A stretch of DNA of 64,000 nucleotides from Mesobacillus jeotgali (lineage in GTDB: Bacteria > Bacillota > Bacilli > Bacillales > Cytobacillaceae): positions 1,114,501 through 1,178,500 of the forward strand of contig NZ_CP134494.1 of NCBI RefSeq assembly GCF_031759225.1, given 5' to 3'. The notes below the pieces were generated by a model. That model searched no databases, had not been told where the DNA came from, and saw only the letters and a program-made list of their open reading frames with translations. Of this stretch, positions 1 to 64,000 are shown in pieces. The translations under genes were made by a program, and so were the position numbers. The first letter of the stretch is position 1, and each line of letters begins with the position of its first letter.

Positions 1-480
1 GCAATGCTAGCTGTCGAGGTTTGTGCATATTACAAAAAGAAGGGCATGTCTCTATACGATGCGCTCCTTAGCGTTTATGAAGAATTCGGTTATTATCAGG
101 AAGGGCTGCGTTCCTTGACGCTAAAAGGAAAAGAAGGCGCAGAGCTGATACAGAAAACCCTCGGAGTCTTCCGCCAGGACCCTCTTAAGCAGCTTGGTGA
201 ATTGAAAGTTACAGCAGTGGAAGATTATTTAACAGGCGTAAGAGTGAATGAAAACAACGAGGAAGAAAAAATCCAGCTTCCTTCTTCAAACGTTATCAAA
301 TACTATCTCGAGGATGGTACTTGGGTGTGCCTTCGCCCGTCTGGAACGGAACCAAAGATCAAGTTTTATTTTGGTGTGAACGACAAGAGCCTGTCTGAAA
401 GCAAGCAGAAACTGCAGAAAATCGAGCAGGATTTCATGCAGGAAGTTGAAATGAAAATGGAAGCAGCAAAGAACCAGTAA
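1..480 (+). CDS. pgcA: Alpha-phosphoglucomutase, C-terminal part (5' truncated)
   Basis: The reading frame is open from the first base, so the gene enters from outside the window; about 159 C-terminal residues remain. The family interconverts glucose-6-phosphate and glucose-1-phosphate in the cytoplasm, feeding UDP-glucose for teichoic acid and glycolipid synthesis. The visible RPSGTEPKIKFYF stretch is the phosphate-binding loop of the C-terminal domain of the phosphohexomutase superfamily. The active-site serine domain lies upstream and is not visible, so glucose versus mannose or glucosamine specificity cannot be read here. The PgcA call rests on Bacillus-like sequence character. An SDR gene follows after 39 bp and may be co-transcribed. 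Confidence 0.8.
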   Translation, partial: AMLAVEVCAYYKKKGMSLYDALLSVYEEFGYYQEGLRSLTLKGKEGAELIQKTLGVFRQDPLKQLGELKVTAVEDYLTGVRVNENNEEEKIQLPSSNVIKYYLEDGTWVCLRPSGTEPKIKFYFGVNDKSLSESKQKLQKIEQDFMQEVEMKMEAAKNQ

Positions 481-519
481 TTACAGCCTCAGAACTGCAG
501 CAAGAAAGGAAGTAATCAT

Positions 520-1242
520 ATGTTAAAAGAACAAGTCGCAATCGTCACAGGTGCATCAAGAGGAATCGGCAAGGAAATCGCTGTGAAATTGGCTGAGCAG
601 GGAATGAAGCTCGCAATCGCAGGCAGCTCAGACGAAATCAATCAGACAGCGGAAGAAATGAAACAAAAAGGTTTTTCTGATGTCATTGCCGTCCAGACTG
701 ATATCAGCGATGAACAGCAGGTAAAGAACCTTGTTGAAAAAACAATGGAGGCGTTCGGGCAGGTTGATGTACTTGTCAACAATGCTGGAATCGGCTTTTT
801 CAAGCTCGCAGAAGAAGTAACGGTTGAAGAATGGAGAAAGCTATTTGAAGTGAACGTTCAAGGTGTATTCCTTGGCGCAAAAGCCGTTCTTCCTCATATG
901 AAAGAGCGTAAATCGGGTACCATCATCACGATCTCTTCAGATGTTGGAAGATATACCATTCCAAACGGAAGCGCTTATACAGCTTCAAAGTACGCTGTCC
1001 AGGGTTTCAGCGGAGCACTCGCTCAGGAAGTCAGGGAATACGGAATTCGTGTTGGCACCATCAACCCAGGAATGGTTGATACCTATTTTGCTGAATCAAA
1101 ACAGGGGCTTCCGGAAAAGCATGATTGGCTGAAGGTGGAGGACATCGCGAACGCAGTTGTTTATATGGCTTCCGCGCCAAAACATATGCTGATTGATGAA
1201 ATCGTCATTCACCCGCTTGTGCAGAATTACCCGATTGCCTGA
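520..1242 (+). CDS. Short-chain dehydrogenase/reductase (FabG-like)
   Basis: A 240-residue classical SDR. The N-terminal TGASRGIG motif binds the NAD(P) cofactor, NNAG stabilises the central sheet, and S-x(n)-YTASK supplies the catalytic Ser/Tyr/Lys. The enzyme is soluble and reduces or oxidises a carbonyl/alcohol substrate that cannot be deduced. It resembles 3-oxoacyl-ACP reductases, but the context (behind pgcA, no fatty acid genes) does not support a role in the main fatty acid pathway. GAAAGGAAG lies just before the ATG. A terminator follows. Confidence 0.85.
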   Translation: MLKEQVAIVTGASRGIGKEIAVKLAEQGMKLAIAGSSDEINQTAEEMKQKGFSDVIAVQTDISDEQQVKNLVEKTMEAFGQVDVLVNNAGIGFFKLAEEVTVEEWRKLFEVNVQGVFLGAKAVLPHMKERKSGTIITISSDVGRYTIPNGSAYTASKYAVQGFSGALAQEVREYGIRVGTINPGMVDTYFAESKQGLPEKHDWLKVEDIANAVVYMASAPKHMLIDEIVIHPLVQNYPIA

Positions 1243-1310
1243 TCATGGGGAGCGGTACAGAGAGAAACGGGAACTAATTATTACCAGTGAAAATCAGCAT
1301 AAAAAATAAT

Positions 1311-1350
1311 AAACACGGCACCTTAATATAGGTGGCCGTGTTATTTTTTT
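1311..1350. terminator. Bidirectional intrinsic terminator
   Basis: Hairpin with AACACGGC and GCCGTGTT arms extended by ACC/GGT. It is followed by a T-run on the plus strand and preceded by an A-rich stretch, so it can end both the SDR transcript and the converging yhdB-like transcript. Confidence 0.8.
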
Positions 1351-1365
1351 GGTGGAATTCTCTTG

Positions 1366-1620
1366 TTAAATCGAGCCGGTTACAGCGGTTTCCAGGTAGT
1401 CATCGCCGGCGGCTTCATTTGCGTGGTCGATATATCTGAGCAGGGAATACAGGCGTTTTTCAATGACAGTGTAATCTTTTTCAAAGTTGTAAGCGTGGAG
1501 AAAATGTTCTATCTTCTTGGCCAGAAACTGGTCCTCGGTCCTGACCATAAGGATAAGCAGGTTATCCCATTGAGATCGGTGCGTGTAATATAAGGCCCGA
1601 TCGTAATCCATTTTGTTCAT
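1366..1620 (-). CDS. yhdB: YhdB-like conserved small protein
   Basis: An 84-residue soluble protein without signal peptide or membrane segment, matching by eye the Bacillus YhdB family (DYDRALYYTHRSQWDNLL near the N-terminus, LYSLLRYIDHA near the C-terminus). Function is unknown. AAGGAGG sits 7 bp before the ATG. Its position next to yhdC and spoVR recalls the B. subtilis yhdC-yhdB-spoVR block, which supports the assignment. Confidence 0.7.
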   Translation of the reverse strand: MNKMDYDRALYYTHRSQWDNLLILMVRTEDQFLAKKIEHFLHAYNFEKDYTVIEKRLYSLLRYIDHANEAAGDDYLETAVTGSI

Positions 1621-1801
1621 ATCCCATCCTCCTTATGAGGAGTTGATAATATTATATGGATTTGATGGCGGAACTTCCTCAGAAAATGTTGGACAACCCT
1701 GTTTACAGGGACTTTCAAGTTTTACCTGTATAATTGCGCACCGCAATGACTACATATCGAGGCGGGAATCACAAAGCTGGCAGCCCAAAAGGAGTGTAAT
1801 C

Positions 1802-2125
1802 ATGAAAAAGTATTTTGCCTCAATGGCTGTGTTGTTGTTTTTGTTACTGGGCATCCAAAGAGTCGATATTCATGCACAAAGGCCTGATTATGAAAAATAT
1901 GGCAGGATAGCAACTGCAGTGGTCAAGGAGGATTTTCCCGGAGAAGCTGTCCAGGATTATAAGTATATGGGCAGGAAGCAAATAGACGATCGGCAGGTAC
2001 TCGACTCATTTCAGTACAAGGTCAGCGTCAACGGTAAACCAATGATCATGACGGTCCAAGTGACTCATGATTTAAAAAATGACAGGTTATTGAGTCTTAC
2101 AGTGACTGAACAACACCAGCAGTAA
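1802..2125 (+). CDS. yhdC: Secreted DUF3889/YhdC-like protein
   Basis: The ATG at 1802 follows AAGGAGTG; an upstream in-frame extension lacks a ribosome site. The 107-residue product starts with Lys residues and a hydrophobic segment (ASMAVLLFLLLG) ending near HAQ, i.e. a cleavable signal peptide. The small mature domain (YEKYGRIATAVVKEDFPG, YKYMGRK, FQYKVSVNGK) resembles YhdC/DUF3889. The function is unknown, and the predicted location is outside the membrane. Confidence 0.65.
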   Translation: MKKYFASMAVLLFLLLGIQRVDIHAQRPDYEKYGRIATAVVKEDFPGEAVQDYKYMGRKQIDDRQVLDSFQYKVSVNGKPMIMTVQVTHDLKNDRLLSLTVTEQHQQ

Positions 2126-2193
2126 AGTTTCTAACCTGTTCATCTTTCTCCTTTTTTCCTCATACATTGTTGTAAGAGATGAAAGGGGGAGAG

Positions 2194-3606
2194 ATGGTGT
2201 CAGAGGATCAGAAATCACTGGAATATGCCATTTCTGAAATTACCGAAATCGCTAAAGGGTTTGGACTGGACTTTTATCCGATGAGGTATGAAATATGTCC
2301 TGCAGAAATCATCTATACATTTGGTGCCTATGGAATGCCAACAAGATTTTCTCATTGGAGCTTTGGCAAGCAGTTTCATAAAATGAAGCTTCATTATGAC
2401 TTGGGCCTCTCAAAAATTTATGAGCTGGTTATCAACTCCAATCCATGTTACGCCTTTCTGTTGGACTCGAATTCGCTGATTCAAAATAAGTTGATTGTTG
2501 CCCATGTCCTTGCCCATTGTGATTTCTTCAAGAACAATGTCCGTTTCCAGAATACGAAGCGGGATATGGTTGAAAGCATGGCAGCAACAGCGGAGAGGAT
2601 CCGCAAATATGAAATACAGCATGGAAAGCAAAAGGTTGAATCATTCCTTGATGCGGTGCTGGCTATAGAAGAGCATATCGATCCTTCACTGATGAGACCG
2701 AAGCTTGCATGGTCAATTGAGGATGAGGATGAAGAAGATGAGCCAATGTCCGCAGCAACCCCATATGATGATCTCTGGAATCTTGATTCAAAAAAGACTG
2801 AAGCAAAAGACAAAAACAACAAAAAGAAATTTCCGCCGCGCCCGGAGAAAGATTTACTATTGTTCATTGAGAGTTATAGCCGTGAGCTTGAGGACTGGCA
2901 GCGGGATATATTGACGATGATGCGTGAGGAAATGCTCTATTTTTGGCCGCAGCTTGAAACGAAAATCATGAATGAAGGCTGGGCTTCTTACTGGCACCAA
3001 CGAATTCTCAGGGAGATGGACTTGACTAGCGGGGAATCAATCGAATTTGCGAAATTGAATGCCGGGGTCGTACAGCCATCTAAGACTGGTATTAATCCTT
3101 ATTATTTAGGAATCAAAATTTTTGAAGATATTGAAGACCGCTATAATAATCCAACTGATGAAATGAAACGGCGCGGAGTTAAGCCTGGTTCAGGCCGGGA
3201 AAAAATGTTTGAAGTCCGCGAAATCGAATCGGATATCTCATTTTTACGAAACTACTTGACGAAGGATCTGGTCATGCGCGAAGATATGTATCTTTTCCAA
3301 AAGCAAGGGCGTGAATACAAAGTTGTCGATAAAGCGTGGGAACAAGTTCGCGACCAGCTTGTCAGCATGAGAGTCAATGGAGGCTTCCCGTATTTGACTG
3401 TAACAGACGGCGATTACCTGAAGAATGGTGAATTATATATAACTCACGGCTTTGAGGGAATAGAGCTGGACATTAAGTACCTTGAAAAAGTCCTTCCATA
3501 TGTCCATCAGCTCTGGGGCAGGAAATGCCATATCGAAACCATCGTTGAAAGCAGGGCGATGCTGTACACATATGATGGAAAAGGGATTCACCGCAAATAT
3601 TTATAA
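2194..3606 (+). CDS. spoVR: SpoVR family sporulation protein
   Basis: A cytoplasmic protein of about 470 residues whose family is needed for normal spore cortex formation in B. subtilis (stage V, mother cell). Recognisable SpoVR blocks are the N-terminal region ending [12 protein letters not shown], a central [12 protein letters not shown] motif with conserved histidines, and a C-terminal domain around FLRNYLT. A Glu/Asp-rich linker (DEDEEDE) lies near residue 175. An ATG at 2179 exists, but the AAAGGGGGAG ribosome site lies downstream of it, so ATG 2194 (or GTG 2197) is preferred. The gene stands alone and ends in a terminator. Confidence 0.9.
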
Positions 3607-3617
3607 AGCTAAAACCA

Positions 3618-3651
3618 AAACCGCTGTTTTTCAGCGGTTTAATTTTTTTTT
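3618..3651 (+). terminator. Intrinsic terminator of spoVR
   Basis: AAACCGCTG and CAGCGGTTT arms around a TTTTT loop, followed shortly by a run of nine T. Confidence 0.85.
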
Positions 3652-3732
3652 GTGTAAAAACCATAATAATAAGGTATTTAAAATATAGACAAGCTTTTTA
3701 TTGAACCAAACTCAATAGTCAGGCATAATTAT

Positions 3733-3756
3733 ATATATGAGCATATATTCATATAT
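3733..3756 (+). promoter_or_regulatory. Candidate CzrA (ArsR/SmtB-type) operator before czcD
   Basis: Perfect inverted repeat ATATATGA-N8-TCATATAT just upstream of czcD. Imperfect TATGA...TCATA palindromes of this type are the known sites of SmtB/CzrA zinc repressors, and a CzrA-like gene lies convergent to czcD. The pairing of site and protein is inferred. Confidence 0.65.
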
Positions 3757-3775
3757 AAACAAGGGAGGCGGACAT

Positions 3776-4699
3776 ATGGGGCATAACCATTCACATGGGC
3801 ATGCACATGGCCATAGCCATAGCCATACAAACAATAAAAAGGCTTTATTCTGGGCATTCCTTCTAATCGCCACATTCATGGTTGTGGAGGTAATTGGCGG
3901 GGTCATCACTAACAGCCTTGCCCTGCTTTCGGATGCAGGCCATATGCTGAGCGATGCAGCCGCGCTTGGGTTGAGCTTGTTCGCGATGAAGCTTGGTGAA
4001 AAAAACGCTACCCAAAGCAAGACATATGGGTTCAAGCGTTTTGAAATCATTGCAGCTGCACTCAATGGGCTGACCTTGATTGTCATTTCCATTTATATCT
4101 TTGTGGAAGCGTATCAGCGCTTCACAGATCCTCCAGAGGTTCAAAGCCTTGGGATGCTGACAATCTCGGTCATCGGATTGCTTGTCAATATCGTCGCGGC
4201 ATGGATTTTAATGAGTGGGGACAAAGATGAGAACCTAAACGTAAGAAGTGCGTTCCTCCATGTAATAGGTGACATGCTGGGTTCAGTAGGTGCCATCACT
4301 GCAGCATTGCTGATTTACTTCTTTGGCTGGGGACTCGCCGATCCGATTGCAAGCGTCGCAGTGGCAATCCTGATCATCATAAGTGGCTGGAGGGTGACAA
4401 AGGAAAGCTTCCACGTGTTAATGGAAGGGGCACCAGAGCAGGTAAAACTGGATGAAGTGAAAGATGAAATACTGAAGATTCCCGAGGTGAAGGATGTACA
4501 CGATGTCCATGTTTGGTCCATCACATCAGGTGTTTTCATGCTTAGCGGCCATATTGCTGTCGAAGGGGAAGGAGCACATGACCGAGTATTGCATAAAGCA
4601 CAAAGGCTCTTGCACGACAAGTTTGGGATTGACCACAGTACGCTGCAAGTAGAAGGGGAAGAGCATGGCTGCCCTTGTGCACATGGGCCGTGCAATTAG
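3776..4699 (+). CDS. czcD: CzcD-type zinc/cadmium/cobalt cation efflux protein (CDF)
   Basis: A 307-residue cation diffusion facilitator that exports divalent metal in exchange for H+ or K+. The start at 3776 follows AGGGAGG, and the protein opens with a His-rich metal-binding tail (HNHSHGHAHGHSHSH). Six membrane helices follow. The LSDAGHMLSDA block in helix 2 and HVIGDMLGS in helix 5 hold the HxxxD transport sites. The C-terminal cytoplasmic domain (VKDVHDVHVWSI) ends in a second Cys/His cluster (EEHGCPCAHGPC). The ORF extends 13 codons further upstream but would swallow the operator and ribosome site. Regulation by the convergent CzrA-like repressor is likely. Confidence 0.9.
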   Translation: MGHNHSHGHAHGHSHSHTNNKKALFWAFLLIATFMVVEVIGGVITNSLALLSDAGHMLSDAAALGLSLFAMKLGEKNATQSKTYGFKRFEIIAAALNGLTLIVISIYIFVEAYQRFTDPPEVQSLGMLTISVIGLLVNIVAAWILMSGDKDENLNVRSAFLHVIGDMLGSVGAITAALLIYFFGWGLADPIASVAVAILIIISGWRVTKESFHVLMEGAPEQVKLDEVKDEILKIPEVKDVHDVHVWSITSGVFMLSGHIAVEGEGAHDRVLHKAQRLLHDKFGIDHSTLQVEGEEHGCPCAHGPCN

Positions 4700-4770
4700 T
4701 GAGTAGCAGTAACTTTTTTAAACATTCTTTCACAAGCTTAAGACATGCCAGACAATGACATTGGTAAAAC

Positions 4771-5091
4771 TCAATGATGGCTGGCATGTTCTATGCTTTG
4801 CTTTAAAAGGTCGATGACATGTTCATCATCGTGTGTGTAATAAAGTGTTGTTCCCTCTCTCCTGAATTTGACGAGCCTGAGGTTTTTTAAAAAGCGCAGC
4901 TGATGTGAAACAGTTGATTGCAGCAAAGAGAGTTTTTCAGCAATCTCATTGACCGAATGTTCTCCCTGGAACAGCAGATGGAGAATCCTGAGCCGTGTCG
5001 GGTCTGAGAGGGCCTTGAACGTCTGTGAGACCATGAATAAAGTTTCCTCATCCAACTCCATTTCAGGAGAGTTATTTTTCTTATCTTCCAA
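4771..5091 (-). CDS. czrA: ArsR/SmtB-family zinc repressor (CzrA-like)
   Basis: A winged-helix metal sensor of 106 residues. The start is taken as TTG 5091 because AGGAGG lies 9 bp before it; the longer GTG form at 5136 would place this ribosome site inside the coding region. The core ([39 protein letters not shown]) contains the recognition helix. The C-terminal helix has DEH and EHASHH, matching the D-x-H ... H-x2-H zinc ligands of the alpha5 site in CzrA. It lacks the alpha3 CVC site of cadmium sensors. Zinc binding should release the operator upstream of czcD. Confidence 0.85.
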
Positions 5092-5367
5092 ATTGATCAG
5101 CCTCCTGTATTTATTATAACTTATGAAGAGCAACACGGCTGGGAATTCAGCCGTGTTTTATGCGATATAACCTGTTTCATCATTGTGACGAATAACGTTC
5201 CCCAACAACGAGGAATCATAAAGCTTGATGATGAGCAAATGAAGAGGAATTGTCCGGCCCGGGTGATAAACTAATGTTGAGGATTTTGCGGGCAAGAACC
5301 AACGATTCCAAGCGGTATTGAAGATACTTATGCGAAAGCAATAAACGATCCGCAATTCGGGGGTGGT

Positions 5368-5739
5368 ATGATGGACGAAAATAAAACACTAGAATCAAAA
5401 TATATCCAGCAGCATCTCGCCAATGAACGAACATACCTGGCATGGGTCCGGACATCGATCGCCATAATCGGGATTGGCTTCTTGGCTTCAAGTCTGCACT
5501 TCAATAATATTAGCTTTGCAAGCAAGGCCGCTGACACAATTGCTGTTTTGATCAGCATCTTTTCTTTGGTGATTGGTTTCGTCATTCTCTTCTTCGCGAC
5601 CACACATTATTTCTCGGTGCGGAAAAATATCAACAATCAAACTTTTGCTTCAGCCAGTACTTTGATAAAAGTTTCCACTGGGGTTATCTTTGTGATTTTT
5701 CTGCTCCTTGGCATTTACTTAATCAGCATTTTATTTTAA
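5368..5739 (+). CDS. DUF202/YidH family membrane protein
   Basis: A 123-residue integral membrane protein with three hydrophobic helices. The LANERTYLAWVRTSIAIIGIGF block is the DUF202 signature. The function of the family is unknown. GGGGGTGG precedes the ATG pair at 5368/5371. The stop codon overlaps by 3 bp that of the convergent gene on the other strand, leaving no room for a terminator between them. The frame remains open upstream to 5281 without a start codon, which may be a relic. Confidence 0.75.
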   Translation: MMDENKTLESKYIQQHLANERTYLAWVRTSIAIIGIGFLASSLHFNNISFASKAADTIAVLISIFSLVIGFVILFFATTHYFSVRKNINNQTFASASTLIKVSTGVIFVIFLLLGIYLISILF

Positions 5740-6392
5740 TTCCCGATGCTGTTTTGCTCTGGTTTTTTATGTGTTATCAAACCATCGTAATTGGTGATAT
5801 ATAGCTCTATCTCCGGTTGGGTATCAAGGCAGTGGGCTTTCAGCAGCTGATAATAATTCACTCTGTGCAGAGGGTCATAGGGGAGTACGGGGTATTGCTT
5901 ATGCTCTTTAACATAAAGATCTACTGCCTTTTGGACTTTATCAATTGTTAAAGCAAGATTTTTTTCTTCTTCAGTGAAAATATCGTATGTTTCCTTAGAC
6001 ATGTAAAAGTTTTGTGATGGAATCCCTTTCAGGATTGGGGCAAGCTGTTCAGCATCGATCCTATTATCTTCCTTTACGAGTATGGTTCGGTACACCCCCT
6101 TCGGAAGCTGATCCGAATATATACGGACTGCCTTTTTTATATCGTCAACGCTTGTCTCAATGATTGGCCAGTTCTTATTGGCTTCTTCTGGCACTATTCG
6201 CTTTCTTGCAGCTAAAAGACCATATAAAGCCAATCCTCCAACGGAACCTGCTACAGTTAAGTAAGGGAGTAAATCCAGGTTAAGATCAAGCAGGTAACCG
6301 ATGATGGGCCAGTTGATTGCAGCTGCGGTCCTTAGGATGGCTGATTCAGAAAATAAGCTTCTGATATTCCTCCTGTTTTCCTCCGATTGCAT
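5736..6392 (-). CDS. Hypothetical membrane-anchored protein
   Basis: I do not recognise a family with certainty. ATG 6392 is chosen because AGGAGGGG precedes it; the annotated frame could start seven codons earlier. The 218-residue product has a hydrophobic stretch around residues 25-60 (INWPIIGYLLDL, YLTVAGSVGGLALYGLLAA), probably two membrane passes or a hairpin. A soluble domain of about 150 residues follows, beginning at a Trp-Pro and rich in Lys/Glu/Tyr. There are no catalytic motifs. It stands alone on this strand. Confidence 0.6.
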   Translation of the reverse strand: MQSEENRRNIRSLFSESAILRTAAAINWPIIGYLLDLNLDLLPYLTVAGSVGGLALYGLLAARKRIVPEEANKNWPIIETSVDDIKKAVRIYSDQLPKGVYRTILVKEDNRIDAEQLAPILKGIPSQNFYMSKETYDIFTEEEKNLALTIDKVQKAVDLYVKEHKQYPVLPYDPLHRVNYYQLLKAHCLDTQPEIELYITNYDGLITHKKPEQNSIGN

Positions 6393-6825
6393 TTTTAATC
6401 CCCTCCTATCCAAGGCGGCAAAACGCCTTATTTCATAATTAATCGTCAGGGGCTTTTTAATATATTTTTAGAGGCTTATACACGTATTGTGCTTAATAAA
6501 TATTCGGTTATGCCGATATTATCAAAAGAGTCTGTCCAATTATGCTTATTTGGGAAGAGACGAACAGGGTGAGGTAAGTAGGGGCCATTACGTGATTGAA
6601 AGTGGAATTGCTTCTACTTATATTATATTAAATTTTCTTTATGAATGGCATGGATTATATTTGAATATTTTGAAAATAAATCTCGTACTACGTCAATTAT
6701 CTGGATGAATATTGTATAATATTTAGAAAGCTTCATCCATTCTAGCGAAAGTTGTCGGTGAAATAACTGGCAAATCTCAGCTTCTAATCCACGAAAGCAA
6801 AAAACAGACAGAAACGAGGGGCAGT
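6393..6825. other. Intergenic region, upstream of the GGDEF-EAL gene
   Basis: No supported gene. A TATAAT at 6715-6720 in an AT-rich context could be the -10 element for the downstream c-di-GMP gene, but no good -35 element is seen. The open frame at 6487-6708 has no ribosome site and no protein-like composition. Confidence 0.4.
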
Positions 6826-9183
6826 ATGGATATTCCCCATATGTACATATTTGATTTGAATAATATAGCTTTAACCATCGTTTTTTTAATCATTTCTTCA
6901 ATCATGGCAGTTGAATTCAGCAGGCAAATCAAAAAGACTGTATATCGAAAAAAACGCAAAAAAGTCCTGTATTCTCTTCTTTTGGCTCTTACATTTTTGC
7001 TTACGCATTTATTTGTGATTATTTCCGCAGGAGTCCCATTTTCAACGAGCAATTTTTATGCTTTTTTTCTGATTTTCTTTGGTATTTGTGGAGTGGGGTC
7101 TTACGCGGCCTTTAGTCTGGCTCAAAGGGATATAGGCAATACTCCACAGTATGTATTCACAAGTTTATTAATCGCTGTCAGTATCATGGCAGCTGAATAT
7201 ACTGCTTTTTATATAATCTTCAGGGATGCAATCGAGATCCAGCCAGTTTTATCGATTATGTCATTATTAATGGTCTTGGTCACTTCATTTTCGCTTATCC
7301 GTTTTTTAATGCAGATTACAAATGAGGATATTTATGAGTTTGTAAAAAAGTATAAGTACGCAGGCAGTGTTCTTGGCGGCATGGCATTGGCAGGTATTCC
7401 GTATATCGTCCTGACTTCAATGATGGCCGTAAAGGATGGGAGCGGCATACTTTCTTTCCTCGCGCCATTCGTTTATATGGCTTTTGCTAACTTATTATTC
7501 ATCCTCGTCCCAGACCTTTTTGGCGAAAAACTGATCATGAAGAACGTCCAGTCTCATTTATCTTTGTTCACCCATAACCCTGATTCTGTATTCAGGGTTG
7601 ACTTGCAGGGATATATTTTAAGTGTCAATAAAGAGGCAGTAGAGCTGACTGGCTATACGGATAATGAATTGGTTGGCCTACATTTCATCGATCTGATAGG
7701 GGGCAGCGAGGAAGAAAAGAAAATAAGGAAATACTTCATGAAAGTGCTCAGCGGTGAAACAAAATTGATTGAAACCACACTGAAAAGAGCGGACTCAACT
7801 TACGCGGATGTAAGAATTACAGCCGTGAGGATCATCGTCAAAAATATAACGGTGGGAGTCTTTGGAATCGTCAGGGACATAACAGAACAGAAGAAGGCAG
7901 ACAAAATGATTGAGTATCTCGCTTATCATGATGAATTGACTAATTTGCCTAATAGACGTAATTTGGAGAAAGTAATGGCAGCGCAATTTATCAATGACGA
8001 AGAGTTTTCCTTGATATACCTTGATTTCGATCGCTTTAAAAGAATTAATGATACCTTTGGCCATTCATTTGGTGATAAGATTTTGGTGCAAATCGGCAGG
8101 AAGCTTGCCGAAGTTGTGCCGGAGGATTGCCTTATTGCCAGAATTGGAGGAGATGAATTCGCGATTCTTGTGACTGGAGGAAACAAGCCGGAATGGGTCG
8201 CCAGGGAGGTTGTACACGCTTTCCAGAGTCCGCTATTTGCGGAGGGGATGGAATTCCTGATCACAGCGAGTATTGGAATCTCAAGGTATCCAGAAGATAC
8301 GAATAATCTTGAACTGATGCTGAAGTATGCTGATATGGCAATGTATAAAGCAAAAGAAAACGGCGCTAACCACTTCCAATTTTTTGACCAAAGCATGGTG
8401 GACAACAACCTGAATAAGTTCGAGCTTGAAAATGAATTGCGGAACGCGATTAATAGCGATTCTCTCACTGTTTTTTACCAGCCTAAATACAATGCAGCAA
8501 CAAATGCGATAACCGGGGCCGAAGCGCTGGCAAGGTGGAAGCACCCTCGCCATGGAATGATTCCTCCTGGCGTGTTCATCCCGATTGCAGAGGAAGCAAA
8601 CTTGATCGTCCCTCTTGAAAGACTGATCATCAGGAAAGTGTTCAGCCAGCTTGTCGCATGGAAGAGCCGAGGTTTTGAAGTTCCGCGCACTTCCATCAAT
8701 ATCTCGATCATCCATTTTTACCAGGAAGATTTCGTGAAGTTCATGCAGCATACACTGAAAGAATATGGACTTTATGGTGAATTGATCGAAATTGAAGTAA
8801 CTGAAAGTATTATGATCAAGAAGGAAGACAGCATCAATGAGCAGCTCCAGGCATTAAGGGAAATTGGAATCGAGGTCAGCATTGATGATTTTGGCACGGG
8901 GTACAGCTCGTTGAGTTATTTAAGTAAGCTTTCAGTCGATCGCTTGAAAATTGACCAGAGCTTCATTTCGCATTCACAGGAAAACCGCGAAATCATCTCT
9001 ACGATTGTCTCGATGGCAAATAACCTGAAGTTAAAAGTGATTGCCGAAGGGGTTGAAACGGAATCGCAAATTGACCTGTTAAAATCACTGGGATGCCAGG
9101 AAGTGCAGGGATATTACTATTCACCGCCATTGCCATACAATGAATATGAAACAATGATGAACAGGGAGCTTCAGGAAAGCTGA
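6826..9183 (+). CDS. Membrane PAS-GGDEF-EAL cyclic-di-GMP signalling protein
   Basis: A 785-residue protein. Residues 1-240 form about seven membrane helices whose layout resembles the MHYT sensor of B. subtilis YkoW/DgcW, but the diagnostic MHYT residues are absent. A PAS domain follows at about 250-360 (FRVDLQGYILSVNKEAVELTGY). The cyclase domain carries an intact GGDEF at residues 441-445; the RxxD inhibitory site before it is missing (VPED). The phosphodiesterase domain has EAL at 566-568, the ES, DDFGTGYSSL and K-I-D motifs, EGVET and a terminal QG, so hydrolysis is probably active. The net direction of c-di-GMP turnover is unknown. It forms a single-gene unit. Confidence 0.88.
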   Translation: MDIPHMYIFDLNNIALTIVFLIISSIMAVEFSRQIKKTVYRKKRKKVLYSLLLALTFLLTHLFVIISAGVPFSTSNFYAFFLIFFGICGVGSYAAFSLAQRDIGNTPQYVFTSLLIAVSIMAAEYTAFYIIFRDAIEIQPVLSIMSLLMVLVTSFSLIRFLMQITNEDIYEFVKKYKYAGSVLGGMALAGIPYIVLTSMMAVKDGSGILSFLAPFVYMAFANLLFILVPDLFGEKLIMKNVQSHLSLFTHNPDSVFRVDLQGYILSVNKEAVELTGYTDNELVGLHFIDLIGGSEEEKKIRKYFMKVLSGETKLIETTLKRADSTYADVRITAVRIIVKNITVGVFGIVRDITEQKKADKMIEYLAYHDELTNLPNRRNLEKVMAAQFINDEEFSLIYLDFDRFKRINDTFGHSFGDKILVQIGRKLAEVVPEDCLIARIGGDEFAILVTGGNKPEWVAREVVHAFQSPLFAEGMEFLITASIGISRYPEDTNNLELMLKYADMAMYKAKENGANHFQFFDQSMVDNNLNKFELENELRNAINSDSLTVFYQPKYNAATNAITGAEALARWKHPRHGMIPPGVFIPIAEEANLIVPLERLIIRKVFSQLVAWKSRGFEVPRTSINISIIHFYQEDFVKFMQHTLKEYGLYGELIEIEVTESIMIKKEDSINEQLQALREIGIEVSIDDFGTGYSSLSYLSKLSVDRLKIDQSFISHSQENREIISTIVSMANNLKLKVIAEGVETESQIDLLKSLGCQEVQGYYYSPPLPYNEYETMMNRELQES

Positions 9184-9190
9184 TGGCCCT

Positions 9191-9351
9191 TTGACTGACT
9201 GCCTCGAATATGTTACTATTCTTATTAGCAAAAGTCCTCTAGGGTTCCGCAGCTTTGCTGGACTGGTCCGAGAGAGGGCGCACAGGAATGCCTGTGTACA
9301 CGGAGGGATAAAAACCCGGGAGATATCTATGGATATCTCCCGGGTTTTTTT
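9191..9351 (+). promoter_or_regulatory. Promoter and guanidine-I (ykkC) riboswitch with terminator
   Basis: TTGACT at 9191 and an extended -10 TGtTACTAT (-10 at 9214-9219, 17-bp spacing) form a sigma-A promoter. The RNA shows the conserved ykkC class I blocks: CTAGGGTTCCG near 9238, CTGGTCCGAGAG near 9262 and ACACGGAGGGATAAAA near 9298. A 15-bp terminator stem (9313-9346) with a T-run follows. The 3' part of the aptamer overlaps the terminator stem, so guanidinium binding should allow read-through into gdx. Confidence 0.93.
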
Positions 9352-9399
9352 ATTCTAGCTCCGTCGCCTGAGCTTTAAAATGAAAGGGGAGGAAGAAAT

Positions 9400-9723
9400 A
9401 TGGCTTGGTTTTATTTAGTTATTGCCGGCATATTTGAAGTCGTCTGGGCCATTGGCCTGAAGTATACAGAAGGTTTCACCAAGGCAGTTCCATCTTTGAT
9501 TACTCTGGCAGGAATGGCGGTCAGCTTTTATTTTCTTTCGATGGCGGTTAAAACATTGCCGATTGGCACCGCATATGCAATCTGGACAGGTATTGGAGCT
9601 GCAGGGGCAGTCATACTAGGGATTGTCTTGTTTGGGGAACCGCGCAATCTTCTGAGGCTGATGTTTGTAGGCTTCATTCTTGTGGGAATCATCGGACTGA
9701 AGGCAACATCCGGTAGCAATTAA
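9400..9723 (+). CDS. gdx: Guanidinium exporter, small multidrug resistance family
   Basis: A 107-residue, four-helix SMR protein of the Gdx/SugE subtype, which exports guanidinium in exchange for protons as an antiparallel dimer. The conserved glutamate is at residue 13 ([18 protein letters not shown]), and the [15 protein letters not shown] loop is typical of SugE/Gdx. The guanidine-I riboswitch directly upstream strongly supports guanidinium as the substrate. A second SMR subunit is absent, so it probably works as a homodimer. AAAGGGGAGGAAG precedes the ATG. Confidence 0.93.
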
Positions 9724-9731
9724 TCCATTTG

Positions 9732-9767
9732 AAAAGCAGGCTTGCAAAAAAATGCAGCCTGCTTTTT
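9732..9767 (+). terminator. Intrinsic terminator of gdx
   Basis: AAAGCAGGC...GCCTGCTTT stem with an A-rich loop and trailing T-run. Confidence 0.85.
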
Positions 9768-9816
9768 GAATGTTTATTTGCAAATTCAACCATTTTATAT
9801 TATGATGCCGTTAGGT

Positions 9817-9833
9817 ACCTTTTATTACTAGGT
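9817..9833 (+). promoter_or_regulatory. Candidate PadR operator, copy 1
   Basis: ACCT-N9-AGGT inverted repeat (extended to TACCT...AGGTA) immediately upstream of the padR-type gene. The same ACCT-N9-AGGT arrangement recurs at 10881-10897 before the DUF4173-type gene, which argues for a shared regulator binding both. Confidence 0.55.
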
Positions 9834-9843
9834 AGGTGATAGG

Positions 9844-10191
9844 ATGTTTAATCGGGAACTTTTAAAAGGGAGCACATCCCTAGTGTTGCTACAGCTGCTG
9901 AATGAACGGGATATGTATGGTTATGAGCTGGTGAAAGAATTGGATAAGCGTAGTGACCATAGTCTGCAGGTAAAAGAAGGAACGCTTTATCCAGCATTGC
10001 ATAAACTTGAAAAGCAGGAATACATTGAATTTTATTGGCAGGAGCAGGAAAAAGGCCCGGCAAGGAAATATTACCGGATTACGGATGAAGGCAGAGCAGT
10101 CCTAATAGAGAAAACGGAAGAGTGGCAGCACTTCGTCAATGTCATGAACAAGGTGATCAGGAGAACGAAAAATGATCCAGTTAAAGACTGA
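9844..10191 (+). CDS. PadR-family transcriptional regulator
   Basis: A 115-residue winged-helix regulator. The family hallmarks are visible: [28 protein letters not shown] at the N-terminus, [18 protein letters not shown] for the recognition helix, and [17 protein letters not shown] for the wing. A short C-terminal helix serves dimerisation. PadR repressors often control neighbouring membrane proteins; here the next gene overlaps by 20 bp. The ligand is unknown. Autoregulation through the ACCT-N9-AGGT site at 9817 is inferred. Confidence 0.88.
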
Positions 10192-10813
10192 ATTCCTCGC
10201 GGAGCTTGATAGGCACTTAGGGAAGCATGCAGACAAAGAACAAATTTTAGCTGAATACGAGCTCCATATTACCGAAATGCTTGAAGAGTTTCAGGACATG
10301 GATAGCGAAGAGTCGGCTATTAACTCGGAAATTCATTCAAGATTGGGGACGCCAGAAGAAATTGCCGAAAGCTGGCGTGAAGAACTATCGACGACACCAA
10401 GGAAAACTCAATGGGTTTTCATTTGTGCTAATCTGTTTTTCTTTGCTGGTGGCATCATCCTGACCCTTGTACATAATCTTTTTGATTTCCCTTTTATTGA
10501 CATGGCATGGCAAAGCCTTACTTCCATACCTGCTGTGATCATCTTTCTTTATCTCTTCTTTTGGGCACTGCTTGGGTATGAGATTGGCAAAGGATTTGGG
10601 CACAAGGGGAGAAGATTGATGAAAAAGACGTTTATCCTGTCCATCTTGCCGAATATCATTCTCATGAACCTGACGTTGCTCAATCTGATACCACATGACT
10701 GGTTCCAGCCGCTGCTGAGCCCAGCATTCATTTTTATTTGTATCCTTTTTACAGCGTTATTGTATCCAATTTGTTGGATTGGATATAGATGGGGGAAAAA
10801 AGCTTCCATCTGA
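10172..10813 (+). CDS. HAAS/DUF1700-like membrane protein paired with PadR
   Basis: A 213-residue protein. The first 75 residues are a soluble helical module ([32 protein letters not shown] ... [12 protein letters not shown]) of the HAAS/DUF1700 type, commonly encoded next to PadR regulators. Four hydrophobic segments follow between residues 85 and 205. It overlaps the padR gene, so translation is probably coupled. Its biochemical role is unknown; PadR-HAAS pairs are generally thought to sense envelope or membrane state, which is a family-level statement. Confidence 0.75.
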
Positions 10814-10880
10814 TTTTTTTAGTCTACTACATCGAATTTCTATGCATATAGAATTAAAAGGTATATTTTTTTGAATAACT

Positions 10881-10897
10881 ACCTAGTTATTCTAGGT
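10881..10897 (+). promoter_or_regulatory. Candidate PadR operator, copy 2
   Basis: ACCTAG-ttatt-CTAGGT palindrome, 17 bp before the ATG of the next gene. It contains the same ACCT-N9-AGGT spacing as the site upstream of padR. Confidence 0.55.
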
Positions 10898-10913
10898 GGA
10901 AGGGGAGATAATA

Positions 10914-12377
10914 ATGACTTTGAAATTGGAAAAAGGCGACGGAGTATTTTTCCTGGTCTGTCTTGCTCTGGGAATCCTGGCCGAAAGATCTTTCTTGCAT
11001 GGGCTCATTGGCTTGTCATATCCCGTGTTTATTACAGCATTCTATGCTGTGTTTTTCTGGAGGTACCGTTCATTTACTTTTACAAATAAAAAGCTGGGAC
11101 TATTGATGGTTGCTTCCATATGGCTGCTGTCCACCAGCTTTTTCCTCCATTCGAATATGATTTTATATATGTTGAACTTTCTGGTGATTCCAGTAATGGT
11201 CCTCATTCAACTGGTGCTTGTTACCTATCCGCTTCATAATCAGTGGCACAGGTGGCCGTTCATCCAAAAGCTCTTTTTGACAGTAGGTGCAGCATTAGCC
11301 TATGTCTACAGGTTCTTAATACATGTCGCTAAATTTTCTGTCAGAGGACTTGAAGAAAACAAGAGTGCAACGATTCGAAAAGTACTGATTGGCGTGGGTA
11401 TTTCATTGCCGCTATTGTTTGTGATCGTCAACCTGCTTGTCTCTGCTGACCAGCAATTCGGAAACCTTCTGGGTGCTTTTCCTCGATGGCTTTTGGGATT
11501 GAAGATAGAAGAGCAAGTGCTGCGGACGATTGCAGTCGCCATTTACACATTGGCTATCTTTGGTCTGCTTCAGGTGCTTAGGACTAAACAGCAGGTGCCG
11601 GCCGAAGACCCTAAGCCAACTGGAAGGATATCATGGGATAGTGTGATCAGTTTGACCGTGCTCACTTTATTGAATATTGTTTACCTTTTATTTGTAGCAG
11701 TACAATTTCAATACTTTTTCAGTGAAACATTAAAGGCTGGATTTACGTATGCTGAATTTGCGCGAAGAGGATTCTTTGAACTTCTTTTTGTAACGATGCT
11801 GAATTTGTTGATCATTTCTACGATTGTTTCGTATGTTGATAAAACATCTAAATTTTTGACACTGGCCATTCGTTCCCTTCTTTCCCTGCTCGTTACATTC
11901 AGCGGAGTGATGCTGTATTCAGCATTTTTACGCCTGCTTATGTATGAAGAGGCTTATGGATTTACCTTTGCCAGGGTACTGGCACATTCATTCATGGTTT
12001 TCCTGCTTGTGATTTTATGCTACTCCTTTATGAGGATATGGATGGAAAGGCTCTCTCTTGTTCGCTTTTACATCATTTCTGCGATCATATTTTATACAAT
12101 AATCAACACGATCCAGCTTGATCAGTATGTTGTTGACCGAAATCTGGAGCGATACTCAGAAACCGGGAAAATCGATATTCATTATTTGAATTCGCTGTCT
12201 TATGAAGGGGTGGAAGGACTGGTGGAGCTTTATAAGCTTAATCCTGGCCATCCTGGTCTCTCTGAGTTGCTGCTGCAAAGGAAGCGGGAATTCATGGCTT
12301 CAGAAGAGCGCTGGAATTCTATCAATATGTCCAGTCGAAGCGCTGAAAAAGCAATCATGGACCTGCGGATCAAGTAA
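10914..12377 (+). CDS. DUF4173/DUF4153-type polytopic membrane protein
   Basis: A 487-residue membrane protein with about ten to twelve hydrophobic helices. A C-terminal soluble tail reads YVVDRNLERYSETGKIDIHYLNSLSYEGVEGLVEL; this D-x-N-x2-RY ... DxxYL pattern is typical of the DUF4173 group. ATG 10914 follows GGAAGGGGAG. Function is unknown. Because it carries a copy of the presumed PadR operator, it is probably part of the same regulon as the two preceding genes. Confidence 0.72.
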   Translation: MTLKLEKGDGVFFLVCLALGILAERSFLHGLIGLSYPVFITAFYAVFFWRYRSFTFTNKKLGLLMVASIWLLSTSFFLHSNMILYMLNFLVIPVMVLIQLVLVTYPLHNQWHRWPFIQKLFLTVGAALAYVYRFLIHVAKFSVRGLEENKSATIRKVLIGVGISLPLLFVIVNLLVSADQQFGNLLGAFPRWLLGLKIEEQVLRTIAVAIYTLAIFGLLQVLRTKQQVPAEDPKPTGRISWDSVISLTVLTLLNIVYLLFVAVQFQYFFSETLKAGFTYAEFARRGFFELLFVTMLNLLIISTIVSYVDKTSKFLTLAIRSLLSLLVTFSGVMLYSAFLRLLMYEEAYGFTFARVLAHSFMVFLLVILCYSFMRIWMERLSLVRFYIISAIIFYTIINTIQLDQYVVDRNLERYSETGKIDIHYLNSLSYEGVEGLVELYKLNPGHPGLSELLLQRKREFMASEERWNSINMSSRSAEKAIMDLRIK

Positions 12378-12494
12378 TCTTGAAATGTGGCTAAAATGAA
12401 AACAAATGCCGGCTTTGTTACCAGTTTTGTAACATATCGATGTGATTAATGATGATAAAATAATCTTAAGCCAAATAAAGGGGAGCCATGCAAA

Positions 12495-12848
12495 ATGGAA
12501 GGATTATCTGAAATCATTAATCTGATAAAAGGGATTGAAAGTTCAATTGATTCATTGCATAAAAGAGCCGAAAGCATTGAGAAAAGGCTCGAACGTCTAG
12601 AGAAAGTCGACAGTATTGAACATCGCGTAACATCAAACCAGATCGATATAACAGATATCAAGGACGCTCTTGAAAGAATGGAAGAAATGCAAAGCGCCAA
12701 GATTGAAAATATGTTAAAAGAATTACTGAACAAGGCAGAAATCAAAAACAACTCAGAATTCAGCACGATCCACAAACGCCTTGATTCCCATCTGTTAAAA
12801 TTGGGCAGAGTCGAGGAAGAAATCCTCATGGTCCAGCAGGAAAAATAA
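12495..12848 (+). CDS. Small coiled-coil protein, unknown function
   Basis: A 117-residue, highly charged, almost entirely helical protein. Heptad-like spacing of Ile/Leu runs from residue 5 to about 115 (IESSIDSLHKRAESIEKRLERLEK). There is no membrane segment and no recognisable domain. AAAGGGGAGCC precedes the ATG by several bases, and a strong terminator follows. It could be a structural or adaptor protein; nothing in the neighbourhood indicates a role. Confidence 0.7.
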   Translation: MEGLSEIINLIKGIESSIDSLHKRAESIEKRLERLEKVDSIEHRVTSNQIDITDIKDALERMEEMQSAKIENMLKELLNKAEIKNNSEFSTIHKRLDSHLLKLGRVEEEILMVQQEK

Positions 12849-12856
12849 TGTATCCA

Positions 12857-12885
12857 AAGATTGCGATATCGCAGTCTTTTTTTTT
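12857..12885 (+). terminator. Intrinsic terminator
   Basis: GATTGCGATATCGCAGTC hairpin followed by nine T. Confidence 0.8.
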
Positions 12886-13104
12886 ACATAGATCACAATC
12901 CATCCACAAAACTTTCATAAACTCGAAATCCCTTTATTTATCAAGGGTTTCCGGCTGTTAATATTCGTATTATGTTCAGCTGTTCACAAAAAATTGCACT
13001 TTGCAGGACTTGGAAGAACTGATCGGGAGTTATGATTAAGGTGTAATCATACATTGCCTTTATTAGGCAGATTAATAGTATATATTTTATTCGAGGTGAG
13101 TCCT

Positions 13105-14901
13105 TTGAAATACGATCTAGTCCTTCTTCATGCACCAAGTGTTTACGACTTCCGGAAAAATGCGCTTCTGGCAGGACCGATCAGTGACGTCGTCCCGTCA
13201 TCTCCTGTATTCGAAATGTATCCGATTGGCCTGACAAGCATTGCGGAATATTTAGAACGCCATGGCCTCCGCGTGAAGATCATAAATATCGCCAATCGAA
13301 TGCTGATGGATGAAAACTTTGATGTGGAAAAGAAATTGAAAAGAATCAAGACGCGTGCATTTGGAATTGATCTTCATTGGCTGCCGCACGCTCATGGAAG
13401 TATTGAACTTGCGAAAATTGTTAAGAAGCTTCATCCGGAAACACCGATGATTTTTGGAGGCCTTTCCGCAACTTATTATCATAAAGAGTTAATAGAGTAT
13501 CCATTCATCGACTTTGTCATGCGGGGTGATTCAACCGAAAAGCTGATGCTCCTTTTGATCAACCATTTTAAGAATGGAACTCATCACCTTGGCGGCATTC
13601 CGAACCTTACATGGAAGGATGGAGACAATCCTGTTTACAATCCATTAAGCCATGTCCCTGACAGCCTGGATGAATTTGATATTCCTGGATACCGGTATAC
13701 GATCAAGTCGGTCTTCAAGTATAAAAATTTCCTTGACCCATTGCCATATAACGGCTGGCTTCAATATCCGAATACTGCCATACTCACGGCGAAGGGCTGC
13801 ACCCAGGGATGTTTGATTTGCGGGGGCTCAAAGCAATCATACAAGGATAACTGCAACCGTAAAGTGCTGGCAAAACGCTCACCTGAAAAACTGGTAGAGG
13901 ACATTGTTTTTATCCAGCGCTTCAGCAGGGCACCGATTTTCATTCTTCATGATATCCGGCAGGCGGGGAAGGCATATGTGGATGAGTTCTTTGAAAGGCT
14001 CAGCAAAATCAACTTAAAGAATGAGCTGGTATTTGAATTATTCCAATATGCGAACGAGGAGTTTTTTGAAAAAATTGAGAAGGTTGTACCGAAGTACAGC
14101 GTTGAACTGACACTAGAAACACATGACGAAAAAATTCGCCGTTATAATGGCAAATTCAATTGCACAAATGCGAAAGTGATCGAAACACTGCAGGCAGCAT
14201 TAAAGCATAGCTGCAAGAAGATCGATATATTTTTCATGGTTGGCATCCCGCATCAGGATTATCAAAGTGCGCTCGATAATGTTGATTTCTGTGAAGAAAT
14301 TCATAATGCATGTGGCGGGGATAAACGATTATCATACTTTGTTGCGCCACTGGCACCATTCCTGGACCCGGCAAGTCCGGCATTCGAAAATCCGGAAAAA
14401 TACGGTTATAAGAAGTTTTGCCATAGTATCGAAGACCATCGAAAGGCTATCACCCAGCCATCATGGAAATATATGCTCAGCTTTGAAACAGATTATATGA
14501 CCAGGGATGAAATTGTTCGATCAACCTATGAATCTGCCAGGAACCTCAATGCCTTTAAACTGAAATATGACCTGGTAGACAGGAAGACTCATGATGAGGT
14601 GAACGAAAAAATCGCCAAATCACTTGAATATATCGAAAAAATCGATGAAATCGTCGCTCTTCCTGAACAAGAAAAAACTCAGCAGCTAGCTTTGCTCAGC
14701 AAGGAAATGGAAGAAGTGAACAAATACAGCATTTGCGGGAAGCACGAATTGAAATGGGAAGTGAAAAAGCACTACGCTGATATCTTCTCACTCACGGCCA
14801 TCGGAATCGAACTTCTAGCAGAAGACATATGGATCAATGCGAAACAGAAATGGAATGCCTATAATAAAAGAGTCGGGGAAGCTTCTAAGAGCAGAACATG
14901 A
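13105..14901 (+). CDS. B12-binding domain radical SAM protein
   Basis: A 598-residue protein. The N-terminal part (residues 1-170) is a Rossmann-like cobalamin-binding-type domain (YPIGLTSIAEYLERHGLRVKI, FGGLSATYY). The central radical SAM core has a C-x3-C-x2-C cluster motif in KGCTQGCLICGG for the 4Fe-4S cluster. A Glu/Lys-rich helical C-terminus follows. It resembles the uncharacterised TIGR04190-like B12/radical SAM family; the substrate is unknown, and methyl transfer or ring chemistry is possible. TTG 13105 is preferred because GAGGTGAG lies directly upstream, while the ATG 17 codons earlier lacks a ribosome site. It is monocistronic with a terminator. Confidence 0.8.
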   Translation: MKYDLVLLHAPSVYDFRKNALLAGPISDVVPSSPVFEMYPIGLTSIAEYLERHGLRVKIINIANRMLMDENFDVEKKLKRIKTRAFGIDLHWLPHAHGSIELAKIVKKLHPETPMIFGGLSATYYHKELIEYPFIDFVMRGDSTEKLMLLLINHFKNGTHHLGGIPNLTWKDGDNPVYNPLSHVPDSLDEFDIPGYRYTIKSVFKYKNFLDPLPYNGWLQYPNTAILTAKGCTQGCLICGGSKQSYKDNCNRKVLAKRSPEKLVEDIVFIQRFSRAPIFILHDIRQAGKAYVDEFFERLSKINLKNELVFELFQYANEEFFEKIEKVVPKYSVELTLETHDEKIRRYNGKFNCTNAKVIETLQAALKHSCKKIDIFFMVGIPHQDYQSALDNVDFCEEIHNACGGDKRLSYFVAPLAPFLDPASPAFENPEKYGYKKFCHSIEDHRKAITQPSWKYMLSFETDYMTRDEIVRSTYESARNLNAFKLKYDLVDRKTHDEVNEKIAKSLEYIEKIDEIVALPEQEKTQQLALLSKEMEEVNKYSICGKHELKWEVKKHYADIFSLTAIGIELLAEDIWINAKQKWNAYNKRVGEASKSRT

Positions 14902-14914
14902 ATTTTCTCATAAA

Positions 14915-14946
14915 ACCCTTCAGGATATAGTCCTGAAGGTTTTTTT
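14915..14946 (+). terminator. Intrinsic terminator
   Basis: ACCCTTCAGGA-tatag-TCCTGAAGGT stem followed by seven T. Confidence 0.9.
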
Positions 14947-15057
14947 GTATATCCCTACTCAATTGGCTCCTCCAATTCCTGATAATAAATGTTTAAAATT
15001 AAAGGAAATGTGAAAAGGTAAAGGAAAATATATTTAACTAGTAAAGCGGGTGGAGAA

Positions 15058-16014
15058 ATGTCATCGATGGTTGAATTTTTTAAAAGAGGAAATAAATCTT
15101 CCGGTATTGCTGCGGTTGGGAATACATTCCTCGCAGTAATCAAAGGGGTTGCTGCAGTGATCAGCGGAAGCGGCACGATGCTGGCGACGACACTTCATTC
15201 AGTTGCGGATGCATTGAATCAATTCTTTGTTTTCATCGGCAGTGCCATTTCTGAAAAAGAAGCAACAAAACGATTTCCGACCGGTTTCGGGCGGGTTGTG
15301 AACTTATTTGTACTGGTAGCGGTTATCATCATTTCCATTATGGCTTATGAAACAGTCATTAAAGGGTGGGAGTTGATCCAGCACCCAAAAGCTTCTTCCA
15401 ATATGTGGCTAAATGTCATAATCATGACGATTGCAGTACTTGTTGATGGAGCAATTCTGGTCAAGGCCATGAAAGAGATTGCACATGAAACGAGAAGCAA
15501 CGCAAAGGGCTTTGGTATTGTACCAAATGCCTTTAAGAATGTAAGCCTTGCAGCACCGCCTACAAGATTGGTCTTCTATGAAGATTTGATTGCGACATTT
15601 GGTGCCCTGTTGGCATTGGTTTCGATTGTCATGGCGCATGTTACAGGATTTTATTTGCTTGATGGAATTGGAACCTTGCTGATTGGAATCCTGCTGATCG
15701 GGATCGCCTTGAAAATCGGGTTTGAGAACACGGTAGGTCTCATTGGTGTAGCAGCACCTAAGGTAGTTGAGGATCGTATAGCCAGGCTTCTCCTGTCAGA
15801 TCCAGATGTCATTGATATCAATACATTAAGGATTGTCCAGGAGGGAAGGCAGTACCATGTCGAGAGCTATCTGGAGCTGCGCAAGGGGCTGACCCTTGCT
15901 GATGCAGATGATATCAAGTTCAGGGTCAGGGATAAGGTATTGACAGACCCGGACGTAGATGATGTAGTATTGGGTATCATCGAAGCAGATGATGTCCAGA
16001 ATTGGAAGCTTTAA
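15058..16014 (+). CDS. Cation diffusion facilitator transporter (ZnT9-like subgroup)
   Basis: A 318-residue CDF protein with about six membrane helices. Helix 2 contains HSVADALNQ (HxxxD metal site) and helix 5 YEDLIATFGALLAL. The C-terminal cytoplasmic domain carries the DPDVIDINTLRIVQEGRQYHVE ferredoxin-like fold of CDFs. It lacks the His-rich tail of CzcD at 3776, so it is a distinct paralogue. The metal is unknown; Zn, Fe or Mn are all possible. GGGTGGAG precedes ATG 15058, and a second ATG lies three codons later. Confidence 0.85.
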   Translation: MSSMVEFFKRGNKSSGIAAVGNTFLAVIKGVAAVISGSGTMLATTLHSVADALNQFFVFIGSAISEKEATKRFPTGFGRVVNLFVLVAVIIISIMAYETVIKGWELIQHPKASSNMWLNVIIMTIAVLVDGAILVKAMKEIAHETRSNAKGFGIVPNAFKNVSLAAPPTRLVFYEDLIATFGALLALVSIVMAHVTGFYLLDGIGTLLIGILLIGIALKIGFENTVGLIGVAAPKVVEDRIARLLLSDPDVIDINTLRIVQEGRQYHVESYLELRKGLTLADADDIKFRVRDKVLTDPDVDDVVLGIIEADDVQNWKL

Positions 16015-16029
16015 AACAAAGCCGCAAAA

Positions 16030-16060
16030 AACCCAGGCAGGGAAGACCTGCCTGGGTTTT
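16030..16060. terminator. Bidirectional intrinsic terminator
   Basis: AACCCAGGCAGG-gaaga-CCTGCCTGGGTT stem with T-runs on both strands, between the converging CDF and MpfA-like genes. Confidence 0.85.
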
Positions 16061-16087
16061 GCTTGTTAGAAGCAACAGATGGATTGC

Positions 16088-17437
16088 TTATGAAACAACT
16101 TCAGTTTTGTTCATAAAAAAACTGTCTGCTGTCTTTTCGATTTCAGGTTGTTTCATTACTTCAATATATTTAATGTGGTGCTCTTCCATTTCGGTGATCT
16201 TGAAATGGAATGAACCAAAACTGACGACGTCGCCCTGCTTAACCTCGTAATTTTCGGTAAGCATCCAGCCGCCGATTGTATCGACATCTTCATCGTTGAT
16301 ATCTAATCCAAGAAGTTCATTTACCTCACTGACTAGCAGTTTGGCATCAATGATATAATGGCTTTCCTGGACTTTGCGAATCATCGGCACTTCATCCATA
16401 TCGAACTCGTCGCGGATTTCTCCGACAATTTCTTCAAGGATATCTTCTACTGTTACGAGGCCGGACGTGCCGCCATATTCATCCATCAGGATCGCCATGT
16501 GTATACGATCTTTCTGCATCTTGACAAGCAAATCGTGAATAGGGATGCTGTCAATGACCCGGATGATGGGCCGAATATATGATTCTATTTCTTTTTTGCC
16601 CCGGCCTTGGTCATGGATTAGATCAGTCATGACTTCCTTTATATTGACGAGCCCGACAATATGGTCCTTGTCTCCATCGATGACAGGATAACGGGTGAAT
16701 TTCTCTTCCTTCACTATCTGGAGGAAGTTCTCCAGAGTATCTTCGATTGACAACGAAATAATTTCCGTGCGGGGTACCATGATTTCCTTGGCGATCCGGT
16801 TGTCGAATTCGAAGATTTTATTTACATACTTAAACTCTGACTGGTTGATTTCACCACTTTTAAAGCTTTCAGAAAGTATAATGCGAAGTTCTTCCTCAGA
16901 ATGAGCCAAATCATTTTCAGAGGCAGGCTTAAGACCGACAAGGCCAACAGCAAGACGGGCAGATCCATTCAATAACCAGATGAACGGGTACATGATCTTG
17001 TAGAATAAGATCAGCGGACCAGCTGTATTCAGCGAAACCCATTCTGCTTTTTGGATTGCTAATGTCTTAGGGGCCAGCTCTCCGACTACGACATGAAGGA
17101 ATGTGATGGTCGCAAATGCAATCCCCACTGAAAAGACATGTCCGGCTGATTCAGAAATAGCCAGGCTGTTGAACAATGGTTTTAGCAAATCGGCAATTGC
17201 CGGCTCTCCAAGCCAGCCGATTGCCAGAGCAGTAATCGTTATGCCCAGCTGGCAGGCAGAAAGGTACTCATCCAGATTGGAAATGACTCTTTTTGCAAGC
17301 ACAGCTTTTCTGCTGCCTTCCTCTATTAATTGGTCGATCCTGGAACTTCTCACTTTAACAATCGCAAATTCTGATACGACAAAAAATGCCGTTAAAGCAA
17401 TTAAAATGGCTATCCAAACCAAGTTAAATATGTCCAA
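16088..17437 (-). CDS. mpfA: CNNM/CorC-type protein with CBS domains, MpfA-like
   Basis: A 449-residue protein with an N-terminal DUF21 domain of about four helices ([51 protein letters not shown]). A CBS pair follows ([10 protein letters not shown] ... [48 protein letters not shown]), then a CorC_HlyC C-terminal domain. In B. subtilis the related MpfA (YhdP) is implicated in Mg2+ efflux; the paralogue YugS and others share the architecture, so the symbol is tentative. The start is TTG 17437 with a weak AAGGG site; a strong GGAGGTGA lies about 35 bp upstream, with a hairpin between the two. Confidence 0.82.
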
Positions 17438-17814
17438 ATAAGTTCCCTTAGCCCGCGGATTAGCGGGTAAGGAGTCACCTCCCAGTAAACTGAAAATTAA
17501 GCCTGCTGCACAGACTTTAATTTAAATGATCAAGTTCATTTTTTAACCTATAATGCTCTCATAACTAATTTGCGCTTTTTCACTTGAGAAGTTCTTCAAT
17601 ACGAATGAATCAACAATTACGAACAATCTCAATCAATGCGTAAAGAGTCATGAATCAATTCTTCAAGAAATCTAACGGCCCATTCCGTGCGGCTGGATCA
17701 GCCAGGGCCGAAATCCTGTTATGCTGTTCCTTCCGCGCCTGCAGCTGTTAAATTCTTGATACGATAGATTGCCCCATCATACCACCTCAGCTTTATCAAT
17801 TAAATTTTATTATA
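17438..17814 (-). promoter_or_regulatory. Long structured 5' leader of the mpfA-like gene
   Basis: An extended -10 TGGTATAAT (17809-17817 on the minus strand) implies a leader of roughly 365 nt. Within it lie a possible 10-residue ORF (MMGQSIVSRI, 17748-17780) with GAGGTGG just upstream, a composite hairpin CGGCCC...GGGCCG with inner GGCTG/CAGCC (about 17676-17711), and TTCTTGAAGAA. A hairpin CCCGC/GCGGG sits between a strong GGAGGTGA and the TTG start. It is not recognised as the M-box or another riboswitch known to me. A cis-regulatory role, perhaps metal-responsive, is inferred. Confidence 0.45.
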
Positions 17815-18059
17815 CCATATCGAGAATATTTAAGGGGAACATAAATACGGTTTGATATCAATGTATGAAACGGACACATAAAGTATGAAGTTTATGTTTA
17901 ATTATATTGGAAAATTCAGTTTTTAACAAATTAGTGTTAGTCCTATGCATCACAAAAATTTCCCAATGGAAATAATATACTTTTTGTGTTTAATTTAACA
18001 ATTATAATTTGAAATTAGTTTAAATATTCAGTAAAATTCTTACAAAGAGGAGGCTGTGT
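17815..18059. other. AT-rich divergent intergenic segment before the PAS kinase
   Basis: This non-coding segment lies between the mpfA promoter and the kinase. AT-rich stretches around 17960-18040 could hold the kinase promoter, but no clear sigma-A or sigma-H match stands out. GAGGAGG at 18047-18053 is the ribosome site of the kinase. Confidence 0.35.
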
Positions 18060-19127
18060 ATGAGTATTCTTTTATCCAGTTTGGAAAGGAAGTTACATAA
18101 AGTCGAAAAGACAGACGAGAAGATTTGGGTAGAACCATCCATGGATTTTATTTGTAAAAGAACACCGGATGGACTTATTAAATATGTTTCGCCATCTGTT
18201 CAATCTATGCTCGGTTTTGAGCCATCTGAATTAGTCGGAAGGCTGTACACTTTATTTGTCCATGCAGAAGATTATAAAAGAACATTGAGTACTTCCATGC
18301 CTGAGTCTCAGGAAGTTTGCAGCCTGACATACCGCATTAAGCGAAAAGACGGAGTATACATATGGGTGAACTCACGGATATCCGTTATAAGACATCCCGA
18401 TACAAATGAACCATTTGAACTGTTTTCGGTTACAAGTGATGTTTCTGCAAAAATCAAGGCAGAGCATTTTATTCTGGAGTATGAAAAATTAAACGTTGTC
18501 GGACAGCTAGCCGCAGGTATTGCGCACGAAATCAAGAATCCTTTGACAAGCCTAAAAGGCTTTATCCAGCTTATGAAGTCCGGCAAAGAATTGAACCACA
18601 ATTATTTAGCGATCATGGAAGATGAAATAAAGCGGATGGAGGCTGTTTCAAAAGAGCTTATGCTTATGGCCAAGCCGCATAAATCTGATTTTAAATCCTT
18701 TGATATGAATGAATTGATCGACCATGCTATTACTCTTTTAATGGCTGAGGCGGCAAAAAAGTGTGTTGAGATAACCAAGCCATCCACGTTGGAAGACGGG
18801 ACGCTTCTTTGTGATGGGAATAAAATCAAGCAGGTATTGATCAATATTCTGATGAACGCGATTGATGCAATGGATTTGCCAGGTGAAATTACGATCGCTG
18901 CCTCTAAGGCAAACCAGGAGATGACCATTTCAATCTCAGATTCCGGAAAAGGAATCTCATCAGAGGATTTGAAAAAGATCGGTAAGCCTTTTTTTACAAC
19001 CAAGGCGAATGGGAACGGGCTGGGTTTGATGATTTGCTATAAAATCATAGAAGAACATAATGGCCATATCAATGTGGAATCAAGTCCTGAAGGAACAACA
19101 TTCACCATCAAACTTCCGATCCACTGA
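18060..19127 (+). CDS. PAS-domain sporulation-type sensor histidine kinase
   Basis: A soluble kinase of 355 residues. A PAS domain spans about 25-130 (MDFICKRTPDGLIKYVSPSVQSMLGF ... DGVYIWVNSRISVI). The phosphoacceptor helix has His156 in GIAHEIKNPLTSLKGFIQLM, the signature of the KinA/KinE-type kinases feeding the Spo0 phosphorelay. The ATPase domain shows N (NILMNAIDAM), G1 (DSGKGIS), F (PFFTTK) and G2 (GNGLGL) boxes. No response regulator is adjacent, fitting an orphan phosphorelay kinase. Partnership with Spo0F is inferred from the H-box. There are no membrane helices, so it should sense a cytoplasmic signal. Confidence 0.88.
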   Translation: MSILLSSLERKLHKVEKTDEKIWVEPSMDFICKRTPDGLIKYVSPSVQSMLGFEPSELVGRLYTLFVHAEDYKRTLSTSMPESQEVCSLTYRIKRKDGVYIWVNSRISVIRHPDTNEPFELFSVTSDVSAKIKAEHFILEYEKLNVVGQLAAGIAHEIKNPLTSLKGFIQLMKSGKELNHNYLAIMEDEIKRMEAVSKELMLMAKPHKSDFKSFDMNELIDHAITLLMAEAAKKCVEITKPSTLEDGTLLCDGNKIKQVLINILMNAIDAMDLPGEITIAASKANQEMTISISDSGKGISSEDLKKIGKPFFTTKANGNGLGLMICYKIIEEHNGHINVESSPEGTTFTIKLPIH

Positions 19128-19145
19128 TTTTTATAACACCAGTGA

Positions 19146-19706
19146 TCAAGGATATAGGGCATTCCTTTCATGCCATTCTCTTGCAAGAAGACCGTAAACG
19201 ATTAAATCATGAAAGGTGCCATTCAAGTATTCTCCATCACGAATGACACCCTCCTCGAAAAAGCCAAGCTTCCTCGGGATTGCCTTGCTTTTGTGATTGT
19301 CCTTGCCGCAGCGGATTTCAATTCGGTTAAGTCCCAGCTCATAAAAAGCATGGTTTAATACCGCTGTCACAGTTCTTACCGTTATGCCCCTTCCTTGCAG
19401 TTTCTCCGATAGATAATAACCGATGCTTGCCTGAGAGTTGTTCCAATCAATAGCATGCAGGCTGATACTCCCTGCAAGGGCTCCCCTGTATCGAATTCCA
19501 AAATGACTGCTTCTCCCTTCTTGATGATTTTTCTGCCACATCTGTATCACCGTAGAAAATTGTCCAGGATACTGAATCCCGTCAATCCAAGGAAGCCATT
19601 TCCTCAAATAGCGGCGGTTGGAATCCACTAGCCTGAACAACTCACCGGCTTCTTGCAGCTCAAAAATTCGAAGTTCAAGTTCACGATCAACCTTCAATGT
19701 TAACAT
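19146..19706 (-). CDS. GNAT acetyltransferase, RimJ/RimL type
   Basis: A 186-residue acyltransferase that moves an acetyl group from acetyl-CoA to an amine, possibly a protein N-terminus. Visible elements are the N-terminal ELRIFELQEAGELF, the central ASIGYYLSEKLQGRGI with the acetyl-CoA pyrophosphate loop (Q-x-G-R-G), and LNRIEIRCGKDNHKSKAIPRKLGF. Start ATG 19706 follows AAGGAGG at 5 bp; the longer frame would run through this site. Substrate is unknown. It is divergent from the dicarboxylate symporter gene. Confidence 0.83.
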   Translation of the reverse strand: MLTLKVDRELELRIFELQEAGELFRLVDSNRRYLRKWLPWIDGIQYPGQFSTVIQMWQKNHQEGRSSHFGIRYRGALAGSISLHAIDWNNSQASIGYYLSEKLQGRGITVRTVTAVLNHAFYELGLNRIEIRCGKDNHKSKAIPRKLGFFEEGVIRDGEYLNGTFHDLIVYGLLAREWHERNALYP

Positions 19707-19832
19707 ATGGACCTCCTTACACTTTCTTCTGCTGGTAGTTTTGACCAATTAATTTCTTGTGGTTTTATGACAACCGAAAGAGGGAAAAAAGCTTTACATT
19801 GTTTTTTATACTTTTTTTTTGGGAGGATCCTT

Positions 19833-21107
19833 ATGAAACTAACGACGAAGATTTTGATTGGCCTTGGCCTTGGAGCGATGACCGGGCTGATTCTCAACAT
19901 TTTTTCACCCGAATTATTCACTATTTTAGATAAATTCTTATTCACGCCTCTCGGCAAGATATTCATCAATTTAATCAGTATGCTTGTCGTACCGATTGTC
20001 TTATTTTCAATTATTCTTGGAACTGCTGGACTAGGCGACCCAAAAAAACTCGGCAGGCTAGGCTTTAAGACTGTAAGCTACTTTTTATCTACAACAGCCA
20101 TAGCAATCATAATTGGTCTTGCCCTGGCACATTTAATAAAGCCTGGCTTGATGGGCCAGTTTGATACGAGTGGGGCGGAATTCAAGGCTGAAAAAGCTCC
20201 GCCAGTAAGCGAAACCTTTTTAAATCTTATTCCGGCAAACCCGTTTGAAGCACTGACAACTGGCAATATGCTTCAGGTTATTGTGTTTGCGCTATTCATC
20301 GGGATTGCGTTAACTGCACTTGGGGATAAAACGAAGGGGATTTTAAATCTGGTTGAACAAGGAAACGAGATCATGATGTATCTTGTAGGCCTTGTCATGA
20401 AGTTTGCTCCGTATGGAACTTTTGGGTTGATCGCAACGGCTATCGGCAGCCAGGGACTTGACGCCATCAAGGCTATGGGTGTTTACATGTTAGTTGTTGT
20501 TCTTGCGTTGCTGATCCATGCATTATTGACCTATGGATCGACAGTGTACTTCATGGGGAAGATGAATCCTTTCAAGTTTTTCAAAGGATTCTCACCAGCA
20601 ATGGGAGTGGCCTTCAGTACATCAAGCAGTAATGCAACACTGCCAATATCAATGGAAACAGCACAGAAAAATCTTGGTGTCCCTAAATCTGTCAGTAGCT
20701 TCGTGCAGCCGCTTGGAGCGACAATCAACATGGACGGCACGGCCATCATGCAGGGTGTAGCTACCATCTTCATAGCCCAAGTATACGGTGTAGACCTGAC
20801 AATGGCGGAACTGCTGACGGTTGTATTGACAGCTGTCCTTGCGAGTATCGGGACTGCAGGTGTTCCAGGTGTGGGCCTGATCATGCTGGCAATGGTTCTA
20901 CAGTCTGTTGGCCTGCCTGTTGAAGGAATCGGCCTGATTCTAGGCATCGACCGTTTACTCGATATGGCCCGTACTGCTGTCAATATTACAGGAGATGCGG
21001 CTTGTGCAGTCATCGTTGCTGAGTCTGAAAAAAAACATGCATTGCTTCCGGAGAAGAGCAAGGTAAGAAAAGTAGCGGAAGACCGGTCGCTTGAATCTTT
21101 TAAATAA
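19833..21107 (+). CDS. Dicarboxylate/amino acid:cation symporter (DAACS/GltP-DctP type)
   Basis: A 424-residue secondary transporter that couples uptake of glutamate, aspartate or C4-dicarboxylates to Na+ or H+. Family marks are AFSTSSSNATLPISMETA (hairpin 1 serine-rich loop), NMDGTAIMQGV in helix 7 and DRLLDMARTAVNITGDA in helix 8. The ATG at 19833 follows GGGAGG at 6 bp; the open frame extends 42 codons upstream without a ribosome site. Substrate cannot be separated by eye. A terminator follows. Confidence 0.87.
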   Translation: MKLTTKILIGLGLGAMTGLILNIFSPELFTILDKFLFTPLGKIFINLISMLVVPIVLFSIILGTAGLGDPKKLGRLGFKTVSYFLSTTAIAIIIGLALAHLIKPGLMGQFDTSGAEFKAEKAPPVSETFLNLIPANPFEALTTGNMLQVIVFALFIGIALTALGDKTKGILNLVEQGNEIMMYLVGLVMKFAPYGTFGLIATAIGSQGLDAIKAMGVYMLVVVLALLIHALLTYGSTVYFMGKMNPFKFFKGFSPAMGVAFSTSSSNATLPISMETAQKNLGVPKSVSSFVQPLGATINMDGTAIMQGVATIFIAQVYGVDLTMAELLTVVLTAVLASIGTAGVPGVGLIMLAMVLQSVGLPVEGIGLILGIDRLLDMARTAVNITGDAACAVIVAESEKKHALLPEKSKVRKVAEDRSLESFK

Positions 21108-21116
21108 AGAAGTAAA

Positions 21117-21141
21117 GACCCCGCCAATTCAGGCGGGGTCT
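21117..21141 (+). terminator. Intrinsic hairpin after the symporter
   Basis: GACCCCGCC-aattca-GGCGGGGTC stem. The downstream T content is modest (TCATTATT). On the minus strand the flank is TTTACTTCTTT, so it may serve the converging kinase gene too. Confidence 0.65.
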
Positions 21142-21160
21142 CATTATTCTGATAGATATT

Positions 21161-22291
21161 TTAGATTTCGATCCTTGTTAAAGGCAGAAGCATGATGAAA
21201 GACGTTTTGTCCGGTTCTGATGAACAGGCAAGTATGCCTTTATGCTTTTCGATGATTTCCCGGCAGACGAACAATCCAAGTCCGGTACCAAGTGTCTTGG
21301 TTGTAACGAAAGGCTCAAAAATCGTCTTTAACAAATGGTCAGGAATGACTGGCCCATTATTTGAAATTTCTATTTTGATATGGGTATCATTCACGAAAAA
21401 TCCTTTGATTTCGATTTTCGGATCATCACGATACTGGCTCAATACATCAATTGCATTGAAGATGATGTTGATCAGGACTTGCCTGATTTCATCCGCATAG
21501 CCGTACAACTCCATATCTTCGGCTACTTCCTTGATGATCCGGACATTCGTGTCAAGAATGCTGGGATAAAGGAAGTTTAGAACTTCATCAATCATCTTAT
21601 TCAGTGAGAAAACAGTCTTTTCTTTTCCAATCAACTCTTTTTTTGACAGCAACAGGAATTGGGAAATCCGGAAATTCAGTTGTTCAAGTTCGCTTGAGAT
21701 GATATCGAGATACTTCATATCTTGATGTTCAGATCTCAGGAGCTGGATGAAGCCCTGAATCGAAGTTAATGGATTGCGGAATTCATGGATGAAGCTAGAC
21801 GTCATTTGGCCGAGAAGCGTCAGTCTGTCTTTATGTGTAGAATCAATGAACTGGTTCTTTTCCTCGATGATCTTATTTTTCTGTTCATTATAATAAGATA
21901 CAGCGTAATACAAAAAGGTATCAAAACAGTAATTGATCCGGTTGATGGCCTCTTGCATTTCAGTCCATTCCATATTCAATTTATGGAGATGTTTGTATAC
22001 CACGGAGCGTCCGGAATTGACATTATAGACAAAATCGCCAATGTTAATGTCTGCCCGTACCCGTTCCTCTCCGACTATAAAAGCAAGCTCTTGGATATGC
22101 TCTTCCAATTCTTCGTTTGTCTTAGAAAAAACCGAGAGAATGACTTCATACATTCTCTCTGCGTTCTTACTTATTTTTTCTTTATATGGATCATCTTCTG
22201 AAACGATTATATTATCGGTCCAGTCGGCTATCAGATTTTCTTTTTCACTAGTCAGGAAGCTAAGCAATCGGTTATCCGTAATTGGCAGCAT
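21161..22291 (-). CDS. Cytoplasmic histidine kinase with RsbR-like N-terminal domain
   Basis: A 376-residue orphan kinase. The N-terminal 150 residues are helical (LLSFLTSEKENLIADWTDNI ... FVYNVNSGRSVVYKHLHKL) and resemble the globin-fold RsbR/RsbU sensor domain. The phosphoacceptor is His169 in SSFIHEFRNPLTSIQGFIQLL, again of the Spo0 phosphorelay type. The ATPase domain has N-box NIIFNAIDVL and G2 GTGLGL. The G1 box reads ISNNGPVIPD, with Asn at the usual Asp position, a feature seen in some sporulation kinases. No partner regulator is adjacent. GGGGGA precedes the ATG. It is the second phosphorelay-type kinase within 3 kb. Confidence 0.85.
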   Translation of the reverse strand: MLPITDNRLLSFLTSEKENLIADWTDNIIVSEDDPYKEKISKNAERMYEVILSVFSKTNEELEEHIQELAFIVGEERVRADINIGDFVYNVNSGRSVVYKHLHKLNMEWTEMQEAINRINYCFDTFLYYAVSYYNEQKNKIIEEKNQFIDSTHKDRLTLLGQMTSSFIHEFRNPLTSIQGFIQLLRSEHQDMKYLDIISSELEQLNFRISQFLLLSKKELIGKEKTVFSLNKMIDEVLNFLYPSILDTNVRIIKEVAEDMELYGYADEIRQVLINIIFNAIDVLSQYRDDPKIEIKGFFVNDTHIKIEISNNGPVIPDHLLKTIFEPFVTTKTLGTGLGLFVCREIIEKHKGILACSSEPDKTSFIMLLPLTRIEI

Positions 22292-22539
22292 TTCATTAAG
22301 TCCCCCAGTTTTTCATTTCGGTATTAAAGATTCGAGGAAAAAACCGAAATCCCTTTGTCGAATAATAAGAACATCCGCAGAAATGAGTCGAATAGCTAAA
22401 AATGTGACAAAAGACCGATATTTTTAGCAATACTGGCTGAGTTTTGTCAAATCTGTTCGACATCGACTGAAAAGTTTAAGCTATGACTTGTGATAATATA
22501 TTTAAAGTAGTATATTCATAGTGTAGAAACTAAATAATA

Positions 22540-22686
22540 ACCACAAGGGGAGCTGCCTAGTGCAGCTGAGAGTGAGCGGCCGAGTTCTTACCCTTTGAAC
22601 CTGTTAGTTAATGCTAGCGAAGGAATGTGGATGCGATAGGAAAGCAATCTTGGGAATCCTATATCGATCCCTGATTGCTTTTTTTG
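22540..22686 (+). promoter_or_regulatory. TPP (THI-box) riboswitch with terminator
   Basis: The conserved thi-box blocks are present: AAGGGGAGCTGCC, GCTGAGAGTGAGC, ACCCTTTGAACCTGTTAGTTAATGC shape, and GCGAAGGAATGTGG. A terminator stem with AAGCAATC (22642) and GATTGCTT (22673) arms plus seven T follows. Thiamine pyrophosphate binding should stop transcription before thiT. Confidence 0.95.
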
Positions 22687-22749
22687 TTTCTGAAGCAGAA
22701 AAGGCGTGTTAGAAACGGACCTCATTCTGAAAAGAAGGAGGAACTAAAC

Positions 22750-23346
22750 ATGAAACAAAAACAAACTCTCTTTTTAGTGGAAATTGCCGTATTTTCCGCA
22801 CTGGCTTATTTGCTGGATTTATTTTCTGGATTCTTATTCTCAAGAATCTGGCCGCAGGGCGGTTCCGTATCGATTGCGATGGTGCCCGTATTCCTGATGG
22901 CGTTCCGCTGGGGGATCAAGGGCGGTGCAATCACTGGACTGCTGCTGGGACTATTGCAATTCATCCTCGGCTTTTCGCAGATATACCATCCTGTTCAGGG
23001 CTTCATCGACTATGTGGTTGCCTTCACTATTCTCGGAGCTGCCGGCATTTTTGCAAGGCAAATCAAAGAGAATATCCAGAATGGAGAAAAGAAAAAGTGG
23101 ATTGGTTTCATCATCGCTGGGACTTTCATTGGAAGTCTTCTCCGCTTTGTCGCACACTTCTTTTCCGGGTGGATCTTTTTTGGAGTATGGGCGCCAGAGG
23201 GACAGCCAGCGTGGCTTTATTCCATTATCTATAATGGAACATACATGATCCCTAGCATGATCTTAAGTGCCATCATCATTATACTTGTCATCGGATATGC
23301 ACCATCGAGGATGGTGAAGTCTGCACCTGTTAGCAATAGATTATGA
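22750..23346 (+). CDS. thiT: ECF-type thiamine transporter substrate-binding protein
   Basis: A 198-residue S-component with six membrane helices that binds thiamine and works with the shared EcfA-EcfA'-EcfT energising module encoded elsewhere. Marks include ALAYLLDLFSGFLF, PQGGSVSIAMVPVFLMAFRWG (typical ThiT loop) and the conserved W/H region RFVAHFFSGWIFFG with YNGTYMIPS. ATG 22750 follows AAGGAGG; the longer ORF runs back into the terminator of the riboswitch. The TPP riboswitch independently supports thiamine as the ligand. Confidence 0.95.
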   Translation: MKQKQTLFLVEIAVFSALAYLLDLFSGFLFSRIWPQGGSVSIAMVPVFLMAFRWGIKGGAITGLLLGLLQFILGFSQIYHPVQGFIDYVVAFTILGAAGIFARQIKENIQNGEKKKWIGFIIAGTFIGSLLRFVAHFFSGWIFFGVWAPEGQPAWLYSIIYNGTYMIPSMILSAIIIILVIGYAPSRMVKSAPVSNRL

Positions 23347-23494
23347 TAAAGATGGGAGCTGATTATTTCAGCTTCCTCTTTTATATTCAACCATATACCC
23401 TGATAGGTATATAATGAGAATGAAGTAACTATAGAGAAAAATATTGTCAATTATATGGAGTTTGCTTGGAATGCAGAGTTAAAATCCCTATATA

Positions 23495-23558
23495 GTGACT
23501 TAAGTCACAGTGAAAGTTGTTCTGAACTGGTTAAATAAAGATAATCATTCTCATTTAG
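23495..23558 (+). promoter_or_regulatory. feo promoter region: candidate Fnr site and Fur box
   Basis: A perfect palindrome GTGACTTAAGTCAC (23495-23508), in context AGTGA-N6-TCACA, fits the Fnr/CRP-family consensus. A -10-like TAAATA at 23532-23537 puts its centre about 41.5 bp before the expected start. GATAATCATTCTCATTTAG at 23540-23558 fits the Fur box and would cover the start site. Activation by anaerobiosis and repression by iron are inferred. Confidence 0.6.
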
Positions 23559-23623
23559 ATAAAGTTGTGAAATGGAATCCAACTAAATTGCATAAAAACT
23601 ATTAAACAAAAAAGGTGATGGCT

Positions 23624-23848
23624 ATGCTGGGAAAATTAAAGACTGGTGAAAAAGGCCGGATCATGAATATAGCTAGTGCTGATAAATTTGTCAGAAGAAG
23701 ATTGCTTGATTTGGGGATAGCGGAGGGATCGGAAGTGTGCGTGAAATGCATCCTGCCTTTTGGAGGACCTGTGATGGTTGAATCCTGCGGGCAGTGCATC
23801 GGCATCCGCCGCAAGGAAGCGCTAAGGATTGAAGTGGAGCGAGTATGA
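23624..23848 (+). CDS. feoA: Ferrous iron transport protein A
   Basis: A 74-residue SH3-like protein that supports FeoB-driven Fe(II) uptake at the cytoplasmic face. The pattern is LKTGEKGRIMNIASADKFVRRRLLDLGIAEGSEV, followed by PFGGPVMVE and IGIRRKEALRIEVE. AAAGGTGAT fits best with ATG 23624; nearby GTG 23615 and ATG 23618 are alternatives. The stop overlaps the feoB start (ATGATG), indicating translational coupling. Confidence 0.9.
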   Translation: MLGKLKTGEKGRIMNIASADKFVRRRLLDLGIAEGSEVCVKCILPFGGPVMVESCGQCIGIRRKEALRIEVERV

Positions 23849-25857
23849 TGAACATTGCGCTTATTGGCAACCCGAACACGGGGAAAACATCATTGTTTAA
23901 TAACTTAACAGGTTCCTATGAATATGTAGGAAATTGGAGCGGGGTAACGGTCGAAAAAAAAGTCGGCCTCTTTAAAAATGGCAAGGATCAGCTTATTGAT
24001 CTTCCGGGAGTTTATACGTTAAATCCACTATCCAAAGATGAAGGGGTCGTAACGAACTTTTTCTTGAACGAACCATTTGAGAAACTCCTGAATATCCTGG
24101 ATGCTTCGCAGTTAAGGAGAAATCTCCACCTTACTATGCAGCTATTGGATTACGGAGCACCAGTCATAATCGGCTTAAATATGCTCGACGTTGCAAAAAA
24201 CAGGGGTATTCAAATAGATACTCACAAATTGTCGGAATCATTGGGTGTAGCAGTAGCTCCAGTGGTTGCAAGGACAGGCAAGGGTTGTAATGAACTTGCG
24301 GAGCTAGTGACAGGCGAAGCCGTAGGCACCGGGAAGCCGAACCTCGTTTATTATGGAAAAGGTATTGAAGCGGGTATTCTTGAGCTTGAGAACTTATTGG
24401 CCGGAAAGACTCAACACCCGATTCGCTGGCTTGCGCTTCAGTTGTTTGAAGGAAATCCATATGTGAGAAACTATCTGGCAACAATTTTGCACCAGGATGA
24501 AATTGACGAATTGATCAACCAGGTTTCTGTTGCCGAACAGAAAAATACCGGCAGCAGACAAGCACTTGACCAGGTAATCCACCGGAAGCGCAGTGAAGCA
24601 ATCGATAAAATAGTATCTGCAGCAACAACAAGAACGGGTGATAATAAGATTCCATTGACTGAGAAGGTTGACATGATTGTCACGAATAAATTCCTGGGCA
24701 TCCCTATTTTTCTTATCTTGATGTACATGATGTTCATGCTTACCTTTGACTGGCTTGGTTTCCCGCTGTCTGACGCATTGGATTCATTTCTGTCCGGACC
24801 AGTAACAACTGGGATCACGGCGGCACTGGCCGCAGCCGGTGCTTCATCATTCATCAAAGATCTGGTCCTTGACGGAATTGTAGCAGGGGTAGGGGGAGTC
24901 CTCGTCTTCGTGCCGCAAATCTTCATTTTGTTCTTTTTCATATCCTTACTGGAGGATTCGGGTTATATGGCCCGTGTCGCTCTGGTCATGGACCGCTTAA
25001 TGGAATCGGTCGGCTTGAATGGGAAGGCATTCATCCCGATGATGATCGGATTTGGCTGTAATGTGCCGGGCATCATGGCAGCAAGGACGATTGAGACGCC
25101 AAAGGAAAGGCTGATGACCATCCTGTTGACGCCGCTCATGTCATGTTCTGCACGGCTTCCAGTTTACGCTTTGTTTGTCGGGGCGTTTTTTCTGGAACAT
25201 AAAGCAGCTGTTGTTTTAAGTTTGTATGTTTTAGGAGTAGTGATTGCGCTTATTCTGGCAAAGGTATTCTCTGAGACGCTTTTGAAAGGCGAAACTTCTG
25301 TATTCGTCATTGAACTTCCGCCATACAGGCTTCCTCAGGCGAGGGCGCTTTGGAGAAGCACATGGGATAAGGGAAAGGGATTCGTGAAGAAGGCAGGAAC
25401 CTTCATTTTTGCCGGATCCGTCCTGATCTGGCTGCTTGCCTACGCAGGTCCGGAAGGCGTGAATGTCAGCATGGATGACAGCTATCTGGCGCTGCTTGGA
25501 GGCATTTTCGCACCGTTGTTTGCTCCTATTGGCTTTGGAACATGGCAGGCGAGTGCATCCTTATTCACTGGGTTCCTGGCGAAAGAATCAATCATTTCAA
25601 CGATGAACATCATTTACTTCGTCCCGGATGAAGCAAGTCTGCAAGGTTTGCTTGCTGCTCATTACACACCTTTGGCCGCATACAGCTTCATGGTCTTTAT
25701 CCTGCTATACATTCCTTGTCTGGCAACTACTGCAACGATTTACAAAGAAACGGGTTCAAAACGCTGGACCTCGTTTTCAATCATTTATGCCCTGGTTATC
25801 GCATATCTGTTATCTCTGGCCATTTATCAAGGCGGCATGCTCTTTGGATTTAGCTAA
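23845..25857 (+). CDS. feoB: Ferrous iron transport GTPase protein B
   Basis: A 670-residue membrane protein with an N-terminal GTPase and a permease domain that imports Fe(II). G1 is GNPNTGKTS at residues 8-16, G3 is DLPG and G4 is NMLD. A helical GDI-like spacer follows, then two Gate domains with conserved loops (GFGCNVPGIMAART, PLMSCSARLPVYALF) and the C-terminal PCLATTATIYKETGS. The length is slightly shorter than the E. coli protein and typical for Firmicutes. It is coupled to feoA upstream and followed 21 bp downstream by a small Cys-rich gene. Confidence 0.95.
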   Translation: MMNIALIGNPNTGKTSLFNNLTGSYEYVGNWSGVTVEKKVGLFKNGKDQLIDLPGVYTLNPLSKDEGVVTNFFLNEPFEKLLNILDASQLRRNLHLTMQLLDYGAPVIIGLNMLDVAKNRGIQIDTHKLSESLGVAVAPVVARTGKGCNELAELVTGEAVGTGKPNLVYYGKGIEAGILELENLLAGKTQHPIRWLALQLFEGNPYVRNYLATILHQDEIDELINQVSVAEQKNTGSRQALDQVIHRKRSEAIDKIVSAATTRTGDNKIPLTEKVDMIVTNKFLGIPIFLILMYMMFMLTFDWLGFPLSDALDSFLSGPVTTGITAALAAAGASSFIKDLVLDGIVAGVGGVLVFVPQIFILFFFISLLEDSGYMARVALVMDRLMESVGLNGKAFIPMMIGFGCNVPGIMAARTIETPKERLMTILLTPLMSCSARLPVYALFVGAFFLEHKAAVVLSLYVLGVVIALILAKVFSETLLKGETSVFVIELPPYRLPQARALWRSTWDKGKGFVKKAGTFIFAGSVLIWLLAYAGPEGVNVSMDDSYLALLGGIFAPLFAPIGFGTWQASASLFTGFLAKESIISTMNIIYFVPDEASLQGLLAAHYTPLAAYSFMVFILLYIPCLATTATIYKETGSKRWTSFSIIYALVIAYLLSLAIYQGGMLFGFS

Positions 25858-25878
25858 GCAGGGAAGGAGGAAGGTTTC

Positions 25879-26040
25879 ATGATTGCAAACATCTTAATAG
25901 GTGGAGCCATATTCGGATATGCCGGCTGGGCCTTCTACCGATTCATCAAGAAATCCAAGGAAGGTAAATGCGCTGCCTGCTCCATCAAAAACTCCTGCTC
26001 AAGCAACTGCAGCGTCATGGAGGAAAAACAGGTCAAATAA
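25879..26040 (+). CDS. FeoB-associated Cys-rich membrane protein
   Basis: A 53-residue protein. It begins MIANILIGGAIFGYAGW, one membrane helix up to about residue 23, followed by a basic stretch and four cysteines in a C31-x2-C34-x5-C40-x3-C44 arrangement. This is the layout of small FeoB-associated Cys-rich proteins, thought to help Feo function, perhaps by binding iron or a cluster. GGAAGGAGG lies 9 bp before the ATG. It is the last gene of the feo operon, followed by a terminator. Confidence 0.85.
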   Translation: MIANILIGGAIFGYAGWAFYRFIKKSKEGKCAACSIKNSCSSNCSVMEEKQVK

Positions 26041-26045
26041 ATCAA

Positions 26046-26081
26046 AAGGAGTGCAGTTTACTCAGCTGCATTCCTTTTTTT
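26046..26081 (+). terminator. Intrinsic terminator of the feo operon
   Basis: GGAGTGCAG...CTGCATTCC stem followed by T-rich tract. Confidence 0.85.
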
Positions 26082-26152
26082 CTTTATGAAATAATATACC
26101 TGATTCAAATTTACATAGCGGAAAATAAAAAATATTTTTAATTCAAACTTAT

Positions 26153-26172
26153 TTGGTGTAAAATTACACTAA
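26153..26172 (+). promoter_or_regulatory. Palindromic operator candidate before the XRE gene
   Basis: GTGTAA-aa-TTACAC, extended to a 20-bp near-palindrome, lies 25 bp before the start of the XRE regulator. A site in this place suggests autoregulation; the assignment is inferred. Confidence 0.45.
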
Positions 26173-26196
26173 AAGCAATTCAAAGGGATGAAGTGG

Positions 26197-26661
26197 ATGA
26201 CAAGGGATGAAATCATAAGCAGGGTATCGGAAAAAGTTAGGGTACTTCGGGCAGAAGTTGGTTATACACAGGATAAAATGGCTGATATCATTGGAATTTC
26301 CAAAAAGACGTTAGTCCAGATTGAAAAGGGCAGGGCTCAAGCCGGCTGGTCGACAGTCGTGGCGATAGCTGCCCTGTTCAGGGAAACAGAGACCATTCGG
26401 TTTTTGTTCGGAAATGAACCACTGGAAGTCCTTGAGACGATTGCCCATGAAGGCACAGATTACCGAAAAGAAAAAACATTGGGCGGTAAAGTCTGGTGGC
26501 GTGAAGTAACAAGGATTGGAGGATTCGTCATGCAGCAAAACATCCTTAGCCAGCATTACAGGATTCTGGATCAAGATGATTTCCGGATCTTCAGCAGCTT
26601 TGAAGAAAAGGAAACGATGGAGCGTTTAAAAGAAATTGCAGCTGAAGCAATGAACGGATAA
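26197..26661 (+). CDS. XRE-family transcriptional regulator
   Basis: About 154 residues. The N-terminal Cro/CI-type HTH is clear (VRVLRAEVGYTQDKMADIIGISKKTLVQIEKGR). The C-terminal half (TLGGKVWWREVTRIGGFVMQQNILSQHYRILDQDDFRIFSSF) is of unknown fold. This arrangement is common in Firmicutes as a stand-alone regulator with no known ligand. ATG 26197 has better spacing from AAAGGG than ATG 26188. Neighbours (feo, usp) do not reveal the target. Confidence 0.82.
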   Translation: MTRDEIISRVSEKVRVLRAEVGYTQDKMADIIGISKKTLVQIEKGRAQAGWSTVVAIAALFRETETIRFLFGNEPLEVLETIAHEGTDYRKEKTLGGKVWWREVTRIGGFVMQQNILSQHYRILDQDDFRIFSSFEEKETMERLKEIAAEAMNG

Positions 26662-26680
26662 ATCAAGAGGACCGAAATGA

Positions 26681-26708
26681 AAAAGCAGCCAGAGGGCTGC
26701 TTTTAATT
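26681..26708. terminator. Bidirectional intrinsic terminator
   Basis: AAAGCAGCC-agag-GGCTGCTTT hairpin with T-runs on both sides, between the converging XRE and usp genes. Confidence 0.85.
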
Positions 26709-26709
26709 T

Positions 26710-27228
26710 TTATTTCGCGATAAGCACATGGCAATGAGCGTTATTGGCTATTTTTTGACTTGCTCCACCAAGAAGCTTGCGCTTGATTCCCTCATTTCCG
26801 GACTGGCCGATGATAATCAAATCAGCATTCACGCTATTGGCGTAATCCACGATACTCTCGGATGGACTTCCTTCAAGGATAGAGTATTCAGTGTCGATGT
26901 TCAGTGCATCCAGTTCCGCCTTTGCGTTGTTGAAGGCTTGTTCGGAGCTGTGGGTTATGATGGAATGCTCGGATTTTTTTAGTGCTCCCTGTTCCATAGC
27001 CAGTGGAGGGACCTGGATACCATCAGCAGGAAAATTGTTGATCGGCAGATGCTCAATAGGACGCTCATTCGACTCAACCAATTCGCTTTTTACCTTCTCT
27101 TCAAAAACATGGCCAACAAACAACTTGACGCCCTCTCTATCAGCAGTGAATTCCTTTGCCAGTTGCAAAGCTTTATTGCCTCCCTCAGAATCATCGTAAG
27201 CGAGTACTACATTTTTTATTCCAGCCAT
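26710..27228 (-). CDS. Universal stress protein (UspA family)
   Basis: A 172-residue cytoplasmic stress protein. It begins IKNVVLAYDDSEGGNKALQLA and carries the ATP-binding signature IIIGQSGNEGIKRKLLGGASQKI (G-x2-G-x9-G-[AS]) near the C-terminus. An insertion between beta2 and the central helix (residues 55-95) is longer than usual. ATG 27228 follows GGAGG at 9 bp; a TTG three codons earlier is possible. Its upstream region contains the 52-bp repeats at 27372. Confidence 0.9.
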   Translation of the reverse strand: MAGIKNVVLAYDDSEGGNKALQLAKEFTADREGVKLFVGHVFEEKVKSELVESNERPIEHLPINNFPADGIQVPPLAMEQGALKKSEHSIITHSSEQAFNNAKAELDALNIDTEYSILEGSPSESIVDYANSVNADLIIIGQSGNEGIKRKLLGGASQKIANNAHCHVLIAK

Positions 27229-27371
27229 ATAGATCAACCTCCAAGATTAGAACTTCTTATAGTTCAATACCCACTTTTAAAATAGAACTAACTCATCTAA
27301 TAATTTCCAGATAGCCTAAGAAGTCCTCATAACATCGTGGATATCACATATTGGGGTTAGGAAAACTGATA

Positions 27372-27527
27372 TTCGGACAAAACAATGTCTCGGGCATGAG
27401 ATTTTGTCTGAAGTGACCTCGTGTTCGGACAAAATCGTGTCTCAGGCATACGATTTTGTCCTATGTGCTACGGGGTTCGGACAAAACAACGTCTCAATCA
27501 GGGGTTTTTGTCCGATGAGACCTGTAT
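27372..27527. repeat. Three tandem 52-bp repeats with inverted arms (array A)
   Basis: Copies begin at 27372, 27424 and 27476 with TTCGGACAAAA, exactly 52 bp apart. The middle copy has perfect 12-bp arms GGACAAAATCGT / ACGATTTTGTCC around an 11-bp loop. The outer copies keep the GGACAAAA / TTTTGTC core while other bases vary. The array lies between the divergent usp and PBP genes. No ORF or promoter role is evident. Confidence 0.9.
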
Positions 27528-27738
27528 TTGGTGATGAAGTTACCTTAACCTCGCCTGTGCAGTGGGATTTTTAATCAGGAGTCCCAAAAACCAAAGCCGT
27601 AAGGTATATATATTGGCCACACTGCTTGCTTATATGCCTTTTTTCCTCATTATTAGCCAATATGTGTTAATGCCTTTTAAAAATGGGTAAAAGAAAGTGT
27701 CATATTTATAAACTATTTTTAAAAGGTTGGGGTGCTCA

Positions 27739-30123
27739 GTGAGCAAGAATTCAATAGTTACACGTTTTCTAAGAGGCTGGAAAAGGCTACATATGAACCA
27801 GGTGCTGGTATTGTCAGTTTCGACAGCGGTACTGGCATTCTTGAGTTTCTTCCATGTGTATTCTGAGGGGGCTGACATTAGCGCATTGAATGATGACATG
27901 GCACAGTCGACCGTCATCTATGATGCGAATGGTGAAGTTGCCAGCAAAATTTCGGCATTGAAAAATGAAGGGATTAAGATAGAGGATGTTCCGGATCATG
28001 TAAAGAATGCCGTCATTGCGATCGAGGACCATCGTTTTTATGAACACGATGGGGTGGACCTTGTGGGGATATCGCGGGCATTTGTCCAGAATGTCAAAGC
28101 AGGCAGCATTGTCGAAGGTGGAAGTACAATTACTCAGCAGTTGACTAAAAATGCTTTGCTTTCGAGTGAAAAGACTTATAAAAGGAAACTCGAAGAATTC
28201 TTTTTGGCGAGGGAAATCGAAAAGCAATATTCCAAAGATGATATCATGCAAATGTACTTGAACCGAATTTATTTCGGTAATGGGTCATGGGGGATTAAAA
28301 GGGCTGCGATGGGTTACTTTGGCAAGGAAGTTAAAGACCTTTCCATAAGCGAAGCAGCCATGCTTGCAGGTTTGATCAAGGCTCCGTCCGCGCTTGATCC
28401 AAATAAGAATTTTGAAGAAGCGATTGAGAGAAGGAATCTTGTCCTGCAAATGATGAAAACCCATGGTTTTATCCAAGAAAAAGAATATAAACAGGCAATT
28501 GCTGAAGAGGTTGTCCTTAATGAAAAAGGCGGAGATCCGTTGCGCGGAAAGTATCCGTATTATGTAGATCACGTCATCGATGAAGCAATCAAGAAATACG
28601 GCCTGACGCAGGAAGAAATTTTGACAGGCGGATTGCAAATCTATACTGAGCTTGATGTCACCATGCAATCAGCTGTGGAAGCTACCTACGCTAAGGACGA
28701 TTTGTTCCCAAAAGGAACGGAAAAACAAATGGTACAAAGCGGTGCTGTACTGGTCGATCCTAAAACCGGAGGCATCCGTGCCCTTGTAGGCGGCCGCGGT
28801 GAGCATGTATTCAGGGGGTATAATCGAGCTACTCAGTTAAAAGCACAGCCAGGTTCAACGATGAAGCCACTTGCCGTATTCGCACCGGCGCTTGAAGAAG
28901 GCTGGGGTGTGACGGACATGCTTAAGGACGAAGAAATGGAATTCAAAGATTACAAGCCTCAAAACTACAATGGTAAATATAAAGGCGAAGTCCCTATGTA
29001 TGAAGCATTGAGAGATTCATTGAATGTGCCTTCTGTATGGCTGCTGGATGAAATCGGAATTGTCAAAGGAATGGATGCAGTAAAGAACTTTGGCATCAAT
29101 CTCGATCCAGTGAATGACCGTAATCTTGGCCTTGCGCTAGGAGGCCTATCGACTGGGGTATCACCGGTAACAATGGCTGAAGCATATTCAGCATTGGCCA
29201 ATAAGGGCGAACGTCATGAAACACATGCCATCACAAAGATTATTGATAAAGAAGGAAATACTATTGTTGAATATGAAGGGAAGAAGAGCCGTGCTGTTTC
29301 AAAAGAAACTGCCGAGAAAATGACGACAATGCTTCTTGGTGTCGTCCAGGAAGGCACAGGGAAAGGTGCACAAATTCCTGGCAGGGAAATAGCAGGCAAA
29401 ACTGGCTCAACTCAAGTACCGATTGAAGGGATCAAAGGAACGAAAGACCAGTGGTTTGTAGGGTATACTCCACAGCTTGTCGGCGCTGTATGGGTTGGTT
29501 ATGACAAGACAGATCAGGAACACTTTTTAACCACGACAAGCAGTGAAGGGGCAGCTCTGGTTTTCAAGGACTTCATGGCGGAAGCATTGAAAGATACTAA
29601 AGCAGAATCCTTCAATGTTCCTCCGCTTTCAAAATTTATCGAGGAACACAAGAAGCAGCAGCGTGCCAAGTCTGTAAAAGAGCTTGAATCAAGAATCAAA
29701 AAGGAATCAGAAAAGCTTAAAAAGCAATGGGAAGAGGCAAAGAAGAAGATAAAAGACAAGAAAGAAAAGCCGAAAGAAGAAGCGAATAAGGAAACAAAAA
29801 CACAATCTGCCGAAGCGTCAACGAACTCTTCCAGCAGCAATGACACCAGTGAGAAAAAAGATAATGGTGATTCAATGGATACTGGTGGAACTGCCGGCGG
29901 AGATGGAAATACCGGCGAAGATGGAGATGCCGGTGGTGAAGGAGATACCGGTGGTGAAGGAGATACCGGTGGTGAAGGAGATGCCGGTGGTGAAGGAGAT
30001 GCCGGTGGTGAAGGAGATGCCGGTGGTGAAGGAGATGCCGGTGGTGAAGGAGATACCGGTGATGAAGGAGACACCGGTGATGAAGGAGACACCGGTGATT
30101 CTGGGGACGAGTCTTCAGGATGA
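27739..30123 (+). CDS. Class A penicillin-binding protein with repetitive acidic tail
   Basis: A bifunctional peptidoglycan glycosyltransferase/transpeptidase of about 794 residues, anchored by one N-terminal helix (LVLSVSTAVLAFLSFFHVY). The glycosyltransferase domain shows AIEDHRFYEHDGVD, GGSTITQQLTKN and the YLNRIYFGNGSWGI block. The transpeptidase has SxxK in PGSTMKPLAVF, SLN in DSLNVPS and KTGST. A basic/charged coiled segment (about 635-690) leads to a Ser/Thr region and a Gly-Glu-Asp-rich tail of six-residue repeats. Start GTG 27739 follows GGGGTG. It resembles PBP1A/PbpF-type enzymes; exact orthology is uncertain. The tail would lie outside the membrane in the wall. Confidence 0.88.
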   Translation: MSKNSIVTRFLRGWKRLHMNQVLVLSVSTAVLAFLSFFHVYSEGADISALNDDMAQSTVIYDANGEVASKISALKNEGIKIEDVPDHVKNAVIAIEDHRFYEHDGVDLVGISRAFVQNVKAGSIVEGGSTITQQLTKNALLSSEKTYKRKLEEFFLAREIEKQYSKDDIMQMYLNRIYFGNGSWGIKRAAMGYFGKEVKDLSISEAAMLAGLIKAPSALDPNKNFEEAIERRNLVLQMMKTHGFIQEKEYKQAIAEEVVLNEKGGDPLRGKYPYYVDHVIDEAIKKYGLTQEEILTGGLQIYTELDVTMQSAVEATYAKDDLFPKGTEKQMVQSGAVLVDPKTGGIRALVGGRGEHVFRGYNRATQLKAQPGSTMKPLAVFAPALEEGWGVTDMLKDEEMEFKDYKPQNYNGKYKGEVPMYEALRDSLNVPSVWLLDEIGIVKGMDAVKNFGINLDPVNDRNLGLALGGLSTGVSPVTMAEAYSALANKGERHETHAITKIIDKEGNTIVEYEGKKSRAVSKETAEKMTTMLLGVVQEGTGKGAQIPGREIAGKTGSTQVPIEGIKGTKDQWFVGYTPQLVGAVWVGYDKTDQEHFLTTTSSEGAALVFKDFMAEALKDTKAESFNVPPLSKFIEEHKKQQRAKSVKELESRIKKESEKLKKQWEEAKKKIKDKKEKPKEEANKETKTQSAEASTNSSSSNDTSEKKDNGDSMDTGGTAGGDGNTGEDGDAGGEGDTGGEGDTGGEGDAGGEGDAGGEGDAGGEGDAGGEGDTGDEGDTGDEGDTGDSGDESSG
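29929..30102 (+). repeat. In-frame 18-bp tandem repeats in the PBP gene
   Basis: About ten copies of RCCGGTGGTGAAGGAGAT starting at 29929 and every 18 bp, encoding [A/T]-G-G-E-G-D units. The last copies drift to TGDEGD. The in-frame repeats probably vary in copy number between strains by slippage. The PBP catalytic domains end well before this segment. Confidence 0.95.
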
Positions 30124-30160
30124 TAAAGAACAAGATGATAACGATAACTAATACGAACAA

Positions 30161-30192
30161 AGCACAGGAGATCGTTCTCCTGTGCTGTTTTT
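30161..30192 (+). terminator. Intrinsic terminator of the PBP gene
   Basis: AGCACAGGAGA-tcgt-TCTCCTGTGCT stem followed by GTTTTT. Confidence 0.9.
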
Positions 30193-30234
30193 ATGAAAGC
30201 AACAAAACTTATGAAAAGAGCTTAAGTTAAGACC

Positions 30235-30265
30235 TTAAAAAAAGACCTGCATGGGGCAGGTCTTT
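30235..30265 (-). terminator. Intrinsic terminator on the minus strand
   Basis: AAAGACCTGC/GCAGGTCTTT hairpin. Reading leftward it is followed by a T-rich tract, and it ends the transcript of the small membrane protein and the HPr-like gene. Confidence 0.8.
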
Positions 30266-30277
30266 ACAAACATCCAA

Positions 30278-30346
30278 TTATATTAAACTTAAAAGGAAAC
30301 CGATCACGACGACAGCGCCGATGATCATTAGAATGGTTCTTACCAC
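30278..30346 (-). CDS. Tiny single-helix membrane protein (22 aa)
   Basis: GTG at 30346 is preceded by GAGGTGAA at 5 bp. The product starts MVRTILMIIGAVVVIGFLLS and is almost entirely one hydrophobic helix. A terminator follows directly, and the HPr-like gene lies 39 bp upstream on the same strand, so it may be a second cistron. Function is unknown. Ribosome site, terminator and composition together support translation, but the frame is very short. Confidence 0.55.
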   Translation of the reverse strand: MVRTILMIIGAVVVIGFLLSLI

Positions 30347-30385
30347 GAAACTTCACCTCAGTTATTGGTTTATCTATTACTGTGA

Positions 30386-30709
30386 CTATATCTGGAATGA
30401 TTCAGAAGACTCGATCAGGCGCTTGCGTTTTACTCGGAGCACAGAAGCCTCATTTGTAAGCAGCTTGGTAAGCTGATTTAATTTCGGTTCTACATCTGTG
30501 CCTTCCATAATAATTTTTAAAGTTGTATTTGGTTCTACCGTCAGCAAGAATGAAACAAGTTTGGACAATGAGGTTGCCTCAACAGCCTTTTGGCGGCTAT
30601 ATAGGTAAGTGGCACCGTCCAATTTCTTTGCTGCCTGATAAATTTCAAGCATTTTTTTCATTGTGAATCTTTTCTGGACCATAACATTTGATGACATAAT
30701 TTCCTTCAT
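30386..30709 (-). CDS. HPr-fold protein lacking the phosphorylatable histidine
   Basis: A 107-residue protein. From about residue 25 it matches the HPr/PtsH fold pattern (AAKKLDGATYLYSRQKAVEATSLSKLVSFLLTVEPNTTLKIIMEGTD, then a C-terminal helix). The H-A-R-P active-site motif is replaced by RFTMKKML, so the protein cannot act as a normal phosphocarrier. A Ser sits near the HPr Ser46 position (TSLSKL). It might bind partners as Crh does, but this is inference. AAAGGAG lies 9 bp before ATG 30709. Confidence 0.7.
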   Translation of the reverse strand: MKEIMSSNVMVQKRFTMKKMLEIYQAAKKLDGATYLYSRQKAVEATSLSKLVSFLLTVEPNTTLKIIMEGTDVEPKLNQLTKLLTNEASVLRVKRKRLIESSESFQI

Positions 30710-30965
30710 TTATATAAACTCCTTTAATGAATCATTTTATTAGGTTAGTAGAATATTACCCCGTTAAGTTGGTCCGAAAACCTTTTGAGGTGAAAATGGG
30801 CGAAGTTGGCAGGTGCAGCTTAAAAGGAGCCTGATGCTAGGATGGTTCTCCAGGACATTGGCGCTCAGTCTCAGGGAGGAGAAAGAAACGGTCAGGAGAA
30901 AGTGTTTGAGGACCTGAACATTACGCTAAAATGAAGCTATTAAAAGAGATGCGAGGAGTAATCTT
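30710..30965. other. Intergenic region before the MFS gene
   Basis: Non-coding. It contains the divergent upstream regions of the HPr-like gene and of the MFS transporter. No operator, riboswitch or convincing promoter was recognised; GATGCGAGGAG precedes the MFS start. Confidence 0.4.
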
Positions 30966-32246
30966 ATGAAAAAATTTGCGGAGATTTTCAGGAACATGAG
31001 TTTCACCAAGTTATTTTTAGCTAACTTCACTTCTCAAATGGGGAGTACCATTGGGTTGACTGCCTTCATGTTTTTCTTGCTTGACCGTTTCAGCTCCCAG
31101 CCAGCTTATGCGACTATAACCGAGCTCATGTATTCCCTGCCAATGCTGGCGGTCTTTTTCTTGATCGGAGTGCTCGCTGACAGGATGGACCGGCAAAAAA
31201 TAGCGGTTTACTGTGATTGGATCAGTGCGGCTTTATCTTTGGCATTAATTGCTGCTATCTATATTGGCTGGATGCCTCTTGTCTTTGCTGCCCTGTTTTT
31301 GAGAAGTGCGGTTCAAAAATTCTTTTTCCCGGCTGAACATGGGATGGTTCAGGGAATATTGAAGAAAGAAGACTACACAACAGCTGCTGGTCTGAATCAG
31401 CTTGTCATGAGCCTGTTCATGCTGTTCGGCAATGGTCTCGGAGTTCTCGCTTACTGGTCGATCGGCATCTATGGCGCCATCTTAGTTGACACCTTGTCCT
31501 TCATCATCAGTGCGCTGCTCATCCAGAAGACGGTTGTTCCGCATGAAGCCCGACTTCCAAACGGCACTCATTCGCTGAAGGATTTGAACCTCAAATTGGT
31601 TTTAAGGGATTTTAAACACGGTTTTATGTATGTGATGAGCAGCAAATTGCTGTTCGCACTGATCGTTGGGTTTTTCATCTTCGGAATCGTCAATGGCGGC
31701 TTTTCGGTAATGCCAATCTTCATTCTGAAATATAAGCTTGCGCCGGAAACGTATGAGGAATACTCAATTGTTGTCGGTTTAGTATTTGGAATCGGCGTAC
31801 TGATTGGAAGTTTCATTGCATCCTTGCTTTCTCAAAAAATCAAGCTCTATCACCTGATTTCTATAGGTCTGCTGATTTCAGGGAGTTTCACGGCACTTGC
31901 ATCACTGCCAAACAATATTTACCTGTTCTTAGGTCTACTGTTTATCTCTGCTCTGGCTCTGCCGCTTATAAATATCGGGATCGGCGGCTGGCTTCCAAGC
32001 ATCATTGATCCAAAAATGATGGGCAGGGTACAGGGATTGATCAGCCCGCTCAACATGTTCTCACATTCTCTGACACTTGCTTTCATTGCCTACAGCTTCC
32101 CGTCCATTCTTACCATTGAAATGTTATATTGGATTGTCGGCGGCTGCCTTGCCATCGTAGGAGTGTTTTACATGATGGTATTACCGAGGCTTGCAGAGGC
32201 GAATGAGACTGCTGTTAATGAGGCAACAGTCGAGCAGGGGATATAG
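30966..32246 (+). CDS. MFS transporter
   Basis: A 426-residue major facilitator with twelve predicted helices. The loop 2-3 signature is GVLADRMDRQKIAVYCDW. The N-terminal LFLANFTSQMGSTIGLTAFMFFLLDRF and the overall pattern resemble the MFS_3 (enterobactin/macrolide exporter-like) group. Substrate is unknown, and efflux is more likely than uptake by family resemblance. It is monocistronic, lying upstream of the sigY unit on the same strand with only a weak terminator-like stretch (AAAGTCCTTTCGGGGGCTTTTTTG) between. Confidence 0.83.
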   Translation: MKKFAEIFRNMSFTKLFLANFTSQMGSTIGLTAFMFFLLDRFSSQPAYATITELMYSLPMLAVFFLIGVLADRMDRQKIAVYCDWISAALSLALIAAIYIGWMPLVFAALFLRSAVQKFFFPAEHGMVQGILKKEDYTTAAGLNQLVMSLFMLFGNGLGVLAYWSIGIYGAILVDTLSFIISALLIQKTVVPHEARLPNGTHSLKDLNLKLVLRDFKHGFMYVMSSKLLFALIVGFFIFGIVNGGFSVMPIFILKYKLAPETYEEYSIVVGLVFGIGVLIGSFIASLLSQKIKLYHLISIGLLISGSFTALASLPNNIYLFLGLLFISALALPLINIGIGGWLPSIIDPKMMGRVQGLISPLNMFSHSLTLAFIAYSFPSILTIEMLYWIVGGCLAIVGVFYMMVLPRLAEANETAVNEATVEQGI

Positions 32247-32290
32247 AAAAGTCCTTTCGGGGGCTTTTTTGATGTATTTTAAAAAAACTT

Positions 32291-32315
32291 TGAACGAATC
32301 TTTACTTTGTACGTC
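32291..32315 (+). promoter_or_regulatory. Candidate SigY autoregulatory promoter
   Basis: TGAACG at 32291-32296 and CGTC at 32312-32315, spaced by 15 bp, match the known SigY consensus (TGAACG ... CGTC). The site lies about 65 bp before sigY. ECF sigma factors usually transcribe their own operon. Confidence 0.75.
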
Positions 32316-32380
32316 TTAATAATAAATAATCAATTAGTAGATAATTTTTTGGGGTGGCGGGGAAAGAGAGGCATGCTTTG

Positions 32381-32932
32381 ATGGATGAGAAAGACTTAAT
32401 CAATAGCGCTAAAAAAGGCGACCACCGATCGTTTGCTGTGCTGTTCAGGAATCATTATCCCCTGCTGGTAAAATACCTGATGAAAATAACGATGAATCCT
32501 GATGTCGCAGAGGAAATTGCGCAAGCAACGATGGCTAAATGTGTGGAGAAAATTCATTTATTCAATGGTAAATCCAAATTCTCTTCATGGCTGATCAGCA
32601 TAGCAACGAATATGTTTATTGATCAGCAGCGAAAAAAGAAGCGCGAGCGGGAATGGAACGAAGGAGAAGCAGCGTCACGGAAGTTACAGTGGCATATGGA
32701 ATCGAAAAATGAGGAATGGACAGATGCACTGGCTGCATTATCCAGGCTGACAGAAGAAATGCGTATCCCGTTAATCCTTAAGCATTATTATGGCTATTCG
32801 TATGATGAGATTGGTGAAATCCTGAATATCGCAGCTGGTACTGCAAAGTCTAGAGTCCATCATGGACTTTTAGCTGTTAGAAGGGAGCTGAAAGTAGATG
32901 AAAAACCAAAAGGGAATCTCGCCAGAACATGA
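32381..32932 (+). CDS. sigY: ECF RNA polymerase sigma factor SigY
   Basis: A 183-residue sigma-70 family ECF factor. Region 2 covers SFAVLFRNHYPLLVKYLMKITMNPDVAEEIAQATMAKCVEKIHLFNGKSKFSSWLISIATNMFIDQQRKKKR. Region 4 covers MRIPLILKHYYGYSYDEIGEILNIAAGTAKSRVHHGLLAVRREL in pieces typical of SigY. The preferred ATG 32381 has GAGAGG at suitable spacing; a GTG nine codons earlier is possible. The 3' end overlaps yxlC by 35 bp. In B. subtilis SigY responds to nitrogen starvation and is held by YxlC/YxlD; regulation here is inferred to be similar. Confidence 0.93.
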   Translation: MDEKDLINSAKKGDHRSFAVLFRNHYPLLVKYLMKITMNPDVAEEIAQATMAKCVEKIHLFNGKSKFSSWLISIATNMFIDQQRKKKREREWNEGEAASRKLQWHMESKNEEWTDALAALSRLTEEMRIPLILKHYYGYSYDEIGEILNIAAGTAKSRVHHGLLAVRRELKVDEKPKGNLART

Positions 32933-33245
32933 AAATATGGATAAGGAATTTTTCGATACCATCAGCGCCATCAATAATGGGTTGGACAAACTGGACTCCA
33001 TCGATCCTTATGTCCCAGATGATAAATGGTTTGAGCATATGGTGTTGGAACAAAAGGAAATACAAAAAAAGAAGTATCGCCGGGAATTAGCGTGGTTCAT
33101 ATTAAGCGCTTTGCTGATTTTAAGCGGGGTGATCTTCACCATGCTGGAACTGCCGACAGTGTTCTACATGCTCCAGGCCGTGACGCTCGTAATTACAGCG
33201 ATCTATAGTTATAAAGGTGTGCAAAAGCAGGTGGACAGCAGATGA
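32898..33245 (+). CDS. yxlC: SigY anti-sigma component YxlC
   Basis: A 115-residue protein with an N-terminal acidic cytoplasmic part (MDKEFFDTISAINNGLDKLDSIDPYVPDDKWFEHMV) and two C-terminal membrane helices (ELAWFILSALLILSGVIF, TVFYMLQAVTLVITAIYSY). In B. subtilis YxlC, with YxlD, is a negative regulator of SigY. Overlap with sigY upstream and yxlD downstream (ATGA-type) indicates coupled translation and balanced stoichiometry. Confidence 0.88.
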   Translation: MKNQKGISPEHENMDKEFFDTISAINNGLDKLDSIDPYVPDDKWFEHMVLEQKEIQKKKYRRELAWFILSALLILSGVIFTMLELPTVFYMLQAVTLVITAIYSYKGVQKQVDSR

Positions 33246-33442
33246 ACGAGGAACTGTCACCTGTCATGCTGGCCGTGGTTGTTGTGATCCTGTTGGTGCA
33301 GAGCATTTTTCTTTTTACAAATGCCCGGAAGCATGGCCATAATTATTGGCTTTGGGGAATCATCGGGCTGATCCAGGCACCAATGCCTTTGCTCTTTTAT
33401 CTGCTATTTGTACGAAAAATTTGGCGGCGAAAATCTTTGTAA
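33242..33442 (+). CDS. yxlD: SigY regulatory membrane protein YxlD
   Basis: A 66-residue protein with two membrane helices (LAVVVVILLVQSIFLF and WLWGIIGLIQAPMPLLFYLLF) separated by a short NARKHGHNYW loop, which resembles the phospholipase D-nuclease_N-like small proteins. It overlaps yxlC by 4 bp. The further B. subtilis genes yxlE, yxlF and yxlG are not present; the next genes are a BmrCD-type exporter. Confidence 0.85.
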   Translation: MNEELSPVMLAVVVVILLVQSIFLFTNARKHGHNYWLWGIIGLIQAPMPLLFYLLFVRKIWRRKSL

Positions 33443-33476
33443 AAGAAAAATGATGAAAAATAGTGAAAAGTTAGAA

Positions 33477-33509
33477 TTGACATTTTGACTGGTAAGGTGA
33501 TAACCTTAC
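33477..33509 (+). promoter_or_regulatory. Promoter with overlapping palindromic operator, bmr leader
   Basis: TTGACA at 33477-33482 is followed, 16-17 bp later, by a -10-like GATAAC/ATAACC. A perfect palindrome GTAAGGT-gata-ACCTTAC (33492-33509) covers the spacer and -10, as expected for a repressor or MerR-type site. The regulator is unknown. Confidence 0.55.
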
Positions 33510-33548
33510 AAAGGAATGGAAAAAATAACTAAAAGGAGGGTTATCGAT

Positions 33549-33617
33549 ATGAACATTGTAGCAATTGTAAAATACGTACAACTTAATAAACGTAACCCAT
33601 CCTTCTGCTATAATTGA
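33549..33617 (+). CDS. Leader peptide upstream of the BmrCD-type exporter (BmrB-like)
   Basis: A 22-residue ORF with AAAGGAGGG 7 bp before its ATG. It starts MNIVAIVKYVQLNKRNPSF and ends in CYN. It precedes two terminator-like hairpins and a multidrug ABC exporter pair. In B. subtilis bmrCD is controlled by ribosome-mediated attenuation at the leader peptide BmrB, so this ORF probably plays the same part: antibiotic-stalled ribosomes would change the downstream folding. It ends 28 nt before the first hairpin. Confidence 0.75.
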   Translation: MNIVAIVKYVQLNKRNPSFCYN

Positions 33618-33645
33618 TTTTTTAATCAAGTTGCTCTGTGACTGC

Positions 33646-33685
33646 AAAGGCATGGGTTGCGCATCTGCGTGACGTATGCCTTTTT
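33646..33685 (+). terminator. First attenuator-type hairpin in the bmr leader
   Basis: AAAGGCAT (33646) pairs with ATGCCTTT (33676), followed by TTTTT. It lies 28 nt after the leader peptide stop codon, so ribosome position could affect it. Confidence 0.65.
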
Positions 33686-33705
33686 CTGTCTTTATCGATT
33701 GATTC

Positions 33706-33738
33706 AGGACATATCGCATGCCGCGGTATGTCCTTTTT
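33706..33738 (+). terminator. Second attenuator-type hairpin in the bmr leader
   Basis: AGGACATA (33706) pairs with TATGTCCT (33727), with inner CGC/GCG pairs and a TTTTT tract. It precedes the second small ORF. Confidence 0.7.
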
Positions 33739-33785
33739 CATGTTCAGACAATTTCCATTCCAAAATATATCGAGGAGGAAACAAT

Positions 33786-33842
33786 ATGTGCAAATCAAAT
33801 GAAAAGAAACTCGCAAAAAAGGAATATCTAGAAAGCGGCTAG
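33786..33842 (+). CDS. Second leader mini-ORF before bmrC
   Basis: An 18-residue ORF, MCKSNEKKLAKKEYLESG, preceded by AGGAGG at 7 bp. This is one of the strongest ribosome sites in the region. It ends 31 bp before bmrC and lies beyond the two hairpins, so it would be made only on read-through. It might tune translation of bmrC; no homologue is recognised. Confidence 0.55.
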   Translation: MCKSNEKKLAKKEYLESG

Positions 33843-33873
33843 TCGGATTTTTTATAACAGAAAGGAGTGATTG

Positions 33874-35634
33874 ATGATGTTATCGGTCTTATCAAAGTTG
33901 AGCTGGTTTTTTAAAGAAAACTGGAAGAGATATAGTGTCGCGATTTCCTTGCTGATTTTTGTCGGCATACTTGATGTGCTGCCGCCTAAAATCGTTGGGA
34001 TGGCGATCGACGCAATCCAGCTTGGTTCCATGAGCCAGGAATTAATCTTAAAGTATATAGGCGGCCTCATGCTGATTACGGTGGTCTCTTATTTCATCAC
34101 TTATATTTGGATGTATCAGTTATTCGGCGGGGCGTTCCTGATTGAAAGGAAGCTCAGATCCCGGTTCATGACGCATTTGTTGAAAATGACACCAACGTTT
34201 TTTGAAAAGAACCGTACAGGTGACTTGATGGCAAGGGCCACGAATGATTTAAAGGCCATTTCCATCACCGCAGGTTTCGGGGTGCTGACGCTTGTGGACT
34301 CAAGCATCTTCATGCTGACAATCCTGTTCACGATGGGGTTTTTCATCAGCTGGGAGCTGACACTGGTTTCCATCATCCCGCTGCCAATCATGGCGTATCT
34401 AATTAATATATACGGCAAAAGGATCCACTCCAAATTCACTTCTGCCCAGGATGCGTTCGGTGAGCTGAATGATCGGGTGCTTGAATCGGTTTCAGGAGTC
34501 AGGGTCATCAGGGCTTATGTCCAGGAAAAAGCGGATGAAGCACGATTCCATGAGTTGACTGAAGATGTTTACCGAAAAAATGTGGAAGTCGCAAAAATTG
34601 ATTCTTTATTTGAACCAACGATTAAAATCCTCGTTGGTATGAGCTATCTGATTGGATTAGGATACGGAGCCTTTCTTGTTTTTCAGCAAAAGCTGACGCT
34701 GGGGGAGCTTGTCAGCTTTAATGTGTATCTCGGAATGCTGATCTGGCCGATGTTCGCAATCGGCGAATTGATCAATGTCATGCAGCGAGGCAATGCGTCT
34801 CTTGACCGTCTGAATGAAACATTATCCTACAAGGAGGATGTTGCCGACCCAGCGAAACCGGTGGAAGGCAATGACCCGGAATATCTACAGATGTCCGAGT
34901 TCACGTTCAAATATCCTTCTTCCAATGTCAATAATCTTGAACAGATTAAACTGCATTTAAACCGCGGTGAGACGCTGGGAATAGTGGGCAAGACAGGCAG
35001 CGGGAAGACAACGCTGATTAAACAGCTGCTGAGGGAATATCCAGAAGGCGATGGGAACCTGCTAATATCAGGAGTTCCGATCCAGGAGCACAGCCTGAGA
35101 CAGACGAGGGGCTGGATGGGCTATGTTCCGCAGGAAAACATCCTTTTCTCGCGTTCGGTCAAGGAAAACATCCTGTTCGGAAATCCAATGGCTTCCGAAG
35201 AGGATTTACAGGAGATCATTGACCTGGCTGCATTCCGCAAGGATCTTGAGATGCTGCCTGAAGGACTTGAAACGCTTGTCGGTGAAAAAGGTGTCGCACT
35301 ATCAGGTGGCCAGAAGCAGCGTATTTCGATTGCAAGGGCTTTGATCAAGGATCCGGAAATCCTGATTCTTGATGACTCGCTATCGGCTGTCGATGCAAAA
35401 ACGGAGAAGAAAATCATTGATAATATCCGCAGGGAGCGGAATGCAAAAACAACCATCATTACTACTCACAGAATGTCTGCGGTAGAGCATGCTGATCACA
35501 TTGTCGTGCTTGAGGATGGGAAAATAATCGAGGAAGGCACGCATGGTCAATTGATGGCTGTTCAAGGTTGGTATTACGAGCAATATATCAAGCAGCAGGC
35601 AGCAGCAGTCGAAGAGGAGGTGCACTCCACATGA
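33874..35634 (+). CDS. bmrC: Heterodimeric multidrug ABC exporter subunit, BmrC/YheI-like
   Basis: About 586 residues: six membrane helices, then an ATPase domain. Walker A is VGKTGSGKTT near residue 370 and the signature LSGGQKQR is intact. In the Walker B motif ILILDDSLSAVDAKTE the catalytic Glu is Asp (residue 501). This is the hallmark of the degenerate-site half of BmrCD-type heterodimers. ATG 33874 (or 33877) follows AAAGGAG. The gene overlaps its partner by 4 bp. BmrCD exports several drugs and is induced by ribosome-targeting antibiotics in B. subtilis; the upstream leader here fits that mode. Confidence 0.9.
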   Translation: MMLSVLSKLSWFFKENWKRYSVAISLLIFVGILDVLPPKIVGMAIDAIQLGSMSQELILKYIGGLMLITVVSYFITYIWMYQLFGGAFLIERKLRSRFMTHLLKMTPTFFEKNRTGDLMARATNDLKAISITAGFGVLTLVDSSIFMLTILFTMGFFISWELTLVSIIPLPIMAYLINIYGKRIHSKFTSAQDAFGELNDRVLESVSGVRVIRAYVQEKADEARFHELTEDVYRKNVEVAKIDSLFEPTIKILVGMSYLIGLGYGAFLVFQQKLTLGELVSFNVYLGMLIWPMFAIGELINVMQRGNASLDRLNETLSYKEDVADPAKPVEGNDPEYLQMSEFTFKYPSSNVNNLEQIKLHLNRGETLGIVGKTGSGKTTLIKQLLREYPEGDGNLLISGVPIQEHSLRQTRGWMGYVPQENILFSRSVKENILFGNPMASEEDLQEIIDLAAFRKDLEMLPEGLETLVGEKGVALSGGQKQRISIARALIKDPEILILDDSLSAVDAKTEKKIIDNIRRERNAKTTIITTHRMSAVEHADHIVVLEDGKIIEEGTHGQLMAVQGWYYEQYIKQQAAAVEEEVHST

Positions 35635-37634
35635 GTACAGGAAAAAGACTGTTCAAATACGCGTTAAATTACAAGAAAATAATCTTGATAGCCCTTGCGA
35701 TGCTAACGGTCGCTGTTGTCGCTGACCTTGCAGGGCCGTTCATCGCCAAGCGGATGATTGATAATCACATTTTAGGAATCGAATCGGTTTGGCATAAAAC
35801 ACAAGCTGGAAAAGGTGCCGTTGAGTACAATGGCAGTTTTTACTCGAAAGAAAGCGAAGCAGCCAATGCAGATTCCGCACGGATTTTTCAGGTCGGCAGG
35901 AATTTTGTCTTTGTGGATGCTGAAGTCGAATTCGATGGAAGCAGGAGCTACGAGGATGGGGTGCTAACCATCAGCAAAGGATCACAAGCGGCGCAATATG
36001 AAGCTGAACTATTGTCTGGCGATGACTTGATGAGTTTTTACAAGCCGGAAATCCCGAATATTATTAAACTCTTGTCGTTTTATTTCGGCTTGCTCGTCGT
36101 TGCATCAATCTTCCAATATGGCCAGAGATATTATCTGCAAAAGTCAGCCAACAGGATCATCCAGAAGCTGAGGGAGGATGTCTTCAGGCAAATCCAGCGG
36201 CTGCCGATCCAGTATTTTGACAATCTGCCGGCAGGGAAGGTCGTTGCCCGGATCACGAATGATACAGAGGCGATCCGTGAATTATATGTCACCGTCCTTT
36301 CAACATTCTTTACAAGCTTCATCTATATAACCGGTATCTACATTGCCTTGTTCATCCTGAATGCGAAGCTTGCAGCGATCTGTTTGCTGCTCTTGCCAAT
36401 CCTGTTTTTATGGGCAAAGCTATACCGTAAATACGCCTCAAAATATAATCATGTCATTCGCTCGCGGGTGAGTGACATTAACGGGATGATCAATGAGTCC
36501 ATTCAGGGAATGAGCATCATCCAGGCCTTTAGCCGTGAAAAAGAAACACAGCAGGAATTCGAGACGCTGAACAAGGAGCATTTTACTTATCAAAATAAAT
36601 TGCTAAGTTTGAACTCCTCCACCTCACATAATCTTGTAGGTGTATTAAGAAATATCGTCTTTGTGGCGTTCATCTGGTATTTTGGCGGTGAGGCCTTGCA
36701 GCCGTCATCTGCCATTTCACTCGGTATGCTTTATGCTTTCGTAGATTATATCAACCGTTTGTTCAATCCTGTCCAAGGGATCGTCAATCAACTGGCTAAC
36801 CTGGAACAGGCACTGGTCGCCGGAGAGCGGGTATTCCATTTAATGGATGAGGAAGGAATCGATGTAAGTCAAAAGGAGATTCCCCGCTACAAAGGAAATG
36901 TCTTATTCGATCATGTGTCTTTCGGTTATAAAGAAGGCGAATATGTGCTGAAAGATCTTTGTTTTGAAGCGAAGCAGGGAGAAACGGTAGCACTCGTTGG
37001 CCATACTGGATCTGGCAAAAGCTCGATCATGAACCTGCTGTTCAGGTTCTATGACCCACAGGAGGGGAAGATCCTGATTGACGGCATGGATATAGCTGAA
37101 ATGCCAAGGCAGACATTGCGAAGTCATATGGGAATTGTCCTCCAGGATCCTTTCCTGTTCACTGGGACTATAGCCTCTAACGTCAGTCTTGATCATCCTG
37201 GCATCACCAGGGAAACTGTTGAGAAAGCGCTGGCAAGCGTCGGAGCAGATCGTGTGCTGAAAAATCTTGAAAAAGGGTACGATGAGCCAGTGATTGAAAA
37301 AGGCAGTACGCTATCAAGCGGGCAGAGGCAGTTGATTTCTTTTGCCAGAGCATTGGCCTTCAATCCCGCCATCCTGATTCTGGATGAAGCGACATCGAGC
37401 ATTGATACAGAAACCGAAGCGATCATCCAGGAAGCCATGGATGTCCTTAAAGAAGGCAGGACGACCTTCATCATCGCCCACAGGCTGTCGACCATACGCA
37501 ATGCCGATCAGATACTTGTGATGGATCGCGGACGGATCGTGGAAAAAGGAAACCATGACGAGTTGATGGAGCTAAAAGGGAAATACTTTCAAATGTATCA
37601 GCTGCAGCTTGGCAACAACGTTAAGGCAGGTTAA
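35631..37634 (+). CDS. bmrD: Heterodimeric multidrug ABC exporter subunit, BmrD/YheH-like
   Basis: A 667-residue partner of the preceding subunit. After helix 1 there is an extra soluble insert (about residues 45-140, VEYNGSFYSKESEAANAD ... VFVDAEVEFDGSRSYEDG), matching the extracellular domain known in BmrD. Walker A is GHTGSGKSS. Walker B is ILILDEATSSIDTETE with catalytic Glu586. The signature is degenerate, LSSGQRQL. The competent ATP site thus combines this Walker motif with the LSGGQ of BmrC. The start ATG overlaps the bmrC stop. Confidence 0.92.
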   Translation: MSTGKRLFKYALNYKKIILIALAMLTVAVVADLAGPFIAKRMIDNHILGIESVWHKTQAGKGAVEYNGSFYSKESEAANADSARIFQVGRNFVFVDAEVEFDGSRSYEDGVLTISKGSQAAQYEAELLSGDDLMSFYKPEIPNIIKLLSFYFGLLVVASIFQYGQRYYLQKSANRIIQKLREDVFRQIQRLPIQYFDNLPAGKVVARITNDTEAIRELYVTVLSTFFTSFIYITGIYIALFILNAKLAAICLLLLPILFLWAKLYRKYASKYNHVIRSRVSDINGMINESIQGMSIIQAFSREKETQQEFETLNKEHFTYQNKLLSLNSSTSHNLVGVLRNIVFVAFIWYFGGEALQPSSAISLGMLYAFVDYINRLFNPVQGIVNQLANLEQALVAGERVFHLMDEEGIDVSQKEIPRYKGNVLFDHVSFGYKEGEYVLKDLCFEAKQGETVALVGHTGSGKSSIMNLLFRFYDPQEGKILIDGMDIAEMPRQTLRSHMGIVLQDPFLFTGTIASNVSLDHPGITRETVEKALASVGADRVLKNLEKGYDEPVIEKGSTLSSGQRQLISFARALAFNPAILILDEATSSIDTETEAIIQEAMDVLKEGRTTFIIAHRLSTIRNADQILVMDRGRIVEKGNHDELMELKGKYFQMYQLQLGNNVKAG

Positions 37635-37640
37635 CGGAAT

Positions 37641-37674
37641 CCGCACTCACGCTTGGTGGGTGCGGTTTTTTTTT
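37641..37674 (+). terminator. Intrinsic terminator of the bmr operon
   Basis: CCGCACTCAC-gcttg-GTGGGTGCGG stem followed by nine T. Confidence 0.9.
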
Positions 37675-37817
37675 AACCTGTTTCAACTCAGGTCCTCTAT
37701 GAGATATATCACCATGAATATCGTTTTTGTCACAGAATGTTACGAAACCCTTCCGTTGCCTTTAGGCTTCCTGTGGTAATTTAGTAATAAACATATATAA
37801 ATCAGGAGGTTGTAAAG

Positions 37818-37901
37818 ATGGCGGAGTTCGCAGTAACATTAAGCATCGCAAGCATCATGATCCTGGGCTATTATATAGGCTATGCAATTTATAAGGCATA
37901 A
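37818..37901 (+). CDS. Small single-pass membrane protein (27 aa)
   Basis: ATG 37818 with AGGAGG 9 bp upstream. The product MAEFAVTLSIASIMILGYY continues IGYAIYKA, one hydrophobic helix with a basic C-terminal end. A strong terminator follows, and the gene stands alone between the bmr operon and fumC, so it looks like an independent transcription unit. No family is recognised; such miniproteins often modulate membrane complexes. Confidence 0.65.
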   Translation: MAEFAVTLSIASIMILGYYIGYAIYKA

Positions 37902-37925
37902 TCTGGAGCGGAAATAGACATAATG

Positions 37926-37964
37926 AAAAGCGGAAGCGGCAATCATGGCTGCTTCCGCTTTTTT
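37926..37964 (+). terminator. Intrinsic terminator after the 27-aa gene
   Basis: AAAGCGGAAGC...GCTTCCGCTTT stem with trailing T-run. Confidence 0.9.
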
Positions 37965-38075
37965 CGTCGTTCCAAATGCACTTTTCTGTAATTTCTCTTT
38001 TAAAACAGGTATCCTAGAGGCGAAAATGTTTTAAATGTTTTGATAAGTTAATAATTAGATTGAGGAGGGATCGTG

Positions 38076-39455
38076 TTGTCAGAATATCGGGTTGAAAGAG
38101 ATACGATAGGTGAAATCAAAGTGCCAGCAGATAAATACTGGGGTGCGCAAACACAGCGGAGCAAGCAGAATTTTAAAATTGGTACTGAAAAAATGCCGAT
38201 TGAGGTGATTTATGCATTTGCAGAAGTCAAGAAAGCTGCAGCCAATGTGAATGCTGCTTCCGGAAAGCTGTCAGAAGCAAAAGCGAAGGCAATCGAGAAA
38301 GCCTGCGATGAAATCCTTTCAGGGGAATTCGATACACATTTTCCGTTAGTCGTATGGCAGACAGGAAGCGGTACTCAATCCAATATGAACGTGAACGAAG
38401 TGGCCGCAAGAAGGGCAACTGAACTGCTGGCAGATCAAGGTTCAGATGAAAAAGTCCATCCGAACGATGATGTGAACATGTCACAGAGCTCGAACGATAC
38501 ATTCCCGACAGCGATGCATATTGCCGCTGTAAAAAAAGTAACCGGGGAAGTATTGCCTGCACTGGAGCTGTTTAAAGAGACATTGAAGAAAAAGGAGCAA
38601 GAATTCAATGACATCCTTAAAATCGGCAGGACACATCTCCAGGATGCGACTCCATTAACCTTGGGACAGGAAATCAGCGGCTGGAAAAACATGCTTGAGA
38701 AAAATGAACAGATGATTAAGGATGGACTGAAATACGTACGGGACCTGGCGATCGGCGGAACTGCTGTAGGTACAGGAATTAATGCCGCGAAAGATTTTGG
38801 GGACCAGGTAGCGAAGCAGCTTACCGCACAAACAGGCGAGACATTCCATTCTGCTCCAAATAAGTTCCATGCGCTGACTTCACATGATGAAATCGTGTTC
38901 CTTCATGGAGCGTTCAAAGGACTTGCAGCTGACTTGATGAAAATAGCCAATGATGTACGCTGGCTCGCAAGCGGTCCAAGAAGCGGGATTGGGGAACTCT
39001 CCATACCGGCAAATGAACCAGGAAGCTCAATCATGCCCGGCAAGGTCAATCCAACGCAAAGTGAGGCACTGACAATGGTGGCAACCCAAGTGTTCGGAAA
39101 TGACGCTACAATCGGATTTGCGGCAAGTCAGGGGAATTTTGAACTGAATGTTTTTAAACCGGTGATCATTTATAACTTCCTGCAGAGCGCAAGGCTATTG
39201 GCAGATGGAATGAGATCTTTCAACGATAACTGCGCAGAAGGTATTGAAGCCAACCTTGACGTGATCGCCGGCCATGTTGAGCGATCTTTAATGCTGGTAA
39301 CAGCCCTGAATCCACACATTGGATATGAAAAAGCAGCAGAAATTGCCAAGCTCGCTTTCGAAGAAAACAGTACCTTGAAAGAAGCAGCAATCAAAACAGG
39401 CTATTTAACATCAGAGCAGTATGACGAATGGGTGAAGCCAGAAAAGATGATCTAA
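38076..39455 (+). CDS. fumC: Class II fumarate hydratase
   Basis: A 459-residue TCA-cycle enzyme that interconverts fumarate and malate; iron-independent homotetramer. Marks are [14 protein letters not shown], the [21 protein letters not shown] block, and the fumarase/aspartase signature [11 protein letters not shown] near residue 316. The start is read as TTG 38076, 7 bp after AGGAGG; GTG 38073 is only 4 bp away. It is monocistronic. B. subtilis calls the orthologue citG/fumC. Confidence 0.95.
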
Positions 39456-39524
39456 CTGGTTCATGGACCACATTGACTTATTTCAAAAATAAATCTGTAC
39501 AGTGTTAAAATCTGAAGACAAATT

Positions 39525-39551
39525 AAAAGGCCCCCTGGTGTAAGGGGGCCT
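39525..39551 (-). terminator. Intrinsic terminator of the SASP gene
   Basis: AGGCCCCC/GGGGGCCT hairpin. On the minus strand it is followed by TTTTAATTTG. The plus strand lacks a T-run, so it mainly serves the SASP transcript. Confidence 0.75.
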
Positions 39552-39583
39552 AAGCCAGTCTATTTAATTATTGTTTATTGCAA

Positions 39584-39787
39584 TTAGCGTGCAGAACCGC
39601 CAAGTTGTTGCTCAGCCATTTGAACTAGGCGCTTAGTGATTTCTCCACCAACTGAACCGTTAGCACGAGAAGTAGTTTCTCCACCAAGTTGTACTCCAAA
39701 TTCTGTAGCGATTTCGTACTTCATTTGATCAAGAGCTTGTTGAACACCAGGAACTAATAATTGATTAGAGTTGTTACTGCTAGCCAT
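39584..39787 (-). CDS. Alpha/beta-type small acid-soluble spore protein
   Basis: A 67-residue DNA-binding protein of the dormant spore that coats DNA and protects it from UV and heat, later degraded by the Gpr protease. The family pattern is clear: [23 protein letters not shown] with the Gpr cleavage region around ATEFG, then [29 protein letters not shown] lies 8 bp before ATG 39787. A sigma-G-like promoter is placed about 220 bp upstream, so the mRNA has an unusually long leader containing two tRNA-like segments. Confidence 0.95.
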
Positions 39788-39823
39788 TAATATTTCCTCC
39801 TTTGTGTTTTTCAAAGTTGTATT

Positions 39824-39881
39824 TGGGTCAGTATTGGAATCGAACCAATCATGGCTTTTGCCACGCCGCCTGGTTTAACCC
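39824..39881 (-). ncRNA. tRNA-like element B (degenerate)
   Basis: On the minus strand: GGGTTAA, 25 nt, a T-arm ATTGG-TTCGATT-CCAAT, then ACTGACCCA. GGGTTA pairs with TGACCC. The T-loop TTCGATT is canonical. The 25-nt middle part (with stem TGGC-aaaa-GCCA) is too short for both a D-arm and an anticodon arm. It lies in the SASP leader. Confidence 0.4.
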
Positions 39882-39894
39882 GCGTTAAGGAATT

Positions 39895-39955
39895 TGGCTG
39901 GGCTAGCCGGATTTGCACCGGCGCGCGTAATAGCTGCCTTCTAAGGCTTAACCCA
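39895..39955 (-). ncRNA. tRNA-like element A with encoded CCA
   Basis: On the minus strand: a full 7-bp acceptor (TGGGTTA with TAGCCCA, one G-T pair), 26 nt, a T-arm GCCGG-TGCAAAT-CCGGC, a discriminator G and an encoded CCA. Only 61 nt long, so the D-arm or the anticodon arm is missing. It has the same spacing as element B from GGGTTAA to T-arm (25 nt). It could be a pseudo-tRNA or a functional tRNA-like RNA. Confidence 0.45.
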
Positions 39956-40012
39956 ATGACTTTAGTGCGTTGTTGTTGCTGCGTTGTTTTCTGTTGCTGT
40001 TTTATTAATAAC

Positions 40013-40041
40013 TAGTATGTTTTGTTTTAAAAAGTTTATGC
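40013..40041 (-). promoter_or_regulatory. Sigma-G-type promoter of the SASP transcript
   Basis: On the minus strand GCATA (40041-40037), a 17-bp spacer, then CATACTA (40019-40013). This matches the forespore sigma-G consensus, as expected for a SASP gene. Transcription would start near 40005. Confidence 0.65.
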
Positions 40042-40141
40042 GCCCTTGGATTAAGGTAATTAATTCCAAAAGTGTAATGCTACATAACCATTTCTGATCA
40101 ACGCAAACTATACGAACAGAAAAGCAGAAAGGATGATGATA

Positions 40142-40384
40142 ATGGGGATGTGCCCGGTTTGCAATGGCTTCAAGACCATCACTCCAAAGTGTCCAAACTG
40201 CAGCGGCAGCATGGAGAACAATGGACGGGAAGCAGATTTTTATGATGATTATAGTCCTTATATGCCAATCGACCAAATGAAACTGGAAGATGGATATCCG
40301 ACAGATTTTAAAGAAGGGGAATGCCCGCACTTGTTCAAATGTCCAAATTGCGGTTCAAATCAGGTATTTTTAATTAAAGAATGA
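40142..40384 (+). CDS. Small zinc-ribbon protein
   Basis: An 80-residue protein with three CxxC pairs: CPVC at the N-terminus, CPNC near residue 19, and CPNC near residue 70, plus a lone Cys-Pro-His. Two pairs probably form one or two zinc ribbons. The middle (ADFYDDYSPYMPIDQMKLEDGYPTDF, acidic) is unstructured. ATG 40142 has AAAGG at 9 bp; earlier ATGs at 40133 and 40136 overlap that site. Function unknown. It lies directly upstream of the SASP promoter in the opposite direction. Confidence 0.75.
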   Translation: MGMCPVCNGFKTITPKCPNCSGSMENNGREADFYDDYSPYMPIDQMKLEDGYPTDFKEGECPHLFKCPNCGSNQVFLIKE

Positions 40385-40407
40385 AGCTTCGTGTCATGGA
40401 TCTAAAA

Positions 40408-40438
40408 AAAAGCAACCGCAAGAGGCGGTTGCTTTTTT
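40408..40438. terminator. Bidirectional intrinsic terminator
   Basis: AAAGCAACCGC-aaga-GGCGGTTGCTTT hairpin with T-runs on both strands between the zinc-ribbon gene and msmX. Confidence 0.9.
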
Positions 40439-40450
40439 GAATGTCCAGAA

Positions 40451-41551
40451 TTAAGGACGGATTCTCACTTCAGTTTCTGCATCAAAGAAGTGGACTTTAT
40501 TCATATCGAAAGCCAATTCAATTACTTGCCCTGGTGCTACATCTGTGCGTGAATCTACACGTGCAACGAAGTCCTGGCCCTCGAATTGAGAGTAGATCAT
40601 AGTTTCTGCACCAGTTAATTCAGAAACTTCAACATTTGCCTTAATTGTAGCTCCTTGAGAAGCATCGATGAATACTGGCTCGTCGTGAAGATCTTCTGGT
40701 CTTACGCCCAGGATGATTTCCTTGCCTACATAACCTTGAGCACGAAGGACTTTCATCTTTCCTTCCGGAATCGCGATTGAAGAATTATTGATTGTGAATT
40801 TGCCTTCTTCAAGCTTTCCAGAGAAGAAGTTCATTGAAGGAGATCCGATGAAACCGCCAACGAAGACGTTTTCAGGGTTTTCGTAAACTTCTTTAGGAGC
40901 TCCAACCTGCTGGATGATTCCATCCTTCATGACGACAAGGCGTGTTGCCATTGTCATTGCTTCAGTCTGGTCATGTGTTACATAAATAGTTGTCGTATCC
41001 AGGCGGCGGTGAAGCTTTGCGATTTCAGCACGCATCTGTACACGAAGCTTTGCATCAAGGTTTGATAAAGGTTCGTCCATCAAGAATACTTTTGCATCAC
41101 GGACGATTGCACGTCCCAAAGCAACACGCTGGCGCTGTCCGCCGGAAAGTGCTTTTGGCTTACGATCCAAGTAAGGCTCAAGACCAAGGATTTTTGCTGC
41201 TTCTTTAACGCGGCGGTCAATTTCGTCCTTTGCGAACTTGCGAAGCTTCAATCCGAATGCCATGTTATCGTAAACTGTCATATGCGGATAAAGTGCGTAG
41301 TTCTGGAATACCATTGCGATGTCACGATCCTTAGGAGGAACGTCATTCACGCGCTTTCCATCAATATAGAAATCGCCTTTTGAGATTTCCTCAAGACCAG
41401 CGATCATACGAAGAGTCGTAGATTTACCGCAGCCTGATGGGCCAACGAATACGATGAATTCTTTGTCCTGGATGTGAAGGTTGAAATCTTCAACTGCAGT
41501 TACTTTGTTATCATAAATTTTATAAATGTGATCTAATTTTAACTCGGCCAT
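40451..41551 (-). CDS. msmX: Multisugar ABC transporter ATP-binding protein
   Basis: A 366-residue shared ATPase that energises several carbohydrate ABC importers. It has Walker A GPSGCGKST near residue 38, Q-loop VFQNYALYPHMT, signature LSGGQRQR, Walker B VFLMDEPLSNLDAKLR and switch His in VTHD. A C-terminal TOBE/MalK regulatory domain follows (GVRPEDLHDEPVF, ELTGAETMIY). No permease is adjacent, which fits the multitask MsmX role. The next gene upstream on the same strand is a PucR-type regulator similar to YxkF, the B. subtilis neighbour of msmX. Confidence 0.92.
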   Translation of the reverse strand: MAELKLDHIYKIYDNKVTAVEDFNLHIQDKEFIVFVGPSGCGKSTTLRMIAGLEEISKGDFYIDGKRVNDVPPKDRDIAMVFQNYALYPHMTVYDNMAFGLKLRKFAKDEIDRRVKEAAKILGLEPYLDRKPKALSGGQRQRVALGRAIVRDAKVFLMDEPLSNLDAKLRVQMRAEIAKLHRRLDTTTIYVTHDQTEAMTMATRLVVMKDGIIQQVGAPKEVYENPENVFVGGFIGSPSMNFFSGKLEEGKFTINNSSIAIPEGKMKVLRAQGYVGKEIILGVRPEDLHDEPVFIDASQGATIKANVEVSELTGAETMIYSQFEGQDFVARVDSRTDVAPGQVIELAFDMNKVHFFDAETEVRIRP

Positions 41552-41685
41552 TTTTTTAAGCCTCCCTGATTGTTTGTCTACAAAAACAGTTTAGCTGATG
41601 TGCTCCAGAATAATCATCGGCAGGATGCACAAAAAAATGTAAGCCCTTTTATGCAATTTGTTTATTGAGTTATTTTTCTGGTGTA

Positions 41686-42585
41686 TCAACGAATTTCCTC
41701 ATAAAGACTTGCCAGGTAGACGACAACAGCTGCGTCAAGATCTTTTAGGTTAACTCCTGTCTTTTCCATGAACTTGTCCAATCTGTATTGAAGAGTATTT
41801 CGGTGAACATAGAGTTTTTTTGCCGAAAGCGATGCGTTTGAATTGTTTTCCAGAAATACTTTGATTGTTGTCATCAACTCTTGGTCCTCACCAAATGCAC
41901 CAAGTATGGAAGCCTCCATGATTTCCTTAAGGTGTTCAGGCAAGTTTGTCGCCAATAGCATTGGAAAAGCTTTTTCAAATGTATAGACAACGTCCCGGGT
42001 CGAATGGCGGTTGAGTTCGTCGAAAACCAGCCTTTCCCGGCTGAAAAAGTGAGGGAGGTGGGCAGAAACTTTCTGGAATTTGCCAATATAGAAGGAGATT
42101 TTGATATAAAAATCACTCTCCAAAGTAGAGGCAATGGAAAAAAGTTCTTCTGCATTTTCTGATACTTCCTTTTTTTCTTCTATAATGATGCCGTAAGAAT
42201 CCGTAAGCCAGATGATGATGTGTTCAGGGAAAAATCCATTCAAAGCTTCATGGATTTCCGCATAGTCCACCTCGTTTGCCTGCAGATGGAACTGTATGAA
42301 ACGGACTTCATCGCTGTCCGTGGACGGAATTGCACCTTCTTGGAACAGAAATTTGTTCCAGGAAAGCGCGGCTCCTCTTAACTGGGTATAATCTTCATTT
42401 TCGACAAAATGAAACAGGTTCTTCAGCAAATCCAGTTGGCTATCGGAAATTTTGTTTTTGGGGATGCCAATCCATAAAGGCTTGTTATCACTATTTTTTA
42501 ACCAATGATAATCTGGTGATGGAGCGTCAGGGAAATTTTCATAGGTGACAGAATCAGCGAAATAAGATAATATTTTATTAATCAT
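41686..42585 (-). CDS. PucR/CdaR-family regulator, YxkF-like
   Basis: A 299-residue protein whose C-terminus has the PucR-type HTH (NNSNASLSAKKLYVHRNTLQYRLDKFMEKTGVNLKDLDAAVVVYLA). The N-terminal 230 residues show no recognised ligand domain. ATG 42585 with GAGGAT upstream is preferred; the long open frame upstream runs through the divergent cstR-like promoter. It may control msmX or a related sugar system, inferred from adjacency only. Confidence 0.8.
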   Translation of the reverse strand: MINKILSYFADSVTYENFPDAPSPDYHWLKNSDNKPLWIGIPKNKISDSQLDLLKNLFHFVENEDYTQLRGAALSWNKFLFQEGAIPSTDSDEVRFIQFHLQANEVDYAEIHEALNGFFPEHIIIWLTDSYGIIIEEKKEVSENAEELFSIASTLESDFYIKISFYIGKFQKVSAHLPHFFSRERLVFDELNRHSTRDVVYTFEKAFPMLLATNLPEHLKEIMEASILGAFGEDQELMTTIKVFLENNSNASLSAKKLYVHRNTLQYRLDKFMEKTGVNLKDLDAAVVVYLASLYEEIR

Positions 42586-42706
42586 ATAAGTATCCTCAGA
42601 TTTAATTTGATAAAAGCTGACATATCTTTTATTATAACAGTTGTAGCTTGCAAATGTTAATTCATCCCTAGAGCTATCATTGGTAGAAAAAAGGAAAAAA
42701 TGTTGG

Positions 42707-42734
42707 TATAATAGATACAATACGGGGTACCGTA
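42707..42734 (+). promoter_or_regulatory. Extended -10 promoter and palindromic operator of the cstR-like gene
   Basis: Extended -10 TGGTATAAT (TATAAT 42707-42712), followed at the expected start by TACGGGGTACCGTA (42721-42734), a TACGG-N4-CCGTA palindrome with a G-tract. CsoR/CstR proteins bind G-tract palindromes such as GGGGTA/TACCCC, so autoregulation is plausible. Confidence 0.6.
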
Positions 42735-42751
42735 AGAGAGAGGTGTAGGAA

Positions 42752-43012
42752 ATGGAATACACAACAGAAATGAAAAATCGCCTAAAGCGATTGGAAGGCC
42801 AAGTACGCGGAGTCATCCGTATGATGGAAGAAGAAAATCACTGCAAGGACGTTGTCACACAATTATCAGCTGTCCGATCCGCAGTTGACCGCGCAATTGG
42901 TTTCATCGTTGCCAAGAACCTTGAATCTTGCATTACTGAAGCAGCTCAGGAAGGCAAAGATGCCGACGAAGCGATAAAAGAAGCAGTGAATATGATTGTA
43001 AAAAGCAGATAA
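42752..43012 (+). CDS. CsoR-family repressor with CstR-type (persulfide) residues
   Basis: An 86-residue all-helical repressor. It has Cys31 (ENHCKDV) and Cys60 (NLESCI), and Asn56 where copper-sensing CsoR has His. This C-N-C pattern and the spacing equal those of Staphylococcus CstR, which senses sulfane sulfur by forming Cys31-Cys60 polysulfide links; the VIRMMEEE-x2-CKDV block also resembles it. Copper sensing is therefore unlikely. No sulfide-oxidation genes lie adjacent, so its targets are distal or autoregulatory. Confidence 0.82.
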   Translation: MEYTTEMKNRLKRLEGQVRGVIRMMEEENHCKDVVTQLSAVRSAVDRAIGFIVAKNLESCITEAAQEGKDADEAIKEAVNMIVKSR

Positions 43013-43050
43013 GACACCAGCATCCTCTTTTGGATGTGGTGTCTTTTTTT
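43012..43050 (+). terminator. Intrinsic terminator of the cstR-like gene
   Basis: GACACCAGCATCC-tctttt-GGATGTGGTGTC stem followed by seven T. Confidence 0.9.
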
Positions 43051-43089
43051 AGGCTTTTTAACATATAAAAGCAACCTTTTTTCCACTTT

Positions 43090-43275
43090 TCATTCGTTAG
43101 GCGGGTCTTCTGGGTAAAAGTCATGGCTTTCGCCTATATTGGGTGAACTGTCCAAGCGATGCACCGTACCGCCGGCCATGCCCTCATTGATCATCCGGTC
43201 AACATCGACATAAACCTTGTCCCGTCCTTCATTTTGCAGATCATCAGCGAATTTCTTGTTCCGTATTTTCTTCAT
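43090..43275 (-). CDS. Conserved small hydrophilic protein
   Basis: A 61-residue charged protein (KKIRNKKFADDLQNEGRDK ... GGTVHRLDSSPNIGESHDFYP) without membrane segment. GAGGAGG lies 6 bp before ATG 43275. I do not recognise a function; the style suggests a Bacillaceae sporulation-era or orphan protein. Its ribosome site adjoins a perfect inverted repeat (43285-43307) that could hide it. Confidence 0.65.
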   Translation of the reverse strand: MKKIRNKKFADDLQNEGRDKVYVDVDRMINEGMAGGTVHRLDSSPNIGESHDFYPEDPPNE

Positions 43276-43284
43276 GGTATCCTC

Positions 43285-43307
43285 CTCTAACCTTTTTATG
43301 GTTAGAG
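43285..43307 (-). promoter_or_regulatory. Inverted repeat next to the ribosome site of the 61-aa gene
   Basis: CTCTAACC-N7-GGTTAGAG, perfect 8-bp arms. In the minus-strand RNA the 3' arm GGTTAGAG runs into GAGGAGG, so the hairpin could partly sequester the Shine-Dalgarno sequence. A DNA operator is equally possible. Confidence 0.45.
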
Positions 43308-43335
43308 TTCCGGAAAAGGAGAAAAATCATACACG

Positions 43336-43548
43336 TCACTTATCATATACATGGAAGAGCATAAGCTCGTGAATTTGCTCTTTTAACTGATCTACATCCT
43401 CGTCTGATGGCTTTTCGGAAGTCCACTGAATATCTCCATTTTGATGATAGATGCCTGTATACTTCTGCTTCTTGTAATAAAATGAAAAATGCCAGCCAGG
43501 CATATCTTTATTTTCAAATAATGATTTGAATTGGAAATGAGTAATCAA
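43336..43548 (-). CDS. yheE: YheE-like protein (DUF5342)
   Basis: A 70-residue protein starting at TTG 43548 with GGGGGA upstream. It shows the YheE pattern (THFQFKSLFENKDMPGWHFSF, YKKQKYTGIYHQNGDIQW), a small beta-rich soluble protein of unknown function. Its position downstream of the yheC/D cluster agrees with the B. subtilis order yheE-yheD-yheC. Confidence 0.8.
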   Translation of the reverse strand: MITHFQFKSLFENKDMPGWHFSFYYKKQKYTGIYHQNGDIQWTSEKPSDEDVDQLKEQIHELMLFHVYDK

Positions 43549-43661
43549 GCCGATATCCCCCTGTGAAAAAAGTCTTTTTCATTATTATATCGTATTAAAT
43601 CGATATAATGGAAAGATGCGCTGCCATTACTCGAGAGAAAAAGTTTTTTAGACCAAAAATA

Positions 43662-43686
43662 AAAAAAGCCGCCAAGGGTGCGGCCC
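43662..43686 (-). terminator. Intrinsic terminator of the ATP-grasp cluster
   Basis: GCCGC/GCGGC hairpin, followed on the minus strand by seven T. It ends the four-gene yheC/D operon before yheE. Confidence 0.75.
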
Positions 43687-43727
43687 ATCATGTTCTGATA
43701 TTTTGAATCTGGTTTATGGAGACCATA

Positions 43728-44912
43728 TTAGAACCCTGTTTTCCTGAAAAATAGATCCACTAGAGCAGTTATCCTCTTTTCCTCAATCAGTGGCTCGTCA
43801 AAGCTCATAGGTTTTGAATTGACTTCATAAATGACATAATTGCCTTTTTGGGTGACCCCGGCATCAAGGGAGAATTCTCCGAAGTAACCTAACTCTTCAG
43901 TAAGCAGCTGTCCGATTTCTTTTACCGCCCAATCGAAGAATTGATCATGCCTGTCATTCTTTACCTGTACATAAGGGAGCATGATGCCTCCATTCGGCAA
44001 GTGGGTGGTCAAATCCTGCTTCTGGGATTGACGGATGCCGATTCCTGTCACTTCATACCCATCCGGTCCATCATGGGCATGGACACGGAAATCAAATCGT
44101 TTCCCGTCGATGGCAGTAGGCATGACTTCTTTCTGGGCAATGTACTCGTATTTTAACAGCTGCCTGGACTTGATTTTCCAAAATTCCTTCATGCCAGGAT
44201 ACAAATGCCGGTGGGAGTGGCTCTCGAACTCAATCATTCCTTCCTTTTGCCGCAGGCGAAAAATCCCGATGCCCTTGGAAGCCGAAGCAGGCTTCAAATA
44301 GATGCCCTCATGCTTTTCTAGGAATGAAGCCAGCTTGATCATCGATTTCACTTCAATGCTTTCAGGCATCAGCTTTCTTAATTGTGGATGTCTCGAAAAT
44401 AGGGAGTAAAGTTCATTTTTATTAATAAAGCCAGGGTTGAAAAATGGAATCCCAAGTGCTGACAGATATCCTGCGGCATCCTTGAAAGCAGGTTGCTGCT
44501 CAGCTTTCCGAAAGGGTACGCGATTATAAACAAGATGGGGAAGTGGCGTTTTTACTGGAATCCATTTTTGTTCAGCAGGTAAAAATGCAACTCCTGTAAG
44601 TCCCTCCTTAACGATGGTTTCAGGTGGAAAGACGACAATCAGTCCATTCCTTTTCAGTATCTCGGCTTGAAGCGCCTGGAACAATGAACCATTGCCAGAT
44701 AAGGACATATTTTTGCCCATTGAGGTCATTACCCCAATCAGCGGCCCAATATTTCCCCGCCTGTTTTTCAATAAGAACTGCTGGCTATTTTCAGGAAGTG
44801 TCCCAGATGAAGCAGCAGGGATGTTGATATGATTAAAGCCAAAGCTGATTGGTATGCCAGCTTTGGCTTCATGAGTCCACGCCTTCGATTCAGCATTATA
44901 GCGGAGGATCAT
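43728..44912 (-). CDS. YheC/YheD-family ATP-grasp protein, paralogue 4
   Basis: A 394-residue member of the endospore coat-associated ATP-grasp group. The ATP-grasp core has HEGIYLKPASASKGIGIFRL for nucleotide binding, KRFDFRVHAHDG, and the metal-binding end GEFSLDAGV ... IYEVNSKPMSFDEP. An N-terminal IGPLIGVMTS block is shared with its neighbours. The ATG overlaps the preceding stop by 4 bp. Substrate unknown; ATP-grasp enzymes join a carboxylate to an amine or thiol. Confidence 0.85.
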   Translation of the reverse strand: MILRYNAESKAWTHEAKAGIPISFGFNHINIPAASSGTLPENSQQFLLKNRRGNIGPLIGVMTSMGKNMSLSGNGSLFQALQAEILKRNGLIVVFPPETIVKEGLTGVAFLPAEQKWIPVKTPLPHLVYNRVPFRKAEQQPAFKDAAGYLSALGIPFFNPGFINKNELYSLFSRHPQLRKLMPESIEVKSMIKLASFLEKHEGIYLKPASASKGIGIFRLRQKEGMIEFESHSHRHLYPGMKEFWKIKSRQLLKYEYIAQKEVMPTAIDGKRFDFRVHAHDGPDGYEVTGIGIRQSQKQDLTTHLPNGGIMLPYVQVKNDRHDQFFDWAVKEIGQLLTEELGYFGEFSLDAGVTQKGNYVIYEVNSKPMSFDEPLIEEKRITALVDLFFRKTGF

Positions 44913-46276
44913 TTGAAAATATCCTCAGGTGCCGTTATAGCCTTTTCCGCTAAAAATATGCCGAAGGATAAAGACAGTTTCCGGGTCAATAAATCGAAAT
45001 TCTTTAGCTTTGGATGCTTGAAAATCGACCTTCCCGGTTTTGAATTGGCCTCAAAGAGCCATACTTTTCCTGTTTTATCGATTCCAAAGTCAAAACCAAG
45101 CTCGCCGATGATTCCTTCCATATTCTTTTCTAAAATGGAACTTAAAATCAGTGCGGCTTCAGAGAGTTTTTTCTCATAGAGTTCTCGCTCGGTCCGGTCT
45201 TCAAATAACTCATCAAGTGATTTTACAATGCCGCCGTTGTTCACATGGGTGGTGACGCTGCCCTGGCCGGCAATTTTTGCGGCTATCGCGGCTACCTGCC
45301 AAACCCCGTATTCATCCTTATTTGTGTGGACCCTGAAATCAATGAGCCTTTTTTCAGATCGCAGCAGGCTGATTCCCTGCTGGACAATCATCTGGGAAAG
45401 ATTCCGTTTGTGGAAAATTTTCTTCATCAACCTTTCCAGGCTTTCAAACTTCGTTAACTTATTGATGCCCTCCTGATCACGATAACGGCAATAATAATAG
45501 CCACTATACTTATCGAATAGGATTTGGTGGATTCCAAGTCCAAGACTTCCATTAGCAGGTTTTACATAGACATTTCCGTAATTTGAAAGCATCCTTTCTA
45601 TCACTGAAAAAGAAGAAAATTGATGCGTTTCAGGCAAGTACTCTGATGCTCGATCATCCTGCTGCAGCCGTTCGAAGACATCCAGTTTGCTGAAAAAGCC
45701 TGGATTATACCATGGAATCAAGTAATCGGCCTGCATCCTGGATTTCAGGCTGCGGAGTTCTGACTTTCTTTCGGTGCGCCTGTTTGGAAGCCGGTCATAG
45801 ACGACATTCGGGAAGGGAACCTTTATTTTCATCCATCCTCCATCGACAAAGAAATAACCTTCAATCAACCCTTGTTTCCAGTCGATATGTTCCTCGCCAA
45901 AGACGAAGGGCAGTGCGCCGACCGTTTTATTGACCGAAAGCAGCTTGGCAAAGAACATCGACCTCTCGCCAATCGGCCTTAATGGAAAAGGGGTGAAGCC
46001 AGACGTCAGGATCCCGATCAGGGGTCCGATAAACAATGTATTCTGGTCGATAAATAGGTGCAATGAGACCGATAAATCAGGCATCGAGAGCTCCGTCTGC
46101 ACATCATTGCTCAGGACAACCACGTTTTTTCCTTTAGGATGAGGTGCGCATGTTACATCCACTACCTTGTTGCCAAAAGCGACTTTATTGATTTCTTTTG
46201 TAAGGACTAGATCAGCCGGAACAAAGACTAGTTGTTTGGAGTGGGAGATAACTTCTATCGGATATTTCTTTCTCAT
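44909..46276 (-). CDS. yheD: YheD-like ATP-grasp endospore coat-associated protein
   Basis: A 455-residue protein, the length of B. subtilis YheD (about 453). An N-terminal domain of about 85 residues precedes the IGPLIGILTSGFTPFPLRPIGERS block. The ATP-grasp core shows YGNVYVKPANGSLGLGIHQI, LIDFRVHTNKDEYG and GELGFDFGIDKTGKVWLFEANSKPG. It is coupled by 4-bp overlaps to both neighbours. Family members are linked to the spore coat in B. subtilis, but the reaction is not known. Confidence 0.88.
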   Translation of the reverse strand: MRKKYPIEVISHSKQLVFVPADLVLTKEINKVAFGNKVVDVTCAPHPKGKNVVVLSNDVQTELSMPDLSVSLHLFIDQNTLFIGPLIGILTSGFTPFPLRPIGERSMFFAKLLSVNKTVGALPFVFGEEHIDWKQGLIEGYFFVDGGWMKIKVPFPNVVYDRLPNRRTERKSELRSLKSRMQADYLIPWYNPGFFSKLDVFERLQQDDRASEYLPETHQFSSFSVIERMLSNYGNVYVKPANGSLGLGIHQILFDKYSGYYYCRYRDQEGINKLTKFESLERLMKKIFHKRNLSQMIVQQGISLLRSEKRLIDFRVHTNKDEYGVWQVAAIAAKIAGQGSVTTHVNNGGIVKSLDELFEDRTERELYEKKLSEAALILSSILEKNMEGIIGELGFDFGIDKTGKVWLFEANSKPGRSIFKHPKLKNFDLLTRKLSLSFGIFLAEKAITAPEDIFK

Positions 46277-47358
46277 AAATGCTGTTCCTCTCTTTCTGGC
46301 AGAATTTTCGAAAGCACGCTGGCATATTCGATCGGTGCTTTATATAGCACTTCTTTCAAATCGGGATTAGTGGAAGTGATGACCTTTCTGCCGGGTTTTG
46401 AATTTGTATCAAGCACCCAGAGGGCATGATCCCTTGAAACACCAATATCTACTCCCAGCTCGAAAAGACGGGGAAATGAAGCTTCAAGGATGCCTGGCAG
46501 CTTCGAAAGAATTTCCTCTAATTCAAGTAATATGAATCTTCTGGTACGGATATCAAGGGTGTTCACGTACTCTTCAAATGGCAGTATTTCTCCGCCGGCA
46601 CGTAAGTTCGATAGGATTCCATCCTTGATTCCACGTCGGATGCCCTTGCCGCGCGCGATCCAATTTTCCTCAGCATCCTTTTGCAGCAGCACTCTTATGT
46701 CAAAAGGACAATCTTGCGGATCTGACAGACTGAGGCATGGCTGCACCATATACTCTTTTTTTCTGAATAGATTATCAAGCCAATTCTCTGTCTCACTAGT
46801 TGAATGGAAGGTTTTAGTGGTCAGCCTGTCGCCAATGTCGGCTGAGATTTCAAATTCTCTGCCTGTTTTTTTAATTTTGTAAATCCCGGCCCCGCCAGAT
46901 CCGAAAATCGGTTTCAATATTGCCTGGCCCATCTCATCCAGTTGGGCAATAACAACTTTGCCGCTGCCGGCAAGAATCGTTTTCGGAATATATGGTGAGA
47001 GGGGAGATGTCGATAGAACCTGGTATATGTCCCATTTATTTGGCAAACCGTTCCCAAGGAAGGTAATATCCGTTTTGTTCTTGAGCCATTTCACAATCGC
47101 CAAGGACTGTTTCGATGCAGGATCATTTGTATAAAAACACCGGTCATAAATGATGCTTGGGAGCGGAAATTCAGCTTTTACCCAGCAATCTTTCTTCTGG
47201 TCGAACACCTCGCCTGTAACCATCTCAGTGATTGGATGGATTTTAGCTGGCGAAAACCTATAACAGGTGAATCTGTCTGCATTCGCCCGCCTGGCAATTT
47301 CGGTAAAATAGCTTATTTCACTTTTCATGGAAAGTGACATCATTCCAAATGAAATCAT
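46273..47358 (-). CDS. YheC/YheD-family ATP-grasp protein, paralogue 2
   Basis: A 361-residue ATP-grasp paralogue. AAAGGAG lies 9 bp before ATG 47358; the ORF could extend 15 codons further but would overlap the upstream gene. Core motifs: GQAILKPIFGSGGAGIYKIKK, CPFDIRVLLQKD and FELGVDIGVSRDHALWVLDTNSKPG. It starts 20 bp after the stop of paralogue 1 and overlaps yheD by 4 bp. Confidence 0.83.
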   Translation of the reverse strand: MISFGMMSLSMKSEISYFTEIARRANADRFTCYRFSPAKIHPITEMVTGEVFDQKKDCWVKAEFPLPSIIYDRCFYTNDPASKQSLAIVKWLKNKTDITFLGNGLPNKWDIYQVLSTSPLSPYIPKTILAGSGKVVIAQLDEMGQAILKPIFGSGGAGIYKIKKTGREFEISADIGDRLTTKTFHSTSETENWLDNLFRKKEYMVQPCLSLSDPQDCPFDIRVLLQKDAEENWIARGKGIRRGIKDGILSNLRAGGEILPFEEYVNTLDIRTRRFILLELEEILSKLPGILEASFPRLFELGVDIGVSRDHALWVLDTNSKPGRKVITSTNPDLKEVLYKAPIEYASVLSKILPEREEQHL

Positions 47359-47378
47359 TTTGTATATCTCCTTTAAAT

Positions 47379-48482
47379 TTATGACTGGCAAAGTCCGTAG
47401 CAATGCTCAATGATGGATTTTGTTGAGGGCCTGATTTTGGCAGCCCGCTCTTCAAAGTTCTTGGAAGGCTTGGAATTTGCCTCAATCAGCCATAAGTTCC
47501 CTTTTATATCGATTCCAATATCAATCCCCAGCTCGGCTGTGAGCCCCTCCGCATATTTGCTTATGACTTCTGCCGTCTCAAGGGCGAGCTCCTTCATAAG
47601 CGCCAGTTGATGTTTCGCTTGTTCTTTTCCGAATATCAACGCAAGCGTATACCCGGGCTTCATGACTTCGCCGCCGCGGGCAATATTTGAGACGAATAAT
47701 TGTTCAGCGGAAACCCTGGCGACGATGGAGGTAACCTTCCAGAATTGCTGGGCATTTTTATGGCAGAGGACCCTGAAGTCCATTCTTCTGCCATTCAGTT
47801 CCGAAAGCTGTATTCCTTGCTGAATGATGCAGAGCCGTTTTCCGACGATGGGAGCAATGGAATGGGCCAGCTCCGAAACATGTTTAAATTCCCTAAGGTC
47901 CCTGGCTGGCATTGAGGATAAGGATGCATGGAACATCCCATCTTTTTTGGCCACCTGGATAATATTGCGGCCCTGGCTGCCGTGAACGGGTTTGATGTAT
48001 AACTCGTCATGCTTCTCAAGCATGCTTTCGAGCAGACTTTCGGAATAGAGATGTGTTTCCGGTATGAAAGGATGCAAATGGTCTTCTTTCATTAAAAATT
48101 CTTGAACCTCCCACTTCGAAAGGAAGCGGTGATTAAATATCTTTATTCCGAGAGCGTCCAATTTATTTAAAAATCCCTTAAATCCTTTGCTGATTTCGGT
48201 TCTTCGTGACGATACCCGATTATAAATGACAGCAGGAAAAGGGAAGAAACCCCTTTTCCATCCATCTTCTTTGTCATCATAAGAAAAGCCCTCTACTCCT
48301 TGATCAGAAAAGCCTTTGAGTGAAAAAACATAAAAGCTTCCCCCTAATTCAGAAACTCCCTGGTGAAGCTCTTCGCAAAAGGAGTGGACTTTACCAAAGT
48401 CAGGTCCATGATCTTCGTTTATTTCGGTCAGCAAAGCGATGACAGGATTGTTGGGTAAGCTTTTCGATTTTGCTGGCGTCAT
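47379..48482 (-). CDS. yheC: YheC-like ATP-grasp endospore coat-associated protein
   Basis: A 367-residue protein, close to B. subtilis YheC in length (about 363). It is first in the four-gene operon, with GAGGAG 5 bp before the ATG. Core motifs: DELYIKPVHGSQGRNIIQV, RRMDFRVLCHKN and AELGIDIGIDIKGNLWLIEANSKPS. No promoter was identified with certainty in the 200 bp before it, which it shares with the divergent yheA. Confidence 0.85.
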   Translation of the reverse strand: MTPAKSKSLPNNPVIALLTEINEDHGPDFGKVHSFCEELHQGVSELGGSFYVFSLKGFSDQGVEGFSYDDKEDGWKRGFFPFPAVIYNRVSSRRTEISKGFKGFLNKLDALGIKIFNHRFLSKWEVQEFLMKEDHLHPFIPETHLYSESLLESMLEKHDELYIKPVHGSQGRNIIQVAKKDGMFHASLSSMPARDLREFKHVSELAHSIAPIVGKRLCIIQQGIQLSELNGRRMDFRVLCHKNAQQFWKVTSIVARVSAEQLFVSNIARGGEVMKPGYTLALIFGKEQAKHQLALMKELALETAEVISKYAEGLTAELGIDIGIDIKGNLWLIEANSKPSKNFEERAAKIRPSTKSIIEHCYGLCQS

Positions 48483-48684
48483 AGCTTCTCCTCATTTTCT
48501 TTTAGGCTGCATAAGGCAGCACCTTGTAAAATAGGCAAACACACATATTGCATCCTATGAATAGTAGTGGTTATTGGTGATTTTTAAGGTAGGTGCAGAA
48601 TGTCGCCGGACCCGAACTTTTGGCAATCAGCAACATAGTTTGTTATAGTGGAGTGGAGCGTTTAACGTAGAAGGAGTGATTTAA

Positions 48685-49044
48685 ATGGCAGTCAATACTT
48701 ATGATTCAGCCTACGAATTAGAGAAAGCAATCAGGAACAGTTCGGAATACACAGAATTAAAAAAACTATATGATGCTGTGAATAATGATGAATCAGCAAA
48801 AAGGATGTTTGAAAACTTCCGCAATATCCAGATGCAGCTTCAGGAAAAGCAAATGACTGGTCAGGAAATTACCCAGGAAGAAGTAGAGCAGGCACAAAAG
48901 ACAGTCGCGCTTGTCCAGCAGCATGAACTTATTTCTAAGCTGATGGAAGCAGAACAAAGAATGAGCATGGTCATTGCCGAGCTTAACCAGATCATCATGA
49001 AGCCTCTTGAAGAGCTTTACGGAAACCCGAACCAGCAGCAATAA
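48685..49044 (+). CDS. yheA: YheA (YlbF/YmcA family) protein
   Basis: A 119-residue helical protein (YDSAYELEKAIRNSSEYTELKKLYDAV ... FRNIQMQLQEKQMTGQEITQEE) of the YlbF/YmcA fold. YlbF and YmcA act with YaaT in RNase Y-dependent RNA maturation and in development; YheA itself is poorly studied. AGAAGGAGTG lies 6 bp before the ATG. TTGGCA/TATAGT elements around 48620-48648 may be its promoter. B. subtilis yheB, normally adjacent, is absent. Confidence 0.9.
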   Translation: MAVNTYDSAYELEKAIRNSSEYTELKKLYDAVNNDESAKRMFENFRNIQMQLQEKQMTGQEITQEEVEQAQKTVALVQQHELISKLMEAEQRMSMVIAELNQIIMKPLEELYGNPNQQQ

Positions 49045-49056
49045 TAGAATGACAGG

Positions 49057-49083
49057 ACTCCCGCCGATGTGCGGGAGTTTTTT
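49057..49083 (+). terminator. Intrinsic terminator of yheA
   Basis: ACTCCCGC-cgatgt-GCGGGAGT stem with TTTTTT. Confidence 0.9.
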
Positions 49084-49104
49084 GTTTTGGAATATAGGAA
49101 AAAC

Positions 49105-49695
49105 TATTGCATTCGAGGTTATGACAGACAAAAATCAACGGAAAAGAGGAAAAACTGTCCGTCATCTAAGGGATGACGGACAAAAATCAGAGAAAAAGAA
49201 GAAAGACTGTCCGTCATCTAAGGGATGACGGAAAAAAATCAGAGAAAAAGAGGAAAAACTGTCCGTCATCAAGGTTATGACGGAAAAAAATCAGAGAAAA
49301 AGAGGAAAAACTGTCCGTCATCAAGGTTATGACGGACAAAAGTAAGAGGAAAAAAGGGAAAACTGTCCGTCATCAAGGTTATGACGGACAAAAATCAGAG
49401 AAAAAGAGGAAAAACTGTCCGTCAACTAAGGGATGACGGACAAAAATCAGCGGAAAAGAAGAAAAACTGTCCGTCATCAAGGTTATGACGGACAAAAGTA
49501 AGAGGAAAAAAGGGGAAACTGTCCGTCATCAAGGTTATGACGGACAAAAATCAGAGGAAAAGAAGAAAAACTGTCCGTCATCAAGGTTATGACGGACAAA
49601 AATCAGAGGAAAAGAGGAATATCTGTCCGTCATCAAGGTTATGACGGACAAAAATAAGAGGAAAAAAGGAAAAACTGTCCGTCATCTATGACTCT
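49105..49695. repeat. Twelve tandem 52-bp hairpin repeats (array B)
   Basis: GTCCGTCAT occurs at 49157, 49209, 49261, 49313, 49365, 49417, 49469, 49521, 49573, 49625 and 49677, always exactly 52 bp apart; a decayed copy precedes at 49105. Each unit holds a hairpin GTCCGTCAT-N7-ATGACGGAC and a purine-rich tract (AAAAATCAGAGGAAAAGAGG type). Some copies change the loop to TAAGG with an extra C-G pair. It fills the gap between yheA and the HAD gene; no ORF is supported. Confidence 0.95.
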
Positions 49696-49858
49696 TTTGG
49701 GCGGAAGGAGACTTATCATATACGCTGCCCTCATTCCTTCTGTGGACTGCGTCCAGCAAAGGAAGCTAATATCAAAATCCTGCCCATGTTCTATTCTCTT
49801 GCTTTCTATCATACAAGTTAAATAAGGACAAAAACACCGAAGAAATGGGGGCATAATT

Positions 49859-50731
49859 ATGATTTACCGTCTTCTTGCGCTTAACGTGGATGGAACGATT
49901 CTCCAATCAAATGGAAGGGTCCATAAATCCACGAGGGATGCGATTGAGTACGTTCAGCAAAAAGGAGTGTATGTGACTCTAGTAACTTCAAGAAGCTTTC
50001 CATCAGCCAAAAAAGTGGCTAAAGCGCTGAAAATAAATTCATTGCTTGTGACTCACCTCGGATCCTACATCTCTAATGACCTTCGCAGTGATCCGGTTTT
50101 TGAAAAACGGATTTCAGAGGATGTCACTTTCCAGCTCGTCAGGTTCCTCGAGAGCTTTCCATGCCAAATCCGTCTTGTGCATGAAAAGTTTTCTCTGGCA
50201 AACAAGTATAAATTGAACCACAATCTGCTGGCGAAAACTGTATTCACTTCAGGTGACCCGATTTTTTACTCACAGCAGTTCACTGATTCTATCAGTGAAA
50301 CATTAGTCAATGATCCAGTCTCACCTCCAAAAATTGAAGTCTATTTCGAGTACGAAGAGGATTTGAAGGATGCTCAGCAGGCGATAAACGGAATGTTCTC
50401 AGAAGTGTCCCTGTCAAGGCTGAATGAATACAGACTCGATATCATGCCTCAAGGTGTTTCCAAGCTGAACGGCCTGATCCAACTGGGTGAGCACCTTGGA
50501 ATCCCATTAAAGGAAATGGTCGCAATAGGTGATGCCTATGACGATATTGATATGATAGAAGCAGCCGGTCTTGGCGTCGCGATGTGGAACGCACCTGTAG
50601 AAGTAAAAAAGGCTGCCGATTGGGTGACCCGCTCGAACAATCAGCATGGTGTCAGCTATATGGTCAAAGAACACTTTCGCAAACAACAGCCAATCGAATT
50701 TCTCAGAAAAATGAATATTATAAAAATGTAA
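49859..50731 (+). CDS. yhaX: Cof-type HAD protein with altered nucleophile, YhaX-like
   Basis: A 290-residue haloacid-dehalogenase-superfamily protein of the Cof subfamily. Motif I reads ALNVDGTI: the first Asp of DxDGT, the phosphoryl-accepting nucleophile, is Asn9. Motif II is LVTSRS, and motif IV GDAYDDIDMI is intact. Without the nucleophile, normal phosphatase activity is doubtful. It resembles B. subtilis YhaX, a sporulation-expressed protein. GAAATGGGGGC precedes the ATG. The 52-bp array lies directly upstream. Confidence 0.85.
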   Translation: MIYRLLALNVDGTILQSNGRVHKSTRDAIEYVQQKGVYVTLVTSRSFPSAKKVAKALKINSLLVTHLGSYISNDLRSDPVFEKRISEDVTFQLVRFLESFPCQIRLVHEKFSLANKYKLNHNLLAKTVFTSGDPIFYSQQFTDSISETLVNDPVSPPKIEVYFEYEEDLKDAQQAINGMFSEVSLSRLNEYRLDIMPQGVSKLNGLIQLGEHLGIPLKEMVAIGDAYDDIDMIEAAGLGVAMWNAPVEVKKAADWVTRSNNQHGVSYMVKEHFRKQQPIEFLRKMNIIKM

Positions 50732-50738
50732 ACATACC

Positions 50739-50776
50739 AAGCATGCCTGGGGTGAAAACACCACAGGCATGCTTTT
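50739..50776 (+). terminator. Intrinsic terminator of yhaX
   Basis: AAGCATGCCTG ... CAGGCATGCTT stem followed by TTTGC. Confidence 0.8.
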
Positions 50777-50956
50777 GCTGTGTTTGTGAGTATTTTAGTA
50801 CTAGACTGTAGGTTTAATTACAATGAGCCTAATCGGAAGTCTATGATACTCAGTCGGACTAGCGGCGAAAACTGGTACCTTTTACACTGTCTTGACCTTT
50901 GAATCATACTTCTATTACACTTATTGAAGTATGTTTAATTGAAAAAGGTGAATCTC

Positions 50957-52471
50957 ATGAGAATTAATATAAAAGGTATACAAGATGAAAGATTTCAGCG
51001 TCCTTTAGGATTGATTGCCAATTTGTTTTTTGAAGAATCCGAAGTAGCATTAAGCGAGTCGGAGCAGGAAGCCGATGCAGCTATAGAATTCGATGTTCAG
51101 AATGTCGAAGGGCAGTTTTATGTAAAAGCAGCCCTGGTGGCGGATGGGAAGACTTTTACAGCTGAGGCCAATAAAGAAGTTCCAGCCGGTTTGAGCGAAA
51201 AGGAAGAATTCAAATTGCTTAAAACCGTCATTTCAAGGGCTTATTTAAAAGTACTTCAAGACTGGACAGGAATGATCCAGAAATGGGGCATCCTAACCGG
51301 CGTCCGCCCTACGAAGCTTTTGCATAAAAAGCTTCGTGAAGGGATTGACCAGCAGGTTGCTCATAAAGAACTGAAGGAACAGTATTTGATATCAGATGAA
51401 AAAATTCATCTTATGCAGAAAATAGTTGACCGCCAGCTTGCGGTCCTGCCTGATTTGTACGATCTGAAAAATGGTGTCAGCATTTATATTGGCATTCCTT
51501 TTTGCCCGACGAAATGTGCTTACTGCACATTCCCGGCATATGCCATCAACGGCCGACAGGGATCTGTGGACTCTTTCCTTGGCGGTCTCCACTACGAAAT
51601 CCGCCAAATAGGGGACTGGCTGAAGAAGAATGATATCAAGATTACGACCGTTTACTATGGTGGCGGCACGCCGACCTCGATTACCGCTGAAGAAATGGAT
51701 ATGCTGTACGAAGAGGTCCATCAGTCATTCCCGGATGTTGAGAATATCAGGGAAGTGACTGTCGAAGCAGGCCGCCCGGACACAATCACACCTGAAAAAC
51801 TGGAGGTGCTGAAAAAGTGGAATATCGATCGCATCAGCATTAACCCTCAGTCTTACATCCAGGAAACCTTGAAGGCAATCGGACGTCACCATACAGTCGA
51901 AGAAACGATCGATAAATTCCATCTGGCCCGAGAAATGGGCATGAACAATATCAACATGGATTTGATCATCGGCCTTCCTGGAGAAGGGACGGAGGAATTT
52001 GCACATACTCTTGCTGAAACGGAAAAGCTAATGCCAGAATCCTTGACGGTCCATACTCTTTCTTTTAAAAGAGCGTCCGAAATGACAAGGAATAAACAGA
52101 AGTATAAGGTTGCTGGCCGCGATGAAATAGAAAGAATGATGAATATGGCTGAATCATGGACGAAGGAACATGATTACGTGCCATACTATCTGTACAGGCA
52201 GAAGAACATTCTTGGAAACTTGGAGAATGTCGGCTATGCTTTCCCGGAACAAGAGAGTCTGTACAATATCATCATCATGGAAGAGCAGCAAACCATCATC
52301 GGCCTTGGATGCGGAGCATCGAGCAAGTTCATCGACCCTGAAACAGGTGTAATCACCCAATTCTCAAATCCAAAAGATCCGAAGTCATATAACGACAGTT
52401 TTGAAGAATACGCGAATAAGAAAATCGAGATTCTCGACTCATTATTCAATAAGACTAGCTCCCGAAGTTAA
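50957..52471 (+). CDS. hemZ: Coproporphyrinogen III dehydrogenase-like radical SAM protein HemZ
   Basis: A 504-residue radical SAM protein. An N-terminal domain of about 160 residues precedes the cluster motif IPFCPTKCAYCTF (C-x3-C-x2-C). YYGGGTPTSI and NINMDLIIGLPGEG are further SAM-core motifs of the HemN/HemW group. HemZ is assigned to anaerobic heme synthesis, converting coproporphyrinogen III, in B. subtilis, though the group also contains heme chaperones. ATG 50957 follows AAAAGGTGA; the ORF could begin six codons earlier. The gene has its own terminator. Confidence 0.88.
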   Translation: MRINIKGIQDERFQRPLGLIANLFFEESEVALSESEQEADAAIEFDVQNVEGQFYVKAALVADGKTFTAEANKEVPAGLSEKEEFKLLKTVISRAYLKVLQDWTGMIQKWGILTGVRPTKLLHKKLREGIDQQVAHKELKEQYLISDEKIHLMQKIVDRQLAVLPDLYDLKNGVSIYIGIPFCPTKCAYCTFPAYAINGRQGSVDSFLGGLHYEIRQIGDWLKKNDIKITTVYYGGGTPTSITAEEMDMLYEEVHQSFPDVENIREVTVEAGRPDTITPEKLEVLKKWNIDRISINPQSYIQETLKAIGRHHTVEETIDKFHLAREMGMNNINMDLIIGLPGEGTEEFAHTLAETEKLMPESLTVHTLSFKRASEMTRNKQKYKVAGRDEIERMMNMAESWTKEHDYVPYYLYRQKNILGNLENVGYAFPEQESLYNIIIMEEQQTIIGLGCGASSKFIDPETGVITQFSNPKDPKSYNDSFEEYANKKIEILDSLFNKTSSRS

Positions 52472-52487
52472 ATTTCGGGAGTTTTTT
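52459..52487 (+). terminator. Intrinsic terminator of hemZ
   Basis: GCTCCCGAA-gttaaa-TTCGGGAG stem, overlapping the hemZ stop codon, followed by TTTTTT. Confidence 0.85.
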
Positions 52488-52621
52488 ATGGTTATGTAGA
52501 ACGATTAAGGAAGGCTACATTCCCTTATTCTTTTAAAAAATCTAAATAGTGAGAAAAAAGGTTTTTAAATATAACTTCTCCCTATATAATAAAAATAGAA
52601 GGAAAAATGGAGGGGATGAAG

Positions 52622-53413
52622 GTGACAATTGAATTTTCAACGGACACTGTAAAATTAGACATTGATGGACGTGTGGCGGTTCTTGAGTTGAACAGACCTG
52701 AAGCATTGAATGCACTTGATGTGGAAATGATCAAGGGAATCACGATGAACCTTAAGGAAATCTGTAAGTCTGATGAAATTGATATCGTGTTGATTAAAGG
52801 AGCCGGTCGGGCTTTCTCTGCAGGCGGGGATATCAAGACAATGCTTTCGAATACAAATGAAAGCGATTTCTATCATGTAATGGACGATATCCATGATATG
52901 ATCGTGACACTGTACAGCATGCCAAAAGTGACCATCAGCGCAGTAACGGGTGCTGCGGCCGGGCTGGGATTCAGTCTAGCACTCGCGACTGATTACATAA
53001 TCGCTGAGCCATCAAGCAAGATTGCAATGAATTTTATTGGCATCGGTTTGATCCCGGATGGAGGAGGCCACTTCTTCATGGAAGAACGTCTTGGGGAAAC
53101 GAAGGCGAAGCAGCTGATTTGGGAAGGAAAAACCCTTTCTGCGGATGATGCGTTGACACTGGGCCTTATTGACGAGGTGCCTGAAGGCGATTTTACAGAA
53201 GCAGTGGAAGCAAAAATACAAGGATGGCTGAACAAACCAGTTCAGGCTATGATTAAAACAAAGAAAATTCTTGCGGAGAAAAACAGGCCTGCACTGTTGA
53301 AAATCCTTGAACTCGAAAAATACGGGCAGTTTAAAATGCGCCAGACAGAAGACCACAAGGAAGGCATCGCTGCCTTCCTTGAAAAGAGGAAGCCGCAGTT
53401 CAAAGGGAAATAA
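52622..53413 (+). CDS. yhaR: Enoyl-CoA hydratase/isomerase family protein, YhaR-like
   Basis: A crotonase-fold protein of 263 residues. LNRPEALNALD at the N-terminus, the oxyanion-hole loop AGRAFSAGGDIKTM and AVTGAAAGLGFSLALATDYIIA are visible. The catalytic Glu positions of true hydratases are partly replaced (IGLIPDGGGHFFM), so isomerase or other acyl-CoA chemistry is possible. GTG 52622 is chosen because GGAGGGG lies 6 bp before it, too close to ATG 52616. It stands alone between hemZ and a YhzD-like gene. Confidence 0.83.
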   Translation: MTIEFSTDTVKLDIDGRVAVLELNRPEALNALDVEMIKGITMNLKEICKSDEIDIVLIKGAGRAFSAGGDIKTMLSNTNESDFYHVMDDIHDMIVTLYSMPKVTISAVTGAAAGLGFSLALATDYIIAEPSSKIAMNFIGIGLIPDGGGHFFMEERLGETKAKQLIWEGKTLSADDALTLGLIDEVPEGDFTEAVEAKIQGWLNKPVQAMIKTKKILAEKNRPALLKILELEKYGQFKMRQTEDHKEGIAAFLEKRKPQFKGK

Positions 53414-53418
53414 ACAAA

Positions 53419-53452
53419 AAAAGCAAAGAGGATTTGAGCCTCTTTGCTTTTC
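53419..53452. terminator. Bidirectional intrinsic terminator
   Basis: AAAGCAAAGAGG-atttgag-CCTCTTTGCTTT stem between converging yhaR and the YhzD-like gene. Confidence 0.85.
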
Positions 53453-53638
53453 TTATGGACGGAAAAGAACCAGCTTGCCTCTCGGTGATGTGCAGCGGTG
53501 CGTTTTGTCGCTGAGGTTTTTTTCTTCAAGCATTCTTGCGCCAATTTCCTTTGCTTCTTCATCATTGGCAGCCTGAAATGATTCGTCAATCAGTTTTTCC
53601 CCATTTGGTTCAAAGGCTGTCAGTTTGTAAGTATCCAT
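53453..53638 (-). CDS. YhzD-like small protein
   Basis: A 61-residue soluble protein: YKLTAFEPNGEKLIDESFQAANDEEAK at the N-terminus and KTHRCTSPRGKLVLFRP at the end. The layout matches the small YhzD family of Bacillaceae, of unknown function. ATG 53638 follows AAAAGGGGAAG; the longer frame lacks a ribosome site. Convergent with yhaR. Confidence 0.7.
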   Translation of the reverse strand: MDTYKLTAFEPNGEKLIDESFQAANDEEAKEIGARMLEEKNLSDKTHRCTSPRGKLVLFRP

Positions 53639-53685
53639 CACAACTTCCCCTTTTAAAAGATTAGTAAGTATAAAATTAACTTCGA

Positions 53686-53912
53686 GAATTGTCCAGCTCA
53701 AGCGCCTAACCAGTTTTCATCCCTGTTATTGCTTCTTCGAGTATCTTGCGAGAAGCGGTAGCTTTGAGCAGCACGAGACGCTTGTCTAGCTGCGGCTCCT
53801 AGCTCCTCGAGACGTTTCGGTCCTGCCAATGAAGTCAAAAAGCGACTTCACTGTCACGCCCTCCAGCGCTTGTCGGGGCTGACCAAGGCGCTTACGCTTT
53901 TCTTGCAAAATT
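53686..53912. repeat. Bacillaceae-type interspersed intergenic repeat
   Basis: A GC-rich segment unlike its AT-rich surroundings, starting TTGTCCAGCTCAAGCGCCTA, with CTAGCTGCGGCTCCTAGCTC in the middle. It ends in a block (53870-53903, TTGTCGGGGCTGACCAAGGC then GCTTACGCTTTTC). I know similar text from many Bacillus-related genomes as a dispersed repeat of unknown role. A shorter relative of the end block lies at 57171-57204 in this window. No ORF. Confidence 0.75.
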
Positions 53913-54033
53913 CAGATGATTACTATTATTTTTGCATAACTTTTTTAAATATGCAAAACAAAAATATAATAAAATATGAAACTATTTCCATATATAATTC
54001 GTAGTATCTTATTGGAAAAGGAGGAATTTGAAT

Positions 54034-54933
54034 ATGGAATTAAAACTCGAACAGGTTACAAAGAGATTTGGCAATTTTACAGCAGTTAACCAGCTTTCAC
54101 TAAATATACCTGAAAAAGAAATGTTCGGTTTCCTTGGTGCAAATGGTGCTGGGAAGACGACAACTTTCCGGATGATTCTCGGCCTGCTGGATGTCTCGGA
54201 AGGAAAGATCACCTGGGATGGGAAGCCGATCAATTATGACACAAGCAGTATCATTGGTTACCTGCCTGAGGAGAGAGGGCTTTATCCAAAATTAAAGGTT
54301 CGCGAACAGATTGTCTATCTTGCGAGGTTAAGAGGGATGCAAAAACAAGCGGCCCTCAAGGAGCTTGATTACTGGCTTAATCGTTTCAAGGTCCCGGAAT
54401 ATGCTGATAAAAAGGTTGAAGAGCTTTCGAAGGGCAATCAGCAAAAAATCCAGTTCATTGCCGCGGTCATCCATAAGCCAAGGCTGTTGATCCTTGATGA
54501 GCCTTTCAGCGGACTGGATCCCGTCAATGTGGAACAATTAAAGGAAGCAGTGCTTGAGCTTAAAAATGCGGGTACGACGATTGTATTTGCAAGTCACCGC
54601 ATGGAGCATGTGGAAGAAATGTGTGAGCATATTTGCATCATGCACAAAGGAAGTCCTGTCGTTCACGGTGCCCTGAAAGAAATCAAGCGATCCTTTGGTA
54701 AAAAGAATTTGGTCATCCATGCTGATTTTGATACTACTTTCCTAAAGGAATATCCTGGAGTGACGAGAGCAAAATCAACAGCAGAAGGAATACACCTGCA
54801 AATCACAGGTGAACAAGTTGCTGAATCCATTTTAAAAGAGATTGTTGGTAAAGGTTTTATCCGCAAGTTCGTCCTTGAAGAACCAAGCCTCAATGATATT
54901 TTCATAGAAAAGGTGGGTGATTCTTATGAATAA
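54034..54933 (+). CDS. yhaQ: ABC transporter ATP-binding protein YhaQ
   Basis: A 299-residue ATPase of the NatA/DUF4162 type. Walker A GANGAGKTT lies near residue 38, signature LSKGNQQKIQFIAAVIHKPRLLILDEPFSGLDPVN (LSxGN variant typical of the group), switch His in ASHRMEH. A C-terminal domain of about 80 residues follows. ATG 54034 has AGGAGG at 9 bp. It overlaps yhaP by 8 bp. In B. subtilis YhaQ-YhaP are proposed to form a sodium-efflux-like exporter. Confidence 0.9.
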   Translation: MELKLEQVTKRFGNFTAVNQLSLNIPEKEMFGFLGANGAGKTTTFRMILGLLDVSEGKITWDGKPINYDTSSIIGYLPEERGLYPKLKVREQIVYLARLRGMQKQAALKELDYWLNRFKVPEYADKKVEELSKGNQQKIQFIAAVIHKPRLLILDEPFSGLDPVNVEQLKEAVLELKNAGTTIVFASHRMEHVEEMCEHICIMHKGSPVVHGALKEIKRSFGKKNLVIHADFDTTFLKEYPGVTRAKSTAEGIHLQITGEQVAESILKEIVGKGFIRKFVLEEPSLNDIFIEKVGDSYE

Positions 54934-56179
54934 TTTTTTCATTATCCTGATCCATACATACATGAGTAAACTTAAAACAAAATCTTTCCTGGTCACTACC
55001 ATCCTGACCGCAGGGATTATGTTGGCGCTAACGAATATGACGAACATTATCGATTTTTTCAACAAGGGTGATGAAGCTGAAAAAATCGCTGTTATCGATG
55101 AGTCAGGGCAGCTAATTGAACCACTGGAGCAGCAGTTGAAGATGGTGAACAAGGAGCTGGTCCTGGAGAAGTTTTATGGAGATGAGGCAAAAGCAAGGAA
55201 AGCCGTCGAGGAAGGGGAATATAAGGGCCTCCTTCAGCTGAGCTTGAACAATGAAGAACTTCCGTCAGCAGCCTACCAGGCGATGAGCATTGCCGATTCT
55301 GCTATTCCCGCTGATCTGCAGGCCGCCTTGCAGCAGATTAAAACTGCTATGGCTTCGACACAAATCAATATCGCCCCGGATGAACTGGAAAAGCTTTATG
55401 CGCCTGTAGAGTTTGAAAAAACAGCTCTTGAAAAAGATGCGAAAACGGAAGAGGAATTGAACCAAGCTAGAGGCCTGGTCTATGTCTTGCTTTTCATCAT
55501 TTATTTTGCGGTCATCATGTACGCCAATATGATCGCAATGGAGGTCGCTACCGAGAAATCATCAAGAGTAATGGAAATCATGATTTCAAGCGTATCGCCG
55601 ATCAAGCAAATGTTCGCGAAAATCCTGGGCATCGGGCTGTTAAGCTTGACACAACTCGCAGTCCTCTTGTTAGTAGGGTACATCTCAATCAAACAGAATC
55701 TCGAAAGCATGGAGGGCGGATTCTTTGAGTTCTTTGGTTTTGGGAATGTTGCAGCAAGCACAATCATTTATGCGGTTATCTTCTTCATATTAGGATATTT
55801 CCTGTATGCGACAATGGCTGCATTCCTTGGCTCGCTTGTCAGCAGGATTGAAGATGTCCAGCAAATGATCACACCGATGACTTTGCTAGTGGTTGCAGGT
55901 TTCATGATGGCAATGTTCGGACTGGGCCAGCCAGAAGCGCCATTTATAAAATATACGTCGTTCATTCCATTCTTCTCGCCGATGCTGATGTTCCTGCGAG
56001 TTGGAATGCTGAACATCCCTTTCTGGGAAATTGCCTTATCAATCGGTATCCTTGTGGCAACGATAGCCTTCCTGGCAGTATTCGGTGCGAGGGTATACAG
56101 AGGCGGAGTGCTGATGTACGGAAAATCGAATTCCTTCAAGGACATCAAAAAAGCACTTCAGCTAACGAAAAACGAATAA
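54926..56179 (+). CDS. yhaP: ABC transporter permease YhaP (NatB-like)
   Basis: A 417-residue ABC-2 type permease. One N-terminal helix (KSFLVTTILTAGIMLALTNM) is followed by a large extracytoplasmic domain (residues about 50-185). Five further helices are in the C-terminal half, including EVATEKSSRVMEIMISSVSPIKQMFAKILGIG, the conserved coupling region. It forms an exporter with YhaQ; the substrate is not shown by sequence, although Na+ efflux is proposed for relatives. Confidence 0.9.
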   Translation: MNNFFIILIHTYMSKLKTKSFLVTTILTAGIMLALTNMTNIIDFFNKGDEAEKIAVIDESGQLIEPLEQQLKMVNKELVLEKFYGDEAKARKAVEEGEYKGLLQLSLNNEELPSAAYQAMSIADSAIPADLQAALQQIKTAMASTQINIAPDELEKLYAPVEFEKTALEKDAKTEEELNQARGLVYVLLFIIYFAVIMYANMIAMEVATEKSSRVMEIMISSVSPIKQMFAKILGIGLLSLTQLAVLLLVGYISIKQNLESMEGGFFEFFGFGNVAASTIIYAVIFFILGYFLYATMAAFLGSLVSRIEDVQQMITPMTLLVVAGFMMAMFGLGQPEAPFIKYTSFIPFFSPMLMFLRVGMLNIPFWEIALSIGILVATIAFLAVFGARVYRGGVLMYGKSNSFKDIKKALQLTKNE

Positions 56180-56184
56180 CAACC

Positions 56185-56216
56185 AAAAGCTGCAATCCTG
56201 TGATTGTGGCTTTTTT
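56185..56216 (+). terminator. Intrinsic terminator of yhaQP
   Basis: AAAGCTGCAATC-ctgt-GATTGTGGCTTT stem with TTTTTT. Confidence 0.8.
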
Positions 56217-56270
56217 ACAAGGAATTTGATTGAATGTATGGAATAAGTATTATGTAGAAAGAAATAGGTA

Positions 56271-56374
56271 TCTGCCCGAAATACAGCAGGAACCCAGATT
56301 TCGGTCACATAAGAGTCAAACTTCTGCCCGGGATGGAGAGCGACAAGTAATTTCGGTCACAAGTTTACTAGTTT
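56271..56374. repeat. Two tandem 52-bp repeats before the peptidase gene (array C)
   Basis: TCTGCCCG occurs at 56271 and 56323, and ATTTCGGTCACA at 56298 and 56350; both pairs are 52 bp apart. Within the first copy CCGAAAT and ATTTCGG form an inverted repeat. The sequence differs from the arrays at 27372 and 49105, but the period is the same. Confidence 0.8.
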
Positions 56375-56389
56375 ACAAGGAGAGTGTTC

Positions 56390-57088
56390 ATGTTGCGACA
56401 GATTATTGCGATGGGCGGCGGAGGTTTTTCGATGGAGCCGGAAAATCCGCTGTTGGACTTGTACATTCTGGGCCAGGCGGAAATCAGCACGCCAAAAGTT
56501 TGCTTTGTGCCTACAGCCAGCGGAGATGCGGAAAATTATATTTCGAGATTCTATAACGCTTTTGAAAACCATGATTGCAACCCTTCCCATCTTTCATTGT
56601 TCCGTCCTCCAACAAGGGATTTGGAAGACTATGTGATGGATAAGGATATCATTTATGTAGGTGGAGGAAATACAAAGAACCTGCTGGCGTTGTGGAAGGA
56701 GTGGGGTCTTGATGCGATCCTGCGGAAAGCCTGGCAAGATGGCAAAATAATGGCTGGAGTAAGCGCGGGCTCAATCTGCTGGTTCGAGGAAGGTGTTACA
56801 GATTCTTTTGGCAGCGGACTCGAACCGCTAAAGACCCTCGGATTCTTAAAAGGGAGTAATTGCCCGCATTATGATGGAGAAGAGGAGCGTCGGCCTGCAT
56901 ACCAGGAATTCGTTGGCTGTGGCAGGATTGCTGCTGGATATGCTGCAGATGATGGTGCCGCATTGCACTATATCGATGAACAGCTATATAAAGCGGTAAG
57001 CTCCCGGCCAGAAGCAAAAGCCTATCATGTTTGGGAATCAGGTGGAAAAGCACAAGAGGAGATAGTAAAGACCATATTTCTTGGATAA
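56390..57088 (+). CDS. Peptidase E-like serine peptidase (S51 family)
   Basis: A 232-residue class I glutamine amidotransferase-like peptidase. QIIAMGGGGFSMEP at the start, IIYVGGGNTKNLL in the middle, and the nucleophile elbow AGVSAGSICWF with the catalytic Ser are typical of S51 peptidases. The His/Glu partners probably lie in CPHYDGEEERRPAY. The family cleaves Asp-X dipeptides or cyanophycin-type products; substrate here is unknown. ATG 56390 follows AAGGAG by 6 bp. The repeats of array C lie directly upstream. Confidence 0.85.
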   Translation: MLRQIIAMGGGGFSMEPENPLLDLYILGQAEISTPKVCFVPTASGDAENYISRFYNAFENHDCNPSHLSLFRPPTRDLEDYVMDKDIIYVGGGNTKNLLALWKEWGLDAILRKAWQDGKIMAGVSAGSICWFEEGVTDSFGSGLEPLKTLGFLKGSNCPHYDGEEERRPAYQEFVGCGRIAAGYAADDGAALHYIDEQLYKAVSSRPEAKAYHVWESGGKAQEEIVKTIFLG

Positions 57089-57093
57089 AGAGG

Positions 57094-57125
57094 AACTGCA
57101 GTCACATGAGGGCTGCAGTTTTTTT
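57094..57125 (+). terminator. Intrinsic terminator of the peptidase gene
   Basis: AACTGCAG ... CTGCAGTT stem and seven T. Confidence 0.85.
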
Positions 57126-57170
57126 GCGTCAAAAAGAGTTTGACCTATGACGGGTCTCCTGCTCAAAGGA

Positions 57171-57204
57171 TTGTCGAAGCTGGCCAAGACGCAAACGCTT
57201 TTTT
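57171..57204. repeat. Short copy of the interspersed repeat end
   Basis: TTGTCGAAGCTGGCCAAGAC followed by GCAAACGCTTTT. It matches the end block of the repeat at 53870-53903 with few changes, so it looks like a truncated or mini copy. Confidence 0.6.
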
Positions 57205-57274
57205 ATGATAGAACGTGCATTCGTATTTTTAGAGTGTTAAAATAAAGGAAAATAGGACGGGAAAGGATCATCCA

Positions 57275-58498
57275 ATGAAACAGGTAAAATTTATACATAC
57301 TGCCGACCTTCATCTTGATAGCCCGATGGTTGGCCTGCGGCATCTGCCCAAAGCCATTTTTCATCGGCTTCAGGAGAGCACATTTACGGCTTTGAAAAAT
57401 ATCACAAATACTGCGATTGAGCATGAAGTGGATTTTGTCGTAATGGCTGGCGATCTATTCGATGGAGAGGACCGGAGCATTCGGGCCCAGGCCGTTCTCC
57501 GCAATGAAATGGAAAAACTGGCTGCCAAAGGGATTAAGGTATATGCAATTCACGGTAACCATGATCATCTTGGCGTAAAATCTGTGGCTTTAAATTATCC
57601 GGACAATGTTCACTTTTTCTCAGATCAGGTAGAAAAGGTTGATTTTAGAAAGGCTGATGGTACACTTGTCCACTTATACGGCTTTAGCTATCCGGAGCGG
57701 CATGTCATGGAACGGTGGATCGAGAGGTATCAGAAGATTGATGGTGCAGACTTTCACGTTGGTTTGCTCCATGGCCATTTTGAGGGTGTGAGTGATCATG
57801 GGAAATATGCACCTTTCAGATTATCTGACCTTATCGAAAAAGACTATGATTACTGGGCACTGGGCCATATTCATAAAAAGGAGCTTTTATCCCAGCAGCC
57901 CTATGTGGTCTACCCTGGAAACCCCCAGGGTAGGAATCGGAAGGAAATAGGAGAAAAAGGGGCTTATATCGTTCATTTGACAGAAGCAGGTTCAGAAGCT
58001 TCCTTTTTTGAAACTGCTGGTGTCATCTGGGATGAAACTGTTATTGACGCACAAGATTCGTTAAGCTTCAATGCCCTTTATGAAAATTGCCTGAACATCA
58101 TTGATGGAAGAAGAAGAGAAGGAAAAGGGGTCCTGCTGGATATTAGGATTAAAGGTCTGAATTCCAGCCATACCGATGTGATCGAAAAAATAACAAGCGG
58201 CGAACTTCTGGAACTCCTGCAGGAAGCAGAAAAGGAAGAAGAGTCATTTGTCTGGGTGCACAGGCTGAAATTTACCGAAGATATTGTTGTCGACCGCGCC
58301 CAATTGATTAAGCAAAGCGATTTTTATCAGGAGCTGTTCAGTACGATTGAGGAGTATGATGACCTGCGGAATTCACTGTCTCCACTATTCCAGCACAGCC
58401 AGGCAAGAAGGCATTTAGAGCTGATGTCGGAACGTGATAAGGAAGAACTGGTTGAGGATGCCGAGAGGATCTTGCTCCAGCTGCTGCTGAAAAATTAA
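57275..58498 (+). CDS. yhaO: DNA repair nuclease YhaO (SbcD/Mre11-like)
   Basis: A 407-residue calcineurin-like metallophosphoesterase. Phosphoesterase motifs are HTADLHLDS (residues 8-16), AGDLFDGEDRS, HGNHDHLG, LLHGHFEG and LGHIHKKE, giving the two-metal active site of Mre11/SbcD nucleases. The C-terminal 120 residues form a capping/partner-binding region. Operon with yhaN 17 bp downstream, matching the Mre11-Rad50 pairing; a role in DNA end processing is inferred. A promoter is likely in the 57127-57274 gap. Confidence 0.9.
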   Translation: MKQVKFIHTADLHLDSPMVGLRHLPKAIFHRLQESTFTALKNITNTAIEHEVDFVVMAGDLFDGEDRSIRAQAVLRNEMEKLAAKGIKVYAIHGNHDHLGVKSVALNYPDNVHFFSDQVEKVDFRKADGTLVHLYGFSYPERHVMERWIERYQKIDGADFHVGLLHGHFEGVSDHGKYAPFRLSDLIEKDYDYWALGHIHKKELLSQQPYVVYPGNPQGRNRKEIGEKGAYIVHLTEAGSEASFFETAGVIWDETVIDAQDSLSFNALYENCLNIIDGRRREGKGVLLDIRIKGLNSSHTDVIEKITSGELLELLQEAEKEEESFVWVHRLKFTEDIVVDRAQLIKQSDFYQELFSTIEEYDDLRNSLSPLFQHSQARRHLELMSERDKEELVEDAERILLQLLLKN

Positions 58499-58515
58499 AG
58501 AAAGGAGGCAGAAAG

Positions 58516-61512
58516 ATGAAACTAATTGAACTGCATATTTACGGATATGGCAAGTTCGAGGATTATGTGATTAAATCCTTAGATCAACTCCAGATTTTCT
58601 ACGGTGAAAATGAAGCTGGTAAATCGACCATCATGTCATTCATTCACAGCATTTTGTTCGGCTTCCCCGCCAAGCAAAGTGCAGAAATCCGCTATGAGCC
58701 AAAAAATAACCCAAAGTATGGCGGCAAGATCAAAGCCTTCTTTCCTGACAGGGGAGTTGCCGTCATCGAAAGGGTGAAAGGCAAGGCAGCCGGTGACGTG
58801 ACTGTATCATTACAGGACGGGACGGTTGGCGGCGAAGAATTACTTAAAGACCTTTTGAAACGAATGGATAAAAGTATATTCCAGGCCATTTTTTCTTTCA
58901 ATGTCCATGGGTTGCAAAATATCCATGGAATGAAGGGTGAAGAGCTTGGCAGGTATTTATTTTCAGCAGGAACTCTTGGCACAGACAAACTCTTCAACAC
59001 GGAGGGGTTGCTGCTTAAGGAAATGGAAGTGCGGTTTAAGCCCAGCGGAAAAAGGCCGTTGCTGAACGAGAAATTAAAAGAGTTGAAAGACATCCAAAGT
59101 TCGTTGAAAAATGCTGAACAACAGAATGATCAATATTCAGAGTTGATGAGCATGAAAGAGGAAGTGAGTAATAAAATCTCTCAGCTGGAGGATGAGATTT
59201 TCGTCCTTGAGCAGAGTGGGACCAAGCTTCGCGAATATAAACGCAATGAAAAGCTGGTGCTGGAAGCTGCAGCATTGGACAGGAAAATCCAAGTGCATAA
59301 TCCATCCTTTTTTCCAGAGGACGGCCTGAAGCGGCTTGAAAAATTGGACGAGCAGCATAAGTCCATACAGGCTAGAAAGTTAAGGATAGATGAAAAGAAG
59401 GATCAATTCCTGAAAGATCTGGAAAGGCACAAGCCAAACTCAGATTTGCTGGAAATGGAAACGGAAATTCAAGCACGAATTGAGAATCTGCCATTATATG
59501 ATCAGCTGAAACAGGAAAAAAGGCTTCTGGAAAGCAAGCTGGAGGAAATAACGGAAGAAATAGATCAGCTTAATGACAAGCTCCATACGGATTTCAATGA
59601 GGGAAATATCCACGAAATCAATACAAGCATCTTCATAAAGGAACAAGCGGACAATGTGGAGCAGACAGAGCAAAGATTAGTCAATAAAAAGCTGGAGTTG
59701 GAATCTTCTTTTGAAGAAGAGAAAAAGGCGCTGGCCGATCTTGAGGCTAGGGCTGAAGCCGCAAAAGAAGATCTCCTCGCTGAAGCGAAACGAACGGTTC
59801 TGGTGAATAACCTCGACCTGCTGGAAAACAAAGAAAGAATCCAAGCCGAATTACAATATGTCATGGACCAGATAGAATCGGCCAAAATCAAGGAAGAAAG
59901 TGAAAAAGCCAGACGTAGGCAGCAACAGAAGAAGGATCAAACTCAATTGCTCCTGCTTGGAAGCATTTTTCTCATTGTTTCTCTCTGGGGAATCACAAAT
60001 GGTTCGTGGTTTCTAGCCGGGATAGGGATAGCAGGCTTGGTGTTTTTGCTGGCAGCGCGTTTAAAGTCCACAGAGAAAATGCCAATGGAGGATAGGGCTC
60101 TATCCAGGCTGCTGGAACGGGAAAGAGCGTTGAAGGAAAGCTTGAACAGCCAGCCGGAAGGCAATGCTTATATGATCAAGAGTTTATTGGCAAAAGACGA
60201 AGAGGCGAGGCTGAGACATCGAGAACTGATGATCAAAATCGAGCAGCAGCATGATCGTTTTGAAAAAGTAGTTCAGCAATTTGAAGCATGGGAAGCAGAT
60301 GAAGCACAACTAAAACGGAAAAGGTCGGAATTACTGAAACAATTTGGATTAACGGATCTTTCCGGTCCTATCAAGGTAGTGGATGCCTACCAATTAATAG
60401 AAAAACAAAAGCAGTATTTCCGTGAAAGAAAGAGAATAAAAGAAAGCTTAAAAAGTGTGACCGGATCTTTATCCGAAATGGAAAACAGCCTGAAAATGCT
60501 TGCGGAACGATTCCTTCATAATGGCAAGCTTGCTCCTGTTGAGGCGGCGGGTCTATTAAAGCGGACACTGCGTGAAGCAATTGACCAGAAGTCGAGGTAC
60601 CGTGAACTTACCGGGAAACTGGACGAAATGGAGGAAGAATCATTATCCCTAATGAAGGAAGAGGAAGTGATCAGTCAAGAAAAGGATAGATTACTTGAAC
60701 AGGCCGGAACAGAGGATGAGGATGGATTCAGGATGAAAGCGGAAAATGCCTCATTGGTGAAGGGGTGGAAAGCCAGGCTGGAGGATATAAATCACCAGCT
60801 GCTTGTATCTGGGATCACGGATGAGGATCGTATAATGATCCTGACAGGAATTCCGCTTGAGGAACAGATTGAGGAGAACGAATCGAAGTTAGTAAAAAGA
60901 AAGCGGGAGTTATCCGCAAAGTTTGACCTGCTTGCCGATGTAAAGCATAAGATGAAGGTGCTTGAAGAAGGTGGCATATATAGTGAATTGCTCCATAAAT
61001 ATAAGCAGCTTCAGCATGAGTTCACGGAGGATGCGAAAGAGTGGGCAAAGTTTGCGATCGCCAGGGATTTGCTTTCGAAGACAATTGAACGTTATAAGGA
61101 TGAGCGGATGCCGAGAATGCTGGCCAAGGCTGAAAGCTTCCTGTCGATATTGACTGATGGAAGCTATGTGAGAATCATTCCACAAATCTCCGGCAGCGGC
61201 TTCCTGATTGAAAGAAATGACCATGTTTTATTTGAAGCGAATGAACTAAGCCAGGCAACGGCAGAACAAGTCTATGTATCCATAAGGCTTGCACTTGCTG
61301 CAGACCATCATGAACGCTATCCATTTCCGATTATCATCGACGACAGCTTTGTCAATTTTGACCATAACAGGACGAACAGGACGATTAGGCTGCTTAGGGA
61401 AATGAGCAATAACAACCAAATTCTCATTTTTACATGCCATCGCCATCTGCTGGACTATTTTGCGGAAAATGAAATCGTCAACCTGCAAGAAAAAAGTACA
61501 AATATAGTTTAA
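58516..61512 (+). CDS. yhaN: SbcC/Rad50-like ATPase YhaN (SbcE) with embedded membrane helices
   Basis: A 998-residue SMC-like ATPase. Walker A is GENEAGKST at residues 30-38. Long coiled coils run from about 175 to 470 and 520 to 900. The C-terminal Walker B is FPIIIDDSFVNFD, preceded by an ELSQATAEQVYVSIRLAL signature. Between the coiled coils lie two hydrophobic helices (about residues 476-517, LLLLGSIFLIVSLWGI and FLAGIGIAGLVFLLAA) in place of a zinc hook, so the protein is probably tethered to the membrane. It pairs with YhaO. In B. subtilis SbcE is linked to DNA repair and competence. Confidence 0.9.
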   Translation: MKLIELHIYGYGKFEDYVIKSLDQLQIFYGENEAGKSTIMSFIHSILFGFPAKQSAEIRYEPKNNPKYGGKIKAFFPDRGVAVIERVKGKAAGDVTVSLQDGTVGGEELLKDLLKRMDKSIFQAIFSFNVHGLQNIHGMKGEELGRYLFSAGTLGTDKLFNTEGLLLKEMEVRFKPSGKRPLLNEKLKELKDIQSSLKNAEQQNDQYSELMSMKEEVSNKISQLEDEIFVLEQSGTKLREYKRNEKLVLEAAALDRKIQVHNPSFFPEDGLKRLEKLDEQHKSIQARKLRIDEKKDQFLKDLERHKPNSDLLEMETEIQARIENLPLYDQLKQEKRLLESKLEEITEEIDQLNDKLHTDFNEGNIHEINTSIFIKEQADNVEQTEQRLVNKKLELESSFEEEKKALADLEARAEAAKEDLLAEAKRTVLVNNLDLLENKERIQAELQYVMDQIESAKIKEESEKARRRQQQKKDQTQLLLLGSIFLIVSLWGITNGSWFLAGIGIAGLVFLLAARLKSTEKMPMEDRALSRLLERERALKESLNSQPEGNAYMIKSLLAKDEEARLRHRELMIKIEQQHDRFEKVVQQFEAWEADEAQLKRKRSELLKQFGLTDLSGPIKVVDAYQLIEKQKQYFRERKRIKESLKSVTGSLSEMENSLKMLAERFLHNGKLAPVEAAGLLKRTLREAIDQKSRYRELTGKLDEMEEESLSLMKEEEVISQEKDRLLEQAGTEDEDGFRMKAENASLVKGWKARLEDINHQLLVSGITDEDRIMILTGIPLEEQIEENESKLVKRKRELSAKFDLLADVKHKMKVLEEGGIYSELLHKYKQLQHEFTEDAKEWAKFAIARDLLSKTIERYKDERMPRMLAKAESFLSILTDGSYVRIIPQISGSGFLIERNDHVLFEANELSQATAEQVYVSIRLALAADHHERYPFPIIIDDSFVNFDHNRTNRTIRLLREMSNNNQILIFTCHRHLLDYFAENEIVNLQEKSTNIV

Positions 61513-61588
61513 AAATGGCATGGTTTGAGAATCAGAGACAATAGACTCTGTGTGTTATACTGTTGCAGAGAGGAGAGGGCTGTTAACT

Positions 61589-62533
61589 ATGAATAAAGGA
61601 ATTTTAAATCACGAAACAGGGGACCAGGTAGAATTGTTTTTATTGATCAAGCATTCGTCAAAAGGAATTGCCAGCAACGGCAAGCCGTTTTTGACACTCA
61701 TCCTCCAGGATCAGAGCGGGGAGATCGAAGCAAAGCTTTGGGATGTTTCCGAGGAAGATGAAAGTACTTATGGTGCTGAAAGCATTGTGAAAGTACAGGG
61801 GGATATCCAGAATTACCGAGGGCGCAACCAGCTGAAAATCAGGCAAATTCGTCCTGCTTCACCAGTTGACTCTGTCAAACTATCTGATTTTCTTGAGACA
61901 GCCCCAGTCAGCCAGGATGAAATGAGCAGCAAGCTTACCCAATATATATTCGAAATGAAGAATCCTAATATCCAGAGGGTCACAAGACATCTTCTGAAAA
62001 AGCATATGAATGCCTTTATGGAATATCCTGCAGCAACAAAGAACCATCACGAATTTGTTTCAGGACTTGCGTATCATGTTGTCTCAATGCTTGACCTTGC
62101 GAAGTCAATCGCAACATTATACCCAAGCCTTGATAAGGATCTTTTGTATGCGGGAGTCATCCTACATGATTTGGGGAAAGTCATTGAATTATCAGGTCCG
62201 ATTTCTACGACCTATACAGTTGAAGGGAATTTGCTCGGACATATTTCGATCATGGTCAATGAAATTGGCAAGGCTGCCGATGAGTTAGGCATCAGTGGTG
62301 AGGAAATCATCATTCTTCAGCATATGGTCTTAAGTCATCATGGCAAGGCGGAATGGGGCAGCCCGAAACCGCCAATGATCAAAGAGGCGGAAATCCTGCA
62401 TTATATCGATAATTTAGATGCGAAAATGAATATGCTGGACCGTGCGCTATCAAGGGTTAAACCGGGCGAGTTCTCTGAAAGAGTATTCGCGCTTGATAAC
62501 CGCTCATTTTACAAGCCTGTTTTCCATAAGTAA
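61589..62533 (+). CDS. yhaM: 3'-5' exoribonuclease YhaM
   Basis: A 314-residue nuclease. An N-terminal OB fold ([23 protein letters not shown] ... QLKIRQIRP) is followed by an HD domain with H in [12 protein letters not shown], the [14 protein letters not shown] metal site, and H in [12 protein letters not shown]. YhaM degrades RNA and single-stranded DNA from the 3' end in Gram-positive bacteria. ATG 61589 follows GGAGAGGGCTG; an upstream extension is not supported. It lies 76 bp after yhaN. Confidence 0.92.
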
Positions 62534-62538
62534 AAAGC

Positions 62539-62577
62539 AAAAGGCCTTATTCCGTTTTATATGGAGGGGCCTTTTTG
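62539..62577 (+). terminator. Intrinsic terminator of yhaM
   Basis: AAAAGGCC ... GGCCTTTTT stem with an 18-bp loop region that itself contains partial pairing. Confidence 0.75.
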
Positions 62578-62680
62578 TTATGTTTCTTTTTACTCCTCAA
62601 AAGGCATATTTGGAAATTTTCTTCATATGAATACAATAAGAGTTCAATTTGGACAACCTTTAAATGGAGGGTATGCAAAA

Positions 62681-62863
62681 ATGTCAATTCCAATCTGGGT
62701 AATAGCAGTCGCAGCAGGAATCGTATTCAGTGCCTTCATGGCAGTGAAAACAGGGAAAGAAGAAAGAAAAGAAGAAATGGAAAGCATTGAGCGTGAGGGC
62801 GAGCTATACATGAAAAGGCTCGAGAGGGAAAAAGAACAGCGTGAACATTCAACGGAAGCATAA
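62681..62863 (+). CDS. yhaL: Sporulation protein YhaL
   Basis: A 60-residue protein with one N-terminal membrane helix (SIPIWVIAVAAGIVFSAFMAV) and a charged cytoplasmic tail (KEERKEEMESIEREGELYMKRLEREKEQRE). This layout matches YhaL, an uncharacterised sporulation-induced protein next to yhaM and prsA in B. subtilis. GGAGG lies 10 bp before ATG 62681. Confidence 0.85.
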   Translation: MSIPIWVIAVAAGIVFSAFMAVKTGKEERKEEMESIEREGELYMKRLEREKEQREHSTEA

Positions 62864-62899
62864 AAAACGCTGGCTCCGAAAATGGAGCCAGCGTTTTTT
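62864..62899. terminator. Bidirectional intrinsic terminator
   Basis: AACGCTGGCTCC-gaaaat-GGAGCCAGCGTT stem with T-runs on both strands between yhaL and prsA. Confidence 0.92.
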
Positions 62900-62903
62900 G
62901 AAA

Positions 62904-63785
62904 TTATTGTGGTGTTTGTACTTCTGCTTCTGGGAATTCAGCAGCACCTTTAAGGTCTTTATCCTTGATCTTAACGTTCGCAGCATCAAGCTCACGCTTC
63001 AGGACCTCTTGAATCTTATTAGAGTCAAGCTGAGCAAGCTTCAGTTCATACTCGAGCTCGTCCTTCATTTCTTCGTAAGATCCTTTTTCTTTCTTCTCGG
63101 TTACCTTGATGATGTGGAAACCGTGCTGGGATTTAACTGGTTCACTGATTTTATTTACTTCAAGGGCATAAGCAGCCTCTTCAAATTCAGGTACCATTTT
63201 GCCAGGACCGAAGAATCCAAGGTCTCCGCCCTGTGCAGCTGAACCAGGGTCCTTTGAGTATTCCTTCGCTAAATCCTCAAACTTTGCGCCTTCGTCAAGC
63301 TTCTTCTTCACTTCCTGTGCAGTCTTTTCGTCTTCTACAAGGATATGGCTTGCCTTGATTTCAGGCTTGTACTCTTCATAACGCTTTTTGACTTCATCTT
63401 CACTGACTTTCACGTCTTTAAGTGCAGCTTTTTCCATTAGAAGCTGATCTTTAAGGACTTCTTTTAATTCTTCTTCGTCTTTAAGCTGGTTTTGCTGTAG
63501 AACTAGCTCGAAGTTCTCTCCAAGCTCATCCTTAAGCTCGGCCACTTTTTCCTCAACCTCTTTATCCGTTACTTCATAATTTTCCGCAAGAACTTTTTGG
63601 TATAGCAATTCTTGAAGCGCTTGCTCTCCATACTTTTCCTTCATTGATTGATAAAGTTCTTCTTTCGTGATGTTGCCCGCCTTCGACTCAACGATCACTT
63701 CCGAAGAATCAGCATTATCGTTGCTGCAAGCACCTAAACCCATTACTCCGGCTGCAACCGTGAGGGAAATTATCATTTTTTTCAT
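62904..63785 (-). CDS. prsA: Foldase lipoprotein PrsA
   Basis: A 293-residue extracytoplasmic lipoprotein with peptidyl-prolyl isomerase activity that helps secreted proteins fold. The lipobox is LGAC with Cys20 as the lipidated residue. An N-terminal chaperone domain flanks a parvulin domain (IKASHILVEDEKTAQEVKKKLDEGAKFEDLAKEYSKDPGSAAQGGDLGFFGPGKMVPEFEEA in parts, ending QHGFHIIKV). ATG 63785 follows AGGAG at 9 bp; an ATG three codons earlier has the site too close. Essential in B. subtilis. It is a single-gene unit ending in a shared terminator. Confidence 0.95.
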   Translation of the reverse strand: MKKMIISLTVAAGVMGLGACSNDNADSSEVIVESKAGNITKEELYQSMKEKYGEQALQELLYQKVLAENYEVTDKEVEEKVAELKDELGENFELVLQQNQLKDEEELKEVLKDQLLMEKAALKDVKVSEDEVKKRYEEYKPEIKASHILVEDEKTAQEVKKKLDEGAKFEDLAKEYSKDPGSAAQGGDLGFFGPGKMVPEFEEAAYALEVNKISEPVKSQHGFHIIKVTEKKEKGSYEEMKDELEYELKLAQLDSNKIQEVLKRELDAANVKIKDKDLKGAAEFPEAEVQTPQ

Positions 63786-63978
63786 GGTGAACATCTCCTA
63801 AACAGAAAATTCTAGTGGCCGTTTTTAATCCACAAACTCTACTATAACATAATTTCAATTTTCTACAAAAAATATGTAATGGGTAATATTGGGTATTTAT
63901 GGAGATGGGCGAATATCTATACCGTTTTCTCACCGGTGCATAGGATGGAGAGAAGAGAAAAAAAGGAGGTAGTTGAAA

Positions 63979-64000
63979 ATGGGCCACTATAATTCAGGCT
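63979..64000 (+). CDS. Start of a gene running out of the window
   Basis: AAAGGAGG lies 10 bp before ATG 63979, and seven codons (MGHYNSG) are visible. The opening resembles the small YjcZ-type sporulation proteins, which begin with Gly/Tyr-rich text followed by SGFAL, but seven residues are not enough to decide. No function is claimed. Confidence 0.4.

Follow-up and report, generated by a model that had tools for sequence, protein, structure and literature searches.

Three loci in a 64,000-nucleotide stretch of the Mesobacillus jeotgali chromosome carry sequence that recurs at a spacing of 52 bp. This stretch, designated the window, comprises bases 1114501-1178500 of a genome of 4.63 Mb in a single contig. 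The three arrays and their flanking genes are arranged as follows, in window coordinates.

26710-27237, minus strand: universal stress protein family gene (Pfam PF00582), left of array 1
27372-27523, no strand: array 1, three 52-bp units of family A (TTCGGACAAAA ... TTTTGTCCGAA), with a divergent gene pair around it
27405-27431, no strand: array 1 element TGTC-N19-GACA, 27 bp, exact pattern match
27457-27483, no strand: array 1 element TGTC-N19-GACA, 27 bp, exact pattern match
27727-30123, plus strand: penicillin-binding protein gene with transglycosylase and transpeptidase domains (Pfam PF00912, PF00905), right of array 1
48685-49044, plus strand: YlbF/YmcA family gene (Pfam PF06133), upstream of array 2
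49057-49084, plus strand: terminator-like hairpin (intrinsic type) of the YlbF-family gene, ACTCCCGC..GCGGGAGT then a T run, directly upstream of array 2
49116-49686, no strand: array 2, eleven 52-bp units, each the palindrome TGTCCGTCATCAAGGTTATGACGGACA plus a 25-bp purine-rich linker
49859-50731, plus strand: HAD hydrolase gene (Pfam PF08282), downstream of array 2
54917-56179, plus strand: ABC-2 family transporter gene (Pfam PF12698), upstream of array 3
56273-56359, no strand: array 3, two degenerate 52-bp units (56273-56307 and 56325-56359) of a second grammar, TGNCC-N25-GGNCA
56384-57088, plus strand: Peptidase S51 family gene (Pfam PF03575), downstream of array 3

Tandem Repeats Finder (TRF) placed array 1 at 27372-27496 (period 52, 2.4 copies, 75% matches), and a gap-free comparison identified three copies at 27372-27523 with spacings of 52 and 52. 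Array 2 was reported with a period of 52, 11.0 copies and 89% matches. Array 3 was absent from the TRF output at score 30; within it, 12 nt are repeated exactly at 56298 and 56350, again at a spacing of 52. Inverted pairs as long as 12 nt were absent from array 3, and its first unit holds the inverted pair CCGAAAT-N15-ATTTCGG. An initial sequence-only reading of this DNA had described three unrelated 52-bp arrays, each with an inverted repeat in its units. Arrays 1 and 2 clearly bear out both the spacing and the inverted repeat, but the third locus is weak, with two degenerate units and an inverted repeat that is short and degenerate. The description of the arrays as unrelated was wrong for arrays 1 and 2, which have the element TGTC-N19-GACA in common, as two exact copies in array 1 and eight in array 2 (49156 to 49624).

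To place these loci in the genome as a whole, TRF was applied to an even sample of 60 equally spaced 20-kb stretches (1.2 Mb, 26% of the genome), and 40 more stretches brought the extended set to 2.0 Mb in all. In the even sample, 42 of 67 non-coding tandem arrays had a period of 51-53, compared to 0 of 29 coding tandem arrays. The remaining non-coding arrays had periods of 20-22 (n = 12), 39-42 (n = 4) or other values (n = 9). Extrapolation of the 42 arrays gives an estimated 162 or so arrays of period 51-53 genome-wide; the extended set contained 68, with 2.0 to 16.8 copies each. These results indicated that the shared period is unlikely to be due to chance, as had been argued from the window, and that periods near 52 are enriched among intergenic arrays. 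The claim of one exact period held as a narrow, genome-wide rule but not as a strict value of 52, since the TRF rows of the even sample comprised 32 at 52, 10 at 53 and one at 51. Inverted repeats inside units, also part of the initial description, were present in many units genome-wide. The pattern CGGACA-N(12..42)-TGTCCG occurred 147 times in the genome, versus 9 for the reversed pattern. Several families of nearly equal length and different sequence, with at least three grammars, are found in this one genome.

The commonest grammar found was TGTC-N19-GACA-N25, which consists of a 27-bp imperfect palindrome and a 25-bp linker whose sequence is free and whose length is fixed. At least one element of this grammar was present in 34 of the 68 arrays of period 51-53 in the 2.0 Mb, and the other 34 were without it. 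In 20 arrays of the even sample, GACA and TGTC are separated in the TRF consensus by gaps of 25 and 19; one further array had gaps of 26 and 18 instead, and the array at 1942456 resembles the family and lacks TGTC. A unit that contains a short sequence together with its own reverse complement is true of this grammar class, a statement that covers the class and not every array. The second grammar, seen in array 3, was also found in 3 of the 42 even-sample arrays. Among 27 published consensus families, 5 fit TGTC-N19-GACA-N25 exactly, 2 fit with one mismatch and 20 did not fit. With half of the 68 arrays and 20 of 27 published families outside it, this grammar is not the whole 52-bp rule and does not by itself explain the period.

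The spread of the grammar was assessed with a two-unit search pattern, TGTC-N19-GACA-N25-TGTC-N19-GACA, which has 16 fixed bases. It occurred 563 times in the window's own genome and was found in 69 of 397 genomes of the order, representing 30 of 135 genera, whereas a reversed control pattern matched in 1 of the same 397 genomes. All 10 sampled genomes of the window's genus contained it, and in a phylum-wide draw it was found in 2 of 398 genomes, both of that genus. Occurrence was patchy within genera, with 184, 15 and 0 matches in three genomes of one genus (g13) and 56, 11 and five times 0 in another (g33). A 20-base form of the grammar matched at least 118 stretches on named genome contigs, and the 80 matches listed included Ureibacillus, Evansella, Thalassobacillus, Lentibacillus, Caldibacillus, Mesobacillus, Neobacillus, Robertmurraya, Litchfieldia and Cytobacillus. 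A phage origin was considered and rejected; a single viral contig carried a match.

Constraint within units was mapped in 18 class-I arrays of the even sample (200 units) as mismatch to each array's own consensus. Mismatch was 1.5% at the eight TGTC/GACA core bases, 4.0% in the arms and 12.8% in the centre. Within the linker it was 12.6% in the middle and 6.1% and 3.1% at the edges, so that the core bases were about eight-fold less variable than linker middles. The step from unit to unit was exactly 52 in 178 of 182 cases, 53 in three and 51 in one. The low mismatch at the core, arms and linker edges indicated that two half-sites of about 14 bp are kept and that the sequence between them is free, but its length is not.

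A length of 52 bp corresponds to five helical turns at 10.4 bp per turn. Free sequence at a fixed length of five turns points to rotational register, which favors a phased binding platform. We therefore tentatively prefer, among the readings considered and at slightly less than even odds, that these arrays belong to the non-coding 52-nt satellites known from Bacillus and most likely serve as double-stranded DNA platforms for a putative dimeric protein. This protein, or a few related ones, would read the two inverted half-sites with their invariant TGTC core. Given a repeat of five turns, successive dimers would lie on the same face of the DNA and might bind cooperatively or bridge arrays. Selection would keep the half-sites and their exact spacing, and the centre and linker sequences would drift. 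Conservation of the half-site continues beyond the palindrome to linker-edge positions that pair weakly in arrays of other genomes, which fits protein contact rather than a stem. The other common non-coding periods, 20-22 and 39-42, are close to 2 and 4 turns and were counted in favor of the platform. Strict helical phasing of 31 and 21 bp between half-sites was dropped because the distance between inverted sites changes with the point from which it is measured; phase can be read only from the 52-bp repeat. Several observations count against the platform: the arrays and published families that lack the grammar, the divergent setting of array 1, a paired linker-edge position in the window's own genome (below), and the reported transcription of B. 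coagulans satellites (PMC8625621).

Pairing between the two arms of the palindrome was assessed in other genomes, with 113 arrays. At positions 4-8 of the arms, the bases were complementary in 0.80, 0.68, 0.79, 0.85 and 0.80 of these arrays, compared to 0.46, 0.28, 0.31, 0.31 and 0.41 with shuffled partners, a test that takes no account of relatedness among arrays. All four Watson-Crick pair types were present at each of these positions. On the linker side the pairing excess was small in the same arrays (z at most 2.9), and in 20 arrays of the window's own genome one linker-edge position was clearly paired (0.80 versus 0.37). Arms that vary between arrays yet remain complementary are not predicted by a single protein of fixed specificity. 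In the other genomes, 28 of the 123 arm cells without a Watson-Crick pair were G-T, against an expectation of 0.16. Position 4, at which both C and T occur often, accounts for this excess; the count was 14 of 100 at positions 5-8, and 3 of 30 over positions 4-8 in the own genome. The G-T counts weakly favor pairing as DNA over pairing as RNA.

Orientation with respect to replication was assessed with family B (GACAGG-N21-GCTGTC), which is asymmetric and occurs in the genome 211 times forward and 136 times reverse; all 100 matches listed (0-0.94 Mb) are on the plus strand. With the terminus taken as the GC-skew switch near 2.35 Mb, family B followed the direction of replication at 16 of 16 loci of the sampled stretches, forward at 8/8 left of the terminus and reverse at 8/8 right of it. 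Two of these 16 loci have flanking genes in the opposite direction. A second genome (G115), in which the contig start was taken as the origin and neighbouring places were joined with single places kept, gave agreement at 19 of 22 loci among the matches listed (counted by eye, 100 of 172 places). In a third (G286), 7 of 7 loci among the matches listed were forward, all in the first 0.51 Mb. Leading-strand purine content was 0.597 in even-sample arrays versus 0.514 in other intergenic DNA, and exceeded 0.5 in 58 of the 68 arrays in the 2.0 Mb. That the purine bias belongs solely to the grammar class was not supported (class I minus family B versus the rest, p = 0.31). A dimer that binds symmetrically does not account for the orientation bias of family B.

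Variable but complementary arms and replication polarity keep alive a second explanation, in which the 27-bp palindrome would form a hairpin when single-stranded at the replication fork, and be copied or moved in that form in the manner of REP or attC elements, with the arrays as products. A stem-based process, however, needs neither an exact 25-bp linker nor conserved linker edges, and in a 53-bp family the spacer motif has the same orientation in both replichores (two arrays compared by eye). The initial reading had also raised co-occurrence with a REP-transposase-like protein. The Y1_Tnp profile (PF01797) had three matches in the window's own genome and was present in 27 of 32 genomes searched, array-rich or not, yet G085 (506 grammar matches) and G220 (63), two genomes of this genus that carry arrays, gave no match. 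Such co-occurrence thus fails as a requirement, and a Y1/RAYT transposase was rejected as a required maker of the arrays. We regard the hairpin process as possible but doubtful. It and the phased platform, both suggested in the initial reading, are still the two leading explanations, and the platform is the one favored here.

The position of the arrays relative to genes was determined with gene calls from ORF scoring made in this analysis, for gaps longer than 60 bp (n = 727). The 42 even-sample arrays lay in 17 convergent, 21 co-directional and 4 divergent gaps, compared to 103 convergent, 474 co-directional and 150 divergent background gaps. The convergent excess (17/42 versus 103/727) was significant (Fisher p = 5e-5), with one convergent call, the array at 15862, depending on a gene 4.5 kb away; by length, convergent gaps represent about 18% of gap bases. 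The divergent deficit was not significant (p = 0.11), and array 1 itself lies in a divergent gap. None of the 42 arrays overlapped predicted genes by more than half its length. Of the 53 gene 3' ends that face an array from within 500 nt, 24 had a terminator-like hairpin between the stop codon and the array, a rate similar to that at other 3' ends (211 of 533, looked at over 150 nt). At the array-2 locus, a hairpin similar to that of the YlbF-family gene was also present in orthologous intergenic sequences.

Orthologous loci were compared within the genus, leaving out genomes in which a contig end was too close (1 at the array-2 locus, 3 at the array-1 locus). At the array-2 locus, arrays of 4.3 to 11.0 copies were found in 6 of 20 informative genomes; of the others, 1 had a single palindrome, 2 had about one degenerate unit, and no unit was detected in 11. 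The array-1 locus had arrays of 2.2 to 16.6 copies in 6 of 18 informative genomes, a single palindrome in 2 and none detected in 10. The presence of no unit, a single unit or many units at one locus is most simply read as growth of arrays from single units inside the genus. An array would start as one unit and grow by slippage or unequal exchange. This within-genus series, from no unit through a single one to about 17, makes the birth of bacterial satellites observable.

Presence in only some species of the genus at both loci, together with a copy number that ranges from 2.0 to 16.8, is also what would be expected if the arrays were neutral satellites, functionless products of slippage whose length is set by the copying mechanism. 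Position-specific constraint within arrays, and the same grammar with different linkers in 30 genera, require instead selection or a sequence-specific process, and neutrality is improbable, less likely than either the platform or the hairpin process. Less likely again, and quite improbable, is a function as RNA, in which the arrays would be transcribed as tandem hairpins acting as a small RNA, sponge or scaffold: B. coagulans satellites are present in RNA-seq data (PMC8625621, PMC8161180) and the overall G-T count is in its favor, but the G-T excess arises at position 4, the linker is free in sequence and fixed in length, terminator-like hairpins are about as frequent before arrays as after other genes, and at the Rfam gathering score no family was found in the window arrays, the only hits in the window, Guanidine-I and TPP riboswitches, lying outside the arrays.

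The phased platform may be extended to a Bacillaceae chromosome-wide system, in which a putative protein or its paralogues would occupy helically phased arrays of TGTC-N19-GACA-N25 that follow replication in their orientation and lie between transcription units, and would organize or segregate the nucleoid or mark the direction of replication. Across 30 genera or more the grammar would be kept, with turnover in the arms and linkers. As a whole this proposal is speculative and rather unlikely. With the grammar, the suggestion of a bound protein does become a defined probe that can be used in pull-down or footprinting, with built-in controls in the form of changed half-sites and a half-turn change of the linker.

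Known repeat systems resemble these arrays in part. REP/BIME elements are short extragenic palindromes in alternating orientation that occur in arrays, often 3' of genes; unlike them, the arrays described here have a fixed 52-bp period and invariant TGTC/GACA ends. Integron attC sites have conserved ends, inner arms that are variable but complementary, and strand polarity, whereas the elements here are 27 bp, are in tandem without genes and have a linker of fixed length. CRISPR arrays likewise alternate a palindromic repeat with a linker of constant length. In contrast to the unique spacers of CRISPR, the linkers here are shared among the units of one array, with a common consensus and 12.6% mismatch in the middle, and dozens of arrays are present in the genome.

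An earlier paper by Subirana and Messeguer appeared in J Bacteriol (2020). Their 2021 study described, from 176 Bacillus genomes, 1886 arrays of 51-53 nt whose size stays constant while the sequence varies; arrays of 20-21 nt formed the second class (PMC8161180). The species covered include B. selenatarsenatis, B. boroniphilus and B. subterraneus (PMC8161180), which genome records now name Mesobacillus. A constant 52-nt satellite had thus been published, contrary to the initial view that no described system follows this rule. Array 2, with eleven units, lies above the published cut-off of at least 4 repeats, and arrays 1 (three) and 3 (two) lie below it. The authors propose nucleoid binding or a small RNA and state that they know of no protein (PMC8161180). 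In the literature on a binding protein or on TGTC-N19-GACA-N25 that was consulted, nothing came nearer than the papers of these authors. The arrays described here share with those satellites the 51-53 nt period, non-coding location, several sequence families per genome, short signals that often occur with their reverse in one unit, and only partial conservation between strains; the published satellites mostly have 4-10 repeats. They differ in that the 2021 paper, in the text available, reports sequence as not conserved and offers no rule for spacing, whereas here an exact grammar recurs across genera. Its main text contains none of the words 'replichore', 'leading strand', 'convergent' or 'terminator', and the constraint map, the preference for convergent gaps and the replication-linked orientation go beyond it. 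The satellite family is therefore already known; this analysis adds to it the grammar, the constraint map and the polarity, none of which appeared in the paper text consulted. For satellites described in that text as constant in size without conserved sequence, an exact cross-genus grammar provides a testable rule.

A 53-bp array family with TACCCTTATG..CATAAGGGTA-like arms was found in eight of the stretches examined (L042, L043, L045, L068, L072, L076, L078 and L085), and differs from the 52-bp arrays in both arms and length. Among the matches listed, Bacillaceae-type arrays were also present in genomes titled Chryseobacterium sp. ISL-80, Paenibacillus sp. BSR1-1 and Sedimentibacter sp. SX930 (stretches L140, L152, L188, L197 and L207), and these array-bearing genomes may be mislabelled. 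The 20-base form of the grammar matched a single viral contig, IMGVR_UViG_3300007759_000741 (L139). Because its palindrome is similar to that of family C of the M. jeotgali genome, this contig may be flanking bacterial DNA or a prophage of a relative.

The window also carries a coding repeat and two riboswitches identified with Rfam:

9228-9324, Guanidine-I riboswitch
22536-22642, TPP riboswitch
29894-30097, 18-bp coding tandem repeat of 11.3 copies, located 3'-terminally in the gene for the penicillin-binding protein (27727..30123, + strand)

In relatives, the penicillin-binding protein gene holds 6.1 (G798), 11.8 (G795), 11.9 (G194) and 12.0 (G796) copies of the 18-bp repeat.

Intergenic arrays of another class, with a period of 20-21 or 40-41 bp and types that include TTTATTGGCGA and TCGCTATAAAAA, were identified in L032, L039, L040, L076-L078, L081, L082 and L088. 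Gene 3' ends often lie shortly before these arrays, and none of the 17 non-coding arrays of this class occupied a divergent gap. These arrays are similar to the 20-21 nt class described in PMC8161180, the second satellite class of Bacillus.
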